Of a DNA stretch of 64,000 nucleotides, positions 1 to 64,000 are shown in pieces. The stretch is from positions 1-64,000 of IMG/VR virus record IMGVR_UViG_3300021963_000106, one strand, 5' to 3'. This DNA comes from a virus. A program made the position numbers and the translations under genes. Position 1 is the stretch's first letter. Each line of letters begins with the position of its first letter. The notes under the pieces are model-generated. The model was not told where the DNA came from and did no database searches. It saw nothing but the letters and a program-made list of their open reading frames with translations.

Positions 1-481
1 TTTTTTGTCCTTTATCTACATAATACCTTACAAGGGAGTAAATCATTAAGGATTTACCTGAGGCTGTGGGTGATATCAATAATTTTCTATTATGTCTTAG
101 AGCATCGTATACTCCCTCCACTTGATAATCTCTCGGAGAATGAGTACAAATAGATTTCATGTAGTCTTTGACACCTTCATATGAAATACCCTCATTTATT
201 TCAAAGGGTAATCCATAGAATTTGTTTTCTTTAAATTCATACGTGTAGTTATGCAGTTTTAGTTTGTCGATAACTTTATCCAACAAACCAGCATAAATTT
301 CTCCAGTATGAGTGCTCAATAGTCGAATCTTACCGTCCCAATGTCTGCTTCTATATTGGGACATAAATTTTGCAGATTCAACTTCAAATGTAAAATATGG
401 TTGAAGTTCATATAGAATATGAGATTCACAATGTAGTTTAATGTAAACCTCATTTTTCTTTTCGATTATTACGTCACTCAT
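1..481 (-). CDS. uvsW: UvsW-like recombination helicase, N-terminal part (runs off the window)
   Basis: This is the first 160 residues of an SF2 helicase; the rest lies beyond position 1. UvsW unwinds branched recombination intermediates and R-loops and drives recombination-dependent late replication in T4-type phages. About 100 residues form an N-terminal DNA-binding region (HWDGKIRLL near residue 50). A QxxGV-type Q-motif region and the Walker A motif SPTASGKS follow near residue 140. The ATG at 479-481 follows the uvsY stop by 30 bp, with a late promoter in between. Identity rests on the N-terminal pattern and the uvsY neighbour. Confidence 0.9.
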   Translation of the reverse strand, partial: MSDVIIEKKNEVYIKLHCESHILYELQPYFTFEVESAKFMSQYRSRHWDGKIRLLSTHTGEIYAGLLDKVIDKLKLHNYTYEFKENKFYGLPFEINEGISYEGVKDYMKSICTHSPRDYQVEGVYDALRHNRKLLISPTASGKSLMIYSLVRYYVDKGQK

Positions 482-501
482 AGCATTATAACTGCTATGA
501 A

Positions 502-509
502 TATTTATT
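502..509 (-). promoter_or_regulatory. Late promoter (AATAAATA) for uvsW
   Basis: The minus strand reads AATAAATA, a close match to the T4 late -10 element TATAAATA, about 20 bp upstream of the uvsW ATG and touching the uvsY stop codon. Confidence 0.55.
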
Positions 510-946
510 TACCCCAATCCAGACTGAAAACGCATAAATTCAATTGCGTTTTTAATTTGATAAGTTCTGTTCTGGATCATTTTGAGAATACTCTCAATGT
601 AAACCAACATTGTATCGTAGTAATCAATCTTCAAACATACTGTTGAAAGTTTTTCGTCAGCATCAAGATACTTTTGCATCGTATCTTTGTCACGAATTTT
701 TTTAGGAAATGGATTTTCTACATACACTTCTGGGTCTGATTTTCCAGAATAATATTCATATCTTTCATGTCGAATATTTCTTTTCTGTTGTTCTGCTTTT
801 TTTCTAAGTAGAAATATTGTATTATATAATTCAAAATATTTTGCATGAAGACTTGGGATATTGGTAGATTCTTCATGGAGATTATCCATATCTATTTTAG
901 AATCCTTTTCCCACATTCTTTGAATTTCATCAAGATCAAAACTCAT
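509..946 (-). CDS. uvsY: UvsY-like recombination mediator
   Basis: This 145-aa protein is close to T4 UvsY (137 aa). UvsY helps load the UvsX recombinase onto gp32-coated single-stranded DNA. The sequence is charged and mostly helical. It opens MSFDLDEIQRMWEKDSKID, the typical UvsY start, and has the KRxxRHERxEYYSGK segment near residue 60. The stop overlaps the downstream late promoter, and the start overlaps the end of gp3 by 4 bp (ATGA). The gp23-gp3-uvsY-uvsW order is standard for cyanophages. Confidence 0.92.
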   Translation of the reverse strand: MSFDLDEIQRMWEKDSKIDMDNLHEESTNIPSLHAKYFELYNTIFLLRKKAEQQKRNIRHERYEYYSGKSDPEVYVENPFPKKIRDKDTMQKYLDADEKLSTVCLKIDYYDTMLVYIESILKMIQNRTYQIKNAIEFMRFQSGLG

Positions 947-1491
947 AAAGGATTTCCACCCAAATCGACTATATTGTAGATAGTATACTTGAAACTAACG
1001 TCTGCTGTAAAGTATTGAATATCTGTATCAGTCGAATCAAACGTTAATGTTGATAGGGAATATGGAAATAAATCTTTGAATGAAACTTGAAAATTTGCAA
1101 TTTGATTACTTGTTAAAACTTGCAAAGTTCCATCTGAATATATGTTTTGTCTATCTTTCAAATAATTTCCTTGAACTGTTCCCGAATTTTCAAGATCTGC
1201 AAATTGACTTAATTTTTCCGGATAACCTAATCCACGAATCCAGTTTTGTATCTCCATGTAATTTTCTAAATTTTCATCAACAAGAAATCTAAGTGACAAA
1301 TCTCCAAAAACAATTTTGTCACCAGGAGTATCAAGATCTTTTAAATAAGTTGGTTGAACAGCAACTCCAAGATTTAAATCTGGTATATTTGCTTGATTGC
1401 AAAAAAAAGTAACTCTAGGAGTTCTTGTTAATGTAAACTTAAACCCTGTTGGTGAAAGAAAATTTCTATTTTCAATCTGCGAAGCGACCAT
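943..1491 (-). CDS. gp3: gp3-like tail completion / sheath stabiliser protein
   Basis: At 182 aa it is close to T4 gp3 (176 aa), which forms the ring ending the tail tube. The protein is beta-rich, with an N-terminal NRNFLSPTGFKFTLTRTP segment resembling tube-family (gp19/gp3) folds and a C-terminal ADVSFKYTIYNI strand. It lies between the capsid region and uvsY, as expected in cyanophages. The GIY-YIG gene upstream separates it from gp23. An A-rich leader and a CTAAATA late-type box precede the ATG. Confidence 0.85.
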   Translation of the reverse strand: MVASQIENRNFLSPTGFKFTLTRTPRVTFFCNQANIPDLNLGVAVQPTYLKDLDTPGDKIVFGDLSLRFLVDENLENYMEIQNWIRGLGYPEKLSQFADLENSGTVQGNYLKDRQNIYSDGTLQVLTSNQIANFQVSFKDLFPYSLSTLTFDSTDTDIQYFTADVSFKYTIYNIVDLGGNPL

Positions 1492-1503
1492 TGTTTTTTT
1501 AAA

Positions 1504-1510
1504 TATTTAG
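1504..1510 (-). promoter_or_regulatory. Late-type promoter CTAAATA before gp3
   Basis: CTAAATA lies 13 bp upstream of the gp3 ATG, overlapping the stop of the GIY-YIG gene. The same CTAAATA variant precedes two head-protein-like genes near 60.3 and 60.9 kb, which supports it as a real variant of the late element. Confidence 0.45.
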
Positions 1511-1983
1511 ATAACTCTTTCCCATCTACTACCAGGTCCGTTATATTTTATAGATCTACTTATACTGCTTTCCAATACTCCAGTATCTTTTTTTGCATCT
1601 TTCATAGAAATATAAACTTTTCCGGTCTTCCTGTCTCTAACTGATACAATTCTAGATTGTCTCGTTGCTTCCTTCACATGTTCTGGGCAAGAACGACCAA
1701 GAGATCCTCCATCTCCACCTAAAGTTGCATTGTACTGTGGTTTTAGTTTATCTATCCAATAAATCTCCCTTTCTCCATTATCATATTCTTCAGTTTGTTC
1801 TACTATTTCCCATACAAAATTATGTCTTCCATATTTTCTTAAAGCATTCGGAAAGGGCATATTACTTTTTTTATTAGTGGCGTACCACCAGTGTTTATAT
1901 TCTCTGTTTTTAATAGGACCTTTACATCTTCCAATATAAAATTTATTATTAATTTTATTTGTAGACTTATAAATGTAAAACAT
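1507..1983 (-). CDS. GIY-YIG homing endonuclease (Seg-like), free-standing
   Basis: This 158-aa protein has an N-terminal GIY-YIG domain (YIYKSTNKINNKFYIGR, residues 3-19, then a conserved Arg/His stretch). A short C-terminal region with a NUMOD1-like segment (VSVRDRKTGKVYISMKDAK) probably contacts DNA. Such enzymes nick or cut phage DNA and spread their own gene. It sits between gp23 and gp3, downstream of a terminator and a perfect TATAAATA late promoter. Its base use is more A+T-rich than gp23. The active-site Tyr, Arg and a downstream Glu look intact, so it is probably functional. Confidence 0.85.
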   Translation of the reverse strand: MFYIYKSTNKINNKFYIGRCKGPIKNREYKHWWYATNKKSNMPFPNALRKYGRHNFVWEIVEQTEEYDNGEREIYWIDKLKPQYNATLGGDGGSLGRSCPEHVKEATRQSRIVSVRDRKTGKVYISMKDAKKDTGVLESSISRSIKYNGPGSRWERVI

Positions 1984-2006
1984 ATCATTGAAGTTTTTAA
2001 CATTAG

Positions 2007-2014
2007 TATTTATA
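2007..2014 (-). promoter_or_regulatory. Late promoter TATAAATA for the GIY-YIG gene and gp3
   Basis: This is an exact T4 late consensus, 24 bp upstream of the endonuclease ATG. It begins directly at the T-run of the gp23 terminator. Confidence 0.75.
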
Positions 2015-2040
2015 AAAAAGAGGACCTTTTTGAGGTCCTC
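2014..2040 (-). terminator. Intrinsic terminator after gp23
   Basis: A perfect 7-bp stem (GAGGACC/GGTCCTC, 2020-2026 with 2034-2040) has a 7-nt loop and is followed on the minus strand by six Ts. It ends the capsid transcript. Confidence 0.9.
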
Positions 2041-2045
2041 CAGAT

Positions 2046-2061
2046 AATCTCATATGAGATT
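2046..2061 (-). repeat. Perfect 16-bp palindrome at the gp23 stop
   Basis: AATCTCATATGAGATT is self-complementary. It begins at the last base of the gp23 stop codon and lies 5 bp before the terminator stem. It may protect the 3' end of the mRNA or act as a binding site; there is no direct proof. Confidence 0.5.
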
Positions 2062-3491
2062 TACATGAGATTTTTGACCGCTACGCGACGATAGTAACGG
2101 TTAGCATTAACCTTAAGGCGACCCAGGCCTTGATCAGTACCCTCAGCAAATGGGTTGGCGACAAGACCATAACGGGTCTTGAATCCGATCTTAGGCTGGA
2201 AGCTGTTCTCGCCAACGGCACGAACCATTTGGAGAGGAACATAAGGACAATAGAAGAGTCCAGCGTCATAAGGTGAAGAACCCTTATAACCAACAACATA
2301 GTACTGGTTACCAGGAGTTGCGTTACCTGAAGTCAGGTTAGCCGCATATGGGTCGATGTAGACGCGGAACTTGCCCATTAGAGTACCAGCAAAAGTGTTG
2401 CCAGTATCATCAACAGTTAGGTTAGCGTTGAGTGCAGGGGTGTAATCAAGAACACCTGCCATGGTTAGAGCGGAAGCAACGTCTGCAGAACAGATGATGG
2501 TGTTGCCCTTTCCACGACGAGTTCTTTGAGCGATTGCGTTAGCATCACGCTCGATTTGGAATAGAAGACCCTTGAACTTCTCAACCGACCAACGACCGTT
2601 GGAGTCAACGTCGAGGTCAAAGATACCGGGAGTTGCAACGTTCTGTACAGCACCCTGTTCAGCAACCTTATAGATGGTTCTGATAACTTCGCGGTTGATC
2701 TCAGCAAGAATCTCAGTTGAGAGAATGTTTGCTAATTCCGCTTCAGCGTTCAGACCATGAATTGCCTTGAGGTCCTGAGCAAGCTCAAGTGAGTACTCAG
2801 CCTTCAGAGCACGTGACTTTGCAGTAACGGTGACTTTCTCGATTGAGAATGCCATCTGGTTGAATGCATCAGCACCAGCACCGTCAAGATTCTCAGCATC
2901 ACCTGTTACCATTCCCTGACCTACATTGTAGGCAGTAGAAGATGCAGAAGAAACTGGGTTCAGAACTGATGGGTTAGTACCAGCAATGGTGGTAGTACCC
3001 ATACCAGAAACAGCATTGGTGAAACCTGCTGCCTCATCAAGACCTGCATCCTGACCTGAGAATACTGAATCTGCCTCGTTGTAGAAAGCTTCAGTACCAC
3101 TCTGGTTGGTATAGCGCGAACGCATTGCGAAGATGAGTCCAGTAGGACCACTCATTGGTTGAACGCCTGCGATGTCATAGGCGATCAGGTTAGGCATCGA
3201 ACGACGGATCAATGAGATCAGTACGGGATCGAAACCTGCGGTAGGACCACCTGGTGTTGAATCACCACCGAATCCACCACTACCACCAGCAGCGTTACCA
3301 CTGTTGGTTGGTGATTCCATGAGCATATTCATGGAACCATGTTCGAAAGCAGATTGCTCTCTTAAAAATCTTTCTTGGTTTTCGAGCAGGACAGCGGTTA
3401 CAGCCTTTCTGTGCGAATCTTTGATAGGATCAAGACCCTCATAGTTCAGGAGTGGTGCCCACTTTTCCTGCAGATGCTCGGAATGGAACAT
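2061..3491 (-). CDS. gp23: Major capsid protein gp23
   Basis: At 476 aa this is a typical cyanophage gp23 (T4: 521). It forms the hexamers of the prohead. The N-terminus (MFHSEHLQEKWAPLLNYEG, DPIKDSHRKAVTAVLLENQE) matches the gp23 family. A candidate gp21 cleavage site of the hydrophobic-x-Glu type lies around MLMES near residue 60, before a Gly/Ser-rich stretch. HK97-fold segments such as DPVLISLIRRSMPNLIAYDIAGVQPM follow. Codon use is more G+C-rich than in neighbouring genes, as expected for a very highly expressed gene. Confidence 0.97.
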   Translation of the reverse strand: MFHSEHLQEKWAPLLNYEGLDPIKDSHRKAVTAVLLENQERFLREQSAFEHGSMNMLMESPTNSGNAAGGSGGFGGDSTPGGPTAGFDPVLISLIRRSMPNLIAYDIAGVQPMSGPTGLIFAMRSRYTNQSGTEAFYNEADSVFSGQDAGLDEAAGFTNAVSGMGTTTIAGTNPSVLNPVSSASSTAYNVGQGMVTGDAENLDGAGADAFNQMAFSIEKVTVTAKSRALKAEYSLELAQDLKAIHGLNAEAELANILSTEILAEINREVIRTIYKVAEQGAVQNVATPGIFDLDVDSNGRWSVEKFKGLLFQIERDANAIAQRTRRGKGNTIICSADVASALTMAGVLDYTPALNANLTVDDTGNTFAGTLMGKFRVYIDPYAANLTSGNATPGNQYYVVGYKGSSPYDAGLFYCPYVPLQMVRAVGENSFQPKIGFKTRYGLVANPFAEGTDQGLGRLKVNANRYYRRVAVKNLM

Positions 3492-3549
3492 TTGCGTTTT
3501 ACCTTTTTACTAAAGTGCGTTTTTTGTGTTTGAATTATATTAAATTCAA

Positions 3550-4716
3550 TTATTTGCTGAATGCTGAGAGAGTCTTCAGATAAGTAGCCATTGAACCAGA
3601 AATTGATTCTGGAGCACTGTCTACACCTTCGGACAGACTTTCAGTTCTTGCCTTTGGAGAAGCTCCTCTTGAAGGGAAATATGATTCCTTCAAAGTCTCC
3701 AGTTTTTCACGATATTCTTCTTCACTTTCAAACTCAACACTTTCGGCAAGTGAAGCGAGCTTATCTTTCTGAGTAGCAGCAAGGCCCTCAGAAACCTGTT
3801 CAAAGATTCCGTCAGCAACCGCCTCTGCAAGACGCTTGTTTAGGGAAACATTCTTCTCAATTTGCTCGTTGAGTTTTGTCTCCATTTCATCAAGTTTATC
3901 TACCATGCTCTCAAGCACATCATATTTATCTTCAGGGATTGATACATAATGTTCTTCAAAAAGACCCTTCATTGCAGTTAAGAATGATTCGGTCATTTCG
4001 GTCTTAAGACCTTTTTCAATAGCGAGTGTATTTTCTTCCATCCACTCACCAGCAACATACTCTAAGTATGCATCGACACGCTCAGAAAGTTCAGACTTAA
4101 TTTCTTCTACTTCCTCAGCAAGAGCGGTTGCATACTGCTCCTCAAGGGCTTCTTTAATATCAGAAACCTTTGAACGAAGAGCAGCTTCAAAAATGGTTCT
4201 TGCTTTTTCTTGGAACTCTTCGGAGAGCTCTTCGCCAGCAAGCAGAGCATTAACATCTTCTTCGATGCTAAACTCTTCTTCCATTTCTTCTTCGTCTTCG
4301 TCTTCTTCTTCCTTCTTACCTTTTTTACCCTCTTCTTCTTTCTCTTCCTCTTCGTGCTTAGCTTCTGCTACAACTTCTTCGTTATCTTCGGTATCTTCTA
4401 AGAGTTCTTCATCTTGATCATACTCAAACTCTTCATCTTCCTTAACACCCTTCATTGCCTCTGCAGGCTTAGCACCTTTGTTTACAACATCCTTAACTTG
4501 CTTAAGGGTTGCACCAGGTGTTTTGAGTTTTGCAGAGTCATCAGTTGAACGATAGTTGGATGGATCAGGACCTCCAAGATCTTCCCATCCACCAGTTTGT
4601 CCTGGTGTTGCACCAGATAGACTTGGCATTGCATCCCCTGCCTTAGCATTTGCATTGACAGCGGTTCTGGATTGCTTAGTGCCTACTTCCATTTCTTGTA
4701 AATCTCCACGAGACAT
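3550..4716 (-). CDS. gp22: Prohead core scaffold protein gp22
   Basis: This 388-aa acidic, helical protein is longer than T4 gp22 (269 aa). A Glu/Lys-rich stretch (roughly residues 95-150) and long coiled-coil helices in the C-terminal half fit a scaffold that is cut up by gp21 during maturation. It lies between gp21 and gp23, as in T4. A late promoter lies upstream at 4,751-4,762, and the gap before gp23 is about 58 bp. The acidic low-complexity run gives a Ser-rich shadow frame on the other strand that should be ignored. Confidence 0.92.
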   Translation of the reverse strand: MSRGDLQEMEVGTKQSRTAVNANAKAGDAMPSLSGATPGQTGGWEDLGGPDPSNYRSTDDSAKLKTPGATLKQVKDVVNKGAKPAEAMKGVKEDEEFEYDQDEELLEDTEDNEEVVAEAKHEEEEKEEEGKKGKKEEEDEDEEEMEEEFSIEEDVNALLAGEELSEEFQEKARTIFEAALRSKVSDIKEALEEQYATALAEEVEEIKSELSERVDAYLEYVAGEWMEENTLAIEKGLKTEMTESFLTAMKGLFEEHYVSIPEDKYDVLESMVDKLDEMETKLNEQIEKNVSLNKRLAEAVADGIFEQVSEGLAATQKDKLASLAESVEFESEEEYREKLETLKESYFPSRGASPKARTESLSEGVDSAPESISGSMATYLKTLSAFSK

Positions 4717-4750
4717 TTGAACTCTCCGTTTAACCTTACGTTATAAACTA

Positions 4751-4762
4751 TATTTATTTATA
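4751..4762 (-). promoter_or_regulatory. Double late promoter before gp22
   Basis: TATAAATA (4755-4762) overlaps AATAAATA (4751-4758), giving TATAAATAAATA about 40 bp upstream of the gp22 ATG. Confidence 0.75.
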
Positions 4763-4772
4763 ATTTAATAAA

Positions 4773-5426
4773 TTACAATGAATTTAAAAACTCATTGAAT
4801 AAACTCAACTTATACTCTTCAAGAAGTTTTTCATCTACAAGAGTATTAATTCTTCTTTGGGTTTGTTCTGCCATTTTTTCACGAAGCATTCCACCATCCC
4901 AAACCCATTCTTTTCCTTCCATAATTCCCTGAACAAATGCATCAGGGGCAGAAGGATCTGCTACGATATCAGCAGCAGTCGCAAGCATAAAATCTTCACC
5001 AACTTCAGTGTAACCTTCGTTGTTTGGTTTTACTGAACCAATACCACGAGAGGAAACTCCAAGAGTTACTCCTTCTTTAAGAAGTGACTCTGCAATCTTA
5101 CCCATTGGGGTAGAAAGAATCTGCGCTTTACCGATAAAGTTGTTTCCTTCACGGTGCAGTGAAATAATTTTATGAGAAACACGATCAAGATTTACAGTTG
5201 GTCCATCTGGGTGTCCAAGTTCTCCAAGAGCACGACCTTTATCAACATACTGTTCTGTGTAACGTTTTACCTCTCTTTCCATAACAGGTAAACGATACAT
5301 TCTACCGTTTCTGTTTACAACTTCAGTTTGAAGGAAAGGTCCCTGAATATAAAGTGTCTTCTTACCGTTGACAGTTTCGGTAAGGACTTCTACTGATTCG
5401 ATTTCTTCGGTAATGAGTTTCATCAT
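4773..5426 (-). CDS. gp21: Prohead maturation protease gp21
   Basis: The 217-aa protein (T4: 212) cleaves scaffold and capsid proteins before DNA packaging. The serine-protease signature is clear: His72 in GELGHPDGP and Ser125/126 in LGVSSRGIG, spaced as in herpesvirus-fold prohead proteases. The start (ATGATG) overlaps the stop of the upstream 184-aa gene, which suggests coupled translation. Confidence 0.95.
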   Translation of the reverse strand: MMKLITEEIESVEVLTETVNGKKTLYIQGPFLQTEVVNRNGRMYRLPVMEREVKRYTEQYVDKGRALGELGHPDGPTVNLDRVSHKIISLHREGNNFIGKAQILSTPMGKIAESLLKEGVTLGVSSRGIGSVKPNNEGYTEVGEDFMLATAADIVADPSAPDAFVQGIMEGKEWVWDGGMLREKMAEQTQRRINTLVDEKLLEEYKLSLFNEFLNSL

Positions 5427-5977
5427 GCCTGTCCTGAAATTTGTACTTGTTGTAGGTGAATAACACCAGATCCGGAATCTGATCTTGCTGCGAGTTTGAG
5501 TGAGTTTGTTAATGAAGCATCCGCAGATGAGAATGCAGTTGTAATTCCACTTGTATCAGTACCAATTGAACATCTTGTCTGATGATACCCATTAACTCCA
5601 ACTGAAGTGTCAACAGAAATAACTGGTTGATGAGTGATTAGAGAATTATAGTAACTTTGTGCTCCTGATAAAGTTACATAATCACCAACTCCAAAAGGAC
5701 ATTGAGTTCCTTCTGGGAAAATAATAGTGGTTGTAGTTCCTGTAGTAATACCAACAACTCTGTTAGATGCTTTTGTCAAAGCGAGAGTTGTTGCTTGTCC
5801 ACTTGGAACATAAAAATCGGAAGTTGTTGCAGTTGGATTAGTTCCTATCGCAACGTGAGCACCTGCACCAACTGGAACAACTCTCAATACATTTGACTGC
5901 ACTGAAAAAGCAGAAGACTGGGCAGATGTTGCATTAATTGTAATCGAGGTTCCACCCCCAACTGGTCTAAGAGCCAT
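5423..5977 (-). CDS. Virion-like beta protein, possible head decoration, unnamed
   Basis: The 184-aa protein is rich in Ser, Thr, Val and Gly with almost no charged residues early on, which suggests an all-beta virion surface protein. There is no signal peptide or membrane segment. It sits between the prohead-core genes and gp21, a place where T4 has no gene, so a capsid decoration or fibre role is possible. I do not recognise the family. An AATAAATA late box lies 24 bp upstream, and its end overlaps gp21. Confidence 0.75.
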   Translation of the reverse strand: MALRPVGGGTSITINATSAQSSAFSVQSNVLRVVPVGAGAHVAIGTNPTATTSDFYVPSGQATTLALTKASNRVVGITTGTTTTIIFPEGTQCPFGVGDYVTLSGAQSYYNSLITHQPVISVDTSVGVNGYHQTRCSIGTDTSGITTAFSSADASLTNSLKLAARSDSGSGVIHLQQVQISGQA

Positions 5978-6000
5978 TATTTTTATAGTACACTTTTAGT

Positions 6001-6008
6001 TATTTATT
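6001..6008 (-). promoter_or_regulatory. Late promoter AATAAATA before the 184-aa gene
   Basis: The minus strand reads AATAAATA 24 bp upstream of the ATG at 5,977, in the short gap after the 444-aa gene. Confidence 0.55.
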
Positions 6009-6030
6009 ATTTAATCAAATTAAGATAAAA

Positions 6031-7365
6031 TTATCTACTAATCTCTTCCCAATCCATAGAAGCAAAGATATCAGCACCTGCAGTATCAGATGCAGCAACT
6101 AAAGTTAGTTCATATGGAGTTTTAGTTAATCCATTTCTTTCTAACTGGAATTTGAAGAGTGCTTCTTTAAGAATATCCACTGATTGTGATGATTGGTTTG
6201 CTGAAGTGAGGAACCCAGATGCCAAAACTCTTCCACCACTAACAGAACCACCATCTATTTTATATTCAATCGCAGAGTCTGTGCCAGCACTCGTCCAAGT
6301 TCCACCTGATGTAGTTGCACTTGCTCTCACTTGCCAATTATATTGAGGACCATTTCCAGTTCCCATAATTGATAGTGCTGTCATAATAACAATTGCATCC
6401 AATCTATCTGGTTGATTGTTGATTGGTGCTTTAAGTCTAATAGAAATGACAGGATAATATGTTCCAGCAGGAGTTGGTAAATCTACTGGTGCTGTAATTG
6501 GAGTAGATACTGCTTGCTGTAATCCTCTCAATTCGTAACCACCTTCGGAAATTACTGTGGAGCAAACTTGTTTGAGAGTACTTGCACTGGTTGTAATTCC
6601 TGTGTTGCTAATTTCATATCTCAAAGGAAGTGATGCTGTTGTAATATAGGTTGATTGAATTATATTTGCGTGTTGGAAAGTATGTGCGTGAATAAAATTT
6701 CCATTAATTATAAATCCGAGTCTTACATTTCCAAGTCCTAACCACTCAATATCCATCCAAAAAATTTGTGCCTTAGTTACATCTAATGTAATTCCAGAAA
6801 CACCAGTTCCATCCAACTTGTCAATATTCCAATTTGATTGATCAATTCTTGTTTCTGTCCCCAATGACAAACTTCTTTCCACAAAATATGCAGTAGTTCC
6901 ATCAACCTCAAAATATATTCCATTATCAGCACCAAAATACCCAACTCTTTGCCTTAGATTTTGTTTTGGTGGGTTCATTATAAAAGTATTCAAAGTCAGC
7001 AAAGACTTTCCTGGTTGATATGAAAATACTTTTGTAGTTTCTCTAATAATAGAATCAGTGCTTCCAACACCTACAGTCATATTGACTAAACCTGCTGTAG
7101 TTGCAAATCCAACAGTAGAACCAGTTCCAACTATTAAACTATCCCACAGGTTATTATCTCTGTACCTATGAGATGAGTCGAAAAGTGTTAATGGATTTGA
7201 TACTCTTGTTCTTCCAAAAGCATCTGCATTTGCTGGAAGAACATCTACTGGAAACCGATTAAATCTATCTACAATTTTACCGTCTCTGGTTGCAACGCCA
7301 TTAACTTCAAAAAGACTTCTTTCTTGATTTAAGTAGTCTTGTGTTGTTATATTCCACTGAGCCAT
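6031..7365 (-). CDS. Large beta-rich virion structural protein, unnamed
   Basis: The 444-aa protein opens MAQWNITTQDYLNQERSLFEVNG, followed by a segment rich in aromatic and Arg residues (FNRFPVDVLPANADAFGRTRVSNPLTLFDSSHR would span about residues 36-68). A long all-beta region resembles a lectin or carbohydrate-binding sandwich (VGYFGADNGIYFEVDG, then VRLGFIINGNFIHAH). I infer a virion surface or receptor-facing protein from fold pattern and position between portal-side core genes and gp21. It follows the 105-aa gene after 2 bp. Confidence 0.75.
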   Translation of the reverse strand: MAQWNITTQDYLNQERSLFEVNGVATRDGKIVDRFNRFPVDVLPANADAFGRTRVSNPLTLFDSSHRYRDNNLWDSLIVGTGSTVGFATTAGLVNMTVGVGSTDSIIRETTKVFSYQPGKSLLTLNTFIMNPPKQNLRQRVGYFGADNGIYFEVDGTTAYFVERSLSLGTETRIDQSNWNIDKLDGTGVSGITLDVTKAQIFWMDIEWLGLGNVRLGFIINGNFIHAHTFQHANIIQSTYITTASLPLRYEISNTGITTSASTLKQVCSTVISEGGYELRGLQQAVSTPITAPVDLPTPAGTYYPVISIRLKAPINNQPDRLDAIVIMTALSIMGTGNGPQYNWQVRASATTSGGTWTSAGTDSAIEYKIDGGSVSGGRVLASGFLTSANQSSQSVDILKEALFKFQLERNGLTKTPYELTLVAASDTAGADIFASMDWEEISR

Positions 7366-7367
7366 TA

Positions 7368-7685
7368 TTAATCAATCCACTCAAGTTTTGATGGGTGATA
7401 CCTTTGTTTATTTTTAATATTAATATTTTTTTCCATTACTGGATAGATTTGGTGAACAATTGCACCTGGATACTCATTTTGCAACTGTTCGCCCAATTCT
7501 TGTTTGGATGGGATACCGGTATTTGTAGTTAATTTCATTCTATAAATTCCACCATTCCACAAAACATCTGCAGCATATTCTTCTCCAACCTGTTGAGGTT
7601 CTGGTTGGGAATTAATGTAAAGATTCCCGTTAAAATCTCCAGAAATGTTTACTGATTCTGAGATGAATTGTTTGAATGATTTCAT
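7368..7685 (-). CDS. Prohead core-type protein with capsid-targeting-like N-terminus (gp68 position)
   Basis: The 105-aa protein starts MKSFKQFISES, which resembles the capsid-targeting peptide of T4 internal proteins (MKTYQEFIAE). In T4 this slot holds gp68. The region WNGGIYRMKL to YPGAIVHQIYPV (about residues 45-85) matches a domain inside the 578-aa protein at 14,349-16,085 (WRGKYYSLKM to YPGSVVLYHSV). The start overlaps the upstream 52-aa gene by 4 bp. Assignment as gp68 is positional only. Confidence 0.75.
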   Translation of the reverse strand: MKSFKQFISESVNISGDFNGNLYINSQPEPQQVGEEYAADVLWNGGIYRMKLTTNTGIPSKQELGEQLQNEYPGAIVHQIYPVMEKNINIKNKQRYHPSKLEWID

Positions 7686-7840
7686 TCTTCCTCTACTTGA
7701 CCGTTAAACATACTATTTGCAACTGCAGGCCTAAATTGATCGATTTTTTCTGCAGATTTTGTAAATAAAAGTTCTTTAATCTTATCACTGATCTGTGAGG
7801 GTGACTCGTCAGCAGCAATCATATCTAAAAGATCATCCAT
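7682..7840 (-). CDS. Small prohead core-type protein (gp67 position)
   Basis: A 52-aa ORF begins MDDLLDMIAADESPSQISDK, is acidic and probably helical, and ends in GQVEEE. It sits immediately downstream of the portal gene, where T4 has gp67. A perfect late promoter lies 25 bp upstream. Homology to gp67 cannot be shown from so short a sequence. Confidence 0.75.
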   Translation of the reverse strand: MDDLLDMIAADESPSQISDKIKELLFTKSAEKIDQFRPAVANSMFNGQVEEE

Positions 7841-7865
7841 TTTTAATACCTAATAATATTTTCTT

Positions 7866-7873
7866 TATTTATA
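7866..7873 (-). promoter_or_regulatory. Late promoter TATAAATA after the portal gene
   Basis: Exact consensus overlapping the gp20 stop codon, 26 bp upstream of the 52-aa gene. It would drive the core, protease and scaffold genes. Confidence 0.75.
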
Positions 7874-9548
7874 TCTCGCCACCCTTGGGCATTTCTGCAA
7901 TCTTACCACTTGCTTCGGTTGCTTTTCCTTGTGAATCAAGATTTGGTTCCATCACTGGTTGACCAAGATCCATTTGTGATGTTTGATCTAGTGGCATACC
8001 AGTCATTGGATCGACAGGTGCATTTGGATCTGGAATTAGTCCATCTTCAATTTCTTTCTTCATGATCTTATCTTGTTCAATAATTTCTTCATCAGTTTGA
8101 CGAAGAATTTTTCTTCTTAGATAATCTTGAGAAAAATATCTTCCTACGTAAGGTTCTGCAATTTGAACCATATTCAATCTTTCATTGAGAAGTTCTGCAT
8201 CCTTAAGTTCTGCAAAGTGATTGTCATAAAGGAAGTCATATTGAATATGTTCTTCCATAATATCCCAGTCTTGTGGGGTGATTATATTCTTTAGAATCAA
8301 TTGAGTTCTCAACATATCGTGGAACATATATGAGAATCTCTTTCTCAGACGGGCAACAAACTTGCTAAACTTAACTTCATCACGAAGAATCTCTGATGAA
8401 CGACCAAGATTGAATCCACCTTCTCCATCCATTCTTGATGGAGGAACATTCAGTGAACGATATAATTTTTTCTTAAAATACTCAATATCAGTAATTTCTC
8501 CAAGATTTTGTCCACCTGGGAGAGTTGAAATTTCAGTTCCTCTACCACCTTCACGTCTTGGAAGCCAGAAATCCTCAAGCATTGCCATAAATTTCTTGTC
8601 GTCACGAATTTCTCCGGTGTTTGCGTCATAAACAAGTTTGTTGCGATAACGCATCATAACATCGCGGAGATATTGTTCTGCCTTAACTTTAGGTAGATTG
8701 CCTACATCAATATAGAAAATTCTACGTTCTGGCGCACGAGACAATCTGTAAATAACAAGAGAGTCCTCAATCATGCGAAGTTGATTGAGAGACTTAATTG
8801 CTTTGTGGAGATATGAAAGTGTTGATCCTTTATTTCTATCTACAAGTCCAGAGGTGCAGTATGTAATAGAATCCTTTGACATTTTGATGCCAGCAGTTCC
8901 TCCAAGAGAAGATGGATTACTTGCTGGATACGTCATTTTTGGATTATAAACAAAGTATTCCTCAATTTGAGGAAATTCAAAATCCATTGGATTATCCGAA
9001 TTAATATTCGATAATCTGTACTTGTCCTTTTCACTTTTCTTTTGTTGCCTTACATACCTCATTTTCATTGGGTCTATGTAACGCAACTCTTGAATCCCTT
9101 CATGGGGATTTTTTAAATCAATTACTTTGTGGTAATATAATCTACCATCAACATACCAGTTTCTATAGATTTCGTGAGATTTTTTATCGAAATCTAAAAG
9201 AGAAAGAATATATTTAAACTCTTGTCTTATCTTCTTCTTAATACCATCACTGGCATTTAAATTGGAAAGTTCAATTTCTACGGGAGTATCATTTGTGTCA
9301 GATACAATTGCTTCGTTCACAATATCTTCGATAGCACTGTCACACTCTGGATGAAGTGCCATTTCACGATATCTTTTAATTAGATCAAACTCAGTTCTAT
9401 AAACACCCTCAATATCTACATAAGATCCAAAAAAACCACTACTCAAGTAATGATCAGTCCCGTCCTCATTATTTTGAGGAACGGGACTGACTACACCTGG
9501 AGATAATGGTTCGTTATCCTCTATAGAGAATCCAAACAATCTTGCCAT
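7869..9548 (-). CDS. gp20: Portal vertex protein gp20
   Basis: The 559-aa protein (T4: 524) forms the dodecameric portal through which DNA is packaged. Family patterns are clear: YREMALHPECDSAIEDIVNEAIV near residue 63, LSRAPERRIFYIDVGNLPK near 275, YRNKLVYDANTGEI, GGRGTEISTLPGGQNLGEI and MDGEGGFNLGRSSEI. The C-terminal tail is Pro/Gln-rich. Late promoter at 9,579-9,586. Confidence 0.97.
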   Translation of the reverse strand: MARLFGFSIEDNEPLSPGVVSPVPQNNEDGTDHYLSSGFFGSYVDIEGVYRTEFDLIKRYREMALHPECDSAIEDIVNEAIVSDTNDTPVEIELSNLNASDGIKKKIRQEFKYILSLLDFDKKSHEIYRNWYVDGRLYYHKVIDLKNPHEGIQELRYIDPMKMRYVRQQKKSEKDKYRLSNINSDNPMDFEFPQIEEYFVYNPKMTYPASNPSSLGGTAGIKMSKDSITYCTSGLVDRNKGSTLSYLHKAIKSLNQLRMIEDSLVIYRLSRAPERRIFYIDVGNLPKVKAEQYLRDVMMRYRNKLVYDANTGEIRDDKKFMAMLEDFWLPRREGGRGTEISTLPGGQNLGEITDIEYFKKKLYRSLNVPPSRMDGEGGFNLGRSSEILRDEVKFSKFVARLRKRFSYMFHDMLRTQLILKNIITPQDWDIMEEHIQYDFLYDNHFAELKDAELLNERLNMVQIAEPYVGRYFSQDYLRRKILRQTDEEIIEQDKIMKKEIEDGLIPDPNAPVDPMTGMPLDQTSQMDLGQPVMEPNLDSQGKATEASGKIAEMPKGGEI

Positions 9549-9578
9549 AATTTATTTGTTTAAGTTTAGTCCTATAGA

Positions 9579-9586
9579 TATTTATT
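9579..9586 (-). promoter_or_regulatory. Late promoter AATAAATA for gp20
   Basis: AATAAATA overlaps the gp19 stop and lies about 30 bp upstream of the portal ATG. Confidence 0.55.
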
Positions 9587-10166
9587 ACTGTTCCCCAGTC
9601 ACTGGTGTCCAGTATTGAACTTGGAATTCAACAGTAAATTCCTCAATAGTATCTGAAGTATCATATGAAAGATCAATTGCAGAAACGTTTGTTGGGAAAA
9701 CACTGTAGAACTTGTAAGTGGCTGCGGTGTTTTGTGTCAATCCGGTACCCTCTCCATTACCATTTCTAGTAACTGTTGAAGGTCCTCTCTTTAGTTGTTT
9801 TACGTATGCGTCAACCATGTAAGTTGCAGGATCTGTAGCACCACTTGCATCACCATACTGACCAATAAAGTTCATCCAATTTTCCATTACCTGTCTGATT
9901 TCAAAACTTTCATCATTAATGATAGTAACAGTCCAGGTATCGAATGTGCGATCTCCCGCTACTTTAAAGATTCTTCCTCTAAAAGGAACATCGATCGATG
10001 CAATGTTTGATGCTGGTAACTGCGCTGCCTTACAAAGAATAGAGAATGACTCTCCCAAAGAACCACCACCAGGAATAGTTCCTGGGATGGTCACTTCGAA
10101 CAGATTGGGTCTTGCGCCACCGCCAATGAGAGTGGATTTAAATTTTGAAATTGTTGACTCTGCCAT
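9585..10166 (-). CDS. gp19: Tail tube protein gp19
   Basis: The 193-aa protein (T4: 163) polymerises as hexamer rings into the inner tail tube. It shows the family start (MAESTISKFKSTLIGGGARPNLFEVTIP), then PFRGRIFKVAGDRTFDTWTVTIINDESFEIR and a C-terminal IEEFTVEFQVQYWTP strand. A strong Shine-Dalgarno (AGGAGG) lies about 12 bp before the ATG. It is located between sheath and portal, as in T4. Confidence 0.96.
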   Translation of the reverse strand: MAESTISKFKSTLIGGGARPNLFEVTIPGTIPGGGSLGESFSILCKAAQLPASNIASIDVPFRGRIFKVAGDRTFDTWTVTIINDESFEIRQVMENWMNFIGQYGDASGATDPATYMVDAYVKQLKRGPSTVTRNGNGEGTGLTQNTAATYKFYSVFPTNVSAIDLSYDTSDTIEEFTVEFQVQYWTPVTGEQ

Positions 10167-10198
10167 TTTTAGGTCCTCCTTTTTAGGTTAAATTAAAA

Positions 10199-12373
10199 TC
10201 AAACAGTACCAGCAACTTCTTCAAAACTTACTCCCGTTCTGGTAGCAACAAAAGTAAGAGTTACATAATTAATAGACTTGGCAGGCTTCAGATAAATGTC
10301 TGCCCTAAATTCATTATTATCAATCACATCTGGAGTGTTGTTTGAGGTATCGCAAACCACTAAGAAACCATATAGTCCTCTCTTCGCTTGAACATCACGT
10401 AGATATGGTTCAACGATATTTCTAAAGTTTGCTCTTGTAATTTCATCGTTTAGTTCAAAGAGTTGAGCTTGAGCCGCTCTTTGAAGTGATTGTTCAATTG
10501 TTAAGAAGAGACGACGAACGTTGATGCGATCAAATGCCGATGCATATCCTAGAGCGGTTTTGTCTCCAAATAGAAGAATACCAATTCCAGGTTGATTGAC
10601 AATCGAATTAATTCTCAATGGATAAAGTTGGTCTCTTTGTGCCTTGTTGGGGTTGTATGCAAGTTTAATTGCATTATTTAAAATTCCTCTTTGTTGTCCA
10701 GCAGGAGAGAACCATGGATATGCAACAATATTTGTTCTTACCATCAATCCAGCAACATCTGGGTTACATGGAATGTATCTGAACTTATTGTTGAATCTAT
10801 CATATGTGTACTTGTATCCACTATCAAAAACTGCATATGATGAAGAAGCTAGTGGAGAGAAGAACTGAATTATGTTATTTGTCTGTGTATCGGTGTTGGT
10901 AATTGGTCCATCAGATACAGTTCCTGTTAATACATCTGCCTTGTGTGGAGAAATAACAGCAACACAATCCTTTCTAGATTCTGCAATAGAAATTAGATGG
11001 TTCGCTTTAGCTTGAGATTCTGATTTATTTGAAAGACTTGGACCACAGATTAGGAAATCAACTTCAATCTCATCTCTATTTGAGAATAGATTGTATGAAG
11101 TAATTAAATCTCCAAGAGTAGCACTCATTCCATTTGATGATGAGTAATCAACACCACCATTTAAGGTATATGTGGTATTTCCAATAACGTTGAAAACTAC
11201 TCCTTGAGCAGATTGATTCCACAATCCACTTGCAGTTGTGATTCCAGTAAATCCAGAACTAAATCCAGATGGAGAAACAAAACCGTCTGATCCATCAGAT
11301 GGATTGTCTCCAGCATAAACGTATGATGAGTTAGTTGCTAGATAATCTTTCCAGTATGATTTTTGTGGAGAATTTTCTGCTGAAACAGCGTCAGAAGCTT
11401 TAGAAAGGAATAGATGCTTTTCTAGTAAGTTTCCTTGGATTCCAGTTACAGATCCTAAATCATCTACAACTACAACGTGTATTGCATCATTTTTACCCTG
11501 TCTAGAAACAGAATAATTACTTGAAGTTGGTTTAGGTGCAATTGATTTCCAGTAAATTGTGGAATTTGTCAACCCTAAAGTTTGTTGATCATACCAATCA
11601 AGAACCGTAGTATCACCAGATCCTAAGGTTGTTGTTGTAACTGCTGCTCCTGAAGAGTTAATAACAGAAACTGAATTACCTGGTCTAAAGGAGTATGCCT
11701 GATCTCTTTGTGAATAAGTAACCGATGTTTCTACACCAGCGGAACTTACTCTAGAAACAATTTTAACGTCAACTGTGGTTAGTCCAATTCCAGTGACAAT
11801 GCCCTTCAAATAACCAGTGAATGTTGTTGTTGTTCCTAATCCAGCAATAACTTGATTAGTCAATGCTGTTGTAACACCCATACCAACAGAAACTCCGGAT
11901 GTTGATCCGATAGTTAAAACTTGGTCTGCTTTGTCATCAATTAAACAAACTTTCAGTTTATTTGACCATGACCCTGGATTTTTTGCAGCAAATCCCCAGG
12001 TTACACTATCACTAGAATAGTTTGCATTGTAATCATCAAAATTTTTGATTTTTAGTGATGTGGAAATGCCAGATCTTGTGGCATTTGCGTTATTTAAAGT
12101 AGAACCATTAGTTCTTGCTACTTTAAGAACGCCACCGTATGAAAGGAAAGAAGATGCACTCATCCAGTACTCATACTGAGCGTCTGTGGAAAGAGGCTTT
12201 CCAAAAGTGTTGATTAATTCTTGTTCTGTTGTAATATCAATAGCTTCATCTACTGGTCCAATTGCAAAAGGGCCCGCAATTGCTCCAATATTATCAAGTA
12301 CATTATCAGCTCTTCCTACAGTTAAATCAACTTCCCTGACGAGTACGCCTGGAGATAATTGAGGAGTCGCCAT
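10199..12373 (-). CDS. gp18: Contractile tail sheath protein gp18
   Basis: The 724-aa protein (T4: 659) forms the contractile sheath. It starts with the sheath signature SPGVLVREVDLT and carries the conserved C-terminal core (NKAQRDQLYPLRINSIVNQPGIGILLFGDKT... FDRINVRRLFLTIEQSL) at about residues 570-650. The middle Ser/Thr-rich region (residues about 140-400) would be the variable surface domain. A GGAG ribosome site precedes the ATG, and a late promoter lies 36 bp upstream. Confidence 0.97.
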   Translation of the reverse strand: MATPQLSPGVLVREVDLTVGRADNVLDNIGAIAGPFAIGPVDEAIDITTEQELINTFGKPLSTDAQYEYWMSASSFLSYGGVLKVARTNGSTLNNANATRSGISTSLKIKNFDDYNANYSSDSVTWGFAAKNPGSWSNKLKVCLIDDKADQVLTIGSTSGVSVGMGVTTALTNQVIAGLGTTTTFTGYLKGIVTGIGLTTVDVKIVSRVSSAGVETSVTYSQRDQAYSFRPGNSVSVINSSGAAVTTTTLGSGDTTVLDWYDQQTLGLTNSTIYWKSIAPKPTSSNYSVSRQGKNDAIHVVVVDDLGSVTGIQGNLLEKHLFLSKASDAVSAENSPQKSYWKDYLATNSSYVYAGDNPSDGSDGFVSPSGFSSGFTGITTASGLWNQSAQGVVFNVIGNTTYTLNGGVDYSSSNGMSATLGDLITSYNLFSNRDEIEVDFLICGPSLSNKSESQAKANHLISIAESRKDCVAVISPHKADVLTGTVSDGPITNTDTQTNNIIQFFSPLASSSYAVFDSGYKYTYDRFNNKFRYIPCNPDVAGLMVRTNIVAYPWFSPAGQQRGILNNAIKLAYNPNKAQRDQLYPLRINSIVNQPGIGILLFGDKTALGYASAFDRINVRRLFLTIEQSLQRAAQAQLFELNDEITRANFRNIVEPYLRDVQAKRGLYGFLVVCDTSNNTPDVIDNNEFRADIYLKPAKSINYVTLTFVATRTGVSFEEVAGTV

Positions 12374-12408
12374 GTTTTTCTCCGTAAAATCTCAGTTTAT
12401 CTAAAAAA

Positions 12409-12416
12409 TATTTATT
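12409..12416 (-). promoter_or_regulatory. Late promoter AATAAATA for gp18
   Basis: AATAAATA in an A+T-rich gap 36 bp upstream of the sheath ATG. Confidence 0.6.
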
Positions 12417-12457
12417 AAAAAATTACTTTTCGTGAGGGAAATGTGACGTGAACGTAT

Positions 12458-12688
12458 TTACCAGTCTGGATATCTTTCTTCTATGATTCCACCATTACTT
12501 TTTCTGGAAGTTAAAATTCTTTTTACCGTACAGTCTTTGCATTCATAAGAATATGAAGATGCCACAGGGCCTCTATCTTTTCGTGTTCTGTAAAAACCAT
12601 CTATTAAATTTTTAATTTCTCCACAAACTCTACATTTTCTATCTACAAGTAATAAATGTCCAAGTTTTATTTGACTATCTAGTTCCAT
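12458..12688 (-). CDS. Small zinc-knuckle protein between gp17 and gp18
   Basis: The 76-aa protein has two CxxC pairs (CRVCGE near residue 20 and CKDC near residue 51), a likely zinc ribbon. The same layout occurs at the N-terminus of some HNH homing endonucleases, but no HNH motif follows. It could be a remnant or a small DNA-binding protein. It abuts the terminase stop directly (12,688/12,689). Confidence 0.7.
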   Translation of the reverse strand: MELDSQIKLGHLLLVDRKCRVCGEIKNLIDGFYRTRKDRGPVASSYSYECKDCTVKRILTSRKSNGGIIEERYPDW

Positions 12689-14332
12689 TTACATATATTC
12701 CCACATATAAGATCTATCACCATATTCATCTACAAACCATCTATCTCCATCTTGATCTACAAAACTTGTACTATCTAAACCATCTGAAATAAATCCAAAT
12801 GGTGACATATCTTGTTCAATCTGATTTTTTTGTTCCTCATATAATCTTTTTCTTACGTCTTGGTCAGTTAATTCTTTAAAATAATCTTGAGCGACTAACC
12901 AAGCGTAAATTACAAGACACATCGCTAAGTCATCATTACAACCTTCTTCAGCTTCAAATGAATTATGTTTTTGAATAAAAGTTGTTAGTTCACTTATAAT
13001 CTCATAATCATTTAAAAGTAATTTGTTTTCCTCAATCATTGTTTTGAGGTTAAGACATCCAACCTTCTTCACAGTTTTTGACATCTTAACTCCAAGTTGT
13101 GTTTTTTTTCCAGAAAAACCTTGACCAACTATTTGTCCAGCTCTACCTCTCATGGAACACATCAAAAGATTATTATATTCCAAATCATATTGAAGAATAC
13201 TTGCTACTTGATCTCCAACATCATTTACTTCACATAGAATATAGGCATTATTATATGCAGTTGCTGCCTCATGAACTATGCTTGGAAAAAGCATAGGTTT
13301 AATTTCATTGTTTCTATACTTTGCAACAACTTGATGTGGAAATTGAGTTATATCTACAACAGTAAATGCGGAATAATCATTACCCACACCTCTGGCAACG
13401 TCCACAGTGATAAGATAATCGTGATTCTCTTTCGGGTCCACATAAACATCTAAACCTGCACTACGAGTCTTAGGAGCGTCGTAGACGAGTGTTCTGAGTT
13501 TAGATGGTGCAATAAGAGTATCGACGGATCCAAGGAATTCACACTCAAATTCAACCTTGAACTGTTGTTCACTGGTGTTAGCAATAGTCTGTTTTTTCCA
13601 CTCCTCATCTCTTCCTGGTACTTCACTCCAATGAACATCGGTAAAAACATATTCATTCTTGCCCTTTTCAGCATCATGCCACATTCGGTAGAAATGATTC
13701 ATACCATGAGGCGTTGATACAATTATGACTTTCGTTTGTTTACCGGAAGTAATAGTAGGATAAACAGATGCAAAGAAGGAATCTGCGATATGGTTTGGAA
13801 CGAAAGCGAACTCATCGAGAAAGAGGATATTGAACGACATGCCTCGGACAGCACTTGCAGACGTAGAAGCAGCCAGAATCTTTGATCCATTTTCTAACTC
13901 CAGAGAACCTTTATTCCAAGATATGATACCTTGTTGCATCCACTTGGGTAGGTTCTCATACGCAGTTTGCAATCTGTCCAAAAGTTCTCTTGCAGTTGCT
14001 GCTTTGTTTGCAAGAATACCGATATTTACATTATCATTAAAAACTGCATAATGTAATAGAAAAGATACCACAGTGGTAGATTTACCAGTCTGTCTAGGCA
14101 TCTTACAGATATTAAATCTGTGATTATGGAAATTATTAATTAACTTTTCTTGGAAATGATATGGTTTAAAAGTTTGAAGACCATGATCCAAGGTCACGAT
14201 CTTCACATAATTATTTGCAAAGTAAACTGGATCATCCTTACATCTCATAAACTCAAGAATTTGTTCTTGAGTAAATTCAATCGGAGTATTTGCTTTTTTT
14301 AATAACGGGTTACCAAGATATACATCACTCAT
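12689..14332 (-). CDS. gp17: Terminase large subunit gp17
   Basis: The 547-aa packaging motor (T4: 610) has an N-terminal ATPase with Walker A PRQTGKST (residues 79-86) and Walker B ILFLDEF (catalytic Glu174). A C-terminal RNase H-like nuclease has Asp311 in LITVDVARG, ECEVND-type acidic residues near 368-374 and a late Asp in CNDDLAMCLV. It docks on gp20 and pumps DNA into the prohead. No intron or intein is seen. Confidence 0.97.
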   Translation of the reverse strand: MSDVYLGNPLLKKANTPIEFTQEQILEFMRCKDDPVYFANNYVKIVTLDHGLQTFKPYHFQEKLINNFHNHRFNICKMPRQTGKSTTVVSFLLHYAVFNDNVNIGILANKAATARELLDRLQTAYENLPKWMQQGIISWNKGSLELENGSKILAASTSASAVRGMSFNILFLDEFAFVPNHIADSFFASVYPTITSGKQTKVIIVSTPHGMNHFYRMWHDAEKGKNEYVFTDVHWSEVPGRDEEWKKQTIANTSEQQFKVEFECEFLGSVDTLIAPSKLRTLVYDAPKTRSAGLDVYVDPKENHDYLITVDVARGVGNDYSAFTVVDITQFPHQVVAKYRNNEIKPMLFPSIVHEAATAYNNAYILCEVNDVGDQVASILQYDLEYNNLLMCSMRGRAGQIVGQGFSGKKTQLGVKMSKTVKKVGCLNLKTMIEENKLLLNDYEIISELTTFIQKHNSFEAEEGCNDDLAMCLVIYAWLVAQDYFKELTDQDVRKRLYEEQKNQIEQDMSPFGFISDGLDSTSFVDQDGDRWFVDEYGDRSYMWEYM

Positions 14333-14348
14333 AATAAAAACCTACTTA

Positions 14349-16085
14349 TTAGTTACAATTCCAACGACGAAGTGCTTTGTTAATGTTGCTATCTGGATCT
14401 CTTGCAGTTTCTGCAGAAGTTAATTTAGACTTCATACCTTTCATTCTGCGGCAAAATGAAGCACGACGTTTTGCTCTTTTACCCTCTGGATTTTTTTCAG
14501 TTACTGCAGTTTGAAGTTTTGATCCTGGATTTTCTCTACGATATGCATCAACTGCTTTTTGACTTAATCCAGCAGTTCTATCTTTTCTATTCACTGATTG
14601 CCAATCCTCATCAAACTCAACCTGTTCTCCATATGGTTTTACATACTTTTTTGATGGTCCAGGAAATCCAAAGGATCCTCCTTGAGGACCAAAAGCTTGG
14701 ATTAGTGGTTGTCCAGGTTGAATTTCTGAAACCGAATGATAAAGAACCACTGATCCAGGATATACCTTTTGAAGTTCATCATTTATTTCTTTTTTAGTTG
14801 GTGTTTTGACCTGAGGGAAAAACATTTTTAATGAATAATATTTTCCTCTCCAAGATAGAGTAACAGCAATGACGTTACCAGTTTGTGATTGAAGTCTTGT
14901 TGCTTCTTCTACTTGTGATTTGAAACCTTTAATTGGATCTGATTGGATTAAATCAATTACTTCTGCAAAGGTGTTTCCATCAACATCTTCAATGGTTACG
15001 TCCTCGGCTTTAACACAACGATTGTATTTTTTCCCAAATAAAATTTGAGTTCCTTTTTTCTTATATCCAGGCCAACATTTCATTTCATCAATTATTTTAT
15101 CAACTAATTTTTGTTCCTCCATCTCTCCACTTGCGATATAATCTGCGGCTGTATCAATATAATCTGCTGCTTTGGTGATTTTTGACTGGACCCAAGCTTC
15201 TAATGATCCTTCACCTTTACCTACTTTTTTTTCAATCCTCTTAGCCGCATCAATAATAGTTTTAATTTCAGATCTTGCCATTGAATACTCTTCGTCTCTA
15301 ACAGAGACTTTATCCCATGCCTTACCACCATAAGAACACTCCGATCTTGTCTCTCTTTTGTCACATAAAGGACAATATCTTTGTTCTTCCACTGATTCGG
15401 ATTTTGTTCCCCAATTATCTGCACCTACCTTACGACATTTTACCAATGCACCAGATGCATATGCAGATGGCCAAACACTATAACGTGACTTTACTTTATG
15501 ATAACATGCATCTTTTTTTCCACTACCTTTACCTGGTTTATCTTTTGCTTCTTGAACTTCCATTTCTTCTTTCATTTTCTTTCTTGGTGAGTCTGTAGAA
15601 ACATAAGTTGGTTTTGCGGCACCTGTCTTCTGTTGTTGTCCAGGGTCTGCTGCTTTTTTTCTTCTTGCTGCTGAAAGTCTTTCTGATGGAGTCATACTTG
15701 CTCTTTTTGCTGAAGACACACACTTAGGTGTTCCTTCTCCAGGTTCGTCACTTGCACATGTTCCACCAGTTACAACATTAACCCAACCAGATTTTCCATC
15801 CTTTGATTTGGACTTACCAAACCAATCACGAAGACCTTCTTCTTTGATATCTTTAAACTTTTTATGATGCTTTTTAGCATCTGCTTCCATTTTTTTCAAA
15901 CGAGTATAATAATCTGGAATTTCATCAAGATGTTGAAGTGCAATATCTTTAGCAAGATCATGATCTTTTGTATGTTCATGTTCAATAGGTTCGCCCATAT
16001 CAAGTTGCTTTTGTATGAAAGAAACATCAAGACGATGCTTCTTTGCAATTTGTTCAACTGTTTTGTGTGACTTGATCTTGGACAT
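14349..16085 (-). CDS. 578-aa mosaic protein of phage-associated modules
   Basis: This basic protein lies between terminase subunits and is built from several modules. Residues 1-70 hold the HEHTKDHDLAKDIALQHLDEIP block. Residues 80-150 hold a GWVNVVTGGTCASDEPGEG block with a Lys/Arg-rich tail (DUF5872-like). Next come a Cys block (KKDACYHKVKSRYSVWPSAYAS), an EMKCWPGYKKKGTQ block and a domain shared with the 105-aa protein at 7,368. The C-terminus is SFCRRMKGM...NINKALRRWNC (DUF6321-like). Such modules often occur as separate small genes. It may be a DNA-associated internal head protein. The start overlaps the preceding stop (TAATG). Confidence 0.85.
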   Translation of the reverse strand: MSKIKSHKTVEQIAKKHRLDVSFIQKQLDMGEPIEHEHTKDHDLAKDIALQHLDEIPDYYTRLKKMEADAKKHHKKFKDIKEEGLRDWFGKSKSKDGKSGWVNVVTGGTCASDEPGEGTPKCVSSAKRASMTPSERLSAARRKKAADPGQQQKTGAAKPTYVSTDSPRKKMKEEMEVQEAKDKPGKGSGKKDACYHKVKSRYSVWPSAYASGALVKCRKVGADNWGTKSESVEEQRYCPLCDKRETRSECSYGGKAWDKVSVRDEEYSMARSEIKTIIDAAKRIEKKVGKGEGSLEAWVQSKITKAADYIDTAADYIASGEMEEQKLVDKIIDEMKCWPGYKKKGTQILFGKKYNRCVKAEDVTIEDVDGNTFAEVIDLIQSDPIKGFKSQVEEATRLQSQTGNVIAVTLSWRGKYYSLKMFFPQVKTPTKKEINDELQKVYPGSVVLYHSVSEIQPGQPLIQAFGPQGGSFGFPGPSKKYVKPYGEQVEFDEDWQSVNRKDRTAGLSQKAVDAYRRENPGSKLQTAVTEKNPEGKRAKRRASFCRRMKGMKSKLTSAETARDPDSNINKALRRWNCN

Positions 16086-16240
16086 TACTCAACTGGTTTT
16101 GATTTAGTATGTTCACCCTTTGCTCTTTTTTTTCTCCCCGCACAGTGAGCACGTTGGGAGAATCCTTTTGGATTTGAGCAATCAATACTCTTTTTATATT
16201 TATTAGTCCAATCTTCTTGAAACTGTTTAAACGTTTTCAT
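16085..16240 (-). CDS. 51-aa basic protein with capsid-targeting-like N-terminus
   Basis: It starts MKTFKQFQEDW, like the capsid-targeting peptide of T4 internal proteins. A Cys block follows (KKSIDCSNPKGFSQRAHCAGRKKRAKG). Both ends overlap neighbours: 14 bp with gp16 and TAATG with the 578-aa gene. I infer an internal or head-assembly protein. An AATAAATA box at 16,197-16,204 lies inside it and may serve the 578-aa gene. Confidence 0.75.
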   Translation of the reverse strand: MKTFKQFQEDWTNKYKKSIDCSNPKGFSQRAHCAGRKKRAKGEHTKSKPVE

Positions 16241-16661
16241 TTTCCGTTTGTTGTTTTAAGAGTTTTGCTAGTTCAGCTGTAGAACCAACAAAAAGTGCAT
16301 TGTTAACTGTTGTTGGGCCCTTACTGACTCTTTCTTCTTCAATGTCCTTCAATTTCTTTTGAAGATCCATTAATTTATCTGTTGCATCTGCAACATTTTT
16401 TATAAGTTGACCCGCAACTTCATAGGCACGAGGCATTTCACTTTCTTGAGCAAGTTCAAGAATTCCATTAATTGCTTCCTGTCCTTTTTCTATAAGTGAA
16501 TATAAATTTCCTCTTGTGTAGTCATAATCTTTTTTTATGTCATCAACTGTAGATGCAATTTTTTCAATTTCACCAGAAACTTCTTTTGTCTCGACTGGAA
16601 CAATATCTGCATCAACATTAAAGGTTTTATTTAATTCATCAAATTTTTTTGTCATTTTCAT
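16227..16661 (-). CDS. gp16: Terminase small subunit gp16
   Basis: The 144-aa protein (T4: 164) regulates gp17. The central helices (TRGNLYSLIEKGQEAINGILELAQESEMPRAYEVAGQLI) and the tail NNALFVGSTAELAKLL match the gp16 family. I chose the ATG at 16,661 (MKMTKKFDEL); ATG at 16,655 is also possible. A TTG three codons earlier overlaps the gp15 stop. Confidence 0.9.
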   Translation of the reverse strand: MKMTKKFDELNKTFNVDADIVPVETKEVSGEIEKIASTVDDIKKDYDYTRGNLYSLIEKGQEAINGILELAQESEMPRAYEVAGQLIKNVADATDKLMDLQKKLKDIEEERVSKGPTTVNNALFVGSTAELAKLLKQQTENENV

Positions 16662-16666
16662 GTTTT

Positions 16667-17668
16667 TCAAATAGTAGATCCACTAAATCCAAAATCATCA
16701 CCCTCTTCTATTAAGAGATTATCTGAAGAAGTTATTGATTTAACAGGTGATCCAGATAGGTGTGAAGTAACTGTTGTTCCATCTTTACCTCTTTCTACAG
16801 TAAGAACATTTCCTGATTTTGAAGTAACAAAAATCTCTTCACCTTCAAGATCTAGATATGTTTTCGCCGAAATGGAACTCGCATCATTTACAGTTATTAA
16901 TGTTGAATTGTCATCAATATCTGTGGTTAAATTAGTTAAGATAGTGCCTGTATAATTTTTTATAGCTCTTGGTTGTGCAGAATATACTACTTCTCTTGTT
17001 GGAGTATTTGTAGTATCTCCTGCAATATAACTGACAGTAGTTTTTTTGATAATGTCTTTGGTTGCAGAAGAAACAGGACCAAAGAGATATGTTTTGACCG
17101 TAAATCTTAAGGTATAAATTAAAACACGTCTAGTTGTAAAGTTGCCTTCATAATCATCTTGCATGGTGATGTTCTCTAAGACAACAGGAACATCTCTTTT
17201 TTCATTAATATCATCAACTAACTCAACGGTCATCGTATATGCTGGTTGAAAATATGGTAAAATTTGTTCAATAATTTGAAGAGCATCGTCATTTAACTTT
17301 GACATTATGCTAAGTTCAAATTGCATATTATATGGAACTGGAAGATATACTTTTTTAACTTCAGTTCCACCAGAGGCTAATTTTGTGGTGAACGTTTGTG
17401 TTGTCGTTGATTTTCTAGAAGAGTCATATGTTAAACCAGTAAACTCAAATGACATTCTTGGCAATGTTATCTGAACTGGTTTATTTAAATCTGGGGATTG
17501 TTCTAATCTTGCTAAAAATTTCTGAGTGGGCCCATAAGCAAGAGGAACTTTTAATACACTTGTAACTGCTCCACTATTATTAGTATGTTTAATACTAATA
17601 TCATTGAACAGAGAACCAAAAGAGATAACTGTTCTTCTTAAAATTTGGTGATAAAAATATTCAAACAT
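16667..17668 (-). CDS. gp15: Tail terminator / sheath stabiliser gp15
   Basis: The 333-aa protein (T4: 272) caps the tail and joins it to the neck. Family patterns include FEYFYHQILRRTVISFGSLFNDI at the start, YGPTQKFLARLEQSPDL and LPRMSFEFTGLTYDSSRK. The C-terminal 80 residues, with a TLITVNDASSISAKTYLDLEGEEI beta repeat-like segment, are extra relative to T4. Late promoter at 17,712. Confidence 0.95.
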   Translation of the reverse strand: MFEYFYHQILRRTVISFGSLFNDISIKHTNNSGAVTSVLKVPLAYGPTQKFLARLEQSPDLNKPVQITLPRMSFEFTGLTYDSSRKSTTTQTFTTKLASGGTEVKKVYLPVPYNMQFELSIMSKLNDDALQIIEQILPYFQPAYTMTVELVDDINEKRDVPVVLENITMQDDYEGNFTTRRVLIYTLRFTVKTYLFGPVSSATKDIIKKTTVSYIAGDTTNTPTREVVYSAQPRAIKNYTGTILTNLTTDIDDNSTLITVNDASSISAKTYLDLEGEEIFVTSKSGNVLTVERGKDGTTVTSHLSGSPVKSITSSDNLLIEEGDDFGFSGSTI

Positions 17669-17711
17669 ACCTTAACCTTATCCTCTACAACTTTTTGTAC
17701 ATAATAAACTT

Positions 17712-17719
17712 TATTTATG
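17712..17719 (-). promoter_or_regulatory. Late promoter CATAAATA for gp15
   Basis: CATAAATA overlaps the gp14 stop, 44 bp upstream of gp15. Confidence 0.5.
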
Positions 17720-19121
17720 GCATTCCAAATGGGTTTCTTTCACTAAAATCTACTATATTATCAGCTTCTGATTCTATTTCATCATTATTTGCAAATCCAT
17801 CTTTAACGATGAATGTATCAATTCTTCTTAGAGAATATGATGCACTTGAGGCTGAACCCACAATATCTTCACCAACAATAAATTGTCCGTTTACATTTGA
17901 CACCTCAAGAGAATTGGTCACAGAACTCCACGATCTTACTCTTCCTTTTACTCCACTTTGAGATCCTGTGATTACTTCATTAAATACAAATGTTCCTATT
18001 CCTCCAACATTTGGAGGTGATATGGTTATAGTGGGTGCAACTGTATAACCAAGACCAGCATTTGTTATTCTGATTGAAGTTATAGTTCCTGCGGAAGAAA
18101 CAACGGCAGTTGCAGCTGCTGATACTGAAGAAATGCCTGTAAAGGTAATATTTGGTGGATTAACATATCCAGATCCTGAATTTGTAATTGTAATTATCCC
18201 TACAATGCCATTTCCTATTGATGCAATTCCTGTTGCACCATTTCCACCTCCTCCAATAAATCTTACTCTTGGAGATGTAGTATATCCATAACCAGCATTA
18301 ATTAACTCCACACTTTGTACAGATTGTGCAGATGGGTTGGTATTATCAGTACATACGACTATCCCACCAATCATCTTTGCAATAGCAGAAGCAGTTTTAC
18401 CACCAATAGGTGCAGATGATATTCCAACAGTAGGTGTACTAGTATATCCTCCACCACGATTTGTTACTGTTATTGATGTAACTCCACCATTTACTATTTG
18501 ACTATCCGCTGTTGCATTTACTCCAGGCCCAACCATTATGAGTTTTTGTACAACCCCAATTGGTTTAGTATCTTCACCAATACTTCCACTGATATTATCA
18601 TCAATTTCATCGATACTAGTATCGATTACTTCATCTTCATATCTGAACAGTTCACATCTTAATTCATAAGTATAGAGACCTTGTAATTGATAAAAAGGTT
18701 TTTCGTGTTCTACATATTTAATTTCAAATAGACGATCACCTAAAGGAAAATAAACTAAATCTCCCTCCTTTGGTCTTGATGATAACTTTATATTAGACTG
18801 ATCTTTTATTAATGGTGTTATATAATTTTTGAATCTTTCTCTAGATATTGTCAAAGTTATTTCATTTAAAGCTTGAATTCCAAACTTTGACAATATAGTT
18901 GGATTATCTCCATATCCATCATATGTATTGACATATGCTTCTATTGGATATGCACTATTAAAACTAGATTCTATTAACTCTTTTATTACAGTTTTTTCGG
19001 TTATATATTTTCTAGGCAAATAATAAACTTCAACTCCATACATTCGAAGTTGTTCGTTAATTAAGTCTTGAATAAGACCTTGTTCTGATTTTGATCCTTG
19101 AAGAAAAAACGGATTTAACAT
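17715..19121 (-). CDS. gp14: Neck protein gp14 with glycine-rich repeat extension
   Basis: The first ~190 residues match the gp14 neck family (MLNPFFLQGSKSEQGLIQDLINEQLRMYGVEVYYLPRKY). At 468 aa it is much longer than T4 gp14 (256 aa). The extension holds at least four copies of a GGGYTSTPTVGI-like repeat between about residues 220 and 380. The same repeat appears in gp8, the 833-aa protein and the giant protein. gp14 and gp13 connect head and tail. A 4-bp gap separates it from gp13. Confidence 0.93.
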   Translation of the reverse strand: MLNPFFLQGSKSEQGLIQDLINEQLRMYGVEVYYLPRKYITEKTVIKELIESSFNSAYPIEAYVNTYDGYGDNPTILSKFGIQALNEITLTISRERFKNYITPLIKDQSNIKLSSRPKEGDLVYFPLGDRLFEIKYVEHEKPFYQLQGLYTYELRCELFRYEDEVIDTSIDEIDDNISGSIGEDTKPIGVVQKLIMVGPGVNATADSQIVNGGVTSITVTNRGGGYTSTPTVGISSAPIGGKTASAIAKMIGGIVVCTDNTNPSAQSVQSVELINAGYGYTTSPRVRFIGGGGNGATGIASIGNGIVGIITITNSGSGYVNPPNITFTGISSVSAAATAVVSSAGTITSIRITNAGLGYTVAPTITISPPNVGGIGTFVFNEVITGSQSGVKGRVRSWSSVTNSLEVSNVNGQFIVGEDIVGSASSASYSLRRIDTFIVKDGFANNDEIESEADNIVDFSERNPFGMP

Positions 19122-19125
19122 AAAC

Positions 19126-19977
19126 TTATCCGATCATATCTAGAGGAGGAAGTTCATAAGTATTAGACATTTTTTCCATTAAAATATCTATTTCTCTTTG
19201 AGCATCATCATACATTTGTCTCCCATTTAGTTCCACTCCACCTGGCAATTTAACCCCAGTAAATTTCATCATATTTTGTCCCCATTGTCTTTTAATTAGG
19301 GCTGTTAAATATGGTTTAATAAAAGAGTCATTCCATACTCTAGAATAATCATTAGGATCTAGAGTGGAATAACAATCAATGATAAAGTAATGATTTTCTG
19401 TAACTGTTCCCCAGTCAATATCAAGATATAGTCTGTCCTGTCTTTTATTAAATCTAATTTGTTTTTGTGTATTTAAAAGAAAATCTAAATCTTCTAAGTA
19501 TGTCTTAACCATAGCATAACTTAAAAGTTCAGTTGTTCCCCAATAGTAAATATCGTTTAAGAATAACTGATATTTAACACTAAACATATTATGTGTGATA
19601 GTATTAGCACTATCAAAAGTGAAAATTTTATTTACACCAATTACATTGGGAGGAACTTGCAGATAGTTGCTATTTTCAAAATATGTAAATGTTGTTGCAG
19701 TTCCAACTATGTTTGTAGAGACGGTTGTAGTTGCAATTCCAACATTACTATTTTCGTCTAACCCTCTTGCTCTACCACGAGCAATGTCATCCGCAGTTAC
19801 TTTGTATTTGTAAAAAGTAGGATAGACACCATCAAAGTGTCTTTCTTGGAAAAACTGAACCGCATCATCTACTAAATCTTCAATTTGTTCATCAGCAACA
19901 TTAATTTCTAAAACTGGTGCGCCCAATTTTCTTTTACAATAATCAATTAATTCTTGTCTAGTAGATGGTTGTGCCAT
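19126..19977 (-). CDS. gp13: Neck protein gp13
   Basis: The 283-aa protein (T4: 309) forms the first neck ring on the portal. It starts MAQPSTRQELIDYCKRKLGAPVLEINV and contains EQIEDLVDDAVQFFQERHFDG, the family signature, and a C-terminal GGVELNGRQMYDDAQREID helix. Its ATG overlaps the stop of the 54-aa gene (TAATG). Confidence 0.95.
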   Translation of the reverse strand: MAQPSTRQELIDYCKRKLGAPVLEINVADEQIEDLVDDAVQFFQERHFDGVYPTFYKYKVTADDIARGRARGLDENSNVGIATTTVSTNIVGTATTFTYFENSNYLQVPPNVIGVNKIFTFDSANTITHNMFSVKYQLFLNDIYYWGTTELLSYAMVKTYLEDLDFLLNTQKQIRFNKRQDRLYLDIDWGTVTENHYFIIDCYSTLDPNDYSRVWNDSFIKPYLTALIKRQWGQNMMKFTGVKLPGGVELNGRQMYDDAQREIDILMEKMSNTYELPPLDMIG

Positions 19978-20141
19978 TAGAATTTAGATATGACTTCTTG
20001 TTGTTTTAAATATAATTTAATGTAAGACTTTGCATAATTACGTAAAACTTCAATATCATCTATACTATCTATATCTCTAGAAAGTTTTTCATATTCAAAC
20101 AATTTAGTCATGTTTTCTAGAGATACTTTGTCAGGATCCAT
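19977..20141 (-). CDS. 54-aa helical protein upstream of gp13, unnamed
   Basis: The ORF reads MDPDKVSLENMTKLFEYEKL and ends in YLKQQEVISKF. It is charged and helical, with overlaps at both ends (11 bp with the previous gene, TAATG with gp13), which supports coupled translation. It probably belongs to the neck/tail operon; no function is recognised. Confidence 0.7.
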   Translation of the reverse strand: MDPDKVSLENMTKLFEYEKLSRDIDSIDDIEVLRNYAKSYIKLYLKQQEVISKF

Positions 20142-20355
20142 TTGTTAAATTCCTCAATAGATTTTTAATTTCATTAATGTCATTTTTTAAATCATATAAA
20201 TCATTTTCCAATTTTGTTATTTTTTCTCCTTCTTTTTCTTTTTGTTTTCTTAGGGTCAAATAATTCTGATATTCTGTTTTGTTCACATTCAATATGGCAT
20301 TTGTAGAATTATCTCTTACTAAATTTTTATGACCCTCTACTTTTGAATAGTTCAT
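20131..20355 (-). CDS. 74-aa coiled-coil protein, probable virion component
   Basis: It starts MNYSKVEGHKNLVRDNSTNAI and continues with a heptad-rich helix (KITKLENDLYDLKNDINEIKNLL). The N-terminal motif recurs in small phage tail proteins next to large fibre genes. The ATG at 20,355 lies just after the preceding stop. Its role is not known. Confidence 0.75.
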   Translation of the reverse strand: MNYSKVEGHKNLVRDNSTNAILNVNKTEYQNYLTLRKQKEKEGEKITKLENDLYDLKNDINEIKNLLRNLTNGS

Positions 20356-20356
20356 A

Positions 20357-22858
20357 TTATGCAAGTGCAATTACTCTCAAATCCTTTAATCTTGGTGGAT
20401 ACGCTTGATTTGTTGACGATCCAACTAATTTAATACTAAAGTATCTAAAGGAAGGTAAATTATCAATAGTAAACTCATAATCTTTGAATAGAGCTTCATT
20501 GTTTCCTTGATCTAAAATATCAACTTTTTGTACAAATTTATCAGATGTCCCATCATTATTAGATGGATCAATTACTTCACCGGAAAGAGTCAAATTGGAA
20601 TATCCTGGGAATGGATAGTAAACAAAATCATCTAAAGGATCATTTTGAATAGAGAAGAATGCCCTAAGATCATTATAGATGTTAACATGAGATGCAACTA
20701 GAATTTTAATAGAAGTTGCAGGTGCTTCAAGTGAGATTGAGTTAGTTGCATAAACAAAAGCTGATGGATCATCTGATAATGTAGAAACCCTATTGTCAGT
20801 AACATAATTTTGAACTGGGTTGTTAATTCTGTTGGAAACAAAAACCATACCCAATCTATCCAAGTCAATAATTGGAGACAAATATGGATTTGATGATGTA
20901 AGATTTAGATTAACTGTAAATGATTTGTTTCCAGGAAGAGTCGTAAGATTATTAGTTTCATTAACCTTTGATCCAACCATTCTTGGATTTTCAAAATAAT
21001 TATTAGAATTTAAATTAATATCTTGGAATCCTTTATCCACGAATGAAGCTTCATTTCCATCTACACTAGTAGCAGAAACTGTTCTTACTTTCGCAGAAAT
21101 ATTAGTACCACCCAAAGTTAAAGTTTGAATATTTGGTTTAATTAATTCAAACTGAATATTTTGAGTTGCTCTAATTGACGGTCCACCAGTAGATTTTGTT
21201 TTATTAATAAACAGTTTTGGATGACCTTCAACAGATCTATTAACTTGTCCCAATGGAAGAGCTTCAGTTTTTCCATCTTGTGTTGTATCTACTTTAATAG
21301 TGTAGAAATCTAAATCTATGGGATCAGATACAGTAGAATCTTGAAGAGTATGACTTGTATTGATTCTTCTAAGAGATATTCCGTTTAATTCATACTTAAA
21401 CACATCCGTTCCTTGTGGATACGTAAATGATTTTGTCTGATCAATTTGTCTGGTAATACCTGTAAGAGTGTTTCCACTAACACCTTCATATGCAATAATT
21501 TCTTCTCCAATTAAAGCATATCCTGGATTTGTCGTTCCAACTCCAACATTTTCAAAAGATGAAAATGAAGTTGCATCGTCTAAGTTAATATCTGAGGTGG
21601 AACTTTGTTCGTATGTCGATGACAATTTAGTTGGTTTTGTATCAGATCTGATATTTGATATTACAACCAAATTTGTCCCAGAATGCATACAATGATTTTT
21701 GTGATTTACTTTTATATTCAATCCATCGTCAATTACTTGAATTCCATTTGTAACTATATTGACATTTCCGGAATAGGAAGAATTCAAGTCAGTTGTAATT
21801 CCTGAATTATTAACATAAAGAATAGTATTTCCTACACCGGTGATAAATTCTCCCTGAACTTCATCTAAAATAATTTCGTTGAATCCGTTTAGTTCTGAAA
21901 CAGATACTCTTAAATTTCTACCTAAAGTTTCACTTCCAATTTGTGTAACAGAAAGAAGATCGCCAATTTGATATCCTACACCTCCATTACTAATAGTCGC
22001 TGCAACTGCAATACCATTATTAATGGTAAAGTTTGCTGTGGCGTTTCTTCCACTACCAGTTATGCTAGTTAAAGCAATACCACTAAAAGTTTGAGAACCT
22101 GATGATGGTGTATAACCAATTCCTGCATTAATAATTTTTAAAGTACCTTTTGCAGTTCCCGCGACTCCTACATATTTTCCTCTTCCTGTTGAATTTCTTT
22201 GAAGAACTGTATTTCCTAAAGTAAATCCACTATCTTGAACTGTTGTTCCTAATCCTACTCTGATTTTTCTAGAAGTCATTTCTAGAGAATCTGGCAGAAG
22301 GTTTGATATTTGGCCGTTTCCTACATCTAAATCTGAGTTATATAAGTTAAGATTTCCACTAGATGATGTAAAGTTTGCTCTGTATAAGGTAAATTTTAAA
22401 TCTTCATATGGACTTTCATTCCAAGTAGATGCATTTTGTGACTTAAATAATCCACCAGAAAGAGGTTGTTTTAAAACTAAAAGCTGATTTGATTCTGGTC
22501 CAAATCTTGTTTTTACATCAATCTCACCTAATTTTGAAACCCATACATTATACTGATCTGAGTTTGATAATATCACTAAAGAATGAAAAACTCCCCCAGT
22601 CAAATATACTGGAGATGGAAAGGTTATACGAGTTGGAATTGAAGCATCACTTGAGATATTAACTTTATCTGGATCTAAGACAACTTCACTGAATGGATAC
22701 ACAACTTGAGTCGGAAGACCCAACTGCATTGATCTTAATTGAACTGTTACTGGTAACTGGTTGTCTTTCGATTGAAAGTACAAATCAACAGATGTTACAA
22801 AAATTCCACTTTCTGGTTCAACATAAAAAGATTGAGCTAAAGGATCTACTACTTTCAT
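20357..22858 (-). CDS. 833-aa tail/baseplate structural protein
   Basis: It starts MKVVDPLAQSFYVEPESGIFVTSVDLYFQSK, a signature also seen inside large DUF4815-type phage tail proteins, here as its own gene. Near residue 243 there is a NAGIGYTPSSG repeat of the GxGY type. The rest is beta-rich, with no transmembrane segment. It lies between the 1,799-aa protein and the neck genes, so it is most likely a tail or baseplate-periphery protein. Late promoter at 22,898. Confidence 0.8.
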   Translation of the reverse strand: MKVVDPLAQSFYVEPESGIFVTSVDLYFQSKDNQLPVTVQLRSMQLGLPTQVVYPFSEVVLDPDKVNISSDASIPTRITFPSPVYLTGGVFHSLVILSNSDQYNVWVSKLGEIDVKTRFGPESNQLLVLKQPLSGGLFKSQNASTWNESPYEDLKFTLYRANFTSSSGNLNLYNSDLDVGNGQISNLLPDSLEMTSRKIRVGLGTTVQDSGFTLGNTVLQRNSTGRGKYVGVAGTAKGTLKIINAGIGYTPSSGSQTFSGIALTSITGSGRNATANFTINNGIAVAATISNGGVGYQIGDLLSVTQIGSETLGRNLRVSVSELNGFNEIILDEVQGEFITGVGNTILYVNNSGITTDLNSSYSGNVNIVTNGIQVIDDGLNIKVNHKNHCMHSGTNLVVISNIRSDTKPTKLSSTYEQSSTSDINLDDATSFSSFENVGVGTTNPGYALIGEEIIAYEGVSGNTLTGITRQIDQTKSFTYPQGTDVFKYELNGISLRRINTSHTLQDSTVSDPIDLDFYTIKVDTTQDGKTEALPLGQVNRSVEGHPKLFINKTKSTGGPSIRATQNIQFELIKPNIQTLTLGGTNISAKVRTVSATSVDGNEASFVDKGFQDINLNSNNYFENPRMVGSKVNETNNLTTLPGNKSFTVNLNLTSSNPYLSPIIDLDRLGMVFVSNRINNPVQNYVTDNRVSTLSDDPSAFVYATNSISLEAPATSIKILVASHVNIYNDLRAFFSIQNDPLDDFVYYPFPGYSNLTLSGEVIDPSNNDGTSDKFVQKVDILDQGNNEALFKDYEFTIDNLPSFRYFSIKLVGSSTNQAYPPRLKDLRVIALA

Positions 22859-22896
22859 TTTTTTATCTGATGATTTTCCTTTCTATATCTAATACT

Positions 22897-23145
22897 TTAT
22901 TTATTTGATTTTAATAAATCTATTTCAAATTTTAATTCTCTTATTGCTTCTATCATAACGGGAATAAGTTGAATATAATCGACCATCAGATATCCATCGT
23001 TCCCAGTGGAAACCATTTCTGGAAATTCTTTTTTAACCTCTTGAGCTATTACTCCATAATCAAATCCCTGAATTCCAGTTAGTCTTTGCATTTCTCCATT
23101 CCATTCATATTTTTTTCCACTGATATTTAATAATTTATCTAACAT
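22897..23145 (-). CDS. Detached S74 intramolecular chaperone body
   Basis: The 82-aa product MLDKLLNISGKKYEWNGEM ... FDYGVIAQEVKKEFPEMV ... LIPVMIEAIRELK is the body of a peptidase S74 / endosialidase-type chaperone domain. The domain's catalytic front half ends the upstream 1,799-aa gene, whose TGA lies just before this ATG. A short near-repeat (LNRLLNI / LDKLLNI) marks the break, in a different reading frame. It may act in trans, be reached by frameshifting, or result from a frameshift mutation. Confidence 0.8.
   Translation of the reverse strand: MLDKLLNISGKKYEWNGEMQRLTGIQGFDYGVIAQEVKKEFPEMVSTGNDGYLMVDYIQLIPVMIEAIRELKFEIDLLKSNK
22898..22905 (-). promoter_or_regulatory. Late promoter AATAAATA for the 833-aa gene
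   Basis: AATAAATA 40 bp upstream of the ATG at 22,858, overlapping the chaperone stop codon. Confidence 0.55.
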
Positions 23146-23147
23146 AA

Positions 23148-26100
23148 TCAAATTTTTATATTTAACAACCTATTTAGTGCATTGTCAATAGGTTGAATAT
23201 TTTTCTTCAATTTAATATCACTCTTTTTTCCGCCACCGCCTGATGGTGGTGATGATCTTGGTGCTGGAGCTGGTGCTGGTCTTGGTGCAGGTGCAGGAGC
23301 AGGTGCAGGAGCACGGATTCCAAGCATTTGTGCAGCAACTGGACCAACAGTAGCACCAGTTCTTTGTGCCCATGCTACAATTTCTGATTTAGGATAACCT
23401 TGAGCAATAGCTCTTTGAACTCCACCCTCACCAATTGCTGGTGAAGACAATACTGTATTGCCAAATGGACTGTAGTTACCTGCGTTTTGATTAACCGTTC
23501 CATATCCACCGGTAGCAACAATATAACCGGTAGCAACTCCATTATATGGTTGTCTTCCTCCACCACCATCACCACTTCCATAGTAATCATAAGCTTGAGG
23601 AATTGGGATAGAACCAATTAAAGTGCTCTTAACGATAACTTCTGGTCCAGTTTCACTTGCAGTTTGAGATTCTACTGGAGTTTGAGTTTCAACCCTTGCA
23701 TTACGAACAACAATAATATTTTCTTGTACGGTGTTAACTCTACCCTCCGCAAAATATTTTTCTTCTGCAGTTGTAAAAGAAACTCCCATAATCTGCGAGT
23801 TAACATCACTGTTTGTAAGTCTTAATAATTTAGTTCCACATTGGAATTTTGGATTCAAGTCTATATTTGGATTTGGAATATAGAGAGATCCAATAAGAGT
23901 ACCTACATTATCTGTAACAAGTCTCTTTGCAGTTACAATTGCTTCAGCACCACTTGTTTGACCTTTCAGTCTCATATTTTCTGACAAATATCCGTAAAAA
24001 GATCCTTGAGGTTGATTGGATAGACTATATGTGTCAATATTTAAAATTGTAGAAGTTGATGAATAAAGACTAGGAATAGTTTGATTTATACCATATGGAT
24101 TTAGAGTGAAAATATCAGTTGGATTGTTGTAGGGACCATACTTATGATTTTGGTTGGCAACTCTAAATTTGATATATGGTGAATTTGGAGATGAAACATT
24201 AAATGTTCCTATAACAGTTTCTCCAACTTCAAATATACCATTAACCATACTTATCTCAATTAATTTTGGTATAACATATGGATTCACATTAACACCATCA
24301 AAAAATGCATACATTCTTGTAGATGGTTTTAATCTCTTTGCAGTAAATTCAATATTTCTTGATCTTACAAAAGGTATTAACTGACTATTTAAAACTTGAT
24401 CACCAAAGGAAGTATTATCAAATTGTTCTTTTAATACTTGTCTTGTTCCTTTTCTAGATGAAGTACCTGTTTTTGTAGTTACTTTTATTTCGTCAGCGTA
24501 TATGTCATAACCACGAACAACTTCTCTAGTTGAGTTTGCTACACTTTCTCCAGTCCATACAGTTTCCCAAGAACCCCAAGTAACTGGACCAAATCCAGTT
24601 TGAGCATCAAATCCTTGTGCTGTTAATTGAATTTTTGTTTGAGCATAATTACCTTCTGCATTGACTGTTTTTGGTTGTAAACGAACTTGATCGACCCAAA
24701 CATCAGAAGATGGGAATATTTCAATTGTTCCTCCAAAGAAGTCTGCAGCATATGGATTTACATTTACAACTCTTGTTGAGTATGGTTGATTAATTTCAAC
24801 AACTTCTTCATAATTTAGTGTTACTAATTGTCCAGTCTTCTTAACACCAGATCCGATGATATCATCAGAAAATCTAGAGTCTGCAGATGGATCTGCTGAA
24901 GTACCTATACCTATTACAGAATTAGTTCCTAAAATAAGATCTAATTGAGTTGTATAGTGTGTTGGTCTTAGTTCAGAATCTTTAATGTTTATTGAGTTTT
25001 TGACTATTGTAACTTTTTTCTGAGACTCTGTAGTTGAAAAATCATCTACAAAGAAACCGGATTTAAATCTGTTTAAACCATTAGCATCCGTGATTAGAAG
25101 ACTTGAAGTATCAACTTCAAGTAAGGTTAATGCTGTATAAAATTCTAGATTTTTAATTCTTGTTTCTAAACTTTGGATATCGATCATTCGATATCTCTTA
25201 TGTTCAGAAATATTAATGTCAATACCTTCCATATCACAAAGATATGGAGGTAAGTAAACTGTAGAAATTTCTAAGGAATCTTGAATAGGTTGAGGTGGTT
25301 GTGGAGTTTCTGATGATGTTCCTGATGCTATTTGGAAAATACCATCTTTTGATAGGTATATTTTATCAATTCTTGGTAAATAGAATGAATAATTTATAAC
25401 AGATGATTCATCAGAGGCTAAAATATTTGGTGCGGAGTTATTAAAATTGTTAAAATCTCTACCTAAAAATTCAAATGGAGATCTAGATCCCTCAGATATT
25501 GAAAAGTTGGAAACCTTAGGTCTTATATCAATCAAGTCTGAATTTTTAATTCCATTAATATTTGGAATATCACAATAGTCAAACTGCTCATAAGAATTTA
25601 CAGTTGTGATATCTCCATTGTCTGAAGATAAAAATTCTGCGTATTCAAAAACGATTTTCAGTTTTGAAGTTGGTTCTTTTGTATTTTTATTTCTTGTTAA
25701 TTTTGAGTAATCATATATTGTATTTTTTTGTCCATTTATAAAGGTGAAGTTTGATGTGATATTATTATCACCATTATTAACTGACGTAACTATTGCTTTA
25801 ATACCAGACTCTTTAAATGTAACTTCTTCTCCTTCAATAAAGGTGGAAGAATTTAAATATATAAAACCAACTTGCAAATCATTGATTTTTTCAGAATATA
25901 TTGCAACTGTTTGACTCAAATTTCCTACTAACTCTTCACCAAGAATCAAGTCACCAGTTTTTGATGTTGGTCCGGTGAAAGAAGTTAATTGTAAACTAGG
26001 TAGATTTGGAGAATTAGTATCATCAGATTCAAAAACTCCATATATTTTTGTTACATCTGGATATAGTAGACAGATATCTTCGTCTTGAACTCTGGTTCCA

Positions 26101-28547
26101 TATGGATAGTTTCCATAAACCAATCCATCATTAATTGTTGTAGTTCCTGTTCCTGAGAATTCATATTTTGACTTATCAACAACAATCGTCTTTACTTTGT
26201 TCTTGAATTTTATTTTTGATTTGACTTTTATTTTTCGGAGAGTAGCAATTAATTTTGCTTCTCCCGAAGATGATAGACCTTTTATTGTTAAACTTCTTGA
26301 TCCATTGGTAAAGACAAATTTGTCTGGAGTTAATTCTTCTACAACACCATTTTTGTTTACCAGAACATATCTTTCTTCATCAAATGGTAAGAAAGTTTCT
26401 GTTTCTAAAGCAGTTATTGTATTTGTAGAATTTCCTGAGATTGAAACATCAAATTGTTTTCTAATAGTTAATTCTGAATTTGTCAGATCAACATCTGATA
26501 CATTCTGTTTAGGTAATACAGTGTATAAAGTATTATCTACTGAAGATTGTAATTTTGAATTTAAAATAGTAAAATCTGATGGATTAATAGTTACGGTGGG
26601 CAATCCACCATCACAAACTCCAGCTACTGTTGTGACTCCACTAATAGTAAGAGTGTTCTGACCTAATCCAGTAATTTTGGCGTAAGTGGGTAAAGAAAGT
26701 CCTGGATTACTAAATGATACTAAGTTACCTAAACTTGCAATTCCAACTAATACTGAATTTGTTGAAGTAACAGTACTGACACCACCACTTGCAGCTGATA
26801 TATTTGCTAAACCAATTTGATATCCGGAATATTGTTTTAAATCTGCGGTAAAAGTATATGCTGTTCCAACTACACCATACAAAGATTTAACATCATTTTC
26901 TGAGAACGATGTTAACGCAGTAGAAACCCTAGTATTTTCTATTCCATCAAAAATAAGTCTTTCTCCTATTAGGAAAGATCCTTGAGTATTATAAGCAGTA
27001 AGTATTCCAGAATTAGTTGTAGAATATCTTAGGTATGCAGTTGCTCCACTAGACTTTCCTTTAATATGAGTAGGAACTGTTAAAGATATTGGTTCATTTA
27101 CAGAAATTTCTGTATAAGTTTGTAAATCAAATAAAGTTATATCCCATTCATTGGAATATGGTAGTGCAGAACTGTATGATCCAGATTCTAAAGCAAAGTC
27201 ATAAACTCTAGCCAATCCAATTTCTTTTCCTGGAGCTGCAGTTGAAGCAAGACCAACTCTACTATCTCTTAAGGAAACTGTATAATTTGTTGTCAGTCCA
27301 ATAATAGGAGATCCATGAACTCTATTTAATGTGAAAGTTGGACCTGTTACATAATTAAAACTTTGATTCTCTAAAAGTTTAGTATCCCTTGGTTTTTTGA
27401 AGTCAAGGTAAGTTGGGGATATAGTTTCTACCTCATAACCTCTTATATAAGCCTTGATTGGAGATACTACATAAGTTCCTAATTCATCAGAAGGTGCATT
27501 ATTGTTATATGTTAAAGAATTTTCTTGGAATATACCACCATTTCCTTTTAAATCATTTAAGGTTTCTGCAACTTTGATAGTTGGTTTTTTTACATAATAA
27601 TCTCCAGATTCATCAAAGGTTCTTCTTGCAAATTCTTGAGATAGAATATTATATTGTGGAGAATTTCTTGATGTAATTTCAACACCATTTCTAATTTCCT
27701 TTAGTTGAATAAAATCACCAGTGTCTGTAGAGTCTATTGGTAATGATGTTAAAGATAGAGTTATCCTTAAACGATCAGCTCCAGGAGCAGCATAATTTGA
27801 AAATCCTTGAGCATTATCATTTAAGGTTTCATCTTCATAAGAATTGACAATTCCTTCAACTACTTTAAATCCTATTTTAACGCTAGGAATATTAGAGTAT
27901 TGTGAAATTACAAGAAAATCGTCGTATACGTTTACAAAATTTCCTCTTACAAAATATACACCTTTTGTTAAGTATACTGCTGATCCTACGGCGGAACTAT
28001 TGTTACTTATTGTTTTTGCAAGTAAATCTCCACCTCTTAAAAGAATAGTTGGAGAACTACCATCTTCTTCTTGCTGAAAAATATCTTCTTCTACAATTAA
28101 GTTTTCTGAATTTGAAAAAACTTTTTGTGAATTTGTTACCGAATCTGAATTTAAATATGTAACATATATTGTTGTATTCCCAGTTTCAGTTACTGTTGAA
28201 CTTAGATAAGAATCTATTCTAGCTCTAATACCTGTCGATTGTCCTCTTACAACCTTCCCAATACAATAAGGTAAATATGATTCAATATTAATACTTAATA
28301 TATTATTTTCAAGAATTACTGCATTTAAATCGTTTCTATATGTTAGTGCGCCTGGTATTACAACTGACCCTTCGGTAAAAGTATGAGTTCCAAATTGTTC
28401 GATTTGGTTTTGTAGTATGCTTTGGAGAGTTGTTAGTTCTCTAGCTTGAACTGGATATCCTGGTTTAAATAAAACTTTATGATATGACGAGTTAGAATCA
28501 TAATCATCAAAATATGGAGAAACATTAAGGTTTGTTTTCTGTGGCAT
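23148..28547 (-). CDS. 1,799-aa fibre-like tail protein (DUF4815-type) ending in a truncated S74 domain
   Basis: The N-terminus (PYFDDYDSNSSYHKVLFKPGYPVQARELTTLQSILQNQIEQFG) is characteristic of DUF4815-type phage tail proteins. A long beta-rich body follows, then a Pro/Ala repeat linker (about residues 1735-1765), a Gly run and SDIKLKKNIQPI. In S74 proteases a Ser and a Lys five residues later form the self-cleaving dyad, and that spacing is kept here. The frame stops 20 residues later, so the chaperone body is in the next ORF. It is probably a long or short tail fibre or baseplate-attached protein. Confidence 0.85.
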   Translation of the reverse strand: MPQKTNLNVSPYFDDYDSNSSYHKVLFKPGYPVQARELTTLQSILQNQIEQFGTHTFTEGSVVIPGALTYRNDLNAVILENNILSINIESYLPYCIGKVVRGQSTGIRARIDSYLSSTVTETGNTTIYVTYLNSDSVTNSQKVFSNSENLIVEEDIFQQEEDGSSPTILLRGGDLLAKTISNNSSAVGSAVYLTKGVYFVRGNFVNVYDDFLVISQYSNIPSVKIGFKVVEGIVNSYEDETLNDNAQGFSNYAAPGADRLRITLSLTSLPIDSTDTGDFIQLKEIRNGVEITSRNSPQYNILSQEFARRTFDESGDYYVKKPTIKVAETLNDLKGNGGIFQENSLTYNNNAPSDELGTYVVSPIKAYIRGYEVETISPTYLDFKKPRDTKLLENQSFNYVTGPTFTLNRVHGSPIIGLTTNYTVSLRDSRVGLASTAAPGKEIGLARVYDFALESGSYSSALPYSNEWDITLFDLQTYTEISVNEPISLTVPTHIKGKSSGATAYLRYSTTNSGILTAYNTQGSFLIGERLIFDGIENTRVSTALTSFSENDVKSLYGVVGTAYTFTADLKQYSGYQIGLANISAASGGVSTVTSTNSVLVGIASLGNLVSFSNPGLSLPTYAKITGLGQNTLTISGVTTVAGVCDGGLPTVTINPSDFTILNSKLQSSVDNTLYTVLPKQNVSDVDLTNSELTIRKQFDVSISGNSTNTITALETETFLPFDEERYVLVNKNGVVEELTPDKFVFTNGSRSLTIKGLSSSGEAKLIATLRKIKVKSKIKFKNKVKTIVVDKSKYEFSGTGTTTINDGLVYGNYPYGTRVQDEDICLLYPDVTKIYGVFESDDTNSPNLPSLQLTSFTGPTSKTGDLILGEELVGNLSQTVAIYSEKINDLQVGFIYLNSSTFIEGEEVTFKESGIKAIVTSVNNGDNNITSNFTFINGQKNTIYDYSKLTRNKNTKEPTSKLKIVFEYAEFLSSDNGDITTVNSYEQFDYCDIPNINGIKNSDLIDIRPKVSNFSISEGSRSPFEFLGRDFNNFNNSAPNILASDESSVINYSFYLPRIDKIYLSKDGIFQIASGTSSETPQPPQPIQDSLEISTVYLPPYLCDMEGIDINISEHKRYRMIDIQSLETRIKNLEFYTALTLLEVDTSSLLITDANGLNRFKSGFFVDDFSTTESQKKVTIVKNSINIKDSELRPTHYTTQLDLILGTNSVIGIGTSADPSADSRFSDDIIGSGVKKTGQLVTLNYEEVVEINQPYSTRVVNVNPYAADFFGGTIEIFPSSDVWVDQVRLQPKTVNAEGNYAQTKIQLTAQGFDAQTGFGPVTWGSWETVWTGESVANSTREVVRGYDIYADEIKVTTKTGTSSRKGTRQVLKEQFDNTSFGDQVLNSQLIPFVRSRNIEFTAKRLKPSTRMYAFFDGVNVNPYVIPKLIEISMVNGIFEVGETVIGTFNVSSPNSPYIKFRVANQNHKYGPYNNPTDIFTLNPYGINQTIPSLYSSTSTILNIDTYSLSNQPQGSFYGYLSENMRLKGQTSGAEAIVTAKRLVTDNVGTLIGSLYIPNPNIDLNPKFQCGTKLLRLTNSDVNSQIMGVSFTTAEEKYFAEGRVNTVQENIIVVRNARVETQTPVESQTASETGPEVIVKSTLIGSIPIPQAYDYYGSGDGGGGRQPYNGVATGYIVATGGYGTVNQNAGNYSPFGNTVLSSPAIGEGGVQRAIAQGYPKSEIVAWAQRTGATVGPVAAQMLGIRAPAPAPAPAPRPAPAPAPRSSPPSGGGGKKSDIKLKKNIQPIDNALNRLLNIKI

Positions 28548-28553
28548 GATTCT

Positions 28554-30107
28554 TTAGAATTGCAAAATAACTTTGATATCTTCTTTTTGATTTATAGACC
28601 TTGTGATTGATGGTCTGTTGTCAACGTAAATTATATTTCCAGAATACTTTTTAACTTCAGGATTTGAAACTCCATTAGTAAAAGTTTGACCAAGATAGTA
28701 TGTTCTACTATTTATTGATGTAGATACACCACTAAAATTAGTGTCTATTCCTAATGTTACACTTCCTCCTATGATATTAAATGAACCACCATTACCAATA
28801 TTTGAAGTAAATCTGTTTAGATTAAATCCATATGTGGGGGAGGTATTTTGAGTTCCGTTTGTATTAAAACCAACCAAACTTCTGTCTTGCCAATATTTCA
28901 AGACTCCTGTGTTTTGGTCATAAGAAACAACCCTACCCACAGCAGTAGATCCTACTCCTATAGTTTGGGTTATTCTTGAATCTGAAGTAAAAGTTGCACT
29001 ACTATAACCAACACCAGTTAGTTTTAATGCATAAACTGCACTTGCTTTTTCTTGAGTTAAAAGAGTTGATGTATTAAAGGATTCTGGATTTTCTATAATT
29101 CCAACTCTTGCAATTTGATTTCCAGTAATAAAATCGGGATTTTCTATATCATTTTCAATCCTAGAATATACCAAAACATTATAAGCACCTAGTTCACGAT
29201 AAATGTCTGCCCCATGTCCTCCTTGAGGTGGAACTATTACATTAAAAACTGGAGAAGTTGAACCAGTTGGAACACCTCCAGCAACTAAATCTACTGTTCC
29301 ATAAGTGTAACCAGATCCACCTCTGGAAATTGTAATATTACTAACCTTAGATTCATTATTAATTGAAATAGTTGCTTCAGCTCCAGAACCATCTCCTCTA
29401 ATAGGAACTCTTGTATAAGTTCTATTTGCAGTCCCTAAACCAACACCTCTACTTGCAATAGTAACAACTTTTAGTTGACCACTTGTTGCAGCATTGTTTC
29501 TAACCGATGAATTTTCTGAACTAGATTCCCAATCCCTAGGAACTGGCATATAGTTTGTAGAATCAAACTTGACAATATCACTTGGTTTTATGGTGTAAAG
29601 ATATTTCCAAATATAACCATCACCACTACTTCCAGCAGATCTTGGTTCAAGATCTGTAAAGGTTGGTTGATCTAATGATGGTTTTCCATTTGGATTTTCT
29701 GGGTCAATTCCATTATGCAGACAAATATAAACCTTATAATCTTCGTTTACGACATAATAATTTGCAGAATATAGACTAGTTGCTCCAGATGGTTTAGAGG
29801 TATTTGTTCTACTTATATCATGACGATACATATCATAAGTTGTTCCTGATGACCAAGTAATTTTTCTAATTACTTGTCTTACATCACCACTTAATATTTT
29901 TTTTACTGCTATTATATTATCCCAATAATTATTCTCTTCGTCGAAGTTATCTTTAGGAGCAGGAGGTAAAGAATCCCAATTAGACTGATAATCCGAAGCA
30001 TTTGGAAGGCCAACAAAAGCATAAAAAGAATTTGTGTCTGTTGTGGCAGCAGACACAAAACTTTTTGCATTCAATATTCTTAATTGATCAGTTATAATTG
30101 CTGACAT
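28554..30107 (-). CDS. gp8: Baseplate wedge protein gp8-like
   Basis: The 517-aa protein is longer than T4 gp8 (334 aa). The N-terminal half keeps the gp8 pattern: NYYVVNEDYKVYICLHNG near residue 115, then SGDGYIWKYLYTIKPSDIVKF and NYMPVPRDWE (about residues 160-195). The C-terminal half is beta-rich, with an RGGSGYTYGTVDL repeat near residue 266. It lies between the giant protein and the 1,799-aa fibre. A double late promoter lies upstream. Confidence 0.85.
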   Translation of the reverse strand: MSAIITDQLRILNAKSFVSAATTDTNSFYAFVGLPNASDYQSNWDSLPPAPKDNFDEENNYWDNIIAVKKILSGDVRQVIRKITWSSGTTYDMYRHDISRTNTSKPSGATSLYSANYYVVNEDYKVYICLHNGIDPENPNGKPSLDQPTFTDLEPRSAGSSGDGYIWKYLYTIKPSDIVKFDSTNYMPVPRDWESSSENSSVRNNAATSGQLKVVTIASRGVGLGTANRTYTRVPIRGDGSGAEATISINNESKVSNITISRGGSGYTYGTVDLVAGGVPTGSTSPVFNVIVPPQGGHGADIYRELGAYNVLVYSRIENDIENPDFITGNQIARVGIIENPESFNTSTLLTQEKASAVYALKLTGVGYSSATFTSDSRITQTIGVGSTAVGRVVSYDQNTGVLKYWQDRSLVGFNTNGTQNTSPTYGFNLNRFTSNIGNGGSFNIIGGSVTLGIDTNFSGVSTSINSRTYYLGQTFTNGVSNPEVKKYSGNIIYVDNRPSITRSINQKEDIKVILQF

Positions 30108-30121
30108 TTTATACGGTTTTT

Positions 30122-30133
30122 TATTTATTTATT
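30122..30133 (-). promoter_or_regulatory. Double late promoter before gp8
   Basis: Two overlapping AATAAATA elements 15-26 bp upstream of the ATG, touching the stop of the giant gene. Confidence 0.6.
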
Positions 30134-33100
30134 AGTTATAATTTAAGTATCTCAATGGATTTACTCTTTCGATAAGTGGGGAAGTTGAAATTCCCAATAG
30201 AGCATTGTTATAGACATTAAATGATTTTGCACCAATTCTATTTGAAGCTTCTATTCTTCCCCAACTATATTCGCCGTAGAAATTGCTATAACCTATTCCA
30301 GAAAGACCATTATAACCTTTTACACTCACTGTAACTTTTGCAACTGCTGTTATACCCACACCAGGAACAGCAGTTTGTGCAATAGAAACAGAAGCAACTT
30401 CGTAAACATTATCTATGAATGAGGTCCCAAATCCAATAACAGAACCATTCTGATATAGAGAAGTAAGTCCATTACCAACATTAGATCTATTAACAACAAA
30501 GTAATAACCTGTTTGAATTCCACTTACAGTAATAGCAGATCCAACTATGGAAGAATCTCTTAGATAAGAATTTGTAGGTATGAAAAGATCAAACACAATT
30601 CCAGTTGAAGCCACACCAACAGAAACAGTATTAATTCCAGAAATTATTCCAAAATCTCCAGTGTATGAAACATTTTCAATATCTTCATAATAACCAGAAG
30701 CACCTGGTTGTTCAATTAAAACTGAAGGAGGATTTGTATTTGTATATCCGCTGCCTGGATTTGTTAATGTAATCGAAGTTACGATACCAGATGATATAGA
30801 AGCAGAAGCAATTGCATTATTTCTATATTGATTTAGAGAGAATGATGAAGTATAGAATCTATAGGAGTTTTCAGATGCAGATCTAAATTGACTTATATAC
30901 TGAGTTTGTCTTCCGTCAGTTATTCCTCCAATAACGTTAGAAGATATTTGAACAAGGTTAATTTCAATATAATTTTGTCCACTAGTGAATATGATTTCAT
31001 ATTTAAATGGAGTTGATGATGGGGAAGAAGAATAATTATATCCCTCAACTCTTATTCTGTAATTTGAACCATATGATAATGTATAGATGTTAGTAACTCT
31101 TCTATCTCCTGGATTAATATGAATTCCTGGTAGTGATGGAGAGTTTGGTAAAATTCCACTATATTGTGCAGATCCTCCACCAAAAGTTATATATCCATTA
31201 GATCCCAAATACACGTTAGAATAACGAGATCCTAAAAAGTCAATTTCAAATGGAAGAGTAATATTCCAAGAAGTATCATCAACATCTCCACTAAAATATG
31301 TCGTCATTCCCACAGTTCCATTATTTGAATATGATATAGATTCAATAGATCCTGTAGCGGGAATAAAGGTATTTGTGGGATTGGAAATTGATACGCTAGG
31401 AGATGTTGTGTATCCAACTCCACCTTCAGAAATCACAATGGAAGAAATTGTACCTGCAGAGGAAACAACAGCAGTCGCTGAAGCACCAACAATAAGATCT
31501 TGAGAGATTATTCTTATTTTTGATCTAAATTGGTTAGTGGTATTTTCTTTATTGTTATCAAAGAAAGTTTTGACATTTTCTACAAAAAATACTGTAGAAC
31601 CAACACCAACACTTTGAATTAGATTTGTCACTGGTTGAACTAAAGGTTCATATTGAACTCTATCCTTTGCAACAAATTTTCCTTCAATAAATTTGTCCTC
31701 TGTTTGTCTACACCATATGAGAGGTCTAGGATATGTTTCGTTTAAAGAAATTCCTGGACCAAGATATGGATTTGTAAACACACTGTCAGTTGAGTTTACA
31801 TTTGTTACAATTCTGGAATTTTCTTTAAAGGAAATATTATCATCATTTAGTCTAATAGTATCTCCTGGTTTAACAGTTTCTAAAATATCAACGTTTAGGG
31901 TATCTACATCACCAGTTCCTCTGTAGAAGATGATGTTTGATTTATCTCCTGATTTTGGAGCAGATAAGAACGTAATATAACTTCCACCAGCAAATGTGTA
32001 ACTGTCTCCAGGTACTTGTAGAATATCATTTATAAAGACTAATAGAGTATCTTCAACACTGATATTAGATCCAAATTTAGTTCTTATTGATGTTTGCTGA
32101 CCATTAATTTTTATTGGGAATGATCTGGTGACACCATCAAATAGTTCATCTAAACTATCAATTACTTGCAAATCTCCAATTGACCAAGCAGAAAACTCAT
32201 CATTTTGAACTTTATCAACAAAAATTTGGAATTCATTAAATGGAATAGAAGTATTTGTTGGTATGCCTACAGTGCCACCAATTGAAACTGTAAGAATTTC
32301 TCCCTGACCATAACCATAACCAAGATTTTTGATTTCAAAATCAATTACACTTGATCCTTGACCAACTACAATATCAACTGTTGCATTTGATCCAGATCCC
32401 TGAACCGAAGATGAACTATAAACTACTGGTAGATTAGTGTATGATAATGGATAATCAAAGTATACTAGTGGTGGATTTGTTGTTGTATATCCTGTTCCAG
32501 GATTTGTTATTGATACTCCAGTCACATGACCATTAACAACAGTTGCCACCCCAACATAATGAACATCAACTATTCCTAAACCTCCAGTATAAACACCAAC
32601 ATTTACTGTTTGTATTCCAGATCTATAACCAGATCCACTGTTTCCTATGCTAATTGAAGAAATAGTTCCAAGTCCAGAAACTACAGCAGTACCGCCAGCA
32701 GATACTAAAGGTTGATAACCAAATCCTGCCGATGAACCTACGGAAACAATAATACCACCAGTTGGAACATTTGAGGTGTTAATATCACTTGAAGTTGATG
32801 TTATTGAACCAGTGAACTGAATGCTTGTTATTCCAACACTTTCTCTTAGTGTGTAGTTACCTTCAATGTTAATTAATCCGCCGGGTCTTTGTGGTTGTTG
32901 GAATATTTGATTGATCAAAACTATGGCATTACTTGTGGATATTCCACCAACATTATTTCCTGATGAAGTGAGTCTAAATTCTGTGGTTATTCCAGTAAAT
33001 TTAGATGAAATATCATCATAGACGTAATTCTTAGAATAAGGTTCTATAGAACTATTTTTAATTGAAGACCTTAGGAAAGATCTGCCACTAAAACTAGAAC

Positions 33101-36100
33101 TCGTGGTTATTCCAGAATAGTCTCTTTCACTTGGAGGATTAGTTACTGTTCCTATAGGAATAGCACCATACGGAGGTGATGCAAAATTAATGGTGTTTTC
33201 TACAATATTATAATTTCCATAAATCTTAGTCACTAAAGATCCTGATGCATGAGTTGATAGTCCTGTTCCCATCCATTCTCTGTCAACAAGGAAGGAATTG
33301 GTGCTTCCAAATCCAACACTTCTTATTTTCATTATTTCATTGTTAACCTTAACCAAATCTCCACCAAAAATAGATGTAATTCCGGCAAATTTAACAACGT
33401 CGTCTATCGATGAAATATTCTGAACTACAGTTGTAGTTACTGAGGTAGAAACAATAGGAGATTGGATAACATTATCAATTCCAACAATAACTCTTGAATT
33501 CTGATTTTTAGCTAAAAATGTATGAGTTGTGCCTATTCCTACTGATGTAAAATCGTATACAATTGGAGTTGATTTTAATGCATTTTGTGCAGATGAAGCC
33601 AACTTAATTTTTAGATCATCAACTTTGACAATATATACTGTTGATGGTAGTTTATCAGTTGTTCCTATACCAACAATTCCAGTGTCAACTGTAGATATGC
33701 CAATTGCTTGAGAAGATCCATAACCAGGATTTACATAAGTTACTTCTTCTCCACTCACATAGAAATGATTTGGAATAGTTATAGTGTTTTGGTCAACTTC
33801 AACAATATTTGAATCACTACCATCAAATACCTTTTTGAATATTGGAGATAAATTATGAGTTAAATCAAAGGACCTCTTAATATCATTAAAAGTTCCTCTA
33901 TAATTACCACTTCCACTGTTAATAGTTGCATTATTTAAATCTATTAAAGTTAAGGTATTTGTATCATCAACAGTTCTGAGTGAATTTTGGAATACTCTGA
34001 CTTGTGTATTAATATTTGGTATTGGAGTAAAGTATAATTCAGTTGTTCCATTAGTAACTCCAGCACCAATTGTTCCTAGAGTATTACTGGTTAAGATTTC
34101 TCCAAATTCTGTTATAGATGCAGTAGATCCATCATCAACAACAATTACTTCAGAAACTTGATATTCATTGTTGGTAGTATCCTCAACACAAACAACGTAA
34201 TATGCACAACTATGTGGATCACTATATGATGAAATAACATTAGAAGTTGGTGATGAAGTTGATCCAATTGCAGTGTAGAATGAATTTAATGAGGTTGAAT
34301 TCATTCTAACTGTGCCAACTCCAGTAGATTGTGTAGAAGCTATAGAAATCCTTACAGAATCAACAGTTATAGTTGACGCTAAAGAAGTATTTGGAGTGAA
34401 ATCTAAAATTAAATTAGAACCAGAAAGACTTGCTCCAAAAGTTCCAATTCCATAACCAGTTCCCGTGTTTAATCTTCCATACTCAAGAAGTTCTACATTA
34501 GTTCCATCATGAAGGACAGTAAACTCATTAAATTCGCAATATGAATTATTTGCATTACTTAATTCAACTAAAAGTTTAGAAGCTCTATAAGTAGAAGCTA
34601 TACCAACTATAGTTGTAGTCGATGAAGTTCCAGAAGGTATGGTTAGATTTGAAGTCTTAATTTGAACAGTACTTCCAAGATCCAGAGTTCCTATTCCAGA
34701 AGCAATATCTTTTATATTGTATGAAGCATGACTAATATCAAAGTTATTGACTGTATAATCTACTGGATAGAATTTAATTACTCCTTCTGTACCAGATACT
34801 TCATAGTCAAAAGATCCCATATCTGCCACAGTTTCAACTCTTCCATATTGATTGATGTAGGCATTAGAATTATCTGCAAATAATGTAACTAGTAAGATTT
34901 GTCTTTCAGAAGTAAACCTTTTATCTCTTACGTAAGTAATAACCTTTAGTGATCTCGCATCTTCTAAATTAAAACTATCAATTACACTAAATGGAGTGCT
35001 TCTTGGATTACTATTAAAATCCTTACTTATGTCATCTATTTTTAAAACTCTATTTCCAATAGATTCAATATAATCCTGAAGTATTTTTGTTCTAAAAATA
35101 ACTTCTTTAGAAATAGAAGGTGTCACATTAAGAGTTTTTTCTGTAGCAAGGTCAAAATCATTGACACAATTTACATCTATAACAGAAATAATATCTGCAA
35201 GACCTGTAAAATCACCTTTATTTTGTTCTGTATTAATACCCGTATTTGCATCATCTTTTGAATCTATTATCAGATCGCTGAATTTTTTAAATCCTGCGGT
35301 GTGATTTAAGCTACTAACAGTATCATTCCATTTCTCATACTCTACTTTTGACTTAATAGAATATGAGAAATATTGATAATAGTCATTATCATGCAATCTT
35401 TGTAATCCATTATTCAAGAACCCACTTTCGAGATTCCATCCTTTTCTAACTATTGATGATGAAGATACGACATAATCACATTCAAAAGTTTCAATTGATG
35501 ATATTGTTGATTGAGAATCTGATGTACTTCCTATAATAAAATCTCCAACTTCAAAATTTTGAGATGATGATATTGTTAAAATATCATTTCTGCTATCCCA
35601 ATTTTCAACCACACCTGAAGAATTTTGAGATCTTACTGTTTCTCCAAGTAAAAATTCATTCTTTTGTAAAACGGGATTAAATATTGGGAAATATTTCTCT
35701 GGAACAATTATTCCAGCAGAATTGGTTGCATTGAAAATACCTGGATTTTCGTTTGATCTTAAGTAATCCTTTAAACTATAAGTTATTGTTCCGTTTGCAC
35801 CACCAATGTTTGGATCAATAGATGTTATTGTAAATAAAGAATAATTGTAAGCAACAGAATTGTAACCTCTAGAAGTTGAACCAACACCTACACTAGTATT
35901 CTCAACTAAAACTTTATCACCTACTGCAAATGGGTAATCTGAAGAAGAACTATAACTGACAGCTAAACCAACCGTAACATCTTTAGTGACATTATCAAAA
36001 ATAATAGAACTAATACCAACCCCATTTGAATTATTAATAGGAACAATCCTTGGTTTGGAGTTGCTTATTCCCTTTGTATTTTTGATAATTCTGATTTCAT

Positions 36101-39100
36101 TGTTGTTTATATCATAAGACAATAAAATATCATTTACCACTTTTGAAGTAGTTCCATCAATAACAACCAAATCTGGTGCAATTGAATAATTCTTACCAAC
36201 CGAACTAATTCCAATCTCTTTAAAAGATGCTAGATTATTCAGTTTTAATAGTTGTGGTAGAAGAGCAACGGGTCTTACAGAGGAATCAATTGAATAGTCA
36301 AATCCAATATCTTCTATTTCATAAGAAGAAATATTTCCAATGTCCTCACTGACAGGATAAACAATCGCATTTGATCCATAAGTGGAAAATACGGAAGTTA
36401 TGCCAGGAAGAGATTTGTAATTTGAACCTAAATTCTTAACAGAAAACTCATTAATCTCACCTAAAGCACTCAGTGATTTTGTTGTATATTCAATTTTAGC
36501 TTCTGTTGGAAGGTAAGAATTTTTTTCTGGTTTGTTTAGAATGTTAAATGTGAATGATGTAGTTCCTATTCCAACTATTCTATGAGTCCCTGAATAAGAA
36601 CTATTTTGAACAATCAAAGAGTTGGAGTCAATAACTTCAAAGTCATCTACTATTTCCTTCTTAGTAGAAGGAGTATTATCAATATCAACGACCGCCAATT
36701 TATAATAAAGATTATCGGTAATATTATCGGATAGATTAAGAGTTAATTTTGCTGTAGAATCAACTCCCACAATACCTTCTCTTACAACTTCAAAACTATT
36801 TTGTTTTAATGTAGATTTGAATTCATTAATAAAGTTTCTATCATAGTATAATTTTAAATCAAACGCTGGAATTTTTGTGGAATTTTTTGTATAAGATAAA
36901 GAAGAATCTGACAAGTCAAAAATTACAGGTTGATTCCTAATAATAGTAATAGGGGGATTTACTGAATATAAAGTGCCAGAAGAAGAACTAATAATATTAA
37001 TTTCTCTGGGATTACTTAATGTTGCATTATAGTAACTTGATGATAATTTAATATTATTTTCATCTACAACAACCACATAGTAAATTTTTTCATTTTCAAG
37101 ACCTCCCGAAGGAGATGTGGATGTATGTATTACTTTTTGTCCATCAATATATCCATGACTATCGATACGAATAGTGTTGTTTAAAATATTAACGTTTCCG
37201 GAAGCAAAAGTTTTGGGATTTGCTACAAGTCTTCTATTTGTATCATTATATGATATTGCATATGTTGTAGAAATTCCAGAAACACACTTAATGTTTACTG
37301 TGTCATTTAAAGACAATCCATGGGTAGTTGCAGTTGATACTACTACTTTATTTTTGAGAACGTTTCCAGTTAAAACATTACTATAAATTGTTTTAAATGA
37401 GTGATTATTTCCGGATCCAATACCAGTAAAATAAAGTGTACTAACATTTACACTACTATTAATTCCAACAAAGGTTCCAGTTGATCCCAATCCAACTTGT
37501 TGAGTCGAAATTCCAATAAGATCATTTGAAATTCTTGCAGCGTATACAACTTGACCTTCAGATAACTGAGTTGAATTAATTCCATCAGTAGAAATTGATA
37601 CTGATGTTCCTCCATTTGTGGAGTAGATTAATTGAACTCCCGTTTGTAAATTGTGATCTTTTAAATAAATTGACTTAGTTGGAACAAATAGAGAAGTTAC
37701 TCCCACTCCAGGATTCGAGAAATAAATTGTATTTCCAATACCAACTCCAGATATTGTTCCAATCCCTAAAGATTCTGATGGATCAAAGTAAATGGTTTTA
37801 TTCAGTGAGTATGAAGAACTTGAAGTTGTAACACCAACATCAACTGTAAACTTCCTTGTTTTCTCATACAACACAGTTGATGCACTATGAGAAGTTCCAA
37901 CAGTATTATTATATGATCTTAAAACTTTAATTCTAGAAGATATTGAATCAATGGATAAAACCTTTACAAGTTCGGAATCTATTTGGAAAATATCATTAAC
38001 ATTAATGTATGGATAAGTTAGGGTTCCATATACATTGAAATATGTGACTATACCAGTAGATACTGAAGAACCTATTGATGATTGTAAAACAAAATTATTA
38101 GTACTAACGCCAATTGTAAAATTACCATCGAGACCACTATTATCTGTACTTAATCCACTAATTCTTACAAAATCTCTATTTGATAAATTATGTGGAGAAG
38201 TTGCAAAACCAATAAATTTATTATTAGATGTAAATGGAACGAATTCAACTTCGTTCGCAGTTGTAGTTTCTGTGATTAAAGAATTTATCTTTTTGCCTTT
38301 TATACTAGAAACAACTGCAGCTGCGTTAAATCCTTCTGTTCCTGTATTGTCAAATATTATTGGATTGTTTACACTATAGTTGTTACCTCCAGAAGAAATC
38401 CCAATGGATGAGATTTTTCCTGATTTTGCGTATCTAACTTTAGTGTTTTGATTTTTAATTTTATTGGGATAATTTAAAAATCTATAATCACTATTAGATG
38501 AATTTATATTATATGGTGAAGTATTTCTTAACCAACCTGTTTTAATTAAATCAACTTCATCTTGGTTTGAAGAAACATTATAGTTGTAATCAATTGGTTT
38601 AGACTTATATTCATTTCCTATAAAATATGGAAATACTGGTCTCTTATAATTTTTAAATGGACCACTTGATTGGACATTTGTATCAATAGTGGAAAAATAT
38701 GCATAAACTCCATTTGGAAATTCTGGAGTTATACAGAATCTGCCATTAAATTCATCAAGATCTCCTGTTGATTTATATTCATAATCCTCTACAAAAAATC
38801 CAGATGGATAGATTGAAGAACTTGGTCTTGAATTTAAATTGGAAAGTCCATAACCAGTAGATAACTGTTTTATTACTCCTCCAGTTTCCGATGAATAACC
38901 ATATGGTCCATAAATTGGATTTCCATCATAAGCCCATCCAATAATTGGAGAGTGTGATGTGGAATTGATTTCTCTATTATTTTGTATGATAAGATCAGGA
39001 ATATATGTCTTTACTCCATTGACTAGTCTAGTTGTTGTAACAGACTGTCTTAACTTTCTTGGAGAGTATGAATGTCCATACTCTAATCCATAGGAACTAT

Positions 39101-42100
39101 TAATACTGGTATCAACAATTCCATCATCATCTGTTATTTGATTTGATTGAATACATCTTTCAACTAAATTGACTGTCCATTGTTTTGGTTGGAAGTTTAA
39201 ATTTGCTCCAGATCCTGGAGAAATTACTTCAATTTTAACACTGTCGGTTCCATATCCTACACCACCATAAACAACTTTAACTTCCGTTAGTACACCATCT
39301 TGTACTACTGGTGTTAAAATAGCACCAACCCCCATTCCTTGGACTATAAGTTGCAAGTCGGGTGGAGCATTATAATTACTACCTCCATCAAGAACAACAA
39401 CTTCTGTAATTTTTCCATCATTTATTACAGGAACTGCGGAAGCACCAGAACCAGAATTTAAAGTGTATGAAGGTTGTCTATTGTAATTCAGAATTTCTTC
39501 TGATCCATAGTTTTTTCCACCATCAGAGACAAAAACAGATTTTATTGGCCCTCTGAAGATCGGTTGAAGAACAGCATCAAATTTTTGTCCTGTTCTAGTT
39601 GAAACTCCAATCTCACCAGATACTGTGACAACTATTGGTTGATGATTGAATATATGAGTTCCTACTCCAACGGAAGTCAATGAAACATACTGAGAAGTGT
39701 CAAAGTAGAAATATTTTGAAATTGATCCAACACCAATGTTTGATAACTTAAATGAGTTATCATCAACTTTAGTCAAGTAGTATAACTCATTATTTGTTAG
39801 GCCACCAACTGGTGTACCCTCACTTTGATATTGAATTACTTCACCATCAATATATCCGTGATTTTCAATTCTTATTAAACTATTAAAAGTATCAATTCCA
39901 ACAGCTGTTGTAGTTGTTTTTCTATTCTTATACGCAATACCTCTATCAACTACACTAACACTTCCAATTTTATTTTTTAAATTTACACATTTAAATTGAT
40001 GTACACCGTTTCCATGCAAATTAATATCAATTGTATTAATTCCTACTATAGCATCATCATAATTTTTATGTAATTTGATTGTATATTGGTCTTGAACAGA
40101 TGCATAATAAGTCGAATTTGTGGAAAGACCACCAATTCCTTTTTGTCCAAATGTTTCATATACTATTTTTTCACCATCTCTAAATTTATGATAACTAGAA
40201 AATCCTACAGTATTATTTGTAAGATTGACTAATCCAGAACTAGAATCTGCATTTAAATCTACAGAATATTCAAATGTAAGTAAATTTGCTTTAGCTTTGG
40301 CTTCAAATCCGTTACCACCAATAATATTGATGATAGGTTCAGTCACATAATCAAATCCACCATCAATAACATCTACTCTGTCTAAAATTCCATGTACTTC
40401 ACAGAATCCTTTAGCACTAGATCCAGTAGAATCTTCAATTGATAGTGTTGGGGGATTAATCGCATCATATCCATCTCCTTCTGCGATTACATCTATAGAT
40501 TCTATAGGTCCATAATATACAGCGTCTTTTGACTTGTAATTTAAAATTTCAACACCATTTATCAAAATGCCAACTGGACCAGGTTCAGTTGAATAAATTA
40601 GAGAGTCACTTACTGGGTTTGAGACTTTTCTTAAAAGTTTTTGTGGTTGTATTTTCTTTGAATAGAAATTGTATAATTCAATTTTATTATTTAAAACTGT
40701 ACCACTAAGATTAATAAACTTACCATTATGAATATTTGCTCTACTGTATGCAAGTTTAATGGTTGTATTGTTTATTTTTTTAACAAAATATATTCCAGAT
40801 TCAATATTTAAAGAATTTGTTTCACTTCCTGCAGAGTAAAATACTGCATCTCCGGTATAAAATCCATGAGATCCTATATTTAATTCTTCTCCAGTAAAAG
40901 ATCCAGAGAAAGTTATAGATCTATCCGTTACTGATAAATCTTGACCAAGATAATTTGGTAATGAGTTAGATGTTACAATTAAATCATTATTATTATCTAC
41001 ATAAACGTTTTGAACGTTTGAAGTATAAACGTTCAACTCTGGATAATTTTTAAATTTAACTTTCGATATTAACTTCTCTACCGTATATAAGATAGATGGA
41101 TTTAGAATACGACCTGCATTAACTATAAATGTATTCTTGGAAATTATATTTGATACTGTTAAAGTTAAATCAATCTCATTAGAAACTAATTTAACATTAT
41201 CGCCGATTAATATATTTGAATTATCTACGGTTGTAATGCTATAAGAATAATTTGAAATATCAAGTAAAGAAATATTTTTAACGTTGTATTTTACTGGAAT
41301 ATTGAAAAACCAGTTATTTTCTTTAAGATTTGTTGTTTCTTTTCCTAGTGTTTTAATTCTGATGATAGAATCTTCAGAATAATATCTATTTGTTTGTGGA
41401 ATATTGAGTTGAGATAAAACTCCAGTTACTTTAACTTTTACTGGATTATTTGTTGTTAGTCCAACATAACCATATGCGTATGAATCATCAGAAATCTCTT
41501 GGCCTGCCAATAAATCTTGAGATATTCCTGAACAATTAAAAAATTGTGTCAGTGACTTTGATTCATAGGTTATTGTATTGGATGTTCCATTTGGTAAATA
41601 TGCAATTAAAGAACCACTAGTACCAAAACCAACTGTTGAATCTACATCTAAAACATTATTTCCAATAATAGCATTTGAAGTTAATTTAGTTTTGGGATGT
41701 ATTGAAAAATCACCAAAAATAGATCCAGAAACACTGATATCTTTATTATAATCATAATCTAAACTTAAAACATAATATTCTTTATCTCCTCTGACAAGTT
41801 TTTCAACTTTAGTTACTGATCCGTAAGCTTTTTTGATAAAATCCGTTTCATCCTGAAATAAAGTTCTATTTTCAAGATCTAATGGGTTTCCTTCAATTGA
41901 TTCTACAACAATATCTTTAGTTACGCGATATTGTGCGTCTGATGGTTTGAAGAGATAATCTCTTGGTTTGATTACCTCTACATTTTCACCATATAATGCT
42001 CCAAATAAAATCTTAAAGGAATTATCTGTACCCTTTGATGAATAAAAATCTTTTGTTTGTTTTAAGAATAATCTTTCATTTAAATCAGAATCAAATTCTC

Positions 42101-42626
42101 TATCTTCAAATCCTGGAGCAATTTGATATTTGATCTTTTTGAAAAATTCTTTTAAGAAAAGAACACTTAAATTTTCTACGACAGATTCATTAGAATGTTC
42201 AGAAACTTCTGATTCCGAAAATACAAGATGATCTGTCTGTAAATTGGATCTATATGAGGTTATACCACTAAATCCTCTAATACACCCATTAAAAGATGTT
42301 GGAGTTTTTGATGTGTAAGTAATAATCTCAGAGTCTATTTTAATTAGACCATAAGACTCCGGAAATCCATCAGTATTAGTTACTGGGATTACATCATCAA
42401 AAAAAGATATTGAATTCGTTGTAGTTGTAGATTCAACAAGATTAGTTAATTCATCTAATTTTGAATATATGTCAATATTTTGTAAAATATCAAGAGATCC
42501 GCTTTGAAATTCTAGTCCTTCATAATATTGAGTTAAAAATTCTTCAACTAAAGGAAATTCTTCCTTTACAAATAAAGGAAGTTGATTTTTTACAACTGAA
42601 CTAATCTTAATTCTTGTATCTACCAT
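30132..42626 (-). CDS. Giant 4,164-aa baseplate/tail structural protein (gp7 position)
   Basis: It is one uninterrupted 12.5-kb frame, about a fifth of the window. The N-terminus (MVDTRIKISSVVKNQLPLFVKEEFPLVEEFLTQYYEGLEF would span residues 1-40) looks like a baseplate-anchoring segment. A YHYH-type domain (GWAYDGNPIYGPYGY, then DEFNGRFCITPEFPNG) lies around residues 1220-1320. GxGY repeats cluster near 715, 1030, 3335-3390, 3740 and 3960. A GSNGYITFGGG beta domain, like those of adhesins, lies near 3790. It occupies the slot of T4 gp7 between gp6 and gp8, but no gp7 similarity is evident beyond position. No transmembrane segment. Confidence 0.85.
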   Translation of the reverse strand: MVDTRIKISSVVKNQLPLFVKEEFPLVEEFLTQYYEGLEFQSGSLDILQNIDIYSKLDELTNLVESTTTTNSISFFDDVIPVTNTDGFPESYGLIKIDSEIITYTSKTPTSFNGCIRGFSGITSYRSNLQTDHLVFSESEVSEHSNESVVENLSVLFLKEFFKKIKYQIAPGFEDREFDSDLNERLFLKQTKDFYSSKGTDNSFKILFGALYGENVEVIKPRDYLFKPSDAQYRVTKDIVVESIEGNPLDLENRTLFQDETDFIKKAYGSVTKVEKLVRGDKEYYVLSLDYDYNKDISVSGSIFGDFSIHPKTKLTSNAIIGNNVLDVDSTVGFGTSGSLIAYLPNGTSNTITYESKSLTQFFNCSGISQDLLAGQEISDDSYAYGYVGLTTNNPVKVKVTGVLSQLNIPQTNRYYSEDSIIRIKTLGKETTNLKENNWFFNIPVKYNVKNISLLDISNYSYSITTVDNSNILIGDNVKLVSNEIDLTLTVSNIISKNTFIVNAGRILNPSILYTVEKLISKVKFKNYPELNVYTSNVQNVYVDNNNDLIVTSNSLPNYLGQDLSVTDRSITFSGSFTGEELNIGSHGFYTGDAVFYSAGSETNSLNIESGIYFVKKINNTTIKLAYSRANIHNGKFINLSGTVLNNKIELYNFYSKKIQPQKLLRKVSNPVSDSLIYSTEPGPVGILINGVEILNYKSKDAVYYGPIESIDVIAEGDGYDAINPPTLSIEDSTGSSAKGFCEVHGILDRVDVIDGGFDYVTEPIINIIGGNGFEAKAKANLLTFEYSVDLNADSSSGLVNLTNNTVGFSSYHKFRDGEKIVYETFGQKGIGGLSTNSTYYASVQDQYTIKLHKNYDDAIVGINTIDINLHGNGVHQFKCVNLKNKIGSVSVVDRGIAYKNRKTTTTAVGIDTFNSLIRIENHGYIDGEVIQYQSEGTPVGGLTNNELYYLTKVDDNSFKLSNIGVGSISKYFYFDTSQYVSLTSVGVGTHIFNHQPIVVTVSGEIGVSTRTGQKFDAVLQPIFRGPIKSVFVSDGGKNYGSEEILNYNRQPSYTLNSGSGASAVPVINDGKITEVVVLDGGSNYNAPPDLQLIVQGMGVGAILTPVVQDGVLTEVKVVYGGVGYGTDSVKIEVISPGSGANLNFQPKQWTVNLVERCIQSNQITDDDGIVDTSINSSYGLEYGHSYSPRKLRQSVTTTRLVNGVKTYIPDLIIQNNREINSTSHSPIIGWAYDGNPIYGPYGYSSETGGVIKQLSTGYGLSNLNSRPSSSIYPSGFFVEDYEYKSTGDLDEFNGRFCITPEFPNGVYAYFSTIDTNVQSSGPFKNYKRPVFPYFIGNEYKSKPIDYNYNVSSNQDEVDLIKTGWLRNTSPYNINSSNSDYRFLNYPNKIKNQNTKVRYAKSGKISSIGISSGGNNYSVNNPIIFDNTGTEGFNAAAVVSSIKGKKINSLITETTTANEVEFVPFTSNNKFIGFATSPHNLSNRDFVRISGLSTDNSGLDGNFTIGVSTNNFVLQSSIGSSVSTGIVTYFNVYGTLTYPYINVNDIFQIDSELVKVLSIDSISSRIKVLRSYNNTVGTSHSASTVLYEKTRKFTVDVGVTTSSSSYSLNKTIYFDPSESLGIGTISGVGIGNTIYFSNPGVGVTSLFVPTKSIYLKDHNLQTGVQLIYSTNGGTSVSISTDGINSTQLSEGQVVYAARISNDLIGISTQQVGLGSTGTFVGINSSVNVSTLYFTGIGSGNNHSFKTIYSNVLTGNVLKNKVVVSTATTHGLSLNDTVNIKCVSGISTTYAISYNDTNRRLVANPKTFASGNVNILNNTIRIDSHGYIDGQKVIHTSTSPSGGLENEKIYYVVVVDENNIKLSSSYYNATLSNPREINIISSSSGTLYSVNPPITIIRNQPVIFDLSDSSLSYTKNSTKIPAFDLKLYYDRNFINEFKSTLKQNSFEVVREGIVGVDSTAKLTLNLSDNITDNLYYKLAVVDIDNTPSTKKEIVDDFEVIDSNSLIVQNSSYSGTHRIVGIGTTSFTFNILNKPEKNSYLPTEAKIEYTTKSLSALGEINEFSVKNLGSNYKSLPGITSVFSTYGSNAIVYPVSEDIGNISSYEIEDIGFDYSIDSSVRPVALLPQLLKLNNLASFKEIGISSVGKNYSIAPDLVVIDGTTSKVVNDILLSYDINNNEIRIIKNTKGISNSKPRIVPINNSNGVGISSIIFDNVTKDVTVGLAVSYSSSSDYPFAVGDKVLVENTSVGVGSTSRGYNSVAYNYSLFTITSIDPNIGGANGTITYSLKDYLRSNENPGIFNATNSAGIIVPEKYFPIFNPVLQKNEFLLGETVRSQNSSGVVENWDSRNDILTISSSQNFEVGDFIIGSTSDSQSTISSIETFECDYVVSSSSIVRKGWNLESGFLNNGLQRLHDNDYYQYFSYSIKSKVEYEKWNDTVSSLNHTAGFKKFSDLIIDSKDDANTGINTEQNKGDFTGLADIISVIDVNCVNDFDLATEKTLNVTPSISKEVIFRTKILQDYIESIGNRVLKIDDISKDFNSNPRSTPFSVIDSFNLEDARSLKVITYVRDKRFTSERQILLVTLFADNSNAYINQYGRVETVADMGSFDYEVSGTEGVIKFYPVDYTVNNFDISHASYNIKDIASGIGTLDLGSTVQIKTSNLTIPSGTSSTTTIVGIASTYRASKLLVELSNANNSYCEFNEFTVLHDGTNVELLEYGRLNTGTGYGIGTFGASLSGSNLILDFTPNTSLASTITVDSVRISIASTQSTGVGTVRMNSTSLNSFYTAIGSTSSPTSNVISSYSDPHSCAYYVVCVEDTTNNEYQVSEVIVVDDGSTASITEFGEILTSNTLGTIGAGVTNGTTELYFTPIPNINTQVRVFQNSLRTVDDTNTLTLIDLNNATINSGSGNYRGTFNDIKRSFDLTHNLSPIFKKVFDGSDSNIVEVDQNTITIPNHFYVSGEEVTYVNPGYGSSQAIGISTVDTGIVGIGTTDKLPSTVYIVKVDDLKIKLASSAQNALKSTPIVYDFTSVGIGTTHTFLAKNQNSRVIVGIDNVIQSPIVSTSVTTTVVQNISSIDDVVKFAGITSIFGGDLVKVNNEIMKIRSVGFGSTNSFLVDREWMGTGLSTHASGSLVTKIYGNYNIVENTINFASPPYGAIPIGTVTNPPSERDYSGITTSSSFSGRSFLRSSIKNSSIEPYSKNYVYDDISSKFTGITTEFRLTSSGNNVGGISTSNAIVLINQIFQQPQRPGGLINIEGNYTLRESVGITSIQFTGSITSTSSDINTSNVPTGGIIVSVGSSAGFGYQPLVSAGGTAVVSGLGTISSISIGNSGSGYRSGIQTVNVGVYTGGLGIVDVHYVGVATVVNGHVTGVSITNPGTGYTTTNPPLVYFDYPLSYTNLPVVYSSSSVQGSGSNATVDIVVGQGSSVIDFEIKNLGYGYGQGEILTVSIGGTVGIPTNTSIPFNEFQIFVDKVQNDEFSAWSIGDLQVIDSLDELFDGVTRSFPIKINGQQTSIRTKFGSNISVEDTLLVFINDILQVPGDSYTFAGGSYITFLSAPKSGDKSNIIFYRGTGDVDTLNVDILETVKPGDTIRLNDDNISFKENSRIVTNVNSTDSVFTNPYLGPGISLNETYPRPLIWCRQTEDKFIEGKFVAKDRVQYEPLVQPVTNLIQSVGVGSTVFFVENVKTFFDNNKENTTNQFRSKIRIISQDLIVGASATAVVSSAGTISSIVISEGGVGYTTSPSVSISNPTNTFIPATGSIESISYSNNGTVGMTTYFSGDVDDTSWNITLPFEIDFLGSRYSNVYLGSNGYITFGGGSAQYSGILPNSPSLPGIHINPGDRRVTNIYTLSYGSNYRIRVEGYNYSSSPSSTPFKYEIIFTSGQNYIEINLVQISSNVIGGITDGRQTQYISQFRSASENSYRFYTSSFSLNQYRNNAIASASISSGIVTSITLTNPGSGYTNTNPPSVLIEQPGASGYYEDIENVSYTGDFGIISGINTVSVGVASTGIVFDLFIPTNSYLRDSSIVGSAITVSGIQTGYYFVVNRSNVGNGLTSLYQNGSVIGFGTSFIDNVYEVASVSIAQTAVPGVGITAVAKVTVSVKGYNGLSGIGYSNFYGEYSWGRIEASNRIGAKSFNVYNNALLGISTSPLIERVNPLRYLNYN

Positions 42627-42630
42627 ATCT

Positions 42631-44547
42631 TTATGATCTTACTAAAATCCCGTTTGAGTAACTTGATGTAGTTTGATATGTTGAACCAGAAATATCTGAT
42701 CCAGATGCAATATCATCTGATAACATATTCAAAACACTGTTATTAATATCTAGTTGCAAATAAAGATCCTGTAATCCAATGACATCATTGGACTTTGGAA
42801 TCGCTGAAATTTGAATAATCGACTCTGATCCAGATTTTTTAGATGTATTTGTGAATATTACTGGATTTAGTAATATTTCTCCCTTTTCATAATCAATAGT
42901 TCCAGCAGATTTTACAACAACTTCACCCTGAGTATCTGATATCTTTTTAAAGAAGAAAATAACTCCAGTAGTACCTCCCACATTTGGAGTATCAGACATG
43001 TATAACGTATCTGATACTCCAGAAACATTAAATCCTGAAGATTTAATGTTGTATCCATTAGAATCTTTCACATGAAATGGATTTCCATAACAAATTTCAT
43101 ATTCTGCTAAAGTATTTAATCTAGCAGAAAGATCTCTTCGTATAATTACCTTTGTAATATTAGAAGTGACTGATTCGTGACTGTCATCAATTATTTTTTG
43201 GAACTTACTATACTTGAATCTAGCACCATATTTGTTTAACTCTGACGAATTTGCATATTTTGTAATATTATCCGAAATTATTGATTTTACAAAATCTGGA
43301 CCAGTAGCAAGATTTTGATTATAATATGCAGTTGTGTTTACTTCTACAAATAAGTACTTTAAATCTATAATTTCTGGTACAATTCCAGCAACACTATACT
43401 TTCTTAGAATTCTTTTTAAGTTATCTTTAATGGAGTTTGGAATGAATTGTCCATAAAATGGTTTTATGGAAATAAAGACTTTTCCATACTGTGGTGGATT
43501 TAAATCTTCTCCGCCATATACGGATATTGATTGAGTTTCTGGATAAATCTTTGGAATCAATGTTTCATAGTCAGTTGAAGTTACTGCTCTGTTTTGAGAA
43601 GCATAAATTCTTGGAGCATAATTTTTGACTGATTGAACAGATTCAATTTCCTTTCCTCCTTGGGAAGGTGACGTTGTAGTAATAAGAGAAATTCCGTTAC
43701 TTACCAAATTTCCGTTATTATCTAATATTCTTCCATTAAATGTAAAGGAGGAAACACCATTACCAGATTCACCATTAGTTGTAATATATGAAACTTCAAT
43801 GAAATTTAAACTTTGAAGTTTTTCTCCAAATATTCCATCACCAAATATCAATTCATATCTTTGATCTTCAATTTCTTGTAAAAAGAAAACTCTAGATGTT
43901 GAAGTTACCTCAAATAAATTATCAGATAAAATAAATTTCTTTAATATACTACTTGATTGAGTATTTCTAACCGATACTGAAATTGTTGAAGTATCAATAT
44001 TTGCGTTATCTAGAATATATCTTTGTGGTGGAGCAGGATTTTCTGACTCTACAGTAAAATTAGAAGTTAAAAACGTTCCTTCATAAACCTGAATATCATT
44101 AAAAAATGCGATTCCATTTACAACAGGTACAGTTGTATCTTCAGGAATCGCAAAGGTATAACTTTCTCCACCAAAAGCTGCAGATGAAGTACAAACAATA
44201 CCTTTTTTGAGTGTTAGTGTTAGTGGTTTAGTGGAAAGAGTTGAAGTATCAACAAAGAATGAAATTAGTGCTTTTGCAGAAGTTCTTGATCTTGGAACGT
44301 AACCAATACTTCTTGCTAAAGAAACAACGTTTTCCCTTAAAGTAGCACTATCAATAAAAACCTCATTGCTAATCATATTAGCATTATATGAGGAAATATA
44401 TGTATTATAAGCTAAAACGTCTATTAAAGTTGAAAGATTAGATCCTTCGAAGTCATAGTCACTAAAATTCGAATTCGATCTTAGATAATCTCTGATCGAA
44501 GTCTTAATTTGATCAAAATCTAGATTTGTGAAATTTACTAATGCCAT
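42631..44547 (-). CDS. gp6: Baseplate wedge protein gp6
   Basis: The 638-aa protein (T4: 660) forms the dimer ring of the baseplate wedge. The gp6/gpJ-like pattern is clear: DQIKTSIRDYLRSNSNFSDYDFEGSNLSTLIDVLAYNTYISSYNAN is spread over residues 10-56, and ASQNRAVTSTDYETLIPKIYPETQSISVYGGEDL lies near 310. The ATG overlaps the gp25 stop. Confidence 0.95.
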   Translation of the reverse strand: MALVNFTNLDFDQIKTSIRDYLRSNSNFSDYDFEGSNLSTLIDVLAYNTYISSYNANMISNEVFIDSATLRENVVSLARSIGYVPRSRTSAKALISFFVDTSTLSTKPLTLTLKKGIVCTSSAAFGGESYTFAIPEDTTVPVVNGIAFFNDIQVYEGTFLTSNFTVESENPAPPQRYILDNANIDTSTISVSVRNTQSSSILKKFILSDNLFEVTSTSRVFFLQEIEDQRYELIFGDGIFGEKLQSLNFIEVSYITTNGESGNGVSSFTFNGRILDNNGNLVSNGISLITTTSPSQGGKEIESVQSVKNYAPRIYASQNRAVTSTDYETLIPKIYPETQSISVYGGEDLNPPQYGKVFISIKPFYGQFIPNSIKDNLKRILRKYSVAGIVPEIIDLKYLFVEVNTTAYYNQNLATGPDFVKSIISDNITKYANSSELNKYGARFKYSKFQKIIDDSHESVTSNITKVIIRRDLSARLNTLAEYEICYGNPFHVKDSNGYNIKSSGFNVSGVSDTLYMSDTPNVGGTTGVIFFFKKISDTQGEVVVKSAGTIDYEKGEILLNPVIFTNTSKKSGSESIIQISAIPKSNDVIGLQDLYLQLDINNSVLNMLSDDIASGSDISGSTYQTTSSYSNGILVRS

Positions 44548-44948
44548 TATCGTGTTGGCTGTAGTGCAAATGATAACTGTTGAGGAAGAACATCAATTCC
44601 AACAATATTATAATTAACGGTAACATTAAAATTATTGTTATCATAATCTGGGTCAACGATTACCTCGATTAAATTGACCCTAGGTTCATAGTTATTGATA
44701 GTGTTTTCTATTTCATCCTTAATGATCGATGCGGAAATATCATCAATGTTTTCAAAAAGAGAACGACTTACTTTTGAACCCAAGTTTTGATTAAAAAATC
44801 TCTCTCCTGGGTAAGTAAGTACCAAATTTCGAATAGAACGGGCAATTGCAGTCTCATTCTTAATGGCAATCAAATCATAATTGATCGGATTGATCTGAAA
44901 TGACATGCTGAGGTCTTTAAACCCCTTACTTACCCGTTCTACAGGCAT
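44547..44948 (-). CDS. gp25: Baseplate wedge protein gp25
   Basis: At 133 aa it is nearly the length of T4 gp25 (132). It has the gp25/lysozyme-like signature: AIKNETAIARSIRNLVLTYPGERFFNQNLGS, then INNYEPRVNLIEVIVDPDYDNN. It clamps the wedge gp6 dimers. A late promoter lies 21 bp upstream. Confidence 0.96.
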   Translation of the reverse strand: MPVERVSKGFKDLSMSFQINPINYDLIAIKNETAIARSIRNLVLTYPGERFFNQNLGSKVSRSLFENIDDISASIIKDEIENTINNYEPRVNLIEVIVDPDYDNNNFNVTVNYNIVGIDVLPQQLSFALQPTR

Positions 44949-44968
44949 AAAAAATACAAAATCTGTAT

Positions 44969-44976
44969 TATTTATT
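44969..44976 (-). promoter_or_regulatory. Late promoter AATAAATA for gp25 and the baseplate operon
   Basis: AATAAATA overlaps the stop of the 84-aa gene, 21 bp before the gp25 ATG. Confidence 0.6.
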
Positions 44977-45229
44977 AGGGATTTTTCGATTCGTAAAGAG
45001 GTTCAGTGCCATATTCCCAATCATCATAGTCTTCATCATTCCTAATTTTTTGATGAATTTCATTTTGATGATAAAAATCATGTTTTTTGGGAGTCAATTC
45101 GTCGTTTGCGATCTCACGAAGCATCTTTTGCTTCTGAATTTGTGTTTCCCAGCCATATTCACTTGACAAATACTGAGTTCCCCACTCATTTTTCATAAAA
45201 TTTTGGTCTTTATCGACTTTTTTGGTCAT
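44975..45229 (-). CDS. 84-aa acidic/basic protein upstream of gp25, unnamed
   Basis: It is a soluble, helical, highly charged protein, with a central EWGTQYLSSEYGWETQIQKQKMLREIA and an acidic YDDWEYGTEPLYE tail. It overlaps the upstream 231-aa gene by 20 bp. Position suggests a role in the baseplate or tail pathway; no family recognised. Confidence 0.75.
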   Translation of the reverse strand: MTKKVDKDQNFMKNEWGTQYLSSEYGWETQIQKQKMLREIANDELTPKKHDFYHQNEIHQKIRNDEDYDDWEYGTEPLYESKNP

Positions 45230-45905
45230 TGTTTGCTCCTGATTCGTTAAAATCAGAACTTTTTACGGGGTTGCTATCCCGAATTTTTGTAATTTCGTAC
45301 ATAAAATCATCCGAGGTCTCAATTTTACGACGATTTTCGACTGAATATTCTGTTAAATCAATTTCATATCCTGGATTTTTGGTAATTCTATTCTTTGTCC
45401 ACGCATCATCATACCATAATATCTTATTATTAGGATATGCGTAGAAATTTCCATTGTCCATCTTAAAAAAGTGAGCACATTTGTGTTCTGGAGTCTCACT
45501 GAAATTGGTGTTCAGGGTAGATTTTGATTCCCATGACCAATCAAGAGTGAACATATAAGTTCCTTCGTTCTTTTCTCCGCGATAATTAATCAATTCAGCA
45601 CGTAAGTTAGCAAGTCTTGAACGAACTTGAACATCAATATAAGGAGAAAAACAATCCCACCACATACACTCCTCTAACTCAGGAACAGGTGCATCAGGTT
45701 TCCAACAAAATGCATGAATAGGTCTTCTTGTCCAATTCACCCCATTCTCAAGAAACGCCTCAAAGAGGGGTACGTGTTTCTCTAAGGACGCTACAGAGTG
45801 TACATCGCATAAAGTTACCTCACCATGGCCTTTTTTGTGATTATACAAAAACTCATTGCGAATGTAACAAGTAATAGTTGGAAGATTGTGATTTAAGTAT
45901 GCCAT
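45210..45905 (-). CDS. 231-aa conserved cyanophage-type protein, unnamed
   Basis: A soluble protein rich in Trp (NWTRRPIHAFCWKPDAP, ECMWWDCFS, FTLDWSWES) with Cys and His, including an ETPEHKCAHFFKMDNG segment near residue 135. The look of the sequence and its place before gp25 match conserved cyanophage genes of unknown role. It is not gp53 by sequence. The 3' 20 bp are shared with the next gene. No clear late promoter is seen just upstream; a terminator ends the previous transcript 12 bp away. Confidence 0.8.
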   Translation of the reverse strand: MAYLNHNLPTITCYIRNEFLYNHKKGHGEVTLCDVHSVASLEKHVPLFEAFLENGVNWTRRPIHAFCWKPDAPVPELEECMWWDCFSPYIDVQVRSRLANLRAELINYRGEKNEGTYMFTLDWSWESKSTLNTNFSETPEHKCAHFFKMDNGNFYAYPNNKILWYDDAWTKNRITKNPGYEIDLTEYSVENRRKIETSDDFMYEITKIRDSNPVKSSDFNESGANNDQKSR

Positions 45906-45916
45906 AAGTAGATAAT

Positions 45917-45940
45917 AAAAAAGCAGGAATTTCTTCCTGC
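45917..45940 (-). terminator. Intrinsic terminator between the 46-aa and 231-aa genes
   Basis: A perfect 7-bp stem GCAGGAA/TTCCTGC with a GAAA loop, followed on the minus strand by six Ts. Confidence 0.9.
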
Positions 45941-45950
45941 TCTATCTATA

Positions 45951-46091
45951 TTATTTTCCTTGACCTCTATACCTTTTCTTACGTCCATTGCGAGAGGTTG
46001 CACTCAGTAATGTACGAGCAGAACGTCCTTGACGAGTTTTCTTAGGCGCCCCTGGTTCAAAAATAGTCTTATTAGATCCACCTTTAGCCAT
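45951..46091 (-). CDS. 46-aa very basic protein
   Basis: The ORF runs from MAKGGSNKTIFEPG to RNGRKKRYRGQGK and contains about 12 Lys/Arg. It ends just before a terminator and overlaps the 53-aa gene by 8 bp. It could bind nucleic acid or be packaged in the head; both are inferences. Confidence 0.7.
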   Translation of the reverse strand: MAKGGSNKTIFEPGAPKKTRQGRSARTLLSATSRNGRKKRYRGQGK

Positions 46092-46245
46092 TTAAGATTT
46101 CCTCCATTTCAATTAAGTTTGGATCAATGTCTTCTCCCGAGAAATAACGTTCGGAGAAGTCTTCAAGAATCTCACTACAGTCTTCTATAGTGAGATTTGT
46201 ATAAATTTTACGACCTTTGTATAAAAGATTGTAAGTTTTATTCAT
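46084..46245 (-). CDS. 53-aa conserved small protein
   Basis: MNKTYNLLYKGRKIYTNLTIEDCSEILEDF would cover residues 1-30; the tail is acidic (IDPNLIEMEEI). The ATG overlaps the glycosyltransferase stop (ATGA on the minus strand), so I prefer this start over an upstream in-frame one. Short proteins of this type are common in cyanophages; function unknown. Confidence 0.75.
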   Translation of the reverse strand: MNKTYNLLYKGRKIYTNLTIEDCSEILEDFSERYFSGEDIDPNLIEMEEILNG

Positions 46246-47012
46246 CAGATAATACGAGTCTTTTCGTGTCCAACACGGATACGAGGATCGCACCAGATCT
46301 CAAATCCTTGTTCTTTTGCATCAAGACAGAACGAGACATCTTCGCCGCACATATCTTGAACTGCTCCGGACTCAAAGACTTGCATCTTAGGAGCAAACCA
46401 AGGATATTCGAGATTTTCAAAGACACCTTTCTTGATGAGTACCCAACCAAAACCTGTGTAGTCTACAGTGAAAGGCTTACGACGCTTGCTGATTGATTCC
46501 ACAGTTTCATGATTCATCACTCCACCATTCTTACGGAAATCATCCTCTTCCAACCAGTGTGCGACAGAAGTTGTGTGACCATCCTCAGTTGCATACCAAC
46601 CTGCGACAATCTCCTTCTCTTCGCCTTGTTCATTGAGAGCAACATCACAAAGTTGCCAGAATTTGTTAGAATCAAAAACAATATCACTATCAATCCAGAG
46701 TTGATAATCATATTGTAGTTTTCCATCCCAAGGTACTTGTTTTGGTCCACGAAGAACATTTGCTCCAAGAACCTTACAACGTGCAAAGTTAACCATGGAT
46801 GAATAATCTTGAGAGATTTGAATACTCATTCCATTTTGCACAAGATCAAAACAAAGTTGTACAAATGCTTTTAAGAAAATAAAAGAACATCCACGACCAG
46901 GAAGACAGAATACAATACTCTTCCCTTTCATTCGTTCTTTAATTGCATCATAATCCCAGTCCTCTGCCGATTTCTGGGGTGCTGCCGCTTTAACAGTAAA
47001 TCCTTTTGCCAT
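46245..47012 (-). CDS. GT-A-type glycosyltransferase-like protein
   Basis: The 255-aa protein has a nucleotide-sugar pattern: IVFCLPGRG near residue 33, NFARCKVLGAN near 75 and the metal-binding DSD motif in LWIDSDIVFD (residues 106-114). A C-terminal acceptor-side block (YTGFGWVLIKKGVFENLEYPWF, ...CGEDVSFCLDAKEQGF) resembles GT family 2. It may glycosylate a virion protein or a host surface component. It is preceded by a late promoter, which suits virion modification. Confidence 0.8.
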   Translation of the reverse strand: MAKGFTVKAAAPQKSAEDWDYDAIKERMKGKSIVFCLPGRGCSFIFLKAFVQLCFDLVQNGMSIQISQDYSSMVNFARCKVLGANVLRGPKQVPWDGKLQYDYQLWIDSDIVFDSNKFWQLCDVALNEQGEEKEIVAGWYATEDGHTTSVAHWLEEDDFRKNGGVMNHETVESISKRRKPFTVDYTGFGWVLIKKGVFENLEYPWFAPKMQVFESGAVQDMCGEDVSFCLDAKEQGFEIWCDPRIRVGHEKTRII

Positions 47013-47047
47013 AAGTTAAAATAACCTTCAGATCAATTTTATCCGTC

Positions 47048-47055
47048 TATTTATG
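47048..47055 (-). promoter_or_regulatory. Late promoter CATAAATA for the glycosyltransferase
   Basis: CATAAATA 36 bp upstream of the ATG at 47,012, in the 48-bp gap after the 66-aa gene. Confidence 0.5.
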
Positions 47056-47060
47056 ATTTG

Positions 47061-47261
47061 TCAATATGATGAGTTTTGTGTAACCAGTTTATTTAAAATT
47101 ACTTCCTCATACTGTAAATCATTACTATCAATATTCAAATCAAGTAAATCAACCATTCTGTGTAACATATCCCATGTCTCAGTGAATTTGCCCTCTGAGA
47201 GATTGTGATATATGCACTTGTCCTTTGCGTAGATGTGATATAATTTTTCGTTGGCTTCCAT
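47061..47261 (-). CDS. 66-aa conserved cyanophage-type protein
   Basis: The sequence runs MEANEKLYHIYAKDKCIYHN, then FTETWDMLHRMVDLL. Its layout, with a short beta start and a helix, is typical of a small conserved protein found beside cyanophage structural genes. A GGAAG ribosome site precedes the ATG. Function unknown. Confidence 0.75.
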   Translation of the reverse strand: MEANEKLYHIYAKDKCIYHNLSEGKFTETWDMLHRMVDLLDLNIDSNDLQYEEVILNKLVTQNSSY

Positions 47262-47282
47262 AAAAAATCTTCCGGAATTTTT

Positions 47283-47411
47283 TTATCTTGTCAATGCATT
47301 ATATATCACTGCAATTACAAATCCAAGTGGTATAAACACCACCTTCGGATATCGTATTAACCACCCAGCAAATACAACCTTCCAAAAACTCCAATATGGG
47401 GTTCTTCTCAT
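47283..47411 (-). CDS. 42-aa small membrane protein
   Basis: The ORF starts MRRTPYWSFWKVVFAGWLI and has a second hydrophobic stretch (VVFIPLGFVIAVIY), so one or two membrane passes are likely. Its ATG overlaps the stop of the 45-aa basic gene (ATGA). No function recognised. Confidence 0.65.
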   Translation of the reverse strand: MRRTPYWSFWKVVFAGWLIRYPKVVFIPLGFVIAVIYNALTR

Positions 47412-47545
47412 CTTTTCTTTCTTTTTGAAGATGCTCTCTTCTGTGCAGGAGTTCTAAAGATCCCCGTCGCGCAACTCTTATTCTTTTTATGTTTTCCTCC
47501 GAAGATTCCCCATCCATAACAATTTGCTTTCTTCTTAGGCGCCAT
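47408..47545 (-). CDS. 45-aa very basic protein
   Basis: MAPKKKANCYGWGIFGGKHK is followed by KKNKSC and a Lys/Arg tail (KRASSKRKKR), with about 16 basic residues. A strong GGAGG ribosome site lies 9 bp before the ATG, and a GATAAATA late box lies 33 bp upstream. It is probably a DNA-associated or internal head protein, by charge only. Confidence 0.7.
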   Translation of the reverse strand: MAPKKKANCYGWGIFGGKHKKNKSCATGIFRTPAQKRASSKRKKR

Positions 47546-47577
47546 TTTTTACCTCCGGAAAATTTTTATGAGATTGA

Positions 47578-47585
47578 TATTTATC
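47578..47585 (-). promoter_or_regulatory. Late promoter GATAAATA before the 45-aa gene
   Basis: GATAAATA lies 33 bp upstream of the ATG, at the downstream end of the 206-bp non-coding gap. Confidence 0.5.
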
Positions 47586-47654
47586 GGTCGATTTGTCACC
47601 TCTGTAGGTTAGGGTAGTGAGCGTTTTTTATTTTAGGGGGTTAATACAACGCAA

Positions 47655-47679
47655 CCGCGACGCTATAACAACGCCACGG
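47655..47679 (-). other. GC-rich leader hairpin
   Basis: In minus-strand RNA, CCGUGGCG pairs with CGUCGCGG (8 bp including two G-U pairs) around a 9-nt loop. It lies 13-37 nt downstream of the predicted start of the sigma70 promoter at 47,699. No U-run follows, so it is not a simple terminator. Confidence 0.4.
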
Positions 47680-47698
47680 CCATAACTGCTCAATCACC

Positions 47699-47727
47699 AT
47701 CATAACATAAGGGTGCCACAGTGTCAA
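47699..47727 (-). promoter_or_regulatory. Strong sigma70-type promoter TTGACA-17-TATGAT
   Basis: The -35 hexamer TTGACA (47722-47727) is perfect, the spacer is exactly 17 bp and the -10 is TATGAT (47699-47704). This is the best host-type promoter in the window. It would fire into the 206-bp gap and then the 45-aa gene. Confidence 0.75.
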
Positions 47728-47751
47728 CCACCGAAGCACCCTCAGTATACA

Positions 47752-47922
47752 TCAGAACGCGATTTCCTCCAGAGTAGGAATACCAAGGGCACTCTCAATC
47801 TGTTGCCCTTCGATAACATCAAACCCACTCACATTATCAGTGGTGAGTGCATCGAGAATCGAAAGAATCTCGTTGCCAGTGTTACCTTGTGCCAGCATCG
47901 AAAGCATCACGGTCTTAGACAT
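47752..47922 (-). CDS. 56-aa conserved small protein
   Basis: MSKTVMLSMLAQGNTGNEIL is followed by SILDAL and an acidic end (IPTLEEIAF). A helical start and acidic tail suggest a small soluble factor. This sequence type recurs in cyanophages. The strong promoter lies just after its stop, so it is on a different transcript. Confidence 0.7.
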   Translation of the reverse strand: MSKTVMLSMLAQGNTGNEILSILDALTTDNVSGFDVIEGQQIESALGIPTLEEIAF

Positions 47923-47993
47923 AATAAAGAAGAAAAGTGTTGTGAACTGTGTGGTGCCTAGTTTATACTCATGCGACAGGAGTTGGTATAAGA

Positions 47994-48179
47994 CTAACGG
48001 ACGATTGCTGCTTGAGGAGTAGACTGTCCTTGACGGTTAGTGTTAGTCCTCACGCCTTTCGTACTAGTCAACCACAGATCAGACTTACGTGGTTTCACTG
48101 ATGGTAACCGTGTGACTGTTACCTTACCTTGTGCTTCAGCGATTGCAAGGTCCAGGTTACTCATCTTGGTAATGTTCAT
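47994..48179 (-). CDS. 61-aa small protein, unnamed
   Basis: It begins MNITKMSNLDLAIAEAQGKV and has a basic, disordered C-terminal half (RLPSVKPRKSDLWL). The internal ATG at residue 6 is an alternative start. It lies in the early-type gene block; no function recognised. Confidence 0.65.
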   Translation of the reverse strand: MNITKMSNLDLAIAEAQGKVTVTRLPSVKPRKSDLWLTSTKGVRTNTNRQGQSTPQAAIVR

Positions 48180-48221
48180 AACAGAGTGTTGGTAACTGTG
48201 TGAGACTAAGTGATAACGAAC

Positions 48222-48470
48222 TCAGAGATCTTCAATCAGTTCGTTGAGTTCATTCCAGTTCAACTTGTCACTGGTAAATGATACTCCATCACGGGTCTTG
48301 GTGATAAAGTTCTCGGTGGAATCTACGAAGTCCTGATAATCATCACAAAGACGGGCGATGTCATAAAGACCCTCATTATTACCGATCCACAGAGCAACAT
48401 TCCAGGTCTCATAATTCGTCCAACCGTTATAGGTCTCGTCTTGAATGTTGGTCTGATAAGTGGTGCTCAT
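48222..48470 (-). CDS. 82-aa phage protein with NGWTNYETWNVALWI motif
   Basis: The motif at about residues 15-29 defines a widespread small phage/mobile-element family (DUF7249-like, from memory). The rest is acidic and helical. Its ATG lies 19 bp downstream of cassette copy 1, with no Shine-Dalgarno. Molecular function unknown. Confidence 0.8.
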   Translation of the reverse strand: MSTTYQTNIQDETYNGWTNYETWNVALWIGNNEGLYDIARLCDDYQDFVDSTENFITKTRDGVSFTSDKLNWNELNELIEDL

Positions 48471-48488
48471 TGAATCGTGGTTGTCCTT

Positions 48489-48517
48489 ACACTATAGGGA
48501 CACTCTCAGGGGCCCAG
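48489..48517 (-). promoter_or_regulatory. Intergenic cassette, copy 1
   Basis: The minus strand reads CTGGGCCCC, a variable centre, TGTCCC, TATAGT. The left flank diverges (ATCTGGG instead of AACTGGG). It is the outermost copy on the left and controls the 82-aa gene. Confidence 0.7.
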
Positions 48518-48541
48518 ATAGTCTTACTCAGTCTGTATGAG

Positions 48542-48715
48542 TTACCACTTATCAGGACGACTGAGATCTTCCACATAAGCCGAAACCTTCTCAGCTGGTT
48601 CCAATTTGAATACCTTCTCCCAGTCAAGTTGATGTGGGTCGAAGTCCTCAAAAACCTCAAACTCTAGAGTGACCCTATAACGTTGCTTCTGAGCTTGACG
48701 ATACGCAACTGACAT
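48542..48715 (-). CDS. 57-aa small protein
   Basis: MSVAYRQAQKQRYRVTLEFE leads to an acidic stretch (VFEDFDPHQLDWEKVFKLEP). I chose the ATG at 48,715 because a GGAG site lies 8 bp upstream and a sigma70 promoter lies just beyond. The longer frame would start inside the promoter. Confidence 0.75.
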   Translation of the reverse strand: MSVAYRQAQKQRYRVTLEFEVFEDFDPHQLDWEKVFKLEPAEKVSAYVEDLSRPDKW

Positions 48716-48743
48716 GAGCTTTCTCCGTTGGTGTTCTTGTGTA

Positions 48744-48772
48744 AGTCTAAGATACCTGGGAATTATTGTCAA
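48744..48772 (-). promoter_or_regulatory. Sigma70-type promoter TTGACA-17-TAGACT
   Basis: A perfect -35 (48767-48772) and 17-bp spacer with a weaker -10 TAGACT (48744-48749), giving a leader of about 22 nt before the 57-aa gene. Confidence 0.65.
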
Positions 48773-48784
48773 CGTCCTGGGGAG

Positions 48785-48792
48785 TATTTATC
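48785..48792 (-). promoter_or_regulatory. Late-type box GATAAATA next to the sigma70 promoter
   Basis: GATAAATA lies 12 bp upstream of the -35 element, so early-type and late-type boxes occur in tandem. The same variant occurs at 47,578. Confidence 0.4.
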
Positions 48793-49064
48793 AGGGGTCG
48801 GTGGATTTTTATGCGGGGATTGTGGGGATTTTATGACGGGGGGTTGCCATATTCTGAGTGTTCGTGTAAGCTCATGCACGGTAAGATCACAAGACTCTGA
48901 GCACATTAAAAGGGTATAATAAGGTCTTTAATTGATACGAATTCATATCATTATCACCTTTTGATAACAATACTGATCACACAAATAAATCTCCCAGCTA
49001 TAATTAAAAAAGGCTTTTTTAATCGTTTTAATACATTTTTGACTATAAATTGGTAAAAAAGACA
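48793..49064. other. Longest non-coding gap, with G-runs and palindromes
   Basis: No ORF fits on either strand. Plus-strand G-runs of 4, 4, 4 and 6 occur at 48,794, 48,815, 48,824 and 48,838. A 6-bp inverted repeat TTATCA/TGATAA spans 48,951-48,967. A perfect 9-bp A/T hairpin ATTAAAAAA-GGC-TTTTTTAAT spans 49,003-49,023. The rest is A+T-rich. It could be a replication origin or control region; this is inference. Confidence 0.45.
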
Positions 49065-49091
49065 TAAAAAAAGACCCTGGAAGTAGGGTCT
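49065..49091 (-). terminator. Intrinsic terminator after the 78-aa gene
   Basis: A 7-bp perfect stem AGACCCT/AGGGTCT with a 6-nt loop, followed on the minus strand by seven Ts. The A/T hairpin at 49,003 lies beyond it as a possible backup. Confidence 0.9.
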
Positions 49092-49101
49092 CTATGTTAT
49101 A

Positions 49102-49338
49102 TCAATCAATCGCTAATCTGTACCTTGCATAATCTTCTGCATCAGATCTTTTCTTGAATCTTGCTTCTTCACCTTCAAACCTGAGTGGCAAGTATCGGTA
49201 TTTCTTTCCTTCCTTAGTCATAACGATTCGGGAGAATAGATGAAGAGAGTAACAACCTTCTTCTGTATATTCACTCTCTTTCTTTACTATGAATGGCAGA
49301 ACTTGTTGATCGTTGAATGACTGTTTAGAGAGTAACAT
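49102..49338 (-). CDS. 78-aa small protein, unnamed
   Basis: MLLSKQSFNDQQVLPFIVKK is followed by a Tyr-rich YSLHLFSRIVMTKEGKKYRYLPLRFEG and a KKRSDAEDYARYRL helix. It looks like a small alpha/beta protein and is the last gene before the terminator. Function unknown. Confidence 0.7.
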   Translation of the reverse strand: MLLSKQSFNDQQVLPFIVKKESEYTEEGCYSLHLFSRIVMTKEGKKYRYLPLRFEGEEARFKKRSDAEDYARYRLAID

Positions 49339-49348
49339 TGTGAAAGAC

Positions 49349-49483
49349 TCAGTTAGGAACTTCTTGAATTGTTTCGGTGATAGTGATAACTTCTTGTGTA
49401 TCAGTTAGATAGTCTGTCTTGATAACATTCGGACCAATGATAACTTGACCAACGATGATTGATGCTAGGAGAGTTTCAATCAT
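49349..49483 (-). CDS. 44-aa small protein, possibly membrane-associated
   Basis: MIETLLASIIVGQVIIGPNV gives a hydrophobic first half; the second half is Thr-rich and acidic (DTQEVITITETIQEV). A single N-terminal membrane helix is possible. Unrecognised. Confidence 0.6.
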   Translation of the reverse strand: MIETLLASIIVGQVIIGPNVIKTDYLTDTQEVITITETIQEVPN

Positions 49484-49490
49484 TTTGATT

Positions 49491-49625
49491 TCAGTTGTTA
49501 ATCAGTTCGGCAGGACTTCCACAAGAGAGATAGAATTGCACCATCCTTTGTGCTTCATCTAATGTAGAGAATGATTGCGTTCTCCATTGTTGTCGATAAG
49601 GCGTAAAGTAACGGATGGTGAACAT
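49491..49625 (-). CDS. 44-aa small protein
   Basis: MFTIRYFTPYRQQWRTQSFS leads to TLDEAQRMVQFYLSCG, a beta-then-helix layout. Two adjacent ATGs overlap the upstream stop, so translation is probably coupled; the product may be one residue longer. Unrecognised. Confidence 0.65.
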   Translation of the reverse strand: MFTIRYFTPYRQQWRTQSFSTLDEAQRMVQFYLSCGSPAELINN

Positions 49626-49807
49626 CATTTTGTAGGATAAAGACAGGAACTAACTTTACCAGGAGTTGCTATAACTTGTCCTCCTTTCTCTATACATTGT
49701 GCCTCTACTTGTGTGTTTCTAACGTTAATAATACCAAGAAGAAGTACAGCAAAAATAATACCTCCAAGAATGATAATTACGTTCATTTGGAGTTGCTCTC
49801 TGTTCAT
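49625..49807 (-). CDS. 60-aa single-pass membrane protein
   Basis: A clear transmembrane helix (NVIIILGGIIFAVLLLGII, residues 9-27) is followed by a short outside or periplasmic tail with two Cys (QCIEKGG, SSCLYP) that could form a disulphide. Role unknown; it may act at the host envelope. Confidence 0.75.
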   Translation of the reverse strand: MNREQLQMNVIIILGGIIFAVLLLGIINVRNTQVEAQCIEKGGQVIATPGKVSSCLYPTK

Positions 49808-49811
49808 AAGA

Positions 49812-50129
49812 TCAGTTCAGACGCATACCAGAGAAGAAAGGAATTGTAGTTCCATCAGACATACGGAACTGCCAAACATAGTTCTTTTGAAATACACTTT
49901 CATTGCCAATTCCATGTGCTTGGAGAAGTGCATTAAGACGTGACTTTGTGGTGTTAGATTGCCAACCACCATCAAACAGTTGCATCCAAGTGTCGCCAAT
50001 CTTAGCAATCAGATTGTTGTGCAGATACACTTCGGAAACATCATCAACAGTGATAACTTCAGTGTTAGCAAGTTTCCAGTCTTTCGATGCAGTGATAGCA
50101 TCATTCATCAGTTTTTCGATCTTACGCAT
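49812..50129 (-). CDS. 105-aa phage protein of a widespread small family
   Basis: The core NTEVITVDDVSEVYLHNNLIAKI, then GGWQSNTTKSRLNALLQAHGI and FQKNYVWQFRMSDG match a common phage family (DUF8033-like, from memory). The ATG lies 20 bp downstream of cassette copy 2, in a leader without Shine-Dalgarno. Function unknown. Confidence 0.8.
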   Translation of the reverse strand: MRKIEKLMNDAITASKDWKLANTEVITVDDVSEVYLHNNLIAKIGDTWMQLFDGGWQSNTTKSRLNALLQAHGIGNESVFQKNYVWQFRMSDGTTIPFFSGMRLN

Positions 50130-50148
50130 GGTTGGAAGTGTTGTGGTT

Positions 50149-50179
50149 ATACTACAGGGACAATGTGACGGGCCCAGTT
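50149..50179 (-). promoter_or_regulatory. Intergenic cassette, copy 2
   Basis: It keeps AACTGGGCCC and TGTCCC, but the centre is GTCACAT and the -10-like box is TGTAGT. It starts right after the stop of the 38-aa gene, and a short CCAGT/ACTGG pairing with that gene's end is possible. Confidence 0.7.
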
Positions 50180-50296
50180 TCAGTTACTGACTGGAGAGAT
50201 AATATCAGCAACTGTGTGTAATGTGTTTGCAGTGATGTTACGAACTCCAGGTGAGAGTATCATCGCAACAATAAAGATCAGTAGGATTGTTTTCAT
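50180..50296 (-). CDS. 38-aa hydrophobic peptide
   Basis: MKTILLIFIVAMILSPGVRN is a signal-anchor or signal-peptide-like start, followed by 18 polar residues. Its stop abuts cassette copy 2. It may be a small membrane or exported peptide. Confidence 0.6.
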   Translation of the reverse strand: MKTILLIFIVAMILSPGVRNITANTLHTVADIISPVSN

Positions 50297-50331
50297 CTTA
50301 CTGGGTGACTTGAATGTAAGACTTTTTGACA

Positions 50332-50562
50332 TCAATCGAAACGGGAAGATACATCAGGACCAGGATTCTCAAGATGTGCTACACTATCTGCAATGCGATC
50401 TTGTGACAATGCAAACTGTACTTTCTGACCTTCATAATAAATGTCAAAGACAGATTGCACATAAGGTGTTAGATTACCTTGTGCATCCCATGCGTTTCGT
50501 GTGTGTGAAGTCTCAACGATTTGATAGACTTTAGAAGTCAGAGGAGAGGTGTAAGTGATCAT
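50332..50562 (-). CDS. 76-aa protein, start embedded in cassette copy 3
   Basis: MITYTSPLTSKVYQIVETSH is followed by FDIYYEGQKVQFALSQDRI, a beta-rich small domain. The ATG immediately follows TATAGT, with no room for a ribosome site and no early second Met. If the box is a -10, this mRNA would be leaderless or the true start would be a non-ATG codon. Unrecognised. Confidence 0.7.
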   Translation of the reverse strand: MITYTSPLTSKVYQIVETSHTRNAWDAQGNLTPYVQSVFDIYYEGQKVQFALSQDRIADSVAHLENPGPDVSSRFD

Positions 50563-50592
50563 ACTATAGAGACAATCTCAGGGGCCCAGTTA
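50561..50592 (-). promoter_or_regulatory. Intergenic cassette, copy 3
   Basis: AACTGGGCCCC, then TGAGAT, TGTCTC and TATAGT. One change (TGTCTC) breaks the GGG/CCC pairing seen in other copies, which argues against that internal stem being essential. Confidence 0.75.
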
Positions 50593-50595
50593 ATC

Positions 50596-50757
50596 TCACC
50601 AGTTGATGAGTGTAGCAATGTTGCCAAGCTTGTTTTGTTCGTCTACAATCTCCATGGCATGATTGTATGTTTTGACGGAAATGTAACGTGATTTTCCTCT
50701 AGTCTCAGGAAACAATCCTAGTTTGTCAATGATGCGAACTGTGTTGGAATGTTTCAT
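50596..50757 (-). CDS. 53-aa small protein, HTH-like
   Basis: MKHSNTVRIIDKLGLFPETR then GKSRYISVKTYNHAMEIVDE looks like a small helical, possibly DNA-binding protein. The end reads ...LINW, with AACTGGTGA at the stop just before the cassette. The assignment is weak. Confidence 0.65.
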   Translation of the reverse strand: MKHSNTVRIIDKLGLFPETRGKSRYISVKTYNHAMEIVDEQNKLGNIATLINW

Positions 50758-50951
50758 TTCAGAAAGTGACGATAATCAATGGATTTGATGCACCAACCAG
50801 TTGCAGCTGTGATTTCTTCGATTAGATCTTCTTCATCATCAGCTTCCCAAATCATACCGATAGTTTCATCGGTAATGTTACTAAACTCATGTTCAGGAAA
50901 GTCATCATCTTCATCAAAATCAAACTCGATTGCAGTAACTTGGAATTGCAT
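50754..50951 (-). CDS. 65-aa very acidic protein
   Basis: MQFQVTAIEFDFDEDDDFPE and EADDEEDLIEEITAATGW make it strongly acidic. Such small acidic proteins sometimes mimic DNA or RNA, but this is speculation. Both ends overlap neighbours by a few bases. I use the ATG at 50,951, which overlaps the upstream stop. Confidence 0.75.
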   Translation of the reverse strand: MQFQVTAIEFDFDEDDDFPEHEFSNITDETIGMIWEADDEEDLIEEITAATGWCIKSIDYRHFLK

Positions 50952-51214
50952 CAAACTGCACCTGCCATAAAGTTGTAATCTTGCACCAGGTTAATGTTAT
51001 CGCCAGTGATCACATAATCCATTGCAAGACGCTCATTGATCTCACGTTGTGCATCTTTTTTGGTCAGACACTTTTGAGAGATGGTATCAATACCCTTCCA
51101 AGAAAGAACCTTGAGAGTATAGTTGGAACAATCCTCAATGGGATAGAAACCAACAATCATTGTGCCATCTTTAGACTGGAGAGTAGGAAACTCGATCATG
51201 GTAGTGTTGCTCAT
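50951..51214 (-). CDS. 87-aa protein starting MSNTTM at cassette copy 4
   Basis: It continues MIEFPTLQSKDGTMIVGFYP and ends in a helical, charged region (KKDAQREINERLAMDYVITG). The first ATG overlaps the TATAGTATG box. A second ATG at 51,199 (MIEFP) may be the real start, giving 82 aa. The same MSNTTM start occurs in the 143-aa gene at 54,319. Confidence 0.7.
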   Translation of the reverse strand: MSNTTMIEFPTLQSKDGTMIVGFYPIEDCSNYTLKVLSWKGIDTISQKCLTKKDAQREINERLAMDYVITGDNINLVQDYNFMAGAV

Positions 51215-51243
51215 ACTATAGGGACAATCCCAGGGGCCCAGTT
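51213..51243 (-). promoter_or_regulatory. Intergenic cassette, copy 4 (near consensus)
   Basis: The minus strand has AACTGGGCCCC, a short variable centre TGGGAT, TGTCCC and TATAGT, then AT of the start codon. GGGCCC is centred about 28 bp upstream of the expected +1, where an activator box would be, and the -35 hexamer is not TTGACA-like. An imperfect ACT-GGG/CCC-AGT pairing is possible. Confidence 0.8.
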
Positions 51244-51251
51244 TCAGTAAC

Positions 51252-51434
51252 TCAAAGACCGTTGATGTAATCAGCGACTGCATCTTTGTATTCTTTTTCA
51301 GTCTCAAAGATGCGACCGTGAATGTTACGCGGATAAGTTGGATTCGATTCACCAACTGCAGCAACCATGTAACAATCTTGGGCATCATAGCCCATCTCGA
51401 TGAGGTTTTGAACGTAAGGGTTGTAATGTGTCAT
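51252..51434 (-). CDS. 60-aa protein, start embedded in cassette copy 5
   Basis: MTHYNPYVQNLIEMGYDAQD then TYPRNIHGRIFETEKEYKDA; helical and soluble. As at 50,562, the ATG directly follows TATAGT. Met14 is the next in-frame ATG. Unrecognised. Confidence 0.7.
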   Translation of the reverse strand: MTHYNPYVQNLIEMGYDAQDCYMVAAVGESNPTYPRNIHGRIFETEKEYKDAVADYINGL

Positions 51435-51463
51435 ACTATAGGGACAATCTCAAGGGCCCAGTT
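51433..51463 (-). promoter_or_regulatory. Intergenic cassette, copy 5
   Basis: AACTGGGCCC then TTGAGAT, TGTCCC and TATAGT. It sits directly after a double TAATAA stop. Confidence 0.8.
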
Positions 51464-51464
51464 A

Positions 51465-51608
51465 TTATCGGAAACTGACATTGACACCAACAACTTTTGC
51501 TTTAGGATTGCGAGCGAGAGCTGTTTCCCGCGCATCTTTTGGGTTGGTTGCTTGTACTTCTTCTTTGAAGACTTTACCACCAACGTATAGATCAACAATG
51601 TACTTCAT
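51465..51608 (-). CDS. 47-aa small protein
   Basis: MKYIVDLYVGGKVFKEEVQA then TNPKDARETALARNPKAKVV, a beta-beta-helix layout common in small phage proteins. The start overlaps the upstream stop by 4 bp; the stop abuts copy 5. Confidence 0.7.
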   Translation of the reverse strand: MKYIVDLYVGGKVFKEEVQATNPKDARETALARNPKAKVVGVNVSFR

Positions 51609-51799
51609 AGTGTTTGGAAAGGTTGGGCTTCTTTGATGTTAGAATTGAAAAACTTTTGAAAGATAGAATCAATCACAGGATACCATTCTTCGTTTGCACT
51701 TGGGAATCCACATTCTCGTGCTTGATTGAGAAACTTCAGGATGCAAGTTTCCTCATTAGCAGTGAAATCAACGCGATTGAAAGTGTAACCGTCAGTCAT
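51605..51799 (-). CDS. 64-aa small protein
   Basis: MTDGYTFNRVDFTANEETCI then LKFLNQARECGFPSANEEWY; helical with two Cys. I use the ATG at 51,799 rather than two codons upstream, because it directly follows the previous stop. Unrecognised. Confidence 0.7.
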   Translation of the reverse strand: MTDGYTFNRVDFTANEETCILKFLNQARECGFPSANEEWYPVIDSIFQKFFNSNIKEAQPFQTL

Positions 51800-51801
51800 A
51801 A

Positions 51802-51969
51802 TCAAACAGGGGTAACTTCAACGGAACGGATAAGATTTGTGCGATCTTGTGCTAGGTAATCATCAGCGATTTTACCACAAGATGAACGAGACTGAATGAA
51901 CTTTTCTTCATAACAAATCCCTGCACTGTTGGGGGCTTTGTACTCAATCAACAGGCGATAGTTCTTCAT
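51802..51969 (-). CDS. 55-aa small protein
   Basis: MKNYRLLIEYKAPNSAGICY then KIADDYLAQDRTNLIRSVEV. It has the same beta-helix-beta look as the 47-aa neighbour and may share its fold. Unrecognised. Confidence 0.65.
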   Translation of the reverse strand: MKNYRLLIEYKAPNSAGICYEEKFIQSRSSCGKIADDYLAQDRTNLIRSVEVTPV

Positions 51970-51975
51970 AATCAA

Positions 51976-52206
51976 TCAGGCAGGAAGAATACAGAAAGTG
52001 CCACACCAGTTGCGAACCCATTGTAGAGTTTCGTAGTAAGATGTGCGGGGGTTGCTCATCTCCATTGTGGAACCATTGTGAGGATTGTGTGCAACAGCGA
52101 CATAAAGATTGTCACACTCTTTATCAGTAATCTGTTCAATCCACATTTGATTGACTTTGCCTTCCTTCCAATTTGTGTGGTAGGAGTAGACTTCGGAGAC
52201 GATCAT
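51976..52206 (-). CDS. 76-aa protein downstream of cassette copy 6
   Basis: MIVSEVYSYHTNWKEGKVNQ then LYVAVAHNPHNGSTMEMSNP, with several His and Trp residues. Copy 6 has TATAGTATAA, so the first ATG lies 19 bp downstream and the start is unambiguous. Unrecognised. Confidence 0.7.
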   Translation of the reverse strand: MIVSEVYSYHTNWKEGKVNQMWIEQITDKECDNLYVAVAHNPHNGSTMEMSNPRTSYYETLQWVRNWCGTFCILPA

Positions 52207-52224
52207 GGTAGGAGTGTTGTGCTT

Positions 52225-52255
52225 ATACTATAGGGACAATCCCAGGGGCCCAGTT
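52225..52255 (-). promoter_or_regulatory. Intergenic cassette, copy 6
   Basis: AACTGGGCCCC, TGGGAT, TGTCCC, TATAGT. The 19-nt stretch between the box and the ATG has no Shine-Dalgarno. Confidence 0.8.
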
Positions 52256-52260
52256 ACTAT

Positions 52261-52515
52261 TCACCACTTCCCTTGTTGTATGAGAATCTTTTTGATCTCT
52301 TGATAAATGAACTGGCGAAGTTTAGGGTCGGTAGTGTTATCAAAAGCATAATAAAGACGATTCAAATACTCATTCTGTGTCGCACCTATGTTACCATCGC
52401 CACCAATGTCATTGAGTGAAGAACCAGCTTGCACACGATTCTTTCCAAAGTTACCAGACACACGCCCAGTTGTACGAAGTTTGGGGCGAATCTTTGAGAG
52501 GTTAGAGTAAGTCAT
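52261..52515 (-). CDS. 84-aa small protein
   Basis: A basic start (MTYSNLSKIRPKLRTTGRVS) is followed by an acidic helical half ending in IYQEIKKILIQQGKW. The start overlaps the upstream stop (ATGA). Both this and the next gene begin MTY. Unrecognised. Confidence 0.7.
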   Translation of the reverse strand: MTYSNLSKIRPKLRTTGRVSGNFGKNRVQAGSSLNDIGGDGNIGATQNEYLNRLYYAFDNTTDPKLRQFIYQEIKKILIQQGKW

Positions 52516-52763
52516 CGTGCTACAATGTCAAGAGTTTCCAACAGCATCATCGAAAGTTCCATCTGGTTCTCATCATCAACCACGGGAATGTTTGTCTCTA
52601 CAAACTCACTAATCAGTTGAGCAAAGAGTTCAGTTGTGCGCTCATCTGCGAATAGAGCAGTGGCAAGTTCATTCTTGAATCCATCACGCAGAAGTTTGAG
52701 AGACTTTGTAACAGTCGTTTCTTTAATTTGTTCTTCATAAGTCATTTCGGTGTCATAGGTCAT
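52512..52763 (-). CDS. 83-aa acidic helical protein
   Basis: MTYDTEMTYEEQIKETTVTK leads to long helices (LLRDGFKNELATALFADERT) and a C-terminal VDDENQMELSMMLLETLD. It overlaps genes at both ends. Unrecognised. Confidence 0.7.
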   Translation of the reverse strand: MTYDTEMTYEEQIKETTVTKSLKLLRDGFKNELATALFADERTTELFAQLISEFVETNIPVVDDENQMELSMMLLETLDIVAR

Positions 52764-52905
52764 TTGTTTTCCACCCAGATTTCAAGGATTTAATCATTTT
52801 AGACAAAGTTTGTTCGTTACCCTTTAGTCTGGGATTGCAACGACGTTTCTCAACTAGAGGTGGATTGTAGAGTTTGATTGTTGATGCTAAACGCAAATCA
52901 TTCAT
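52753..52905 (-). CDS. 50-aa basic protein
   Basis: MNDLRLASTIKLYNPPLVEK then RRCNPRLKGNEQTLSKMIKS; basic and short. The ATG overlaps the upstream stop (ATGA) and the 3' end overlaps the next gene by 11 bp. This tight packing supports it as a real gene. Confidence 0.65.
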   Translation of the reverse strand: MNDLRLASTIKLYNPPLVEKRRCNPRLKGNEQTLSKMIKSLKSGWKTNDL

Positions 52906-53090
52906 TCCTCATCCTCTTCATAAGGGAACATTTCATCATACTCTTCATCAGTCAGAGTAAGATATTGAACATTGGCATTTTTATGCTCTTCAGCATACAT
53001 CAACTGATAATGTGCGAAAGAAGATGGGTCGCTGCTAGCATACTCTAACAGGCCATCAACAAAACAAAGGTAGTTCATTGGAGTGCTCAT
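52902..53090 (-). CDS. 62-aa acidic protein starting at cassette copy 7
   Basis: The first ATG lies in the box; a second ATG (MNYLCFVDGLLEYASSDPSS) lies four codons in and may be the real start. The C-terminus is a run of acidic residues (DEEYDEMFPYEEDEE). Unrecognised. Confidence 0.7.
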   Translation of the reverse strand: MSTPMNYLCFVDGLLEYASSDPSSFAHYQLMYAEEHKNANVQYLTLTDEEYDEMFPYEEDEE

Positions 53091-53119
53091 ACTACTAGGA
53101 CACTTTGAAGGGCCCAGTT
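53089..53119 (-). promoter_or_regulatory. Intergenic cassette, copy 7 (divergent)
   Basis: AACTGGGCCC and TGTCC are kept, but the centre is TTCAAAG and the box is TAGTAGTAT. It lies between the 62-aa gene and the GIY-YIG gene stop. Confidence 0.6.
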
Positions 53120-53123
53120 ACAA

Positions 53124-53792
53124 TCATTCAATTCTTACTCTTTGTGATGTATCAATTCCTCTTTTTCTTTGATACTTTGTAAGATTGCCAGCATTTGTTA
53201 TAAATCCCGTCTCCAAACATTTCCATTTCTGATAACCAGATTTTTCTCTTATTTTTTGCCTAATTTCTTCACTATGTTTTCTATTTTTTCCTGCTTCACT
53301 TAATTTTTTCCTTTGCTCTTCACTTACAATTTTTCCCCTATTTCCATCTCCTATTTTTCTCCGTGTTTCCTCACTTGGAGATTGACCTTTATTCCAAGGT
53401 GTTTTACCTTTTGCTGCTTCACTTAATTTTTTTCTATGTTCTTCACTAAATCCTTTGCCTTTTTGAGAATTGCTAATTTTTCTTCTCCACTCTTCACTAC
53501 ACTTTCCACCTTTATTCCAAGCAATAGCACCAGAAGTTCCATCACCACCATTAGTTAAGTTCCTCAAGATGCCAGTCCCTAAATCTTTTCTACCAAACAC
53601 AGCAATCATATACTTTTCGTGCTTAAATGCTTCTTCCTCTGTTAGATTTTGTTTAAGAAAGATTATTCTATCTTTTGGCGGAACATTCAGTTTTCTATTA
53701 ACTTTAGAATATGCTCTCCTATCTTTACCCTTCCCAATGTAGTAGGGAGTTTTATCCTCACGCAAATAAGCGTAGGTATAGTAATTATTCAT
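53124..53792 (-). CDS. GIY-YIG homing endonuclease with NUMOD3 repeats
   Basis: The 222-aa protein has an N-terminal catalytic domain (YYTYAYLREDKTPYYIGKG, residues 4-22, with Arg and His following) and a conserved Asn/Gly block (LRNLTNGGDGTSG). About five NUMOD3-type DNA-binding repeats follow (for example SEEHRKKLSEAAKGKTPWNKG), then a C-terminal helix domain. The gene is flanked by a cassette on one side and an inverted repeat, terminator and late promoter on the other. It shares its catalytic half with the 166-aa enzyme at 56,477. Confidence 0.9.
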   Translation of the reverse strand: MNNYYTYAYLREDKTPYYIGKGKDRRAYSKVNRKLNVPPKDRIIFLKQNLTEEEAFKHEKYMIAVFGRKDLGTGILRNLTNGGDGTSGAIAWNKGGKCSEEWRRKISNSQKGKGFSEEHRKKLSEAAKGKTPWNKGQSPSEETRRKIGDGNRGKIVSEEQRKKLSEAGKNRKHSEEIRQKIREKSGYQKWKCLETGFITNAGNLTKYQRKRGIDTSQRVRIE

Positions 53793-53815
53793 ACTGCTTT
53801 GTTTGTGGTTATACT

Positions 53816-53823
53816 TATTTATA
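53816..53823 (-). promoter_or_regulatory. Late promoter TATAAATA inside the inverted repeat
   Basis: Exact consensus 24 bp upstream of the GIY-YIG ATG, between the terminator and the inner arm. A GATAAATA also overlaps the stop of the upstream 143-aa gene (53,885-53,892). Confidence 0.75.
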
Positions 53824-53824
53824 C

Positions 53825-53848
53825 AAGAAAAGAGGCATTTCTGCCTCT
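53825..53848 (-). terminator. Intrinsic terminator after the 143-aa gene
   Basis: Stem AGAGGCA/TGCCTCT (7 bp) with a GAAA loop; the following T tract is short (TTTCTT), so strength may be moderate. Confidence 0.7.
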
Positions 53849-53887
53849 AATCTCTTCGCTTGAATAACCACAAACAAGCAACTTTAT

Positions 53888-54319
53888 TTATCGTCGGTAG
53901 AGCCAACCGCCGCTCCAATCCGCATTTTCCAGAGCCCACTCCCTCTCTTTAATGATTAGGAGATTGCACCTTTCGCCCTTTGCAGGACTACGCCACGATG
54001 CTGACTTGAAAACGCCTCCGTTTTGCTTATCTACAAAGAAAGCAACACTACGCGATCCACCACCATTCACCATAATAACTTTGTGATACTTTTTACCAGT
54101 TTCTACAGTATAATCAATGTCGCACTTACCAGACTTGAGTTCATCAATCTTCCGCTGATGATACTCCTGAGTGTCAGCATCATTCACGAACTTTTGATGA
54201 CCGCGAATAGAATACTGCACATAATTCTGCTTGAGTGCTTCAATCAGCAGAAGAGTGTTCTTATACACATTCTCTGCAATAATTTGTTTTGCTTGTGCTT
54301 GCATGGTAGTGTTGCTCAT
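53888..54319 (-). CDS. 143-aa phage protein, unnamed
   Basis: The N-terminal helices MQAQAKQIIAENVYKNTLLL lead to a basic/aromatic C-terminal domain: KYHKVIMVNGGGSRSVAFFVD, GGVFKSASWRSPAKGERCNL and WALENADWSGGWLYRR. The C-terminal domain pattern recurs in small phage proteins. The first ATG overlaps cassette copy 8; the second (54,304) is a likely alternative start. Confidence 0.75.
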   Translation of the reverse strand: MSNTTMQAQAKQIIAENVYKNTLLLIEALKQNYVQYSIRGHQKFVNDADTQEYHQRKIDELKSGKCDIDYTVETGKKYHKVIMVNGGGSRSVAFFVDKQNGGVFKSASWRSPAKGERCNLLIIKEREWALENADWSGGWLYRR

Positions 54320-54348
54320 ACTATTGGGACAATCTCAGGGGCCCAGTT
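54318..54348 (-). promoter_or_regulatory. Intergenic cassette, copy 8
   Basis: AACTGGGCCCC, TGAGAT, TGTCCC, with AATAGT as the box. A direct AACTGG repeat lies at the end of the upstream ligase-like gene. Confidence 0.75.
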
Positions 54349-54352
54349 ACAT

Positions 54353-55255
54353 TCACCAGTTTTTTGCAAGAGTGAAGTTTAGACGGCTGAATTGCATACG
54401 ATCAACAATCTTGTATGATCCAAACTTGTTGTGCATTACGAATCCTTCATGATCAGACTCGTTACCATCAATCTCACACAGAATGTCATCGTCAGTATCA
54501 ATGAAGAAGAACAAATCCATCTTGATTGATGCAACAAGTTTCCAAAGTCGCATCAGGTTGATGTCAACATCATAATTTTCTGCAATTTCATGTTCATCCA
54601 CCATCTTACCCTCACGGATGTAAGAATTGATGATTTTTTTGAGTTCTGCAGATTGTTTTACATTCACGAACTCACAAAGAGTGCTCATTTGCTTAGCAAA
54701 CTTACACACGTCTTCAATGTCCTCACGATAAGGACAAATAGACACCTTAGGTTGCACAAATAGACAGTCTTTTGTACTTGCAAACTTACTGGTAATAGGA
54801 TGAGCTACCATCTCAGGCAGACGATCACCAGTGTAATATGTGTGAGGAGCAATGATAATCTCCTGACGTACAATCTCAGAGAAACGATAGGTAATCGTGT
54901 TGGGTTTGAATGTATCAAGACCCTTACCGAAACCAATCCAATCTCCCTGATACACGTTGTTAGTGCGAGGCAGGAAATCCAGACAATAAATGAGAATCTG
55001 TGCTACGCGAGGTTTACCACCAAAGTGATCAAACACATCATCTTCATTGTAGCAAAGACGAATCTTTTGTTTATTGAACGCTGCCTTTGTGCAGACAAAA
55101 AACTTACCATTCTCAGGATTTGTACCCCACACAATAGCAGGAGCTCCATCCATCTTGACACTAATCTTACTGTTGGATTCATACATCCAATCCAGTACAG
55201 ATAGATCACCTGTAAGGATGAGATCTTCGGGATGTTCTAGATGTTTGTTTTGCAT
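54353..55255 (-). CDS. ATP-grasp-free ligase-like nucleotidyltransferase (DUF6267-type)
   Basis: The 300-aa protein has the motif I lysine of covalent nucleotidyltransferases, Lys34 in SVKMDGAPAIVWG. Later motifs (HEGFVMHN near residue 270, YKIVDR near 280) match motifs IV and V of ATP-dependent DNA/RNA ligases. It may join or cap nucleic acid ends using an adenylated enzyme. The DUF name is from memory. A longer frame starting at TTG would run into the upstream terminator, so I use the ATG at 55,255. Confidence 0.7.
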   Translation of the reverse strand: MQNKHLEHPEDLILTGDLSVLDWMYESNSKISVKMDGAPAIVWGTNPENGKFFVCTKAAFNKQKIRLCYNEDDVFDHFGGKPRVAQILIYCLDFLPRTNNVYQGDWIGFGKGLDTFKPNTITYRFSEIVRQEIIIAPHTYYTGDRLPEMVAHPITSKFASTKDCLFVQPKVSICPYREDIEDVCKFAKQMSTLCEFVNVKQSAELKKIINSYIREGKMVDEHEIAENYDVDINLMRLWKLVASIKMDLFFFIDTDDDILCEIDGNESDHEGFVMHNKFGSYKIVDRMQFSRLNFTLAKNW

Positions 55256-55270
55256 GGCTCTACAATGACA

Positions 55271-55298
55271 TAAAAAAGGGGACAATGCAAGTCCCCTT
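55271..55298 (-). terminator. Intrinsic terminator before the ligase-like gene
   Basis: Stem AAGGGGAC/GTCCCCTT (8 bp) with a 7-nt loop and a T-run of six on the minus strand. It ends the transcript of the 85-aa gene 12 bp before its stop codon's far side. Confidence 0.9.
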
Positions 55299-55309
55299 GT
55301 GACACTTAA

Positions 55310-55567
55310 TCAAGCGGCCTTGCGCTTGCTGGTTTTGGTAACTTTTACCTCTTGAATTGGTAGAGCATTTGCATTGACCAATTCATACATGGTAGCAGTA
55401 GAACGATTCACCAAGAAAAGAGTTTGATTAATAAACTTGCGAACTTTATTCACACCATCGTTCTCATTAAATGCACGAATCAGAAACTGACTGACTCCAA
55501 CAAAAATTGCAGCGATGGTAGCAATGTTCTTCACAAGAGTATCAACGAACTTCCAGTAGAATGTCAT
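55310..55567 (-). CDS. 85-aa membrane-associated protein
   Basis: MTFYWKFVDTLVKNIATIAA leads into a hydrophobic segment (ATIAAIFVGVSQFLI), then an amphipathic region and a basic tail (KVTKTSKRKAA). One membrane pass near the N-terminus is likely. I chose the ATG at 55,567 because the longer frame starts in the cassette leader. Confidence 0.7.
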   Translation of the reverse strand: MTFYWKFVDTLVKNIATIAAIFVGVSQFLIRAFNENDGVNKVRKFINQTLFLVNRSTATMYELVNANALPIQEVKVTKTSKRKAA

Positions 55568-55603
55568 AGTTTGTGTTAGAAACTTCTGTGAGAACACGTC
55601 CTC

Positions 55604-55634
55604 ACACTAGAGAGACAATCTCAGGGGCCCAGTT
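55604..55634 (-). promoter_or_regulatory. Intergenic cassette, copy 9, with external stem
   Basis: AACTGGGCCCC, TGAGAT, TGTCTC, TCTAGT. The end of the upstream 59-aa gene reads CCCAGTT, which can pair with AACTGGG of the cassette over 7 bp with a GATTG loop. Confidence 0.7.
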
Positions 55635-55813
55635 CAATCAACTGGGAGTTTTGCTACACTCTTACCTTTCTTATGATCTGTGATATACTTTCGTGCAGAT
55701 GATTCAGTCCTGCAAAGTTTATCTAACTGTTGACCATTATGAATGATAAGATACTGGTTCCCGTAAGGAATTGCAGCATAGGTATCCTTAAACATTGTAA
55801 ATCCTTCTTTCAT
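55634..55813 (-). CDS. 59-aa small protein
   Basis: MKEGFTMFKDTYAAIPYGNQ then YLIIHNGQQLDKLCRTESSA; a beta-rich start and a basic helix. The start overlaps the upstream stop (ATGA). Met7 is an alternative start. Unrecognised. Confidence 0.7.
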   Translation of the reverse strand: MKEGFTMFKDTYAAIPYGNQYLIIHNGQQLDKLCRTESSARKYITDHKKGKSVAKLPVD

Positions 55814-56355
55814 ACTAGAAACCTCTTCTCATAATCTAACAGTTCTTCGGGAACATCCAATACATTGTTGTTGATTGGACGTGCATATTTCCACTCTTTC
55901 TTACCACTTTCTCTCTCATACAGTTTGATGCCCAAGTGGTTATACTTCATGTTGGTTGCTACAAGAACCTTGTAACCATCGTCTTTGTTTTGTGTCAAGA
56001 ATGAGAGTGATTCGTTCTCCTTCGATGTAACAATGATCGTCCTACATGAGTACCAGAAAACTGACTTGAACTTCTCATAATCGTTCAGGTAAGTATCCTG
56101 ATTATCCAGAATCATTCGACCAACAAATTGTGGCGAAAGACAGTGATCTTGAGTTGTCTTACCTCTGTTCATCTTGTTGACATAGGCATTCTCACTGATC
56201 AGACCAGTTGGGTTAGGATTGCCAGAGTCAAATACACCAAGATAGAAGTCACGGGCAAGAGCAATGTTCCACTCTGGAGATTCATTCCATTTGTGAGCAT
56301 TAGCCCTCATGTTGTTGAATGTTTTCTCGCAGAAGATTTGCCAGTTGCGTTTCAT
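55810..56355 (-). CDS. 181-aa protein, unnamed
   Basis: It is a soluble, mixed alpha/beta protein: MKRNWQIFCEKTFNNMRANA, LARDFYLGVFDSGNPNPTGL, then KTTQDHCLSPQFVGRMILDN and a C-terminal GIKLYERESGKKEWKYARP. The QDHCLSPQ and Asp/Glu residues could suit an enzyme such as a nuclease, but I see no complete catalytic motif. Confidence 0.75.
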   Translation of the reverse strand: MKRNWQIFCEKTFNNMRANAHKWNESPEWNIALARDFYLGVFDSGNPNPTGLISENAYVNKMNRGKTTQDHCLSPQFVGRMILDNQDTYLNDYEKFKSVFWYSCRTIIVTSKENESLSFLTQNKDDGYKVLVATNMKYNHLGIKLYERESGKKEWKYARPINNNVLDVPEELLDYEKRFLV

Positions 56356-56420
56356 TTTAAGAAAAATCGGTGATTTTGTTGCGGTGGATGGGTTCTAGGT
56401 CGGTTGCAGTGAAATTGCAG

Positions 56421-56444
56421 AAAAATCAGGGTTTGACCCCTGAT
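56421..56444 (-). terminator. Intrinsic terminator after the third GIY-YIG gene
   Basis: Stem ATCAGGG/CCCTGAT (7 bp), 6-nt loop, five Ts on the minus strand. It lies in a 121-bp gap that otherwise holds a GGTGAGTCTCACC palindrome near 56,460. Confidence 0.8.
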
Positions 56445-56476
56445 GGCCACTTGAGTCTTGGGTGAGACTCACCGCC

Positions 56477-56977
56477 TCACATATAAGGTTGACCCTTCTC
56501 TGCCCGTTTCCTTCTCCATTCTCTCATATAAAGAGCGTGAGATGATACACTCTCTTCTGGTTCATATTTTCCCTTGTTTGGAGGTATCCTACCTTTGAGA
56601 CTTTCCTTCATTTTTACTATACTTTCTTGAGTGTGTTTTCTTCCGTAGAAATGATTTTTACTTCCCATTCTACTTTGAGACATTCTACTCCTTGTTGTTT
56701 CTGTGAGAGTTGCTCCAGAAGTTCCATCGCCACCATTAGTTCTATTCCAAAGAATACCAGTTCCCAAATCTTTTCTACCTAATACACTGATTAGATAGAT
56801 TTCATGATTAAATGCGTCCTCTTCATTATCGAAATGTTTAAGAATTAAAACTCTATCTACTGGAGGAACAAAAACATATCCTCTGTGGTCTCTATATGCT
56901 CTGTTACCTTTCCCCTTACCAATGTAGTAAGGTGTTCCATCTTCACGCAGATATGCGTAAGTATAGTATTCTTTCAT
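56477..56977 (-). CDS. GIY-YIG homing endonuclease, short form
   Basis: The 166-aa protein has MKEYYTYAYLREDGTPYYIG at the start, then ILWNRTNGGDGTSG and one NUMOD3-type repeat (THTQ-type segment around KHTQESIVKMKESLKG). The catalytic half is closely related to the 222-aa enzyme, but the repeat region is shorter. The start lies one base from an inverted-repeat arm. Confidence 0.88.
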   Translation of the reverse strand: MKEYYTYAYLREDGTPYYIGKGKGNRAYRDHRGYVFVPPVDRVLILKHFDNEEDAFNHEIYLISVLGRKDLGTGILWNRTNGGDGTSGATLTETTRSRMSQSRMGSKNHFYGRKHTQESIVKMKESLKGRIPPNKGKYEPEESVSSHALYMREWRRKRAEKGQPYM

Positions 56978-57057
56978 TGTAAGTCTGGGGATGACTGTAT
57001 CTATTTATTCTATCATAAAAGTGGGACTTACGCAACCTTTGTCTCCCCAGACTTACA
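56978..57057 (-). repeat. Inverted repeat around the late promoter of the third GIY-YIG gene
   Basis: Perfect 13-bp arms TGTAAGTCTGGGG (56,978-56,990) and CCCCAGACTTACA (57,045-57,057) are separated by 54 bp. The inner arm touches the ATG. The architecture matches that at 53,796, with unrelated arm sequences. Confidence 0.8.
57002..57009 (-). promoter_or_regulatory. Late promoter AATAAATA inside the inverted repeat
   Basis: AATAAATA lies 25 bp upstream of the GIY-YIG ATG, so the late transcript would start after the outer arm and could not form the long hairpin. Confidence 0.65.
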
Positions 57058-57077
57058 GATTGCTGCCCACATTCTAT

Positions 57078-58262
57078 TTACCGACGTACTACACTATCAA
57101 CCATCTCACCTTTCTCAAAGACAGCATCAACAACTCGTTGAAGTGCTCGTTCTGTAGATACTCCAACTTTAGAATATACAGGCACCACACACAACCCCCA
57201 GACTTTCTCTTTGCCACCAAGGCGAAGAACACGACCGATAGTTTGAGTCATTTCGATCACATCCATGTTGCGAAGAAAGACTACTGCCTCTAGTTCGCTG
57301 ACGTTGATTCCCTCACTCAAGATAGAACGATGGAGACAAACAAACTTCTTATTAGGGTCACGACCCCAAGAATTGAGAGTGTCGAAAAACACTTCACGAT
57401 TTACCTTCTTGCCATCAATAATAGCCCCAGTCTTGGAGGTAATGTAGAGGTAGGAATAACCATATTGATGTAGTTTTTCAGCACAGTCAGTGTGAGACAT
57501 CAGGTTGATAAGTTGTTTCGCAGACTTAACACAAACCAGGATTTTCTTACAATCAATATCCCCCAGAGTTTCCATCAGATTGCTACTGTCACACTCAGCA
57601 GTTACCTGCTTTGGTGCAAGCACATCGAACTTCTTTGCTACAATCTTAGGAGCGATAATGTATCCACCATCAACAAGTTCGGGAGCAGAAACGCGGCAGA
57701 TGATGTCACCATAGACATCACGATCGTTCATTCCAGGTTTAGAAGGAGTGAGAGAAGTCTTCCTGGTTGCAGTGAAGAAGTAACAACGACGTGCGTTAGC
57801 AGCAAAGTGTTCAGTTGCAGGGAAAAAGTGACGTTGAACAGAATTATGTGCCTCATCAAAGTAGATCGTATCCACATCAATTCCTGCAACTTGCAGACGC
57901 GACAGAGAGTTGTAGGTAGTGAAGATCAGTTGGTGACGATTAGAAGCGGCACACATACCAGCGTGAACAAGAATGTCACGAGGTTTGGTAGTGCTAACGT
58001 GATGAGTTTCTCCACTGTGAACGTGCAGAACTTCAGCGTTAGTGATAAACTCCAGAAACTCAGCAGAGAGTTGTTCCGCAAGAAGAATACGCGGTGCAAC
58101 AACAACAATCGTCTGGGGAGTTTCAGACTGCAACTCGCGCAGACAATCATAGATCATCTTCAGAGTCTTGCCACCACCAGTAGGAACAATGATCTGACCT
58201 TTATCATGTTGTTGCATAGCAGCAACACCACGTTCTTGATGCGGACGGAGTTGGATTTGCAT
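57078..58262 (-). CDS. DEAH-box SF2 helicase
   Basis: The 394-aa protein has LRPHQERGVAAM (Q-type motif), Walker A PTGGGKT (residues 27-33), DEAH (136-139), FTATR (motif III) and an arginine-finger motif QTIGRVLRLGG near 345. It resembles type-III-restriction/RecG-like SF2 helicases and is distinct from UvsW at 1-481. Nucleic acid unwinding is expected; substrate unknown. It is driven by cassette copy 10 and precedes the third GIY-YIG gene. Confidence 0.9.
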   Translation of the reverse strand: MQIQLRPHQERGVAAMQQHDKGQIIVPTGGGKTLKMIYDCLRELQSETPQTIVVVAPRILLAEQLSAEFLEFITNAEVLHVHSGETHHVSTTKPRDILVHAGMCAASNRHQLIFTTYNSLSRLQVAGIDVDTIYFDEAHNSVQRHFFPATEHFAANARRCYFFTATRKTSLTPSKPGMNDRDVYGDIICRVSAPELVDGGYIIAPKIVAKKFDVLAPKQVTAECDSSNLMETLGDIDCKKILVCVKSAKQLINLMSHTDCAEKLHQYGYSYLYITSKTGAIIDGKKVNREVFFDTLNSWGRDPNKKFVCLHRSILSEGINVSELEAVVFLRNMDVIEMTQTIGRVLRLGGKEKVWGLCVVPVYSKVGVSTERALQRVVDAVFEKGEMVDSVVRR

Positions 58263-58276
58263 TGGAATCGGTATCT

Positions 58277-58320
58277 ATTACAAGGACATTCTAAAGGGCC
58301 CAGTTTCATCAACTGGACCC
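58277..58320 (-). promoter_or_regulatory. Intergenic cassette, copy 10, with a 10-bp hairpin
   Basis: AACTGGGCCC and TGTCC are kept; the box is TGTAAT. The upstream flank GGGTCCAGTT pairs with AACTGGGCCC over 10 bp (one G-T) around a 5-nt loop (58,296-58,305 with 58,311-58,320). This is the clearest stem-loop of the set. Confidence 0.75.
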
Positions 58321-58326
58321 CAACAA

Positions 58327-59415
58327 TCAAACTAGAGAGAGTTCGATTTCAGATTCGGGATGGAAGTCTAGGAGAACTTGATCCACTGGGTTTCCATCAA
58401 TCAGACAAGAATGAATGAAGTGAAGTGTTTCATCGTTCATAGTTTCAATGAAGGGACCAAACATATCAAATGTTACCACATTTTCATTGAACCTTGCCCG
58501 AGACCATTCGTTGAAGCATAGTGCGAGTCGGATAGTTGCAGTTTCCATACCTGCACCATGTTGACACTTTGCAGTCCACCAATCCTTATGTCGTTTCAGA
58601 TACTGTTCACTCTTCAGATACTTCTTAAAGTTGACAGATTCATCACCCAACATGTCACAGACATTTGCAATCGCACCATCAAGTTGAGTTCGACCAGTGT
58701 TAAGTTGTTTCAGGAGAGGAATGTATTTGATGAACTTATCCACACCAAGATATACAGAACTCTTCATATTAGTGAGGAGATTAGTCATGTTTCCGTGACC
58801 GTCTTTGTAGACAAGTTCTGCAGAATCTACACTCACACCATAATCATTTACATGGATTCCTGCTTCAGCACAAGCGTTATCAAGTTCCTGTTGTTCTTTG
58901 GTCATACTTCCTGAGAGTTTTGCTACTCGCATCTTGGAAGTTGTTTTGACTTTTGCATTGAGTTCATTCTTTGCATAGAAGAAGTCACGTTCTGCAGCAA
59001 TCATCTCATCTTCAGTACAATTCATATCATGTTTTCCTTGACGTTGAATAGCAATCTCTTCAACACCACAGATATAAGCCATGATTGCACGGTGCATACC
59101 ATCGGGACTTGAATCTCCATACAATTCAGATACAAATGTATCAATAGTTCCTGCAGTTTTGTGAGAGAAACCACCAAACCTCTTCAGGTTATCTTGAATG
59201 TTTCCATGTTCAATCGCATCAACACGTTGAGTCAAAGTATTGATGAAGAGATCCTTAACGTTGATCGTTCGTTTTTCATCACGCAGAGGAATCTCATCCA
59301 TTGCACCATCACTTTTCACACCTTTAGTTTTTTGTGCCCATGCAACAAGTTGCGGACAATACTTGTCAACAATTTGGGGAATGGTGAGAAGATACTGAGG
59401 AACTTGAGTGGTCAT
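58327..59415 (-). CDS. 362-aa protein upstream of the helicase, unnamed
   Basis: It is a soluble, mixed protein: LTIPQIVDKYCPQLVAWAQK, GDSSPDGMHRAIMAYICGV near residue 125, a helical middle (EDEMIAAERDFFYAKNELNA) and a Cys/Trp region (HKDWWTAKCQHGAG). I find no known catalytic motif. The ATG at 59,415 is preferred over an upstream TTG. Its partner role with the helicase is only positional. Confidence 0.8.
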   Translation of the reverse strand: MTTQVPQYLLTIPQIVDKYCPQLVAWAQKTKGVKSDGAMDEIPLRDEKRTINVKDLFINTLTQRVDAIEHGNIQDNLKRFGGFSHKTAGTIDTFVSELYGDSSPDGMHRAIMAYICGVEEIAIQRQGKHDMNCTEDEMIAAERDFFYAKNELNAKVKTTSKMRVAKLSGSMTKEQQELDNACAEAGIHVNDYGVSVDSAELVYKDGHGNMTNLLTNMKSSVYLGVDKFIKYIPLLKQLNTGRTQLDGAIANVCDMLGDESVNFKKYLKSEQYLKRHKDWWTAKCQHGAGMETATIRLALCFNEWSRARFNENVVTFDMFGPFIETMNDETLHFIHSCLIDGNPVDQVLLDFHPESEIELSLV

Positions 59416-59446
59416 AATGTAGTTCAATTAAGAATTAAAGTGTTTC

Positions 59447-59481
59447 GGGTGGTTTCATATCTAAAAGACATTATACCACCC
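59447..59481 (-). promoter_or_regulatory. Extended -10 promoter within an inverted repeat
   Basis: TGGTATAAT (extended -10, TATAAT at 59,470-59,475) sits in a gap before the 362-aa gene. GGGTGGT (59,475-59,481 arm, minus) and ACCACCC (59,447-59,453) form a perfect 7-bp inverted repeat that overlaps the -10. No good -35 is present, so activation or repression at this site is likely. Confidence 0.6.
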
Positions 59482-59517
59482 TTCCTGACGTTTGTGGAGG
59501 GGTCTTGTGACAGTTAA

Positions 59518-59673
59518 TCAACCACCGAACATTTCATCAAAAAGCCAATCACCAGAACGCTCTTTTTCTTCCCAGACTTTGTTAGCGTTCTCAATGATCA
59601 TTGCCTGTTCGATCTTCACATCAATGGCAGATTTGGTCATGAACCAGTTGCCGTTGCGATCTTGCCAGAGCAT
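59518..59673 (-). CDS. 51-aa small protein
   Basis: MLWQDRNGNWFMTKSAIDVK then IEQAMIIENANKVWEEKERS, ending FDEMFGG. A beta hairpin followed by a helix. I chose this ATG because the longer frame starts inside cassette copy 11. Unrecognised. Confidence 0.7.
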   Translation of the reverse strand: MLWQDRNGNWFMTKSAIDVKIEQAMIIENANKVWEEKERSGDWLFDEMFGG

Positions 59674-59692
59674 TGTGTTGAGTGTCGTTGTT

Positions 59693-59722
59693 ATACTACT
59701 GGGACAATCCCAGGGGCCCAAT
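59693..59722 (-). promoter_or_regulatory. Intergenic cassette, copy 11
   Basis: TATTGGGCCCC replaces the AACTGGG flank, then TGGGAT, TGTCCC and AGTAGT. The change in the outer flank shows GGGCCC and TGTCCC are the conserved parts. Confidence 0.7.
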
Positions 59723-59727
59723 AACTA

Positions 59728-60327
59728 TCAGGGTTGATAGTGTGATGCTGGTTTATCAACTCCCTTCTGAATGTCACGATGCAGTCTCTTACCAGCTCTC
59801 ACAAGTTTCTTCTTCTCATCTTTAGTATATTTACCCTTGATCATATGATCTTCAGGTTTTCTTGAACTAGAGAATCTTGAATCTTTTGCTTGTGATGTTG
59901 GTTTAGGTGTTGCCTTCTTTCTTAGAAGTTCAGTTGCTTTTGATGCTAACTCCTTACCCTTTGGTTTTTCTGTTGTTGCAGCAGCACCTTTCTTTTTAGC
60001 AGCAATTCTTGCCTGTGCAGCCTTTCTTCTTTCTTCTTTTGCTGCAGCTAATTGTGCCTCTCTAGCCGATCCACGTTCTTGTTTTGGTGCTTCAATCGTT
60101 GATTCACGTTTCTTACCAATGTCTTTGCGGGGTTTCTGAACTACAGGCGCAGTCTTTCCACCACCAACTCTCTTTGTTCTGCGAATCTCGGGAGTTGTCT
60201 TTCTGCGAAGCCTTCCAGTTCTTCCACCCTCTCCAGTCTTAATGACTTGAGCACCAGAGCGAAACTCTGCATCATAGGTATCACCAGTTGCTTCGCAAAG
60301 AGACATAAACTCCGTGAATGTACGCAT
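59728..60327 (-). CDS. 199-aa basic internal head-type protein
   Basis: It starts MRTFTEFMSLCEA, resembling a capsid-targeting peptide, and is then almost entirely Lys/Arg/Ala-rich and disordered. An EA-type (hydrophobic-x-Glu-Ala) site near residue 12 could be cut by gp21. Basic protein packaged with DNA is the likely role. A CTAAATA late box lies about 27 bp upstream. It is a late-type gene in an otherwise early-type region. Confidence 0.75.
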   Translation of the reverse strand: MRTFTEFMSLCEATGDTYDAEFRSGAQVIKTGEGGRTGRLRRKTTPEIRRTKRVGGGKTAPVVQKPRKDIGKKRESTIEAPKQERGSAREAQLAAAKEERRKAAQARIAAKKKGAAATTEKPKGKELASKATELLRKKATPKPTSQAKDSRFSSSRKPEDHMIKGKYTKDEKKKLVRAGKRLHRDIQKGVDKPASHYQP

Positions 60328-60353
60328 TTGACTATCTAAAATACTCTTTTTAG

Positions 60354-60360
60354 TATTTAG
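60354..60360 (-). promoter_or_regulatory. Late-type box CTAAATA before the 199-aa gene
   Basis: CTAAATA followed by CTAAAA, about 27 bp upstream of the ATG at 60,327, overlapping the stop of the upstream gene. Confidence 0.5.
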
Positions 60361-60554
60361 ATGTCTTCATCCTTAGGTCGCAGTCCACCTTTACTCACAA
60401 GGCCGTTATCATAGAAATACTTTACACGTTCACGACGAGCAACCATCAAGAGATCATATTCTTCTTGTTGTTGTTTAGTGAACTTGAAATCTTGACGACG
60501 CCAAGCATCTTTCAGTTCTTTGATGTGAGGCAGAACGTTCACAGTGTCAGTCAT
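60357..60554 (-). CDS. 65-aa small protein
   Basis: MTDTVNVLPHIKELKDAWRR then DFKFTKQQQEEYDLLMVARR; helical and basic, possibly nucleic acid-binding. The start at 60,554 follows the previous stop directly. Unrecognised. Confidence 0.7.
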   Translation of the reverse strand: MTDTVNVLPHIKELKDAWRRQDFKFTKQQQEEYDLLMVARRERVKYFYDNGLVSKGGLRPKDEDI

Positions 60555-60556
60555 AA

Positions 60557-60691
60557 TCAATAATCGTAGTTGGAGTTGAGATATTCGTTAATGTTGAAAC
60601 TGTTAGATTCTTCAATCAGTTCCGTTAGATCTTTTTCAATGAAATCAAATCCTGGAGTTTCTTCAATTTGAATGTCATCAAAGCAGTCCAT
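60557..60691 (-). CDS. 44-aa acidic peptide
   Basis: MDCFDDIQIEETPGFDFIEK then DLTELIEESNSFNINEYLNS; very acidic. The ATG lies about 17 bp downstream of the TATAAT box of cassette copy 12. Confidence 0.65.
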   Translation of the reverse strand: MDCFDDIQIEETPGFDFIEKDLTELIEESNSFNINEYLNSNYDY

Positions 60692-60707
60692 AGTTTGTTT
60701 CGTGCTT

Positions 60708-60738
60708 ACATTATAGGGACAATCTCAAGGGCCCAGTT
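60708..60738 (-). promoter_or_regulatory. Intergenic cassette, copy 12, with perfect TATAAT
   Basis: AACTGGGCCC, TTGAGAT, TGTCCC and TATAAT. This copy has the canonical sigma70 -10 hexamer, the best evidence that the box is a promoter element. Confidence 0.8.
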
Positions 60739-60742
60739 TGGA

Positions 60743-60934
60743 TCAACGACTCAAGATTGCTTTCATTCTTCTTTCTTTTGCTACTTGTTGTGATCTTGCT
60801 TCTGCACCAATCTCTTGATGAACGTGTTTTCTATGTGCAACTCCACCTCTTGCCTGAGCTTGCGCTTTCATTACATTAAATGGTGTAGGATTCATGTGTG
60901 GAGTTTGTTCCATGAATTGTTTGAACGTTTTCAT
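60743..60934 (-). CDS. 63-aa basic protein with capsid-targeting-like N-terminus
   Basis: MKTFKQFMEQTPHMNPTPFN then a His/Arg/Lys-rich body (RGGVAHRKHVHQEIGAEARS). The first 10 residues are nearly identical to the 51-aa gene at 16,240. Likely a small internal head protein. CTAAATA late box 20 bp upstream. Confidence 0.75.
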   Translation of the reverse strand: MKTFKQFMEQTPHMNPTPFNVMKAQAQARGGVAHRKHVHQEIGAEARSQQVAKERRMKAILSR

Positions 60935-60953
60935 CTAACCAACACTTTTTGAG

Positions 60954-60960
60954 TATTTAG
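60954..60960 (-). promoter_or_regulatory. Late-type box CTAAATA before the 63-aa gene
   Basis: CTAAATACTC on the minus strand, 20 bp upstream of the ATG; the same sequence (CTAAATACT) precedes the 199-aa gene. Confidence 0.5.
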
Positions 60961-60962
60961 TT

Positions 60963-61229
60963 TTATTCAAACTCGAAAGACTTGTTTGATGTTTTCATTA
61001 GTGGAGTTCGATATTCTTCATCTGTAGAAGTTTGCACAAAAACTTCTATTTTAGTCTCATCATTCCAGTGACGAATCACACCAGCAACAATAAAGGCATT
61101 AGTAATCAAATAAGTCGCAAAAATAAAAGTTCGGATAAGTGCTACCTTATCCGATTCACGATCACATTTACTTGCTTTTTCTCCCAATGCTTTAGCCCAC
61201 CATCGCCAAGCAGTCTTGTTCTTCTTCAT
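60963..61229 (-). CDS. 88-aa single-pass membrane protein
   Basis: MKKNKTAWRWWAKALGEKAS is basic and N-terminal; a clear membrane helix (FIFATYLITNAFIVAGVI) follows; the C-terminal tail is acidic. It overlaps the upstream gene by 38 bp, an unusually long overlap. Role at the host membrane is possible. Confidence 0.7.
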   Translation of the reverse strand: MKKNKTAWRWWAKALGEKASKCDRESDKVALIRTFIFATYLITNAFIVAGVIRHWNDETKIEVFVQTSTDEEYRTPLMKTSNKSFEFE

Positions 61230-61455
61230 ACTTTGATTGTCTTGACTTAACATACTTCAATTCTTTCCAATCTTCTTTGTAACAAACCACTAGCAATCTT
61301 TCATTTGCATGAATGGGACAAGCGTTATAGTTTTCTGTATCTTTGGGACGAACAACATATTCAATCGTTATGTATTCGTCATCCCTAAAATAAACCCAAC
61401 CTTCAACATCTTTTGTCCATTCAACATAATCATTGACTTGTGGTTTGTATGTCAT
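61192..61455 (-). CDS. 87-aa small protein
   Basis: MTYKPQVNDYVEWTKDVEGW then YITIEYVVRPKDTENYNACP: an SH3-like beta barrel is suggested by the strand pattern and the Tyr/Val/Trp content. Start overlaps the upstream stop (ATGA). Confidence 0.75.
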   Translation of the reverse strand: MTYKPQVNDYVEWTKDVEGWVYFRDDEYITIEYVVRPKDTENYNACPIHANERLLVVCYKEDWKELKYVKSRQSKYEEEQDCLAMVG

Positions 61456-61733
61456 ACAAAGAACGCATCTAATGGGGACTGTTTAATAGGCATCGCGGTG
61501 TAATTCCGCGTATCCTTGATATTTACACAAGCACCGATGGTTTTACTATTGATGGGGGCGAAGTATTCTCTGGTCTTGGATTTATAGAATCCCCAGATTG
61601 TCCTTGTGGGAGCACCGTTATTGTAATCAAACTTGCGATTGCAATACAACCATATAGCAACAACTCCACGCTTGAATTCTTCAAACTCATAATAATAACC
61701 TTTTGGTGCTTTGTGAGGAAACTCAGCAATCAT
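61452..61733 (-). CDS. 93-aa small protein
   Basis: MIAEFPHKAPKGYYYEFEEF then KRGVVAIWLYCNRKFDYNNG and TRTIWGFYKSKTREYFAPIN; beta-rich and aromatic. I prefer the ATG at 61,733 because the longer frame overlaps the whole 55-aa coiled-coil gene. Unrecognised. Confidence 0.75.
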   Translation of the reverse strand: MIAEFPHKAPKGYYYEFEEFKRGVVAIWLYCNRKFDYNNGAPTRTIWGFYKSKTREYFAPINSKTIGACVNIKDTRNYTAMPIKQSPLDAFFV

Positions 61734-61890
61734 AGAACTTATCACGCGACATATACTCAATTTGCTTCTGCAGTTGTGAGATTTCGTGTTCTTGTTCTGC
61801 AATTTTATTTTGCAGTTGTTCAATACGTTCTTGATACTGTTTCTTCAAATCAGACACCATTTGATTGGTGTGAGTAACGTGGTTAGTCAT
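61723..61890 (-). CDS. 55-aa coiled-coil protein
   Basis: A long heptad-patterned helix (LKKQYQERIEQLQNKIAEQE, then ISQLQKQIEYM) fills most of the protein, so it probably forms a dimer or oligomer. It overlaps its neighbours at both ends. Confidence 0.75.
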   Translation of the reverse strand: MTNHVTHTNQMVSDLKKQYQERIEQLQNKIAEQEHEISQLQKQIEYMSRDKFYDC

Positions 61891-62132
61891 CAGGTGGTAA
61901 AAGATTCTACAACTTCGGATTCTACATTTTCTGAAAGAGCAAATGTTACAGCATTAAGGATGTTTTCTCTCAAGTCACTGTAGTGTTTTTCATAGAAATT
62001 GCCATTGTCTTCAGCGGAGATAAGATCAAAACACTCATCATCATCCTTTGCGACTACATTCCAAACTCCACCATACTCAGAAATAGGAAAGGGAACGTAA
62101 TGTTGAACAATGTAAAGAAACTTTTGTGCCAT
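61890..62132 (-). CDS. 80-aa conserved-looking small protein
   Basis: MAQKFLYIVQHYVPFPISEY then GGVWNVVAKDDDECFDLISA and a helical acidic end. It resembles short conserved phage proteins of unknown role. The stop overlaps the next ATG. Confidence 0.75.
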   Translation of the reverse strand: MAQKFLYIVQHYVPFPISEYGGVWNVVAKDDDECFDLISAEDNGNFYEKHYSDLRENILNAVTFALSENVESEVVESFTT

Positions 62133-62158
62133 TTGTTTGTGTAGATTACCTCTTAATT

Positions 62159-62272
62159 TTAATTGTTATCGTACTCTTTGTCAATCAAATCATCCCCATC
62201 AGATGCAACTGAAAGAAATGCAAATCCCATCGTTGCAAGAATACCCAATGCAAATCCAGCAATAAACTCCAT
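62159..62272 (-). CDS. 37-aa membrane peptide
   Basis: MEFIAGFALGILATMGFAFL is almost all hydrophobic; a polar acidic tail follows (SDGDDLIDKEYDNN). First of five tiny genes linked by stop-start overlaps. Confidence 0.65.
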   Translation of the reverse strand: MEFIAGFALGILATMGFAFLSVASDGDDLIDKEYDNN

Positions 62273-62373
62273 TAGTAAAAATTCGATCTAGACAAGTATT
62301 TTTTATAAAGATAAAGGTTAAATGCAGTTCCTCCAAAGAGGACTGCAAATGCAGTTCCAATGATAGCAATCAT
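62272..62373 (-). CDS. 33-aa membrane peptide
   Basis: MIAIIGTAFAVLFGGTAFNL then YLYKKYLSRSNFY: one hydrophobic helix and a basic tail. Its stop overlaps the ATG of the 37-aa gene (TAATG). Confidence 0.6.
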   Translation of the reverse strand: MIAIIGTAFAVLFGGTAFNLYLYKKYLSRSNFY

Positions 62374-62510
62374 CAATAAAACTCCGCAAGATAATAGTCA
62401 ACAGGTACTTCAAGTTTTGCTGCCTCGCGTTCAACTTCTTTCCAGAACTCTTCTGCTACTTTATTCATTTCTGCTTGTTTAATAAGATCACGGAGTCGTT
62501 TTGAAATCAT
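62373..62510 (-). CDS. 45-aa charged helical protein
   Basis: MISKRLRDLIKQAEMNKVAE then EFWKEVEREAAKLEVPVDYY: amphipathic, soluble helix. It lies between two membrane peptides, coupled by TGATG. Confidence 0.65.
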   Translation of the reverse strand: MISKRLRDLIKQAEMNKVAEEFWKEVEREAAKLEVPVDYYLAEFY

Positions 62511-62632
62511 TTAGAGTTCTCCTTAAGTTGATATTCTTCGCGTGGATACATTACCTTGAGGTAATATACCATAATGGATGATACAAATGCAACCAGAGTA
62601 GTATAGATTGTTATAGCAAATCCAATACTCAT
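62507..62632 (-). CDS. 41-aa membrane peptide
   Basis: A single hydrophobic helix (GFAITIYTTLVAFVSSIMVY) with a short charged tail. A GGAG site just before the following gene lies inside its 3' end. Confidence 0.65.
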   Translation of the reverse strand: MSIGFAITIYTTLVAFVSSIMVYYLKVMYPREEYQLKENSK

Positions 62633-62772
62633 TTCATTTGTTGAATTGCTTGATGACGATAGTATGCTTTATACATTGCATCATCACGCTGAATTAGAAA
62701 GACATTCCAACCAAGAATGACTGCAAAACCAATCAATCCAGAGAAAACATACTTGCGGTTTGTGTTATTCAT
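62629..62772 (-). CDS. 47-aa membrane peptide
   Basis: MNNTNRKYVFSGLIGFAVIL continues into a membrane helix (GLIGFAVILGWNVFLI), then a basic/aromatic tail (MYKAYYRHQAIQQMK). The start overlaps the upstream stop. Confidence 0.65.
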   Translation of the reverse strand: MNNTNRKYVFSGLIGFAVILGWNVFLIQRDDAMYKAYYRHQAIQQMK

Positions 62773-63185
62773 ACGGCAAGAGCAGCAGAGGGGATTTCAA
62801 CAACTTCAGGAAGTTTTTGTTCATAACAGTTCATATCATAACATATCCATTCACCATTGCGGAACACATAAGCATACTCTTCATCTGAGTTGTTCTTTTT
62901 CAGATACTCACAGAGGTCAGAATCAAGACGAGGAGGGCAATCTTCACCACGTTGGGAATAGTATTCGGGTCCATAAACACCCTTCACACCACTATCATCC
63001 CAACGAGAATCAGTCCAACAGGAACTCATATCACCACCATCAATTAGTTCTTCAACAAGAGAACGTGAATTGTAGTGAGTCTTCAGGATGCGACCCAACC
63101 ATTCGGGATAACCATCCCAGTGGTGATACACAGAGAGAATGGAACCATCCTTAAGTTCAAGACCAATGCGAGAGCGGGTTGACAT
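62769..63185 (-). CDS. 138-aa phage protein of the MSTRSRIG family
   Basis: MSTRSRIGLELKDGSILSVY, HHWDGYPEWLGRILKTHYNS and the acidic DSRWDDSGVKGVYGPEYYSQ are typical of a common small phage family of unknown function that recurs next to helicase or nucleotide genes. Six Cys residues could bind metal. The ATG lies about 16 bp downstream of cassette copy 13. Confidence 0.8.
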   Translation of the reverse strand: MSTRSRIGLELKDGSILSVYHHWDGYPEWLGRILKTHYNSRSLVEELIDGGDMSSCWTDSRWDDSGVKGVYGPEYYSQRGEDCPPRLDSDLCEYLKKNNSDEEYAYVFRNGEWICYDMNCYEQKLPEVVEIPSAALAV

Positions 63186-63200
63186 TTGAAAATTGTCCTT

Positions 63201-63230
63201 ACACTATAGGGACAATCTCAGGGGCCCAAT
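63201..63230 (-). promoter_or_regulatory. Intergenic cassette, copy 13 (rightmost)
   Basis: TATTGGGCCCC, TGAGAT, TGTCCC, TATAGTG; the flank change matches copy 11. It is 5 bp after the stop of the 54-aa gene. Confidence 0.75.
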
Positions 63231-63235
63231 AACTA

Positions 63236-63400
63236 TCAACCTCCCTTTTCCCTCAAACTCCTTACAAGATATTCAGTAAACTCTTCCATTTTTTCAGGCA
63301 CAACTGCTTGAGGACGTTGGTTAATTGCATTTTTAAGTGCCGTCATTTCTTTCCATTCATCATCGGTCAGTTTTTCTTGTTTTCCAGATGAAAGGGTCAT
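63236..63400 (-). CDS. 54-aa small protein
   Basis: MTLSSGKQEKLTDDEWKEMT then ALKNAINQRPQAVVPEKMEE: helical and charged. A GGAG site lies 7 bp before the ATG. Ends just before cassette copy 13. Confidence 0.7.
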   Translation of the reverse strand: MTLSSGKQEKLTDDEWKEMTALKNAINQRPQAVVPEKMEEFTEYLVRSLREKGG

Positions 63401-63486
63401 AATTTTTCTCCCGAATACTCTCTTATGTTATCATATCCTAATAAATTATCTAGACATTTAACAATCTCTTCGGGATTGATTAACAC
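63397..63486 (-). CDS. Possible 29-aa peptide with GTG start
   Basis: A short frame (LINPEEIVKCLDNLLGYDNI) starts at a GTG two bases after the upstream stop and ends over the next ATG (ATGA). Its overlap pattern fits the neighbours, but it is short and no ribosome site is seen. Confidence 0.4.
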   Translation of the reverse strand: MLINPEEIVKCLDNLLGYDNIREYSGEKL

Positions 63487-63489
63487 TTC

Positions 63490-63714
63490 TTAATCATCAA
63501 AGAAAGAACCAAAAGATCCACGACTTCCTGGTTTTCGTTCTTCCAACATATCCATCAACTCTTCAATTTTCTTACAGTTCTCCATATCAAGGAGAAGTTG
63601 GGAAAGTTGCTTTACGACCAAAGGTTTTTCAGAAGTCGATGCAACACGAATGGCAGCACGAAGATGAGATTCTGCTTCTAAAATATGTTCTAAAGTTTGT
63701 TTACTTAAGGCCAT
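63490..63714 (-). CDS. 74-aa helical protein
   Basis: MALSKQTLEHILEAESHLRA then LSQLLLDMENCKKIEELMDM, a helical bundle candidate, ending in a Gly/Ser/Phe/Asp tail. I use the ATG at 63,714; the longer frame overlaps the upstream gene. Unrecognised. Confidence 0.75.
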   Translation of the reverse strand: MALSKQTLEHILEAESHLRAAIRVASTSEKPLVVKQLSQLLLDMENCKKIEELMDMLEERKPGSRGSFGSFFDD

Positions 63715-63892
63715 TAAGTCTATCCTCACATTTAGTATAAAAAGTCCCATTAACATAACAGGACTTGCCAGGTTCATAATATTTTACCACAGAAGGTTTT
63801 GGTTGGTCAAGAGTGCAATATCCACGATTGGACAATGCACTTTCAACACACAACATTAAAGCAGCAGGAGCTAGAAGTTTAATTGTGTACAT
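63701..63892 (-). CDS. 63-aa putative secreted or membrane-anchored protein
   Basis: The N-terminal hydrophobic segment (MYTIKLLAPAALMLCVESAL) looks like a signal peptide. The mature part has three Cys (GYCTLDQ, KSCYVNGT, TKCEDRL) that could form a disulphide outside the cytoplasm. The start overlaps the AbrB-like stop (TAATG). Confidence 0.65.
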   Translation of the reverse strand: MYTIKLLAPAALMLCVESALSNRGYCTLDQPKPSVVKYYEPGKSCYVNGTFYTKCEDRLNGLK

Positions 63893-64000
63893 TACACTTT
63901 TCTCATTTCAAAACTACCATCACCACGATCAATCCACTGCACAATATCCCCTTCTTTAAGATTTGCCGCTTCTAAAAGATCATCGGGAAAAGTAACTAGA
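63892..64000 (-). CDS. AbrB/SpoVT-like DNA-binding domain, C-terminal part (runs off the window)
   Basis: The last 35 residues are visible: VTFPDDLLEAANLKEGDIVQ then WIDRGDGSFEMRKV. The F/LP-x-D-L-L-x-x-x-L-x-x-GD pattern is typical of the swapped-hairpin AbrB/MazE fold used by transition regulators and antitoxins. The N-terminus is beyond 64,000. Confidence 0.65.
   Translation of the reverse strand, partial: LVTFPDDLLEAANLKEGDIVQWIDRGDGSFEMRKV

Follow-up and report, generated by a model that had tools for sequence, protein, structure and literature searches.

A putative class of early promoters with genome-specific sequence modules in T4-like cyanophages

A repeated intergenic cassette in the window

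The window, a stretch of 64,000 nucleotides, is a fragment of a T4-like cyanophage. Between 48.5 and 63.2 kb it contains the 13 copies of an intergenic element that the earlier note had described, all on the minus strand and in the same direction as the genes (Table 1). The copies are located between a stop codon and the next start codon, but in five of them the ATG directly adjoins the last hexamer, so that the motif tail represents codons 1 to 3 of the gene. Exact matches to CTGGGCCC-N(4-14)-TGTCCC occurred seven times in the window and not once in 100 shuffles, and GGGCCC was found 16 times versus 1.7 expected. Three GGGCCC sequences before 48 kb lack the remaining motif, in accordance with the claim that no copy precedes this position, and the 5 kb of the record that follow the window yielded no additional copy. 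GGGCCC and TGTCCC, previously regarded as separated by 6-8 freely varying bases, are exactly 7 bp apart, and the base at −14 in this segment is A in 13 of 13 copies. The last hexamer had been given as TATAGT with a single TATAAT, which was confirmed for six copies and one copy, respectively; the other six carry variants (TGTAGT, AGTAGT twice, AATAGT, TCTAGT, and TGTAAT).

Table 1. Cassette copies in the window and the genes located downstream
Cassette	Position	Strand	Sequence	Gene	Gene start and remarks
1	48483..48521	−	GGGCCC-CTGAGAG-TGTCCC-TATAGT-GTAAGGAC	48222-48470	ATG 20 nt downstream
2	50143..50181	−	GGGCCC-GTCACAT-TGTCCC-TGTAGT-ATAACCAC	49812-50129	MRKIE gene (T4-GC 637, phrog_554); 21 nt leader
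3	50555..50593	−	GGGCCC-CTGAGAT-TGTCTC-TATAGT, then ATGATCAC	50332-50562	abutting, start codon at 50562
4	51207..51245	−	GGGCCC-CTGGGAT-TGTCCC-TATAGT, then ATGAGCAA	50951-51214	abutting, start codon at 51214
5	51427..51465	−	GGGCCC-TTGAGAT-TGTCCC-TATAGT, then ATGACACA	51252-51434	abutting, start codon at 51434; MTHYNPY, phrog_649
6	52219..52257	−	GGGCCC-CTGGGAT-TGTCCC-TATAGT-ATAAGCAC	51976-52206	
7	53083..53121	−	GGGCCC-TTCAAAG-TGTCCT-AGTAGT, then ATGAGCAC	52902-53090	abutting, start codon at 53090
8	54312..54350	−	GGGCCC-CTGAGAT-TGTCCC-AATAGT, then ATGAGCAA	53888-54319	abutting, start codon at 54319; phrog_818
9	55598..55636	−	GGGCCC-CTGAGAT-TGTCTC-TCTAGT-GTGAGGAC	~55567 to 55310	
10	58269..58307	−	GGGCCC-TTTAGAA-TGTCCT-TGTAAT-AGATACC	57078-58262	helicase gene; most degenerate copy
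11	59687..59725	−	GGGCCC-CTGGGAT-TGTCCC-AGTAGT-ATAACAAC	~59673 to 59518	
12	60702..60740	−	GGGCCC-TTGAGAT-TGTCCC-TATAAT-GTAAGCAC	60557-60691	
13	63195..63233	−	GGGCCC-CTGAGAT-TGTCCC-TATAGT-GTAAGGAC	62769-63185	phrog_1987

Architecture and distribution

Counted back from the end of TATAGT, the cassette of about 39 bp comprises a distal box (−31 to −19) and the near-invariant core AAAGTGTCCC-TATAGT, followed by RTRAGCAC; approximately 20 bp are near-invariant. The elements AAA, TG, and TAGT-RTRA form a frame common to all lineages, in which the box and a block at −12 to −7 are the variable modules. Directly after TATAGT, 99% of the cassettes have an A or a G, also where no start codon is present, and this base is preceded by T. 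Upstream of −38, no conserved sequence was found and thus no alternative −10 or −35 ahead of the box. The proposed search of related genomes retrieved the cassette from the isolates S-SM2 and SynMITS9220M01 and a variant from S-B43; about 100 or more IMG/VR contigs also carry it. A literature search, with Doron et al. 2016 outside its scope, yielded no publication on the motif.

Start codons abutting the hexamer

The distance between cassette and start codon ranges from 0 to about 45 nt, and in 297 of 648 cassettes (about half) the start codon lies at offset 0 from TATAGT. An open frame was present for 281 of 307 ATG-type cassettes versus 103 of 326 others. For genes without another Met, the differences in codons 5-13 at codon positions 1, 2, and 3 amounted to 49, 30, and 136. 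Judged by these coding signatures, the abutting ATG is a real, translated start codon in about half of the cassettes, which lends meaning to the annotated start codons right after TATAGT in S-SM2 and SynMITS9220M01. The respective transcripts would be leaderless or near-leaderless. The same gene displays a leaderless geometry (−10, 6 nt, ATG) in S-CREM1 and DSL-LC02. Seven early-region genes in seven non-cassette phages show this arrangement, compared with about two at other offsets; the excess of a −10 at 6 nt from ATG is confined to the early region and is not found genome-wide.

Because the ATG abuts TATAGT, the earlier expectation that this hexamer acts as a regular sigma70 −10, with transcription beginning 6-8 bp further on, is not supported: in about half of the 648 cassettes, the real start codon would be missing from the transcript. 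A start 5-9 nt after the hexamer, as for sigma70, is likewise incompatible with the translated start codons at offset 0. It is unlikely that the box replaces the −35 of such a promoter and binds a MotA-like activator acting by sigma appropriation. TATAGT and TATAAT are −10-like, the 13 bp between box and hexamer equal the MotA box spacing of 12±1, the leaders of class II cassettes fit a sigma70-type start, and the existence of box types suggests an activator. However, AGTAGT variants are devoid of the key −11A of a −10, the 20 near-invariant base pairs exceed the conservation retained by sigma70 promoters, and MotA and AsiA are absent. Profiles PF09158 and PF09010 matched in the T4 control, whereas none of SynMITS9220M01, S-SM2, S-B43, G001, and the window record, which is a fragment, gave a match; the earlier statement on the absence of both proteins was thereby borne out. 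The cassette boxes (GGGCCC, TCACC, GGGGGGACG, and others) do not represent MotA boxes, and the MotA-like position attributed to GGGCCC hinges on the unsupported assignment of TATAGT as −10. The resemblance of TATAGT to a −10, and the fact that class II cassettes alone would fit a sigma70 −10, count against the new promoter class favored below.

Genome-specific box and core codes

The box occurs in at least 15 types, of which GGGCCC is only one; TCACC and GGGGGGACG are among the others. The box is the same within a genome and differs between genomes, which is the new observation of this study. Among 546 elements on 81 contigs, box mismatches amounted to 1.36 of 10 positions within a contig versus 5.17 between contigs, whereas the tail, used as a control, gave 4.53 versus 4.64; uniformity between contigs partly reflects shared ancestry. 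The core variants TGTCCC, TGGACC, TGTACC, and TGCATC are also genome-specific and are combined with the boxes independently; in G005 and G010/G011, the core changes while the box stays. Particularly close relatives are G005 and G008, whose collinear early blocks are 80-92% identical in DNA and which have a median protein identity of 90%. Box and core nevertheless differ at essentially all of about 10 sites (AACTGGGCCC/TGCATC versus GTTACTCACC/TGGACC), and all copies in a genome change in concert. Since the box is identical at every gene of one virus and differs between viruses, a putative factor probably reads it.

Homogenization of the repeats by gene conversion in each genome, with no reader involved, would also generate uniform copies, and T4-like phages recombine actively. 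This explanation is highly improbable, since uniformity is confined to −31 to +8 and does not extend into the flanks or the tail, the frame is invariant across all lineages, and the cassettes are tied to start codons and terminators. In an operator or stoperator array, a phage repressor or exclusion factor acting on early transcription would bind to the box, and the core would contain the promoter. This would account for repeated, intergenic sites in a single orientation whose specificity switches between related lineages. The constant distance from core and start codon in all copies, the invariable location at gene starts, and the lytic T4-like context, in which no repressor was seen by gene content, render it distinctly unlikely. 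Such an array is compatible with the favored promoter class insofar as a box reader could activate or repress.

Proposed promoter function and mechanism

Some cassettes begin a few bases after intrinsic terminators (hairpins of −10.6 to −16.2 kcal/mol, z −2.7 to −6.0) and must consequently initiate transcription, from which we infer promoter function. This position argues against an RNA-level element within a polycistronic mRNA, such as a translation signal, hairpin, or processing site, even though the cassette fits precisely into the interval from stop to start, extends into start codons, and has some box types that could pair with the core. The variable distance to the start codon and the core changes at constant box also make this explanation very unlikely. 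A hairpin of box and core RNA was rejected, because covariation was absent and pairs reached 69.7% versus 70.7% in shuffled sequences.

According to the reading that we favor, each copy would serve an early-region gene as its complete promoter, within a single branch of T4-like cyanophages. The distal box and the proximal block (−12 to −7) would be two specificity modules on a shared frame. A putative DNA-binding or initiation factor, most probably phage-encoded, would read both modules and guide RNA polymerase, which is presumably that of the host, to initiate at the purine following TATAGT or immediately before it. An ATG at this site would lead to a leaderless or near-leaderless mRNA, and the leader of other genes would be short, at about 14-45 nt. 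As the specificity of the reader diversifies, all promoters in the genome would change along with it. The block at −12 to −7 (TGTCCC) is unlike any sigma70 −10, and a mechanism relying on the host polymerase would therefore need a further unusual factor.

The reader was sought by gene content and by identity pattern, and neither approach identified its gene, which counts against the favored reading. The gene content of four cassette genomes compared with seven others revealed only small or irrelevant genes and no recognizable DNA-binding protein. One 60-aa protein (SynMITS 77022-77204) is conserved in all four cassette genomes and absent from the seven others. The identity pattern expected from the box shared by SynMITS and S-B43 was matched best by a 67-aa protein that is also present in the non-cassette phage S-CAM9 and by high-light or psbA-region genes, and all of these were rejected. 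An exchangeable gene at 45.2-45.9 kb did not correlate with the box type.

A promoter of a T7-type single-subunit RNA polymerase is strongly disfavored and extremely improbable. The cassette sequence CCCTATAG resembles CACTATAG of T7/SP6 promoters; these are of similar length and invariance, and lineage-specific promoters changing together are known there. However, PF00940, which was detected in the T7 control, matched neither in the four whole cassette genomes nor in the window record, and no cassette-specific protein of the size of such a polymerase was found by gene content.

The cassettes rather probably represent a new early promoter class of cyanophages with a putative fast-diversifying reader, probably phage-encoded; the factor and the transcription start are postulated from the sequences. 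Support was obtained for the earlier proposal that the repeats are promoter cassettes of early genes and differ from ordinary sigma70 promoters, and the activator that it invoked would correspond to a reader, which is likely in these phages devoid of MotA and AsiA. More tentatively, the initiation factor may be non-homologous to MotA, AsiA, and phage polymerases and may serve a promoter class of its own with at least 15 distinct codes, two separately evolving modules, genome-wide switches between close relatives, and leaderless early mRNAs.

Implications

The control of early and middle genes in T4-like cyanophages without MotA and AsiA has been called unclear (PMC2984593). The promoter class described here is readable from DNA and occurs in two cultured phages with laboratory hosts. 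Near-identical phages with different promoter codes constitute a natural experiment by which the reader could be found. Should the reader be phage-encoded, it would isolate co-infecting phages from one another at the level of transcription and would provide a ready-made orthogonal promoter set for cyanobacteria.

Comparison with known systems

An early regulatory element of the cyanophages Syn9 and P-TIM40 was reportedly described by Doron et al. in 2016; like it, the cassette is located at early genes of T4-like cyanophages. The position weight matrix of the cassette had no match in Syn9, at whose early genes a TGTGACA...GTGGCACA-like repeat and a sigma70-like −10 were observed. With the promoters of T7, T3, K11, and SP6, the cassette shares a long near-invariant sequence repeated along the genome, genome-wide specificity switches between relatives, and C-CTATAG; it differs in its extra box at −31 to −19 and in the lack of a single-subunit polymerase in its phages. 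The PeSLs of the T4-like phage RB49 are likewise repeated promoter cassettes and include a stem-loop, whereas the cassette has no consistent stem.

In T4 middle promoters, the MotA box TGCTTtA is centered at −30 and separated from the −10 by 12±1 (PMC2988021). The cassette resembles them in the 13 bp between its upstream box and the −10-like hexamer and in the missing −35, but its phages are devoid of MotA and AsiA, its start codon adjoins the hexamer, its invariant core is long, and its box is lineage-dependent. Stoperators of Cluster A mycobacteriophages are numerous intergenic sites in the same orientation, whose sequence varies between related phages with the cognate repressor (PMC6550527); they are 13-bp sites mostly not associated with promoters, whereas the 39-bp cassette is always located at a gene start. 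The Start Associated Sequences of Cluster K mycobacteriophages (GGGATAGGAGCCC, 11-19 per genome) were proposed to act in translation, their function being unknown (PMC3203893). They precede start codons as the cassette repeats do, and their extended part varies by subcluster, but the sequence of the cassette is unrelated to theirs.

The cassette array and its distribution

The 69-kb IMG/VR record containing the window is a T4-like cyanophage (genes for tail tube, major head protein, scaffold, tail sheath, terminase, and baseplate wedge), with relatives in the Kyanoviridae. The thirteen equally oriented copies described in the earlier note are present, reading with small early-region genes that adjoin a helicase gene. 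Seven exact motif matches occurred in the window and none in 100 shuffles; a chance origin is excluded.

Numbered from the base following TATAGT (position 0), the element spans −31 to +8. In the 648 distinct copies collected from related contigs, the frame consists of G at −25, C at −21 (98%), AAA at −16 to −14, TG at −12/−11, and TAGT at −4 to −1 (97–99%), then purine-T-purine-A. Positions −31 to −22, within the distal box, differ between phages, and upstream of about −38 nothing is conserved in these copies except the preceding gene's stop codon. Because copies were collected by core-based searches, the invariance of the core (TGTCCC or a variant) is somewhat overstated; a looser scan revealed additional core variants.

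Exact searches detected GGGCCC cassettes in 79 IMG/VR stretches (a few being chance matches) and the core alone in at least 120. S-SM2 (nine scan hits) and SynMITS9220M01 (ten) carry single-strand clusters as in the window, and S-B43, S-B05, RB11-B, and RN05-S a variant cassette. The scan gave no match in Syn9 and S-CREM1, and seven of the whole Kyanoviridae genomes analysed lack the cassette, among them S-PM2, S-CAM9, S-RIM44, and Syn9. In cyanophages lacking the cassette, the corresponding early gene (MRKIE; loci L211–L290, L352–L358) has a sigma70-like promoter preceded by an inverted repeat, TGTGNCA...TGNCACA.

Coordinates of the cassette array and of further features (window unless stated)
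Feature	Position	Strand	Observation
Cassette array	48.5–63.2 kb	−	13 copies
ORF, 4164 aa	30132–42626	−	Follows baseplate wedge genes; resembles long proteins of relatives
Exchangeable gene with fixed tail (our reading)	45210–45905	−	Quite different proteins here and in the related contigs G005 and G008, all ending in the same or almost the same C-terminal tail RDSNPVKSSDFNESGANNDQKSR, which overlaps the next gene
ORF among cassettes	53124–53792	−	Matches homing endonuclease families
MQNKHLEHPED gene	~55255	−	No cassette, directly after terminator; most relatives have one at this gene
ORF among cassettes	56477–56977	−	Looks similar by eye to ORF 53124–53792
−10/ATG locus L090 (S-CREM1)	17282		−10 exactly 6 nt before ATG

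Predicted promoter function and transcription start

At L009, L013, L144, L150, L152, L160, L184, L203, and L205 (eight of them folded), a clear intrinsic terminator is present, and its U-run lies within about 10–25 bases of the cassette. A new transcript must begin between terminator and gene, a gap occupied by the cassette, which is therefore a predicted promoter.

In 297 of the 648 cassettes, an ATG at position 0 is the start codon; otherwise, offsets of 1–13 are nearly empty and the remainder peak at 15–25. The position-0 frame is open in 281/307 cases versus 103/326 for other cassettes, codons 5–13 of genes lacking another early Met show 136 third-position changes versus 49 and 30 at positions 1 and 2, and the MKNTHLEHPED gene has an unchanged start residue in S-CREM1 and DSL-LC02, both without cassette. 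From this it follows that the position-0 ATG is used. A transcript starting 6–8 bp past TATAGT, as formerly suggested, would miss these 297 abutting start codons.

In S-CREM1 and DSL-LC02, the −10 lies exactly 6 nt upstream of the MKNTHLEHPED ATG, a leaderless arrangement also found at seven genes in the early regions of the seven genomes lacking the cassette. This spacing is frequent at early-region genes of non-cassette T4-like cyanophages (also L416–L424 of DSL-LC02; L397–L415 of S-CAM9 and S-RIM44), implying putative leaderless early mRNAs there. By analogy with the leaderless S-CREM1 and DSL-LC02 genes, cassette transcription would begin at position 0 or immediately upstream of it. Position 0 is a purine in 99% of copies, also where no start codon is present. 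TGTCCC would then stand where a −10 is expected, and we infer that recognition must differ from sigma70.

A lineage-specific code

The GGGCCC box noted earlier is one of at least 15 types, among them AACTGGGCCC, AGGGGGGACG, GTTACTCACC, GTTAGTTACC, ACTGAGGCT, TACTGAGCCA, AAGCCGGCCC, TCCGGGGCC, ACTTGGATCC, and ATAGCTCACC. Each genome has one type: in 81 contigs with at least four elements each, box mismatches per 10 positions were 1.36 within and 5.17 between contigs, whereas the tail control showed no such effect (4.53 versus 4.64). Single foreign-box cassettes among uniform ones occur in a few contigs (L127, L162, L180), perhaps by recombination.

The −11 to −7 block has its own genome-wide variants, freely combined with box types: GTTACTCACC with TGTCCC in SynMITS9220M01, TGGACC in G008, and TGTACC in the related contigs G010 and G011; AACTGGGCCC with TGTCCC in the window and TGCATC in G005. 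G005 (10 copies) and G008 (11 copies) are close relatives, with a median protein identity of 90% (23 proteins) and 80–92% DNA identity in longer collinear early blocks, yet box and core block are both of another type in essentially every copy.

Such genome-wide switching would be expected from a trans-acting reader of changing specificity. MotA, AsiA, and T7-type polymerase were not found in the phages searched (T4 and T7 controls positive), in agreement with the earlier note on MotA and AsiA, and gene-content and identity comparisons of genomes yielded no convincing reader candidate. Possible readers are the product of a gene that all these phages share and whose specificity has changed, a virion protein, or a factor encoded outside the compared contigs.

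Comparison with known systems

The original observation stands and is larger than first described. By the features tested, the cassette belongs neither to the T4 middle promoters nor to the T7-type promoters or the RB49 promoter/stem-loop cassettes (PeSLs). Genome-wide specificity switching is known for T7-type promoters. It is also known for stoperators (PMC6550527). The cassette appears to act in the manner of a promoter that is specific to the phage and whose specificity evolves.
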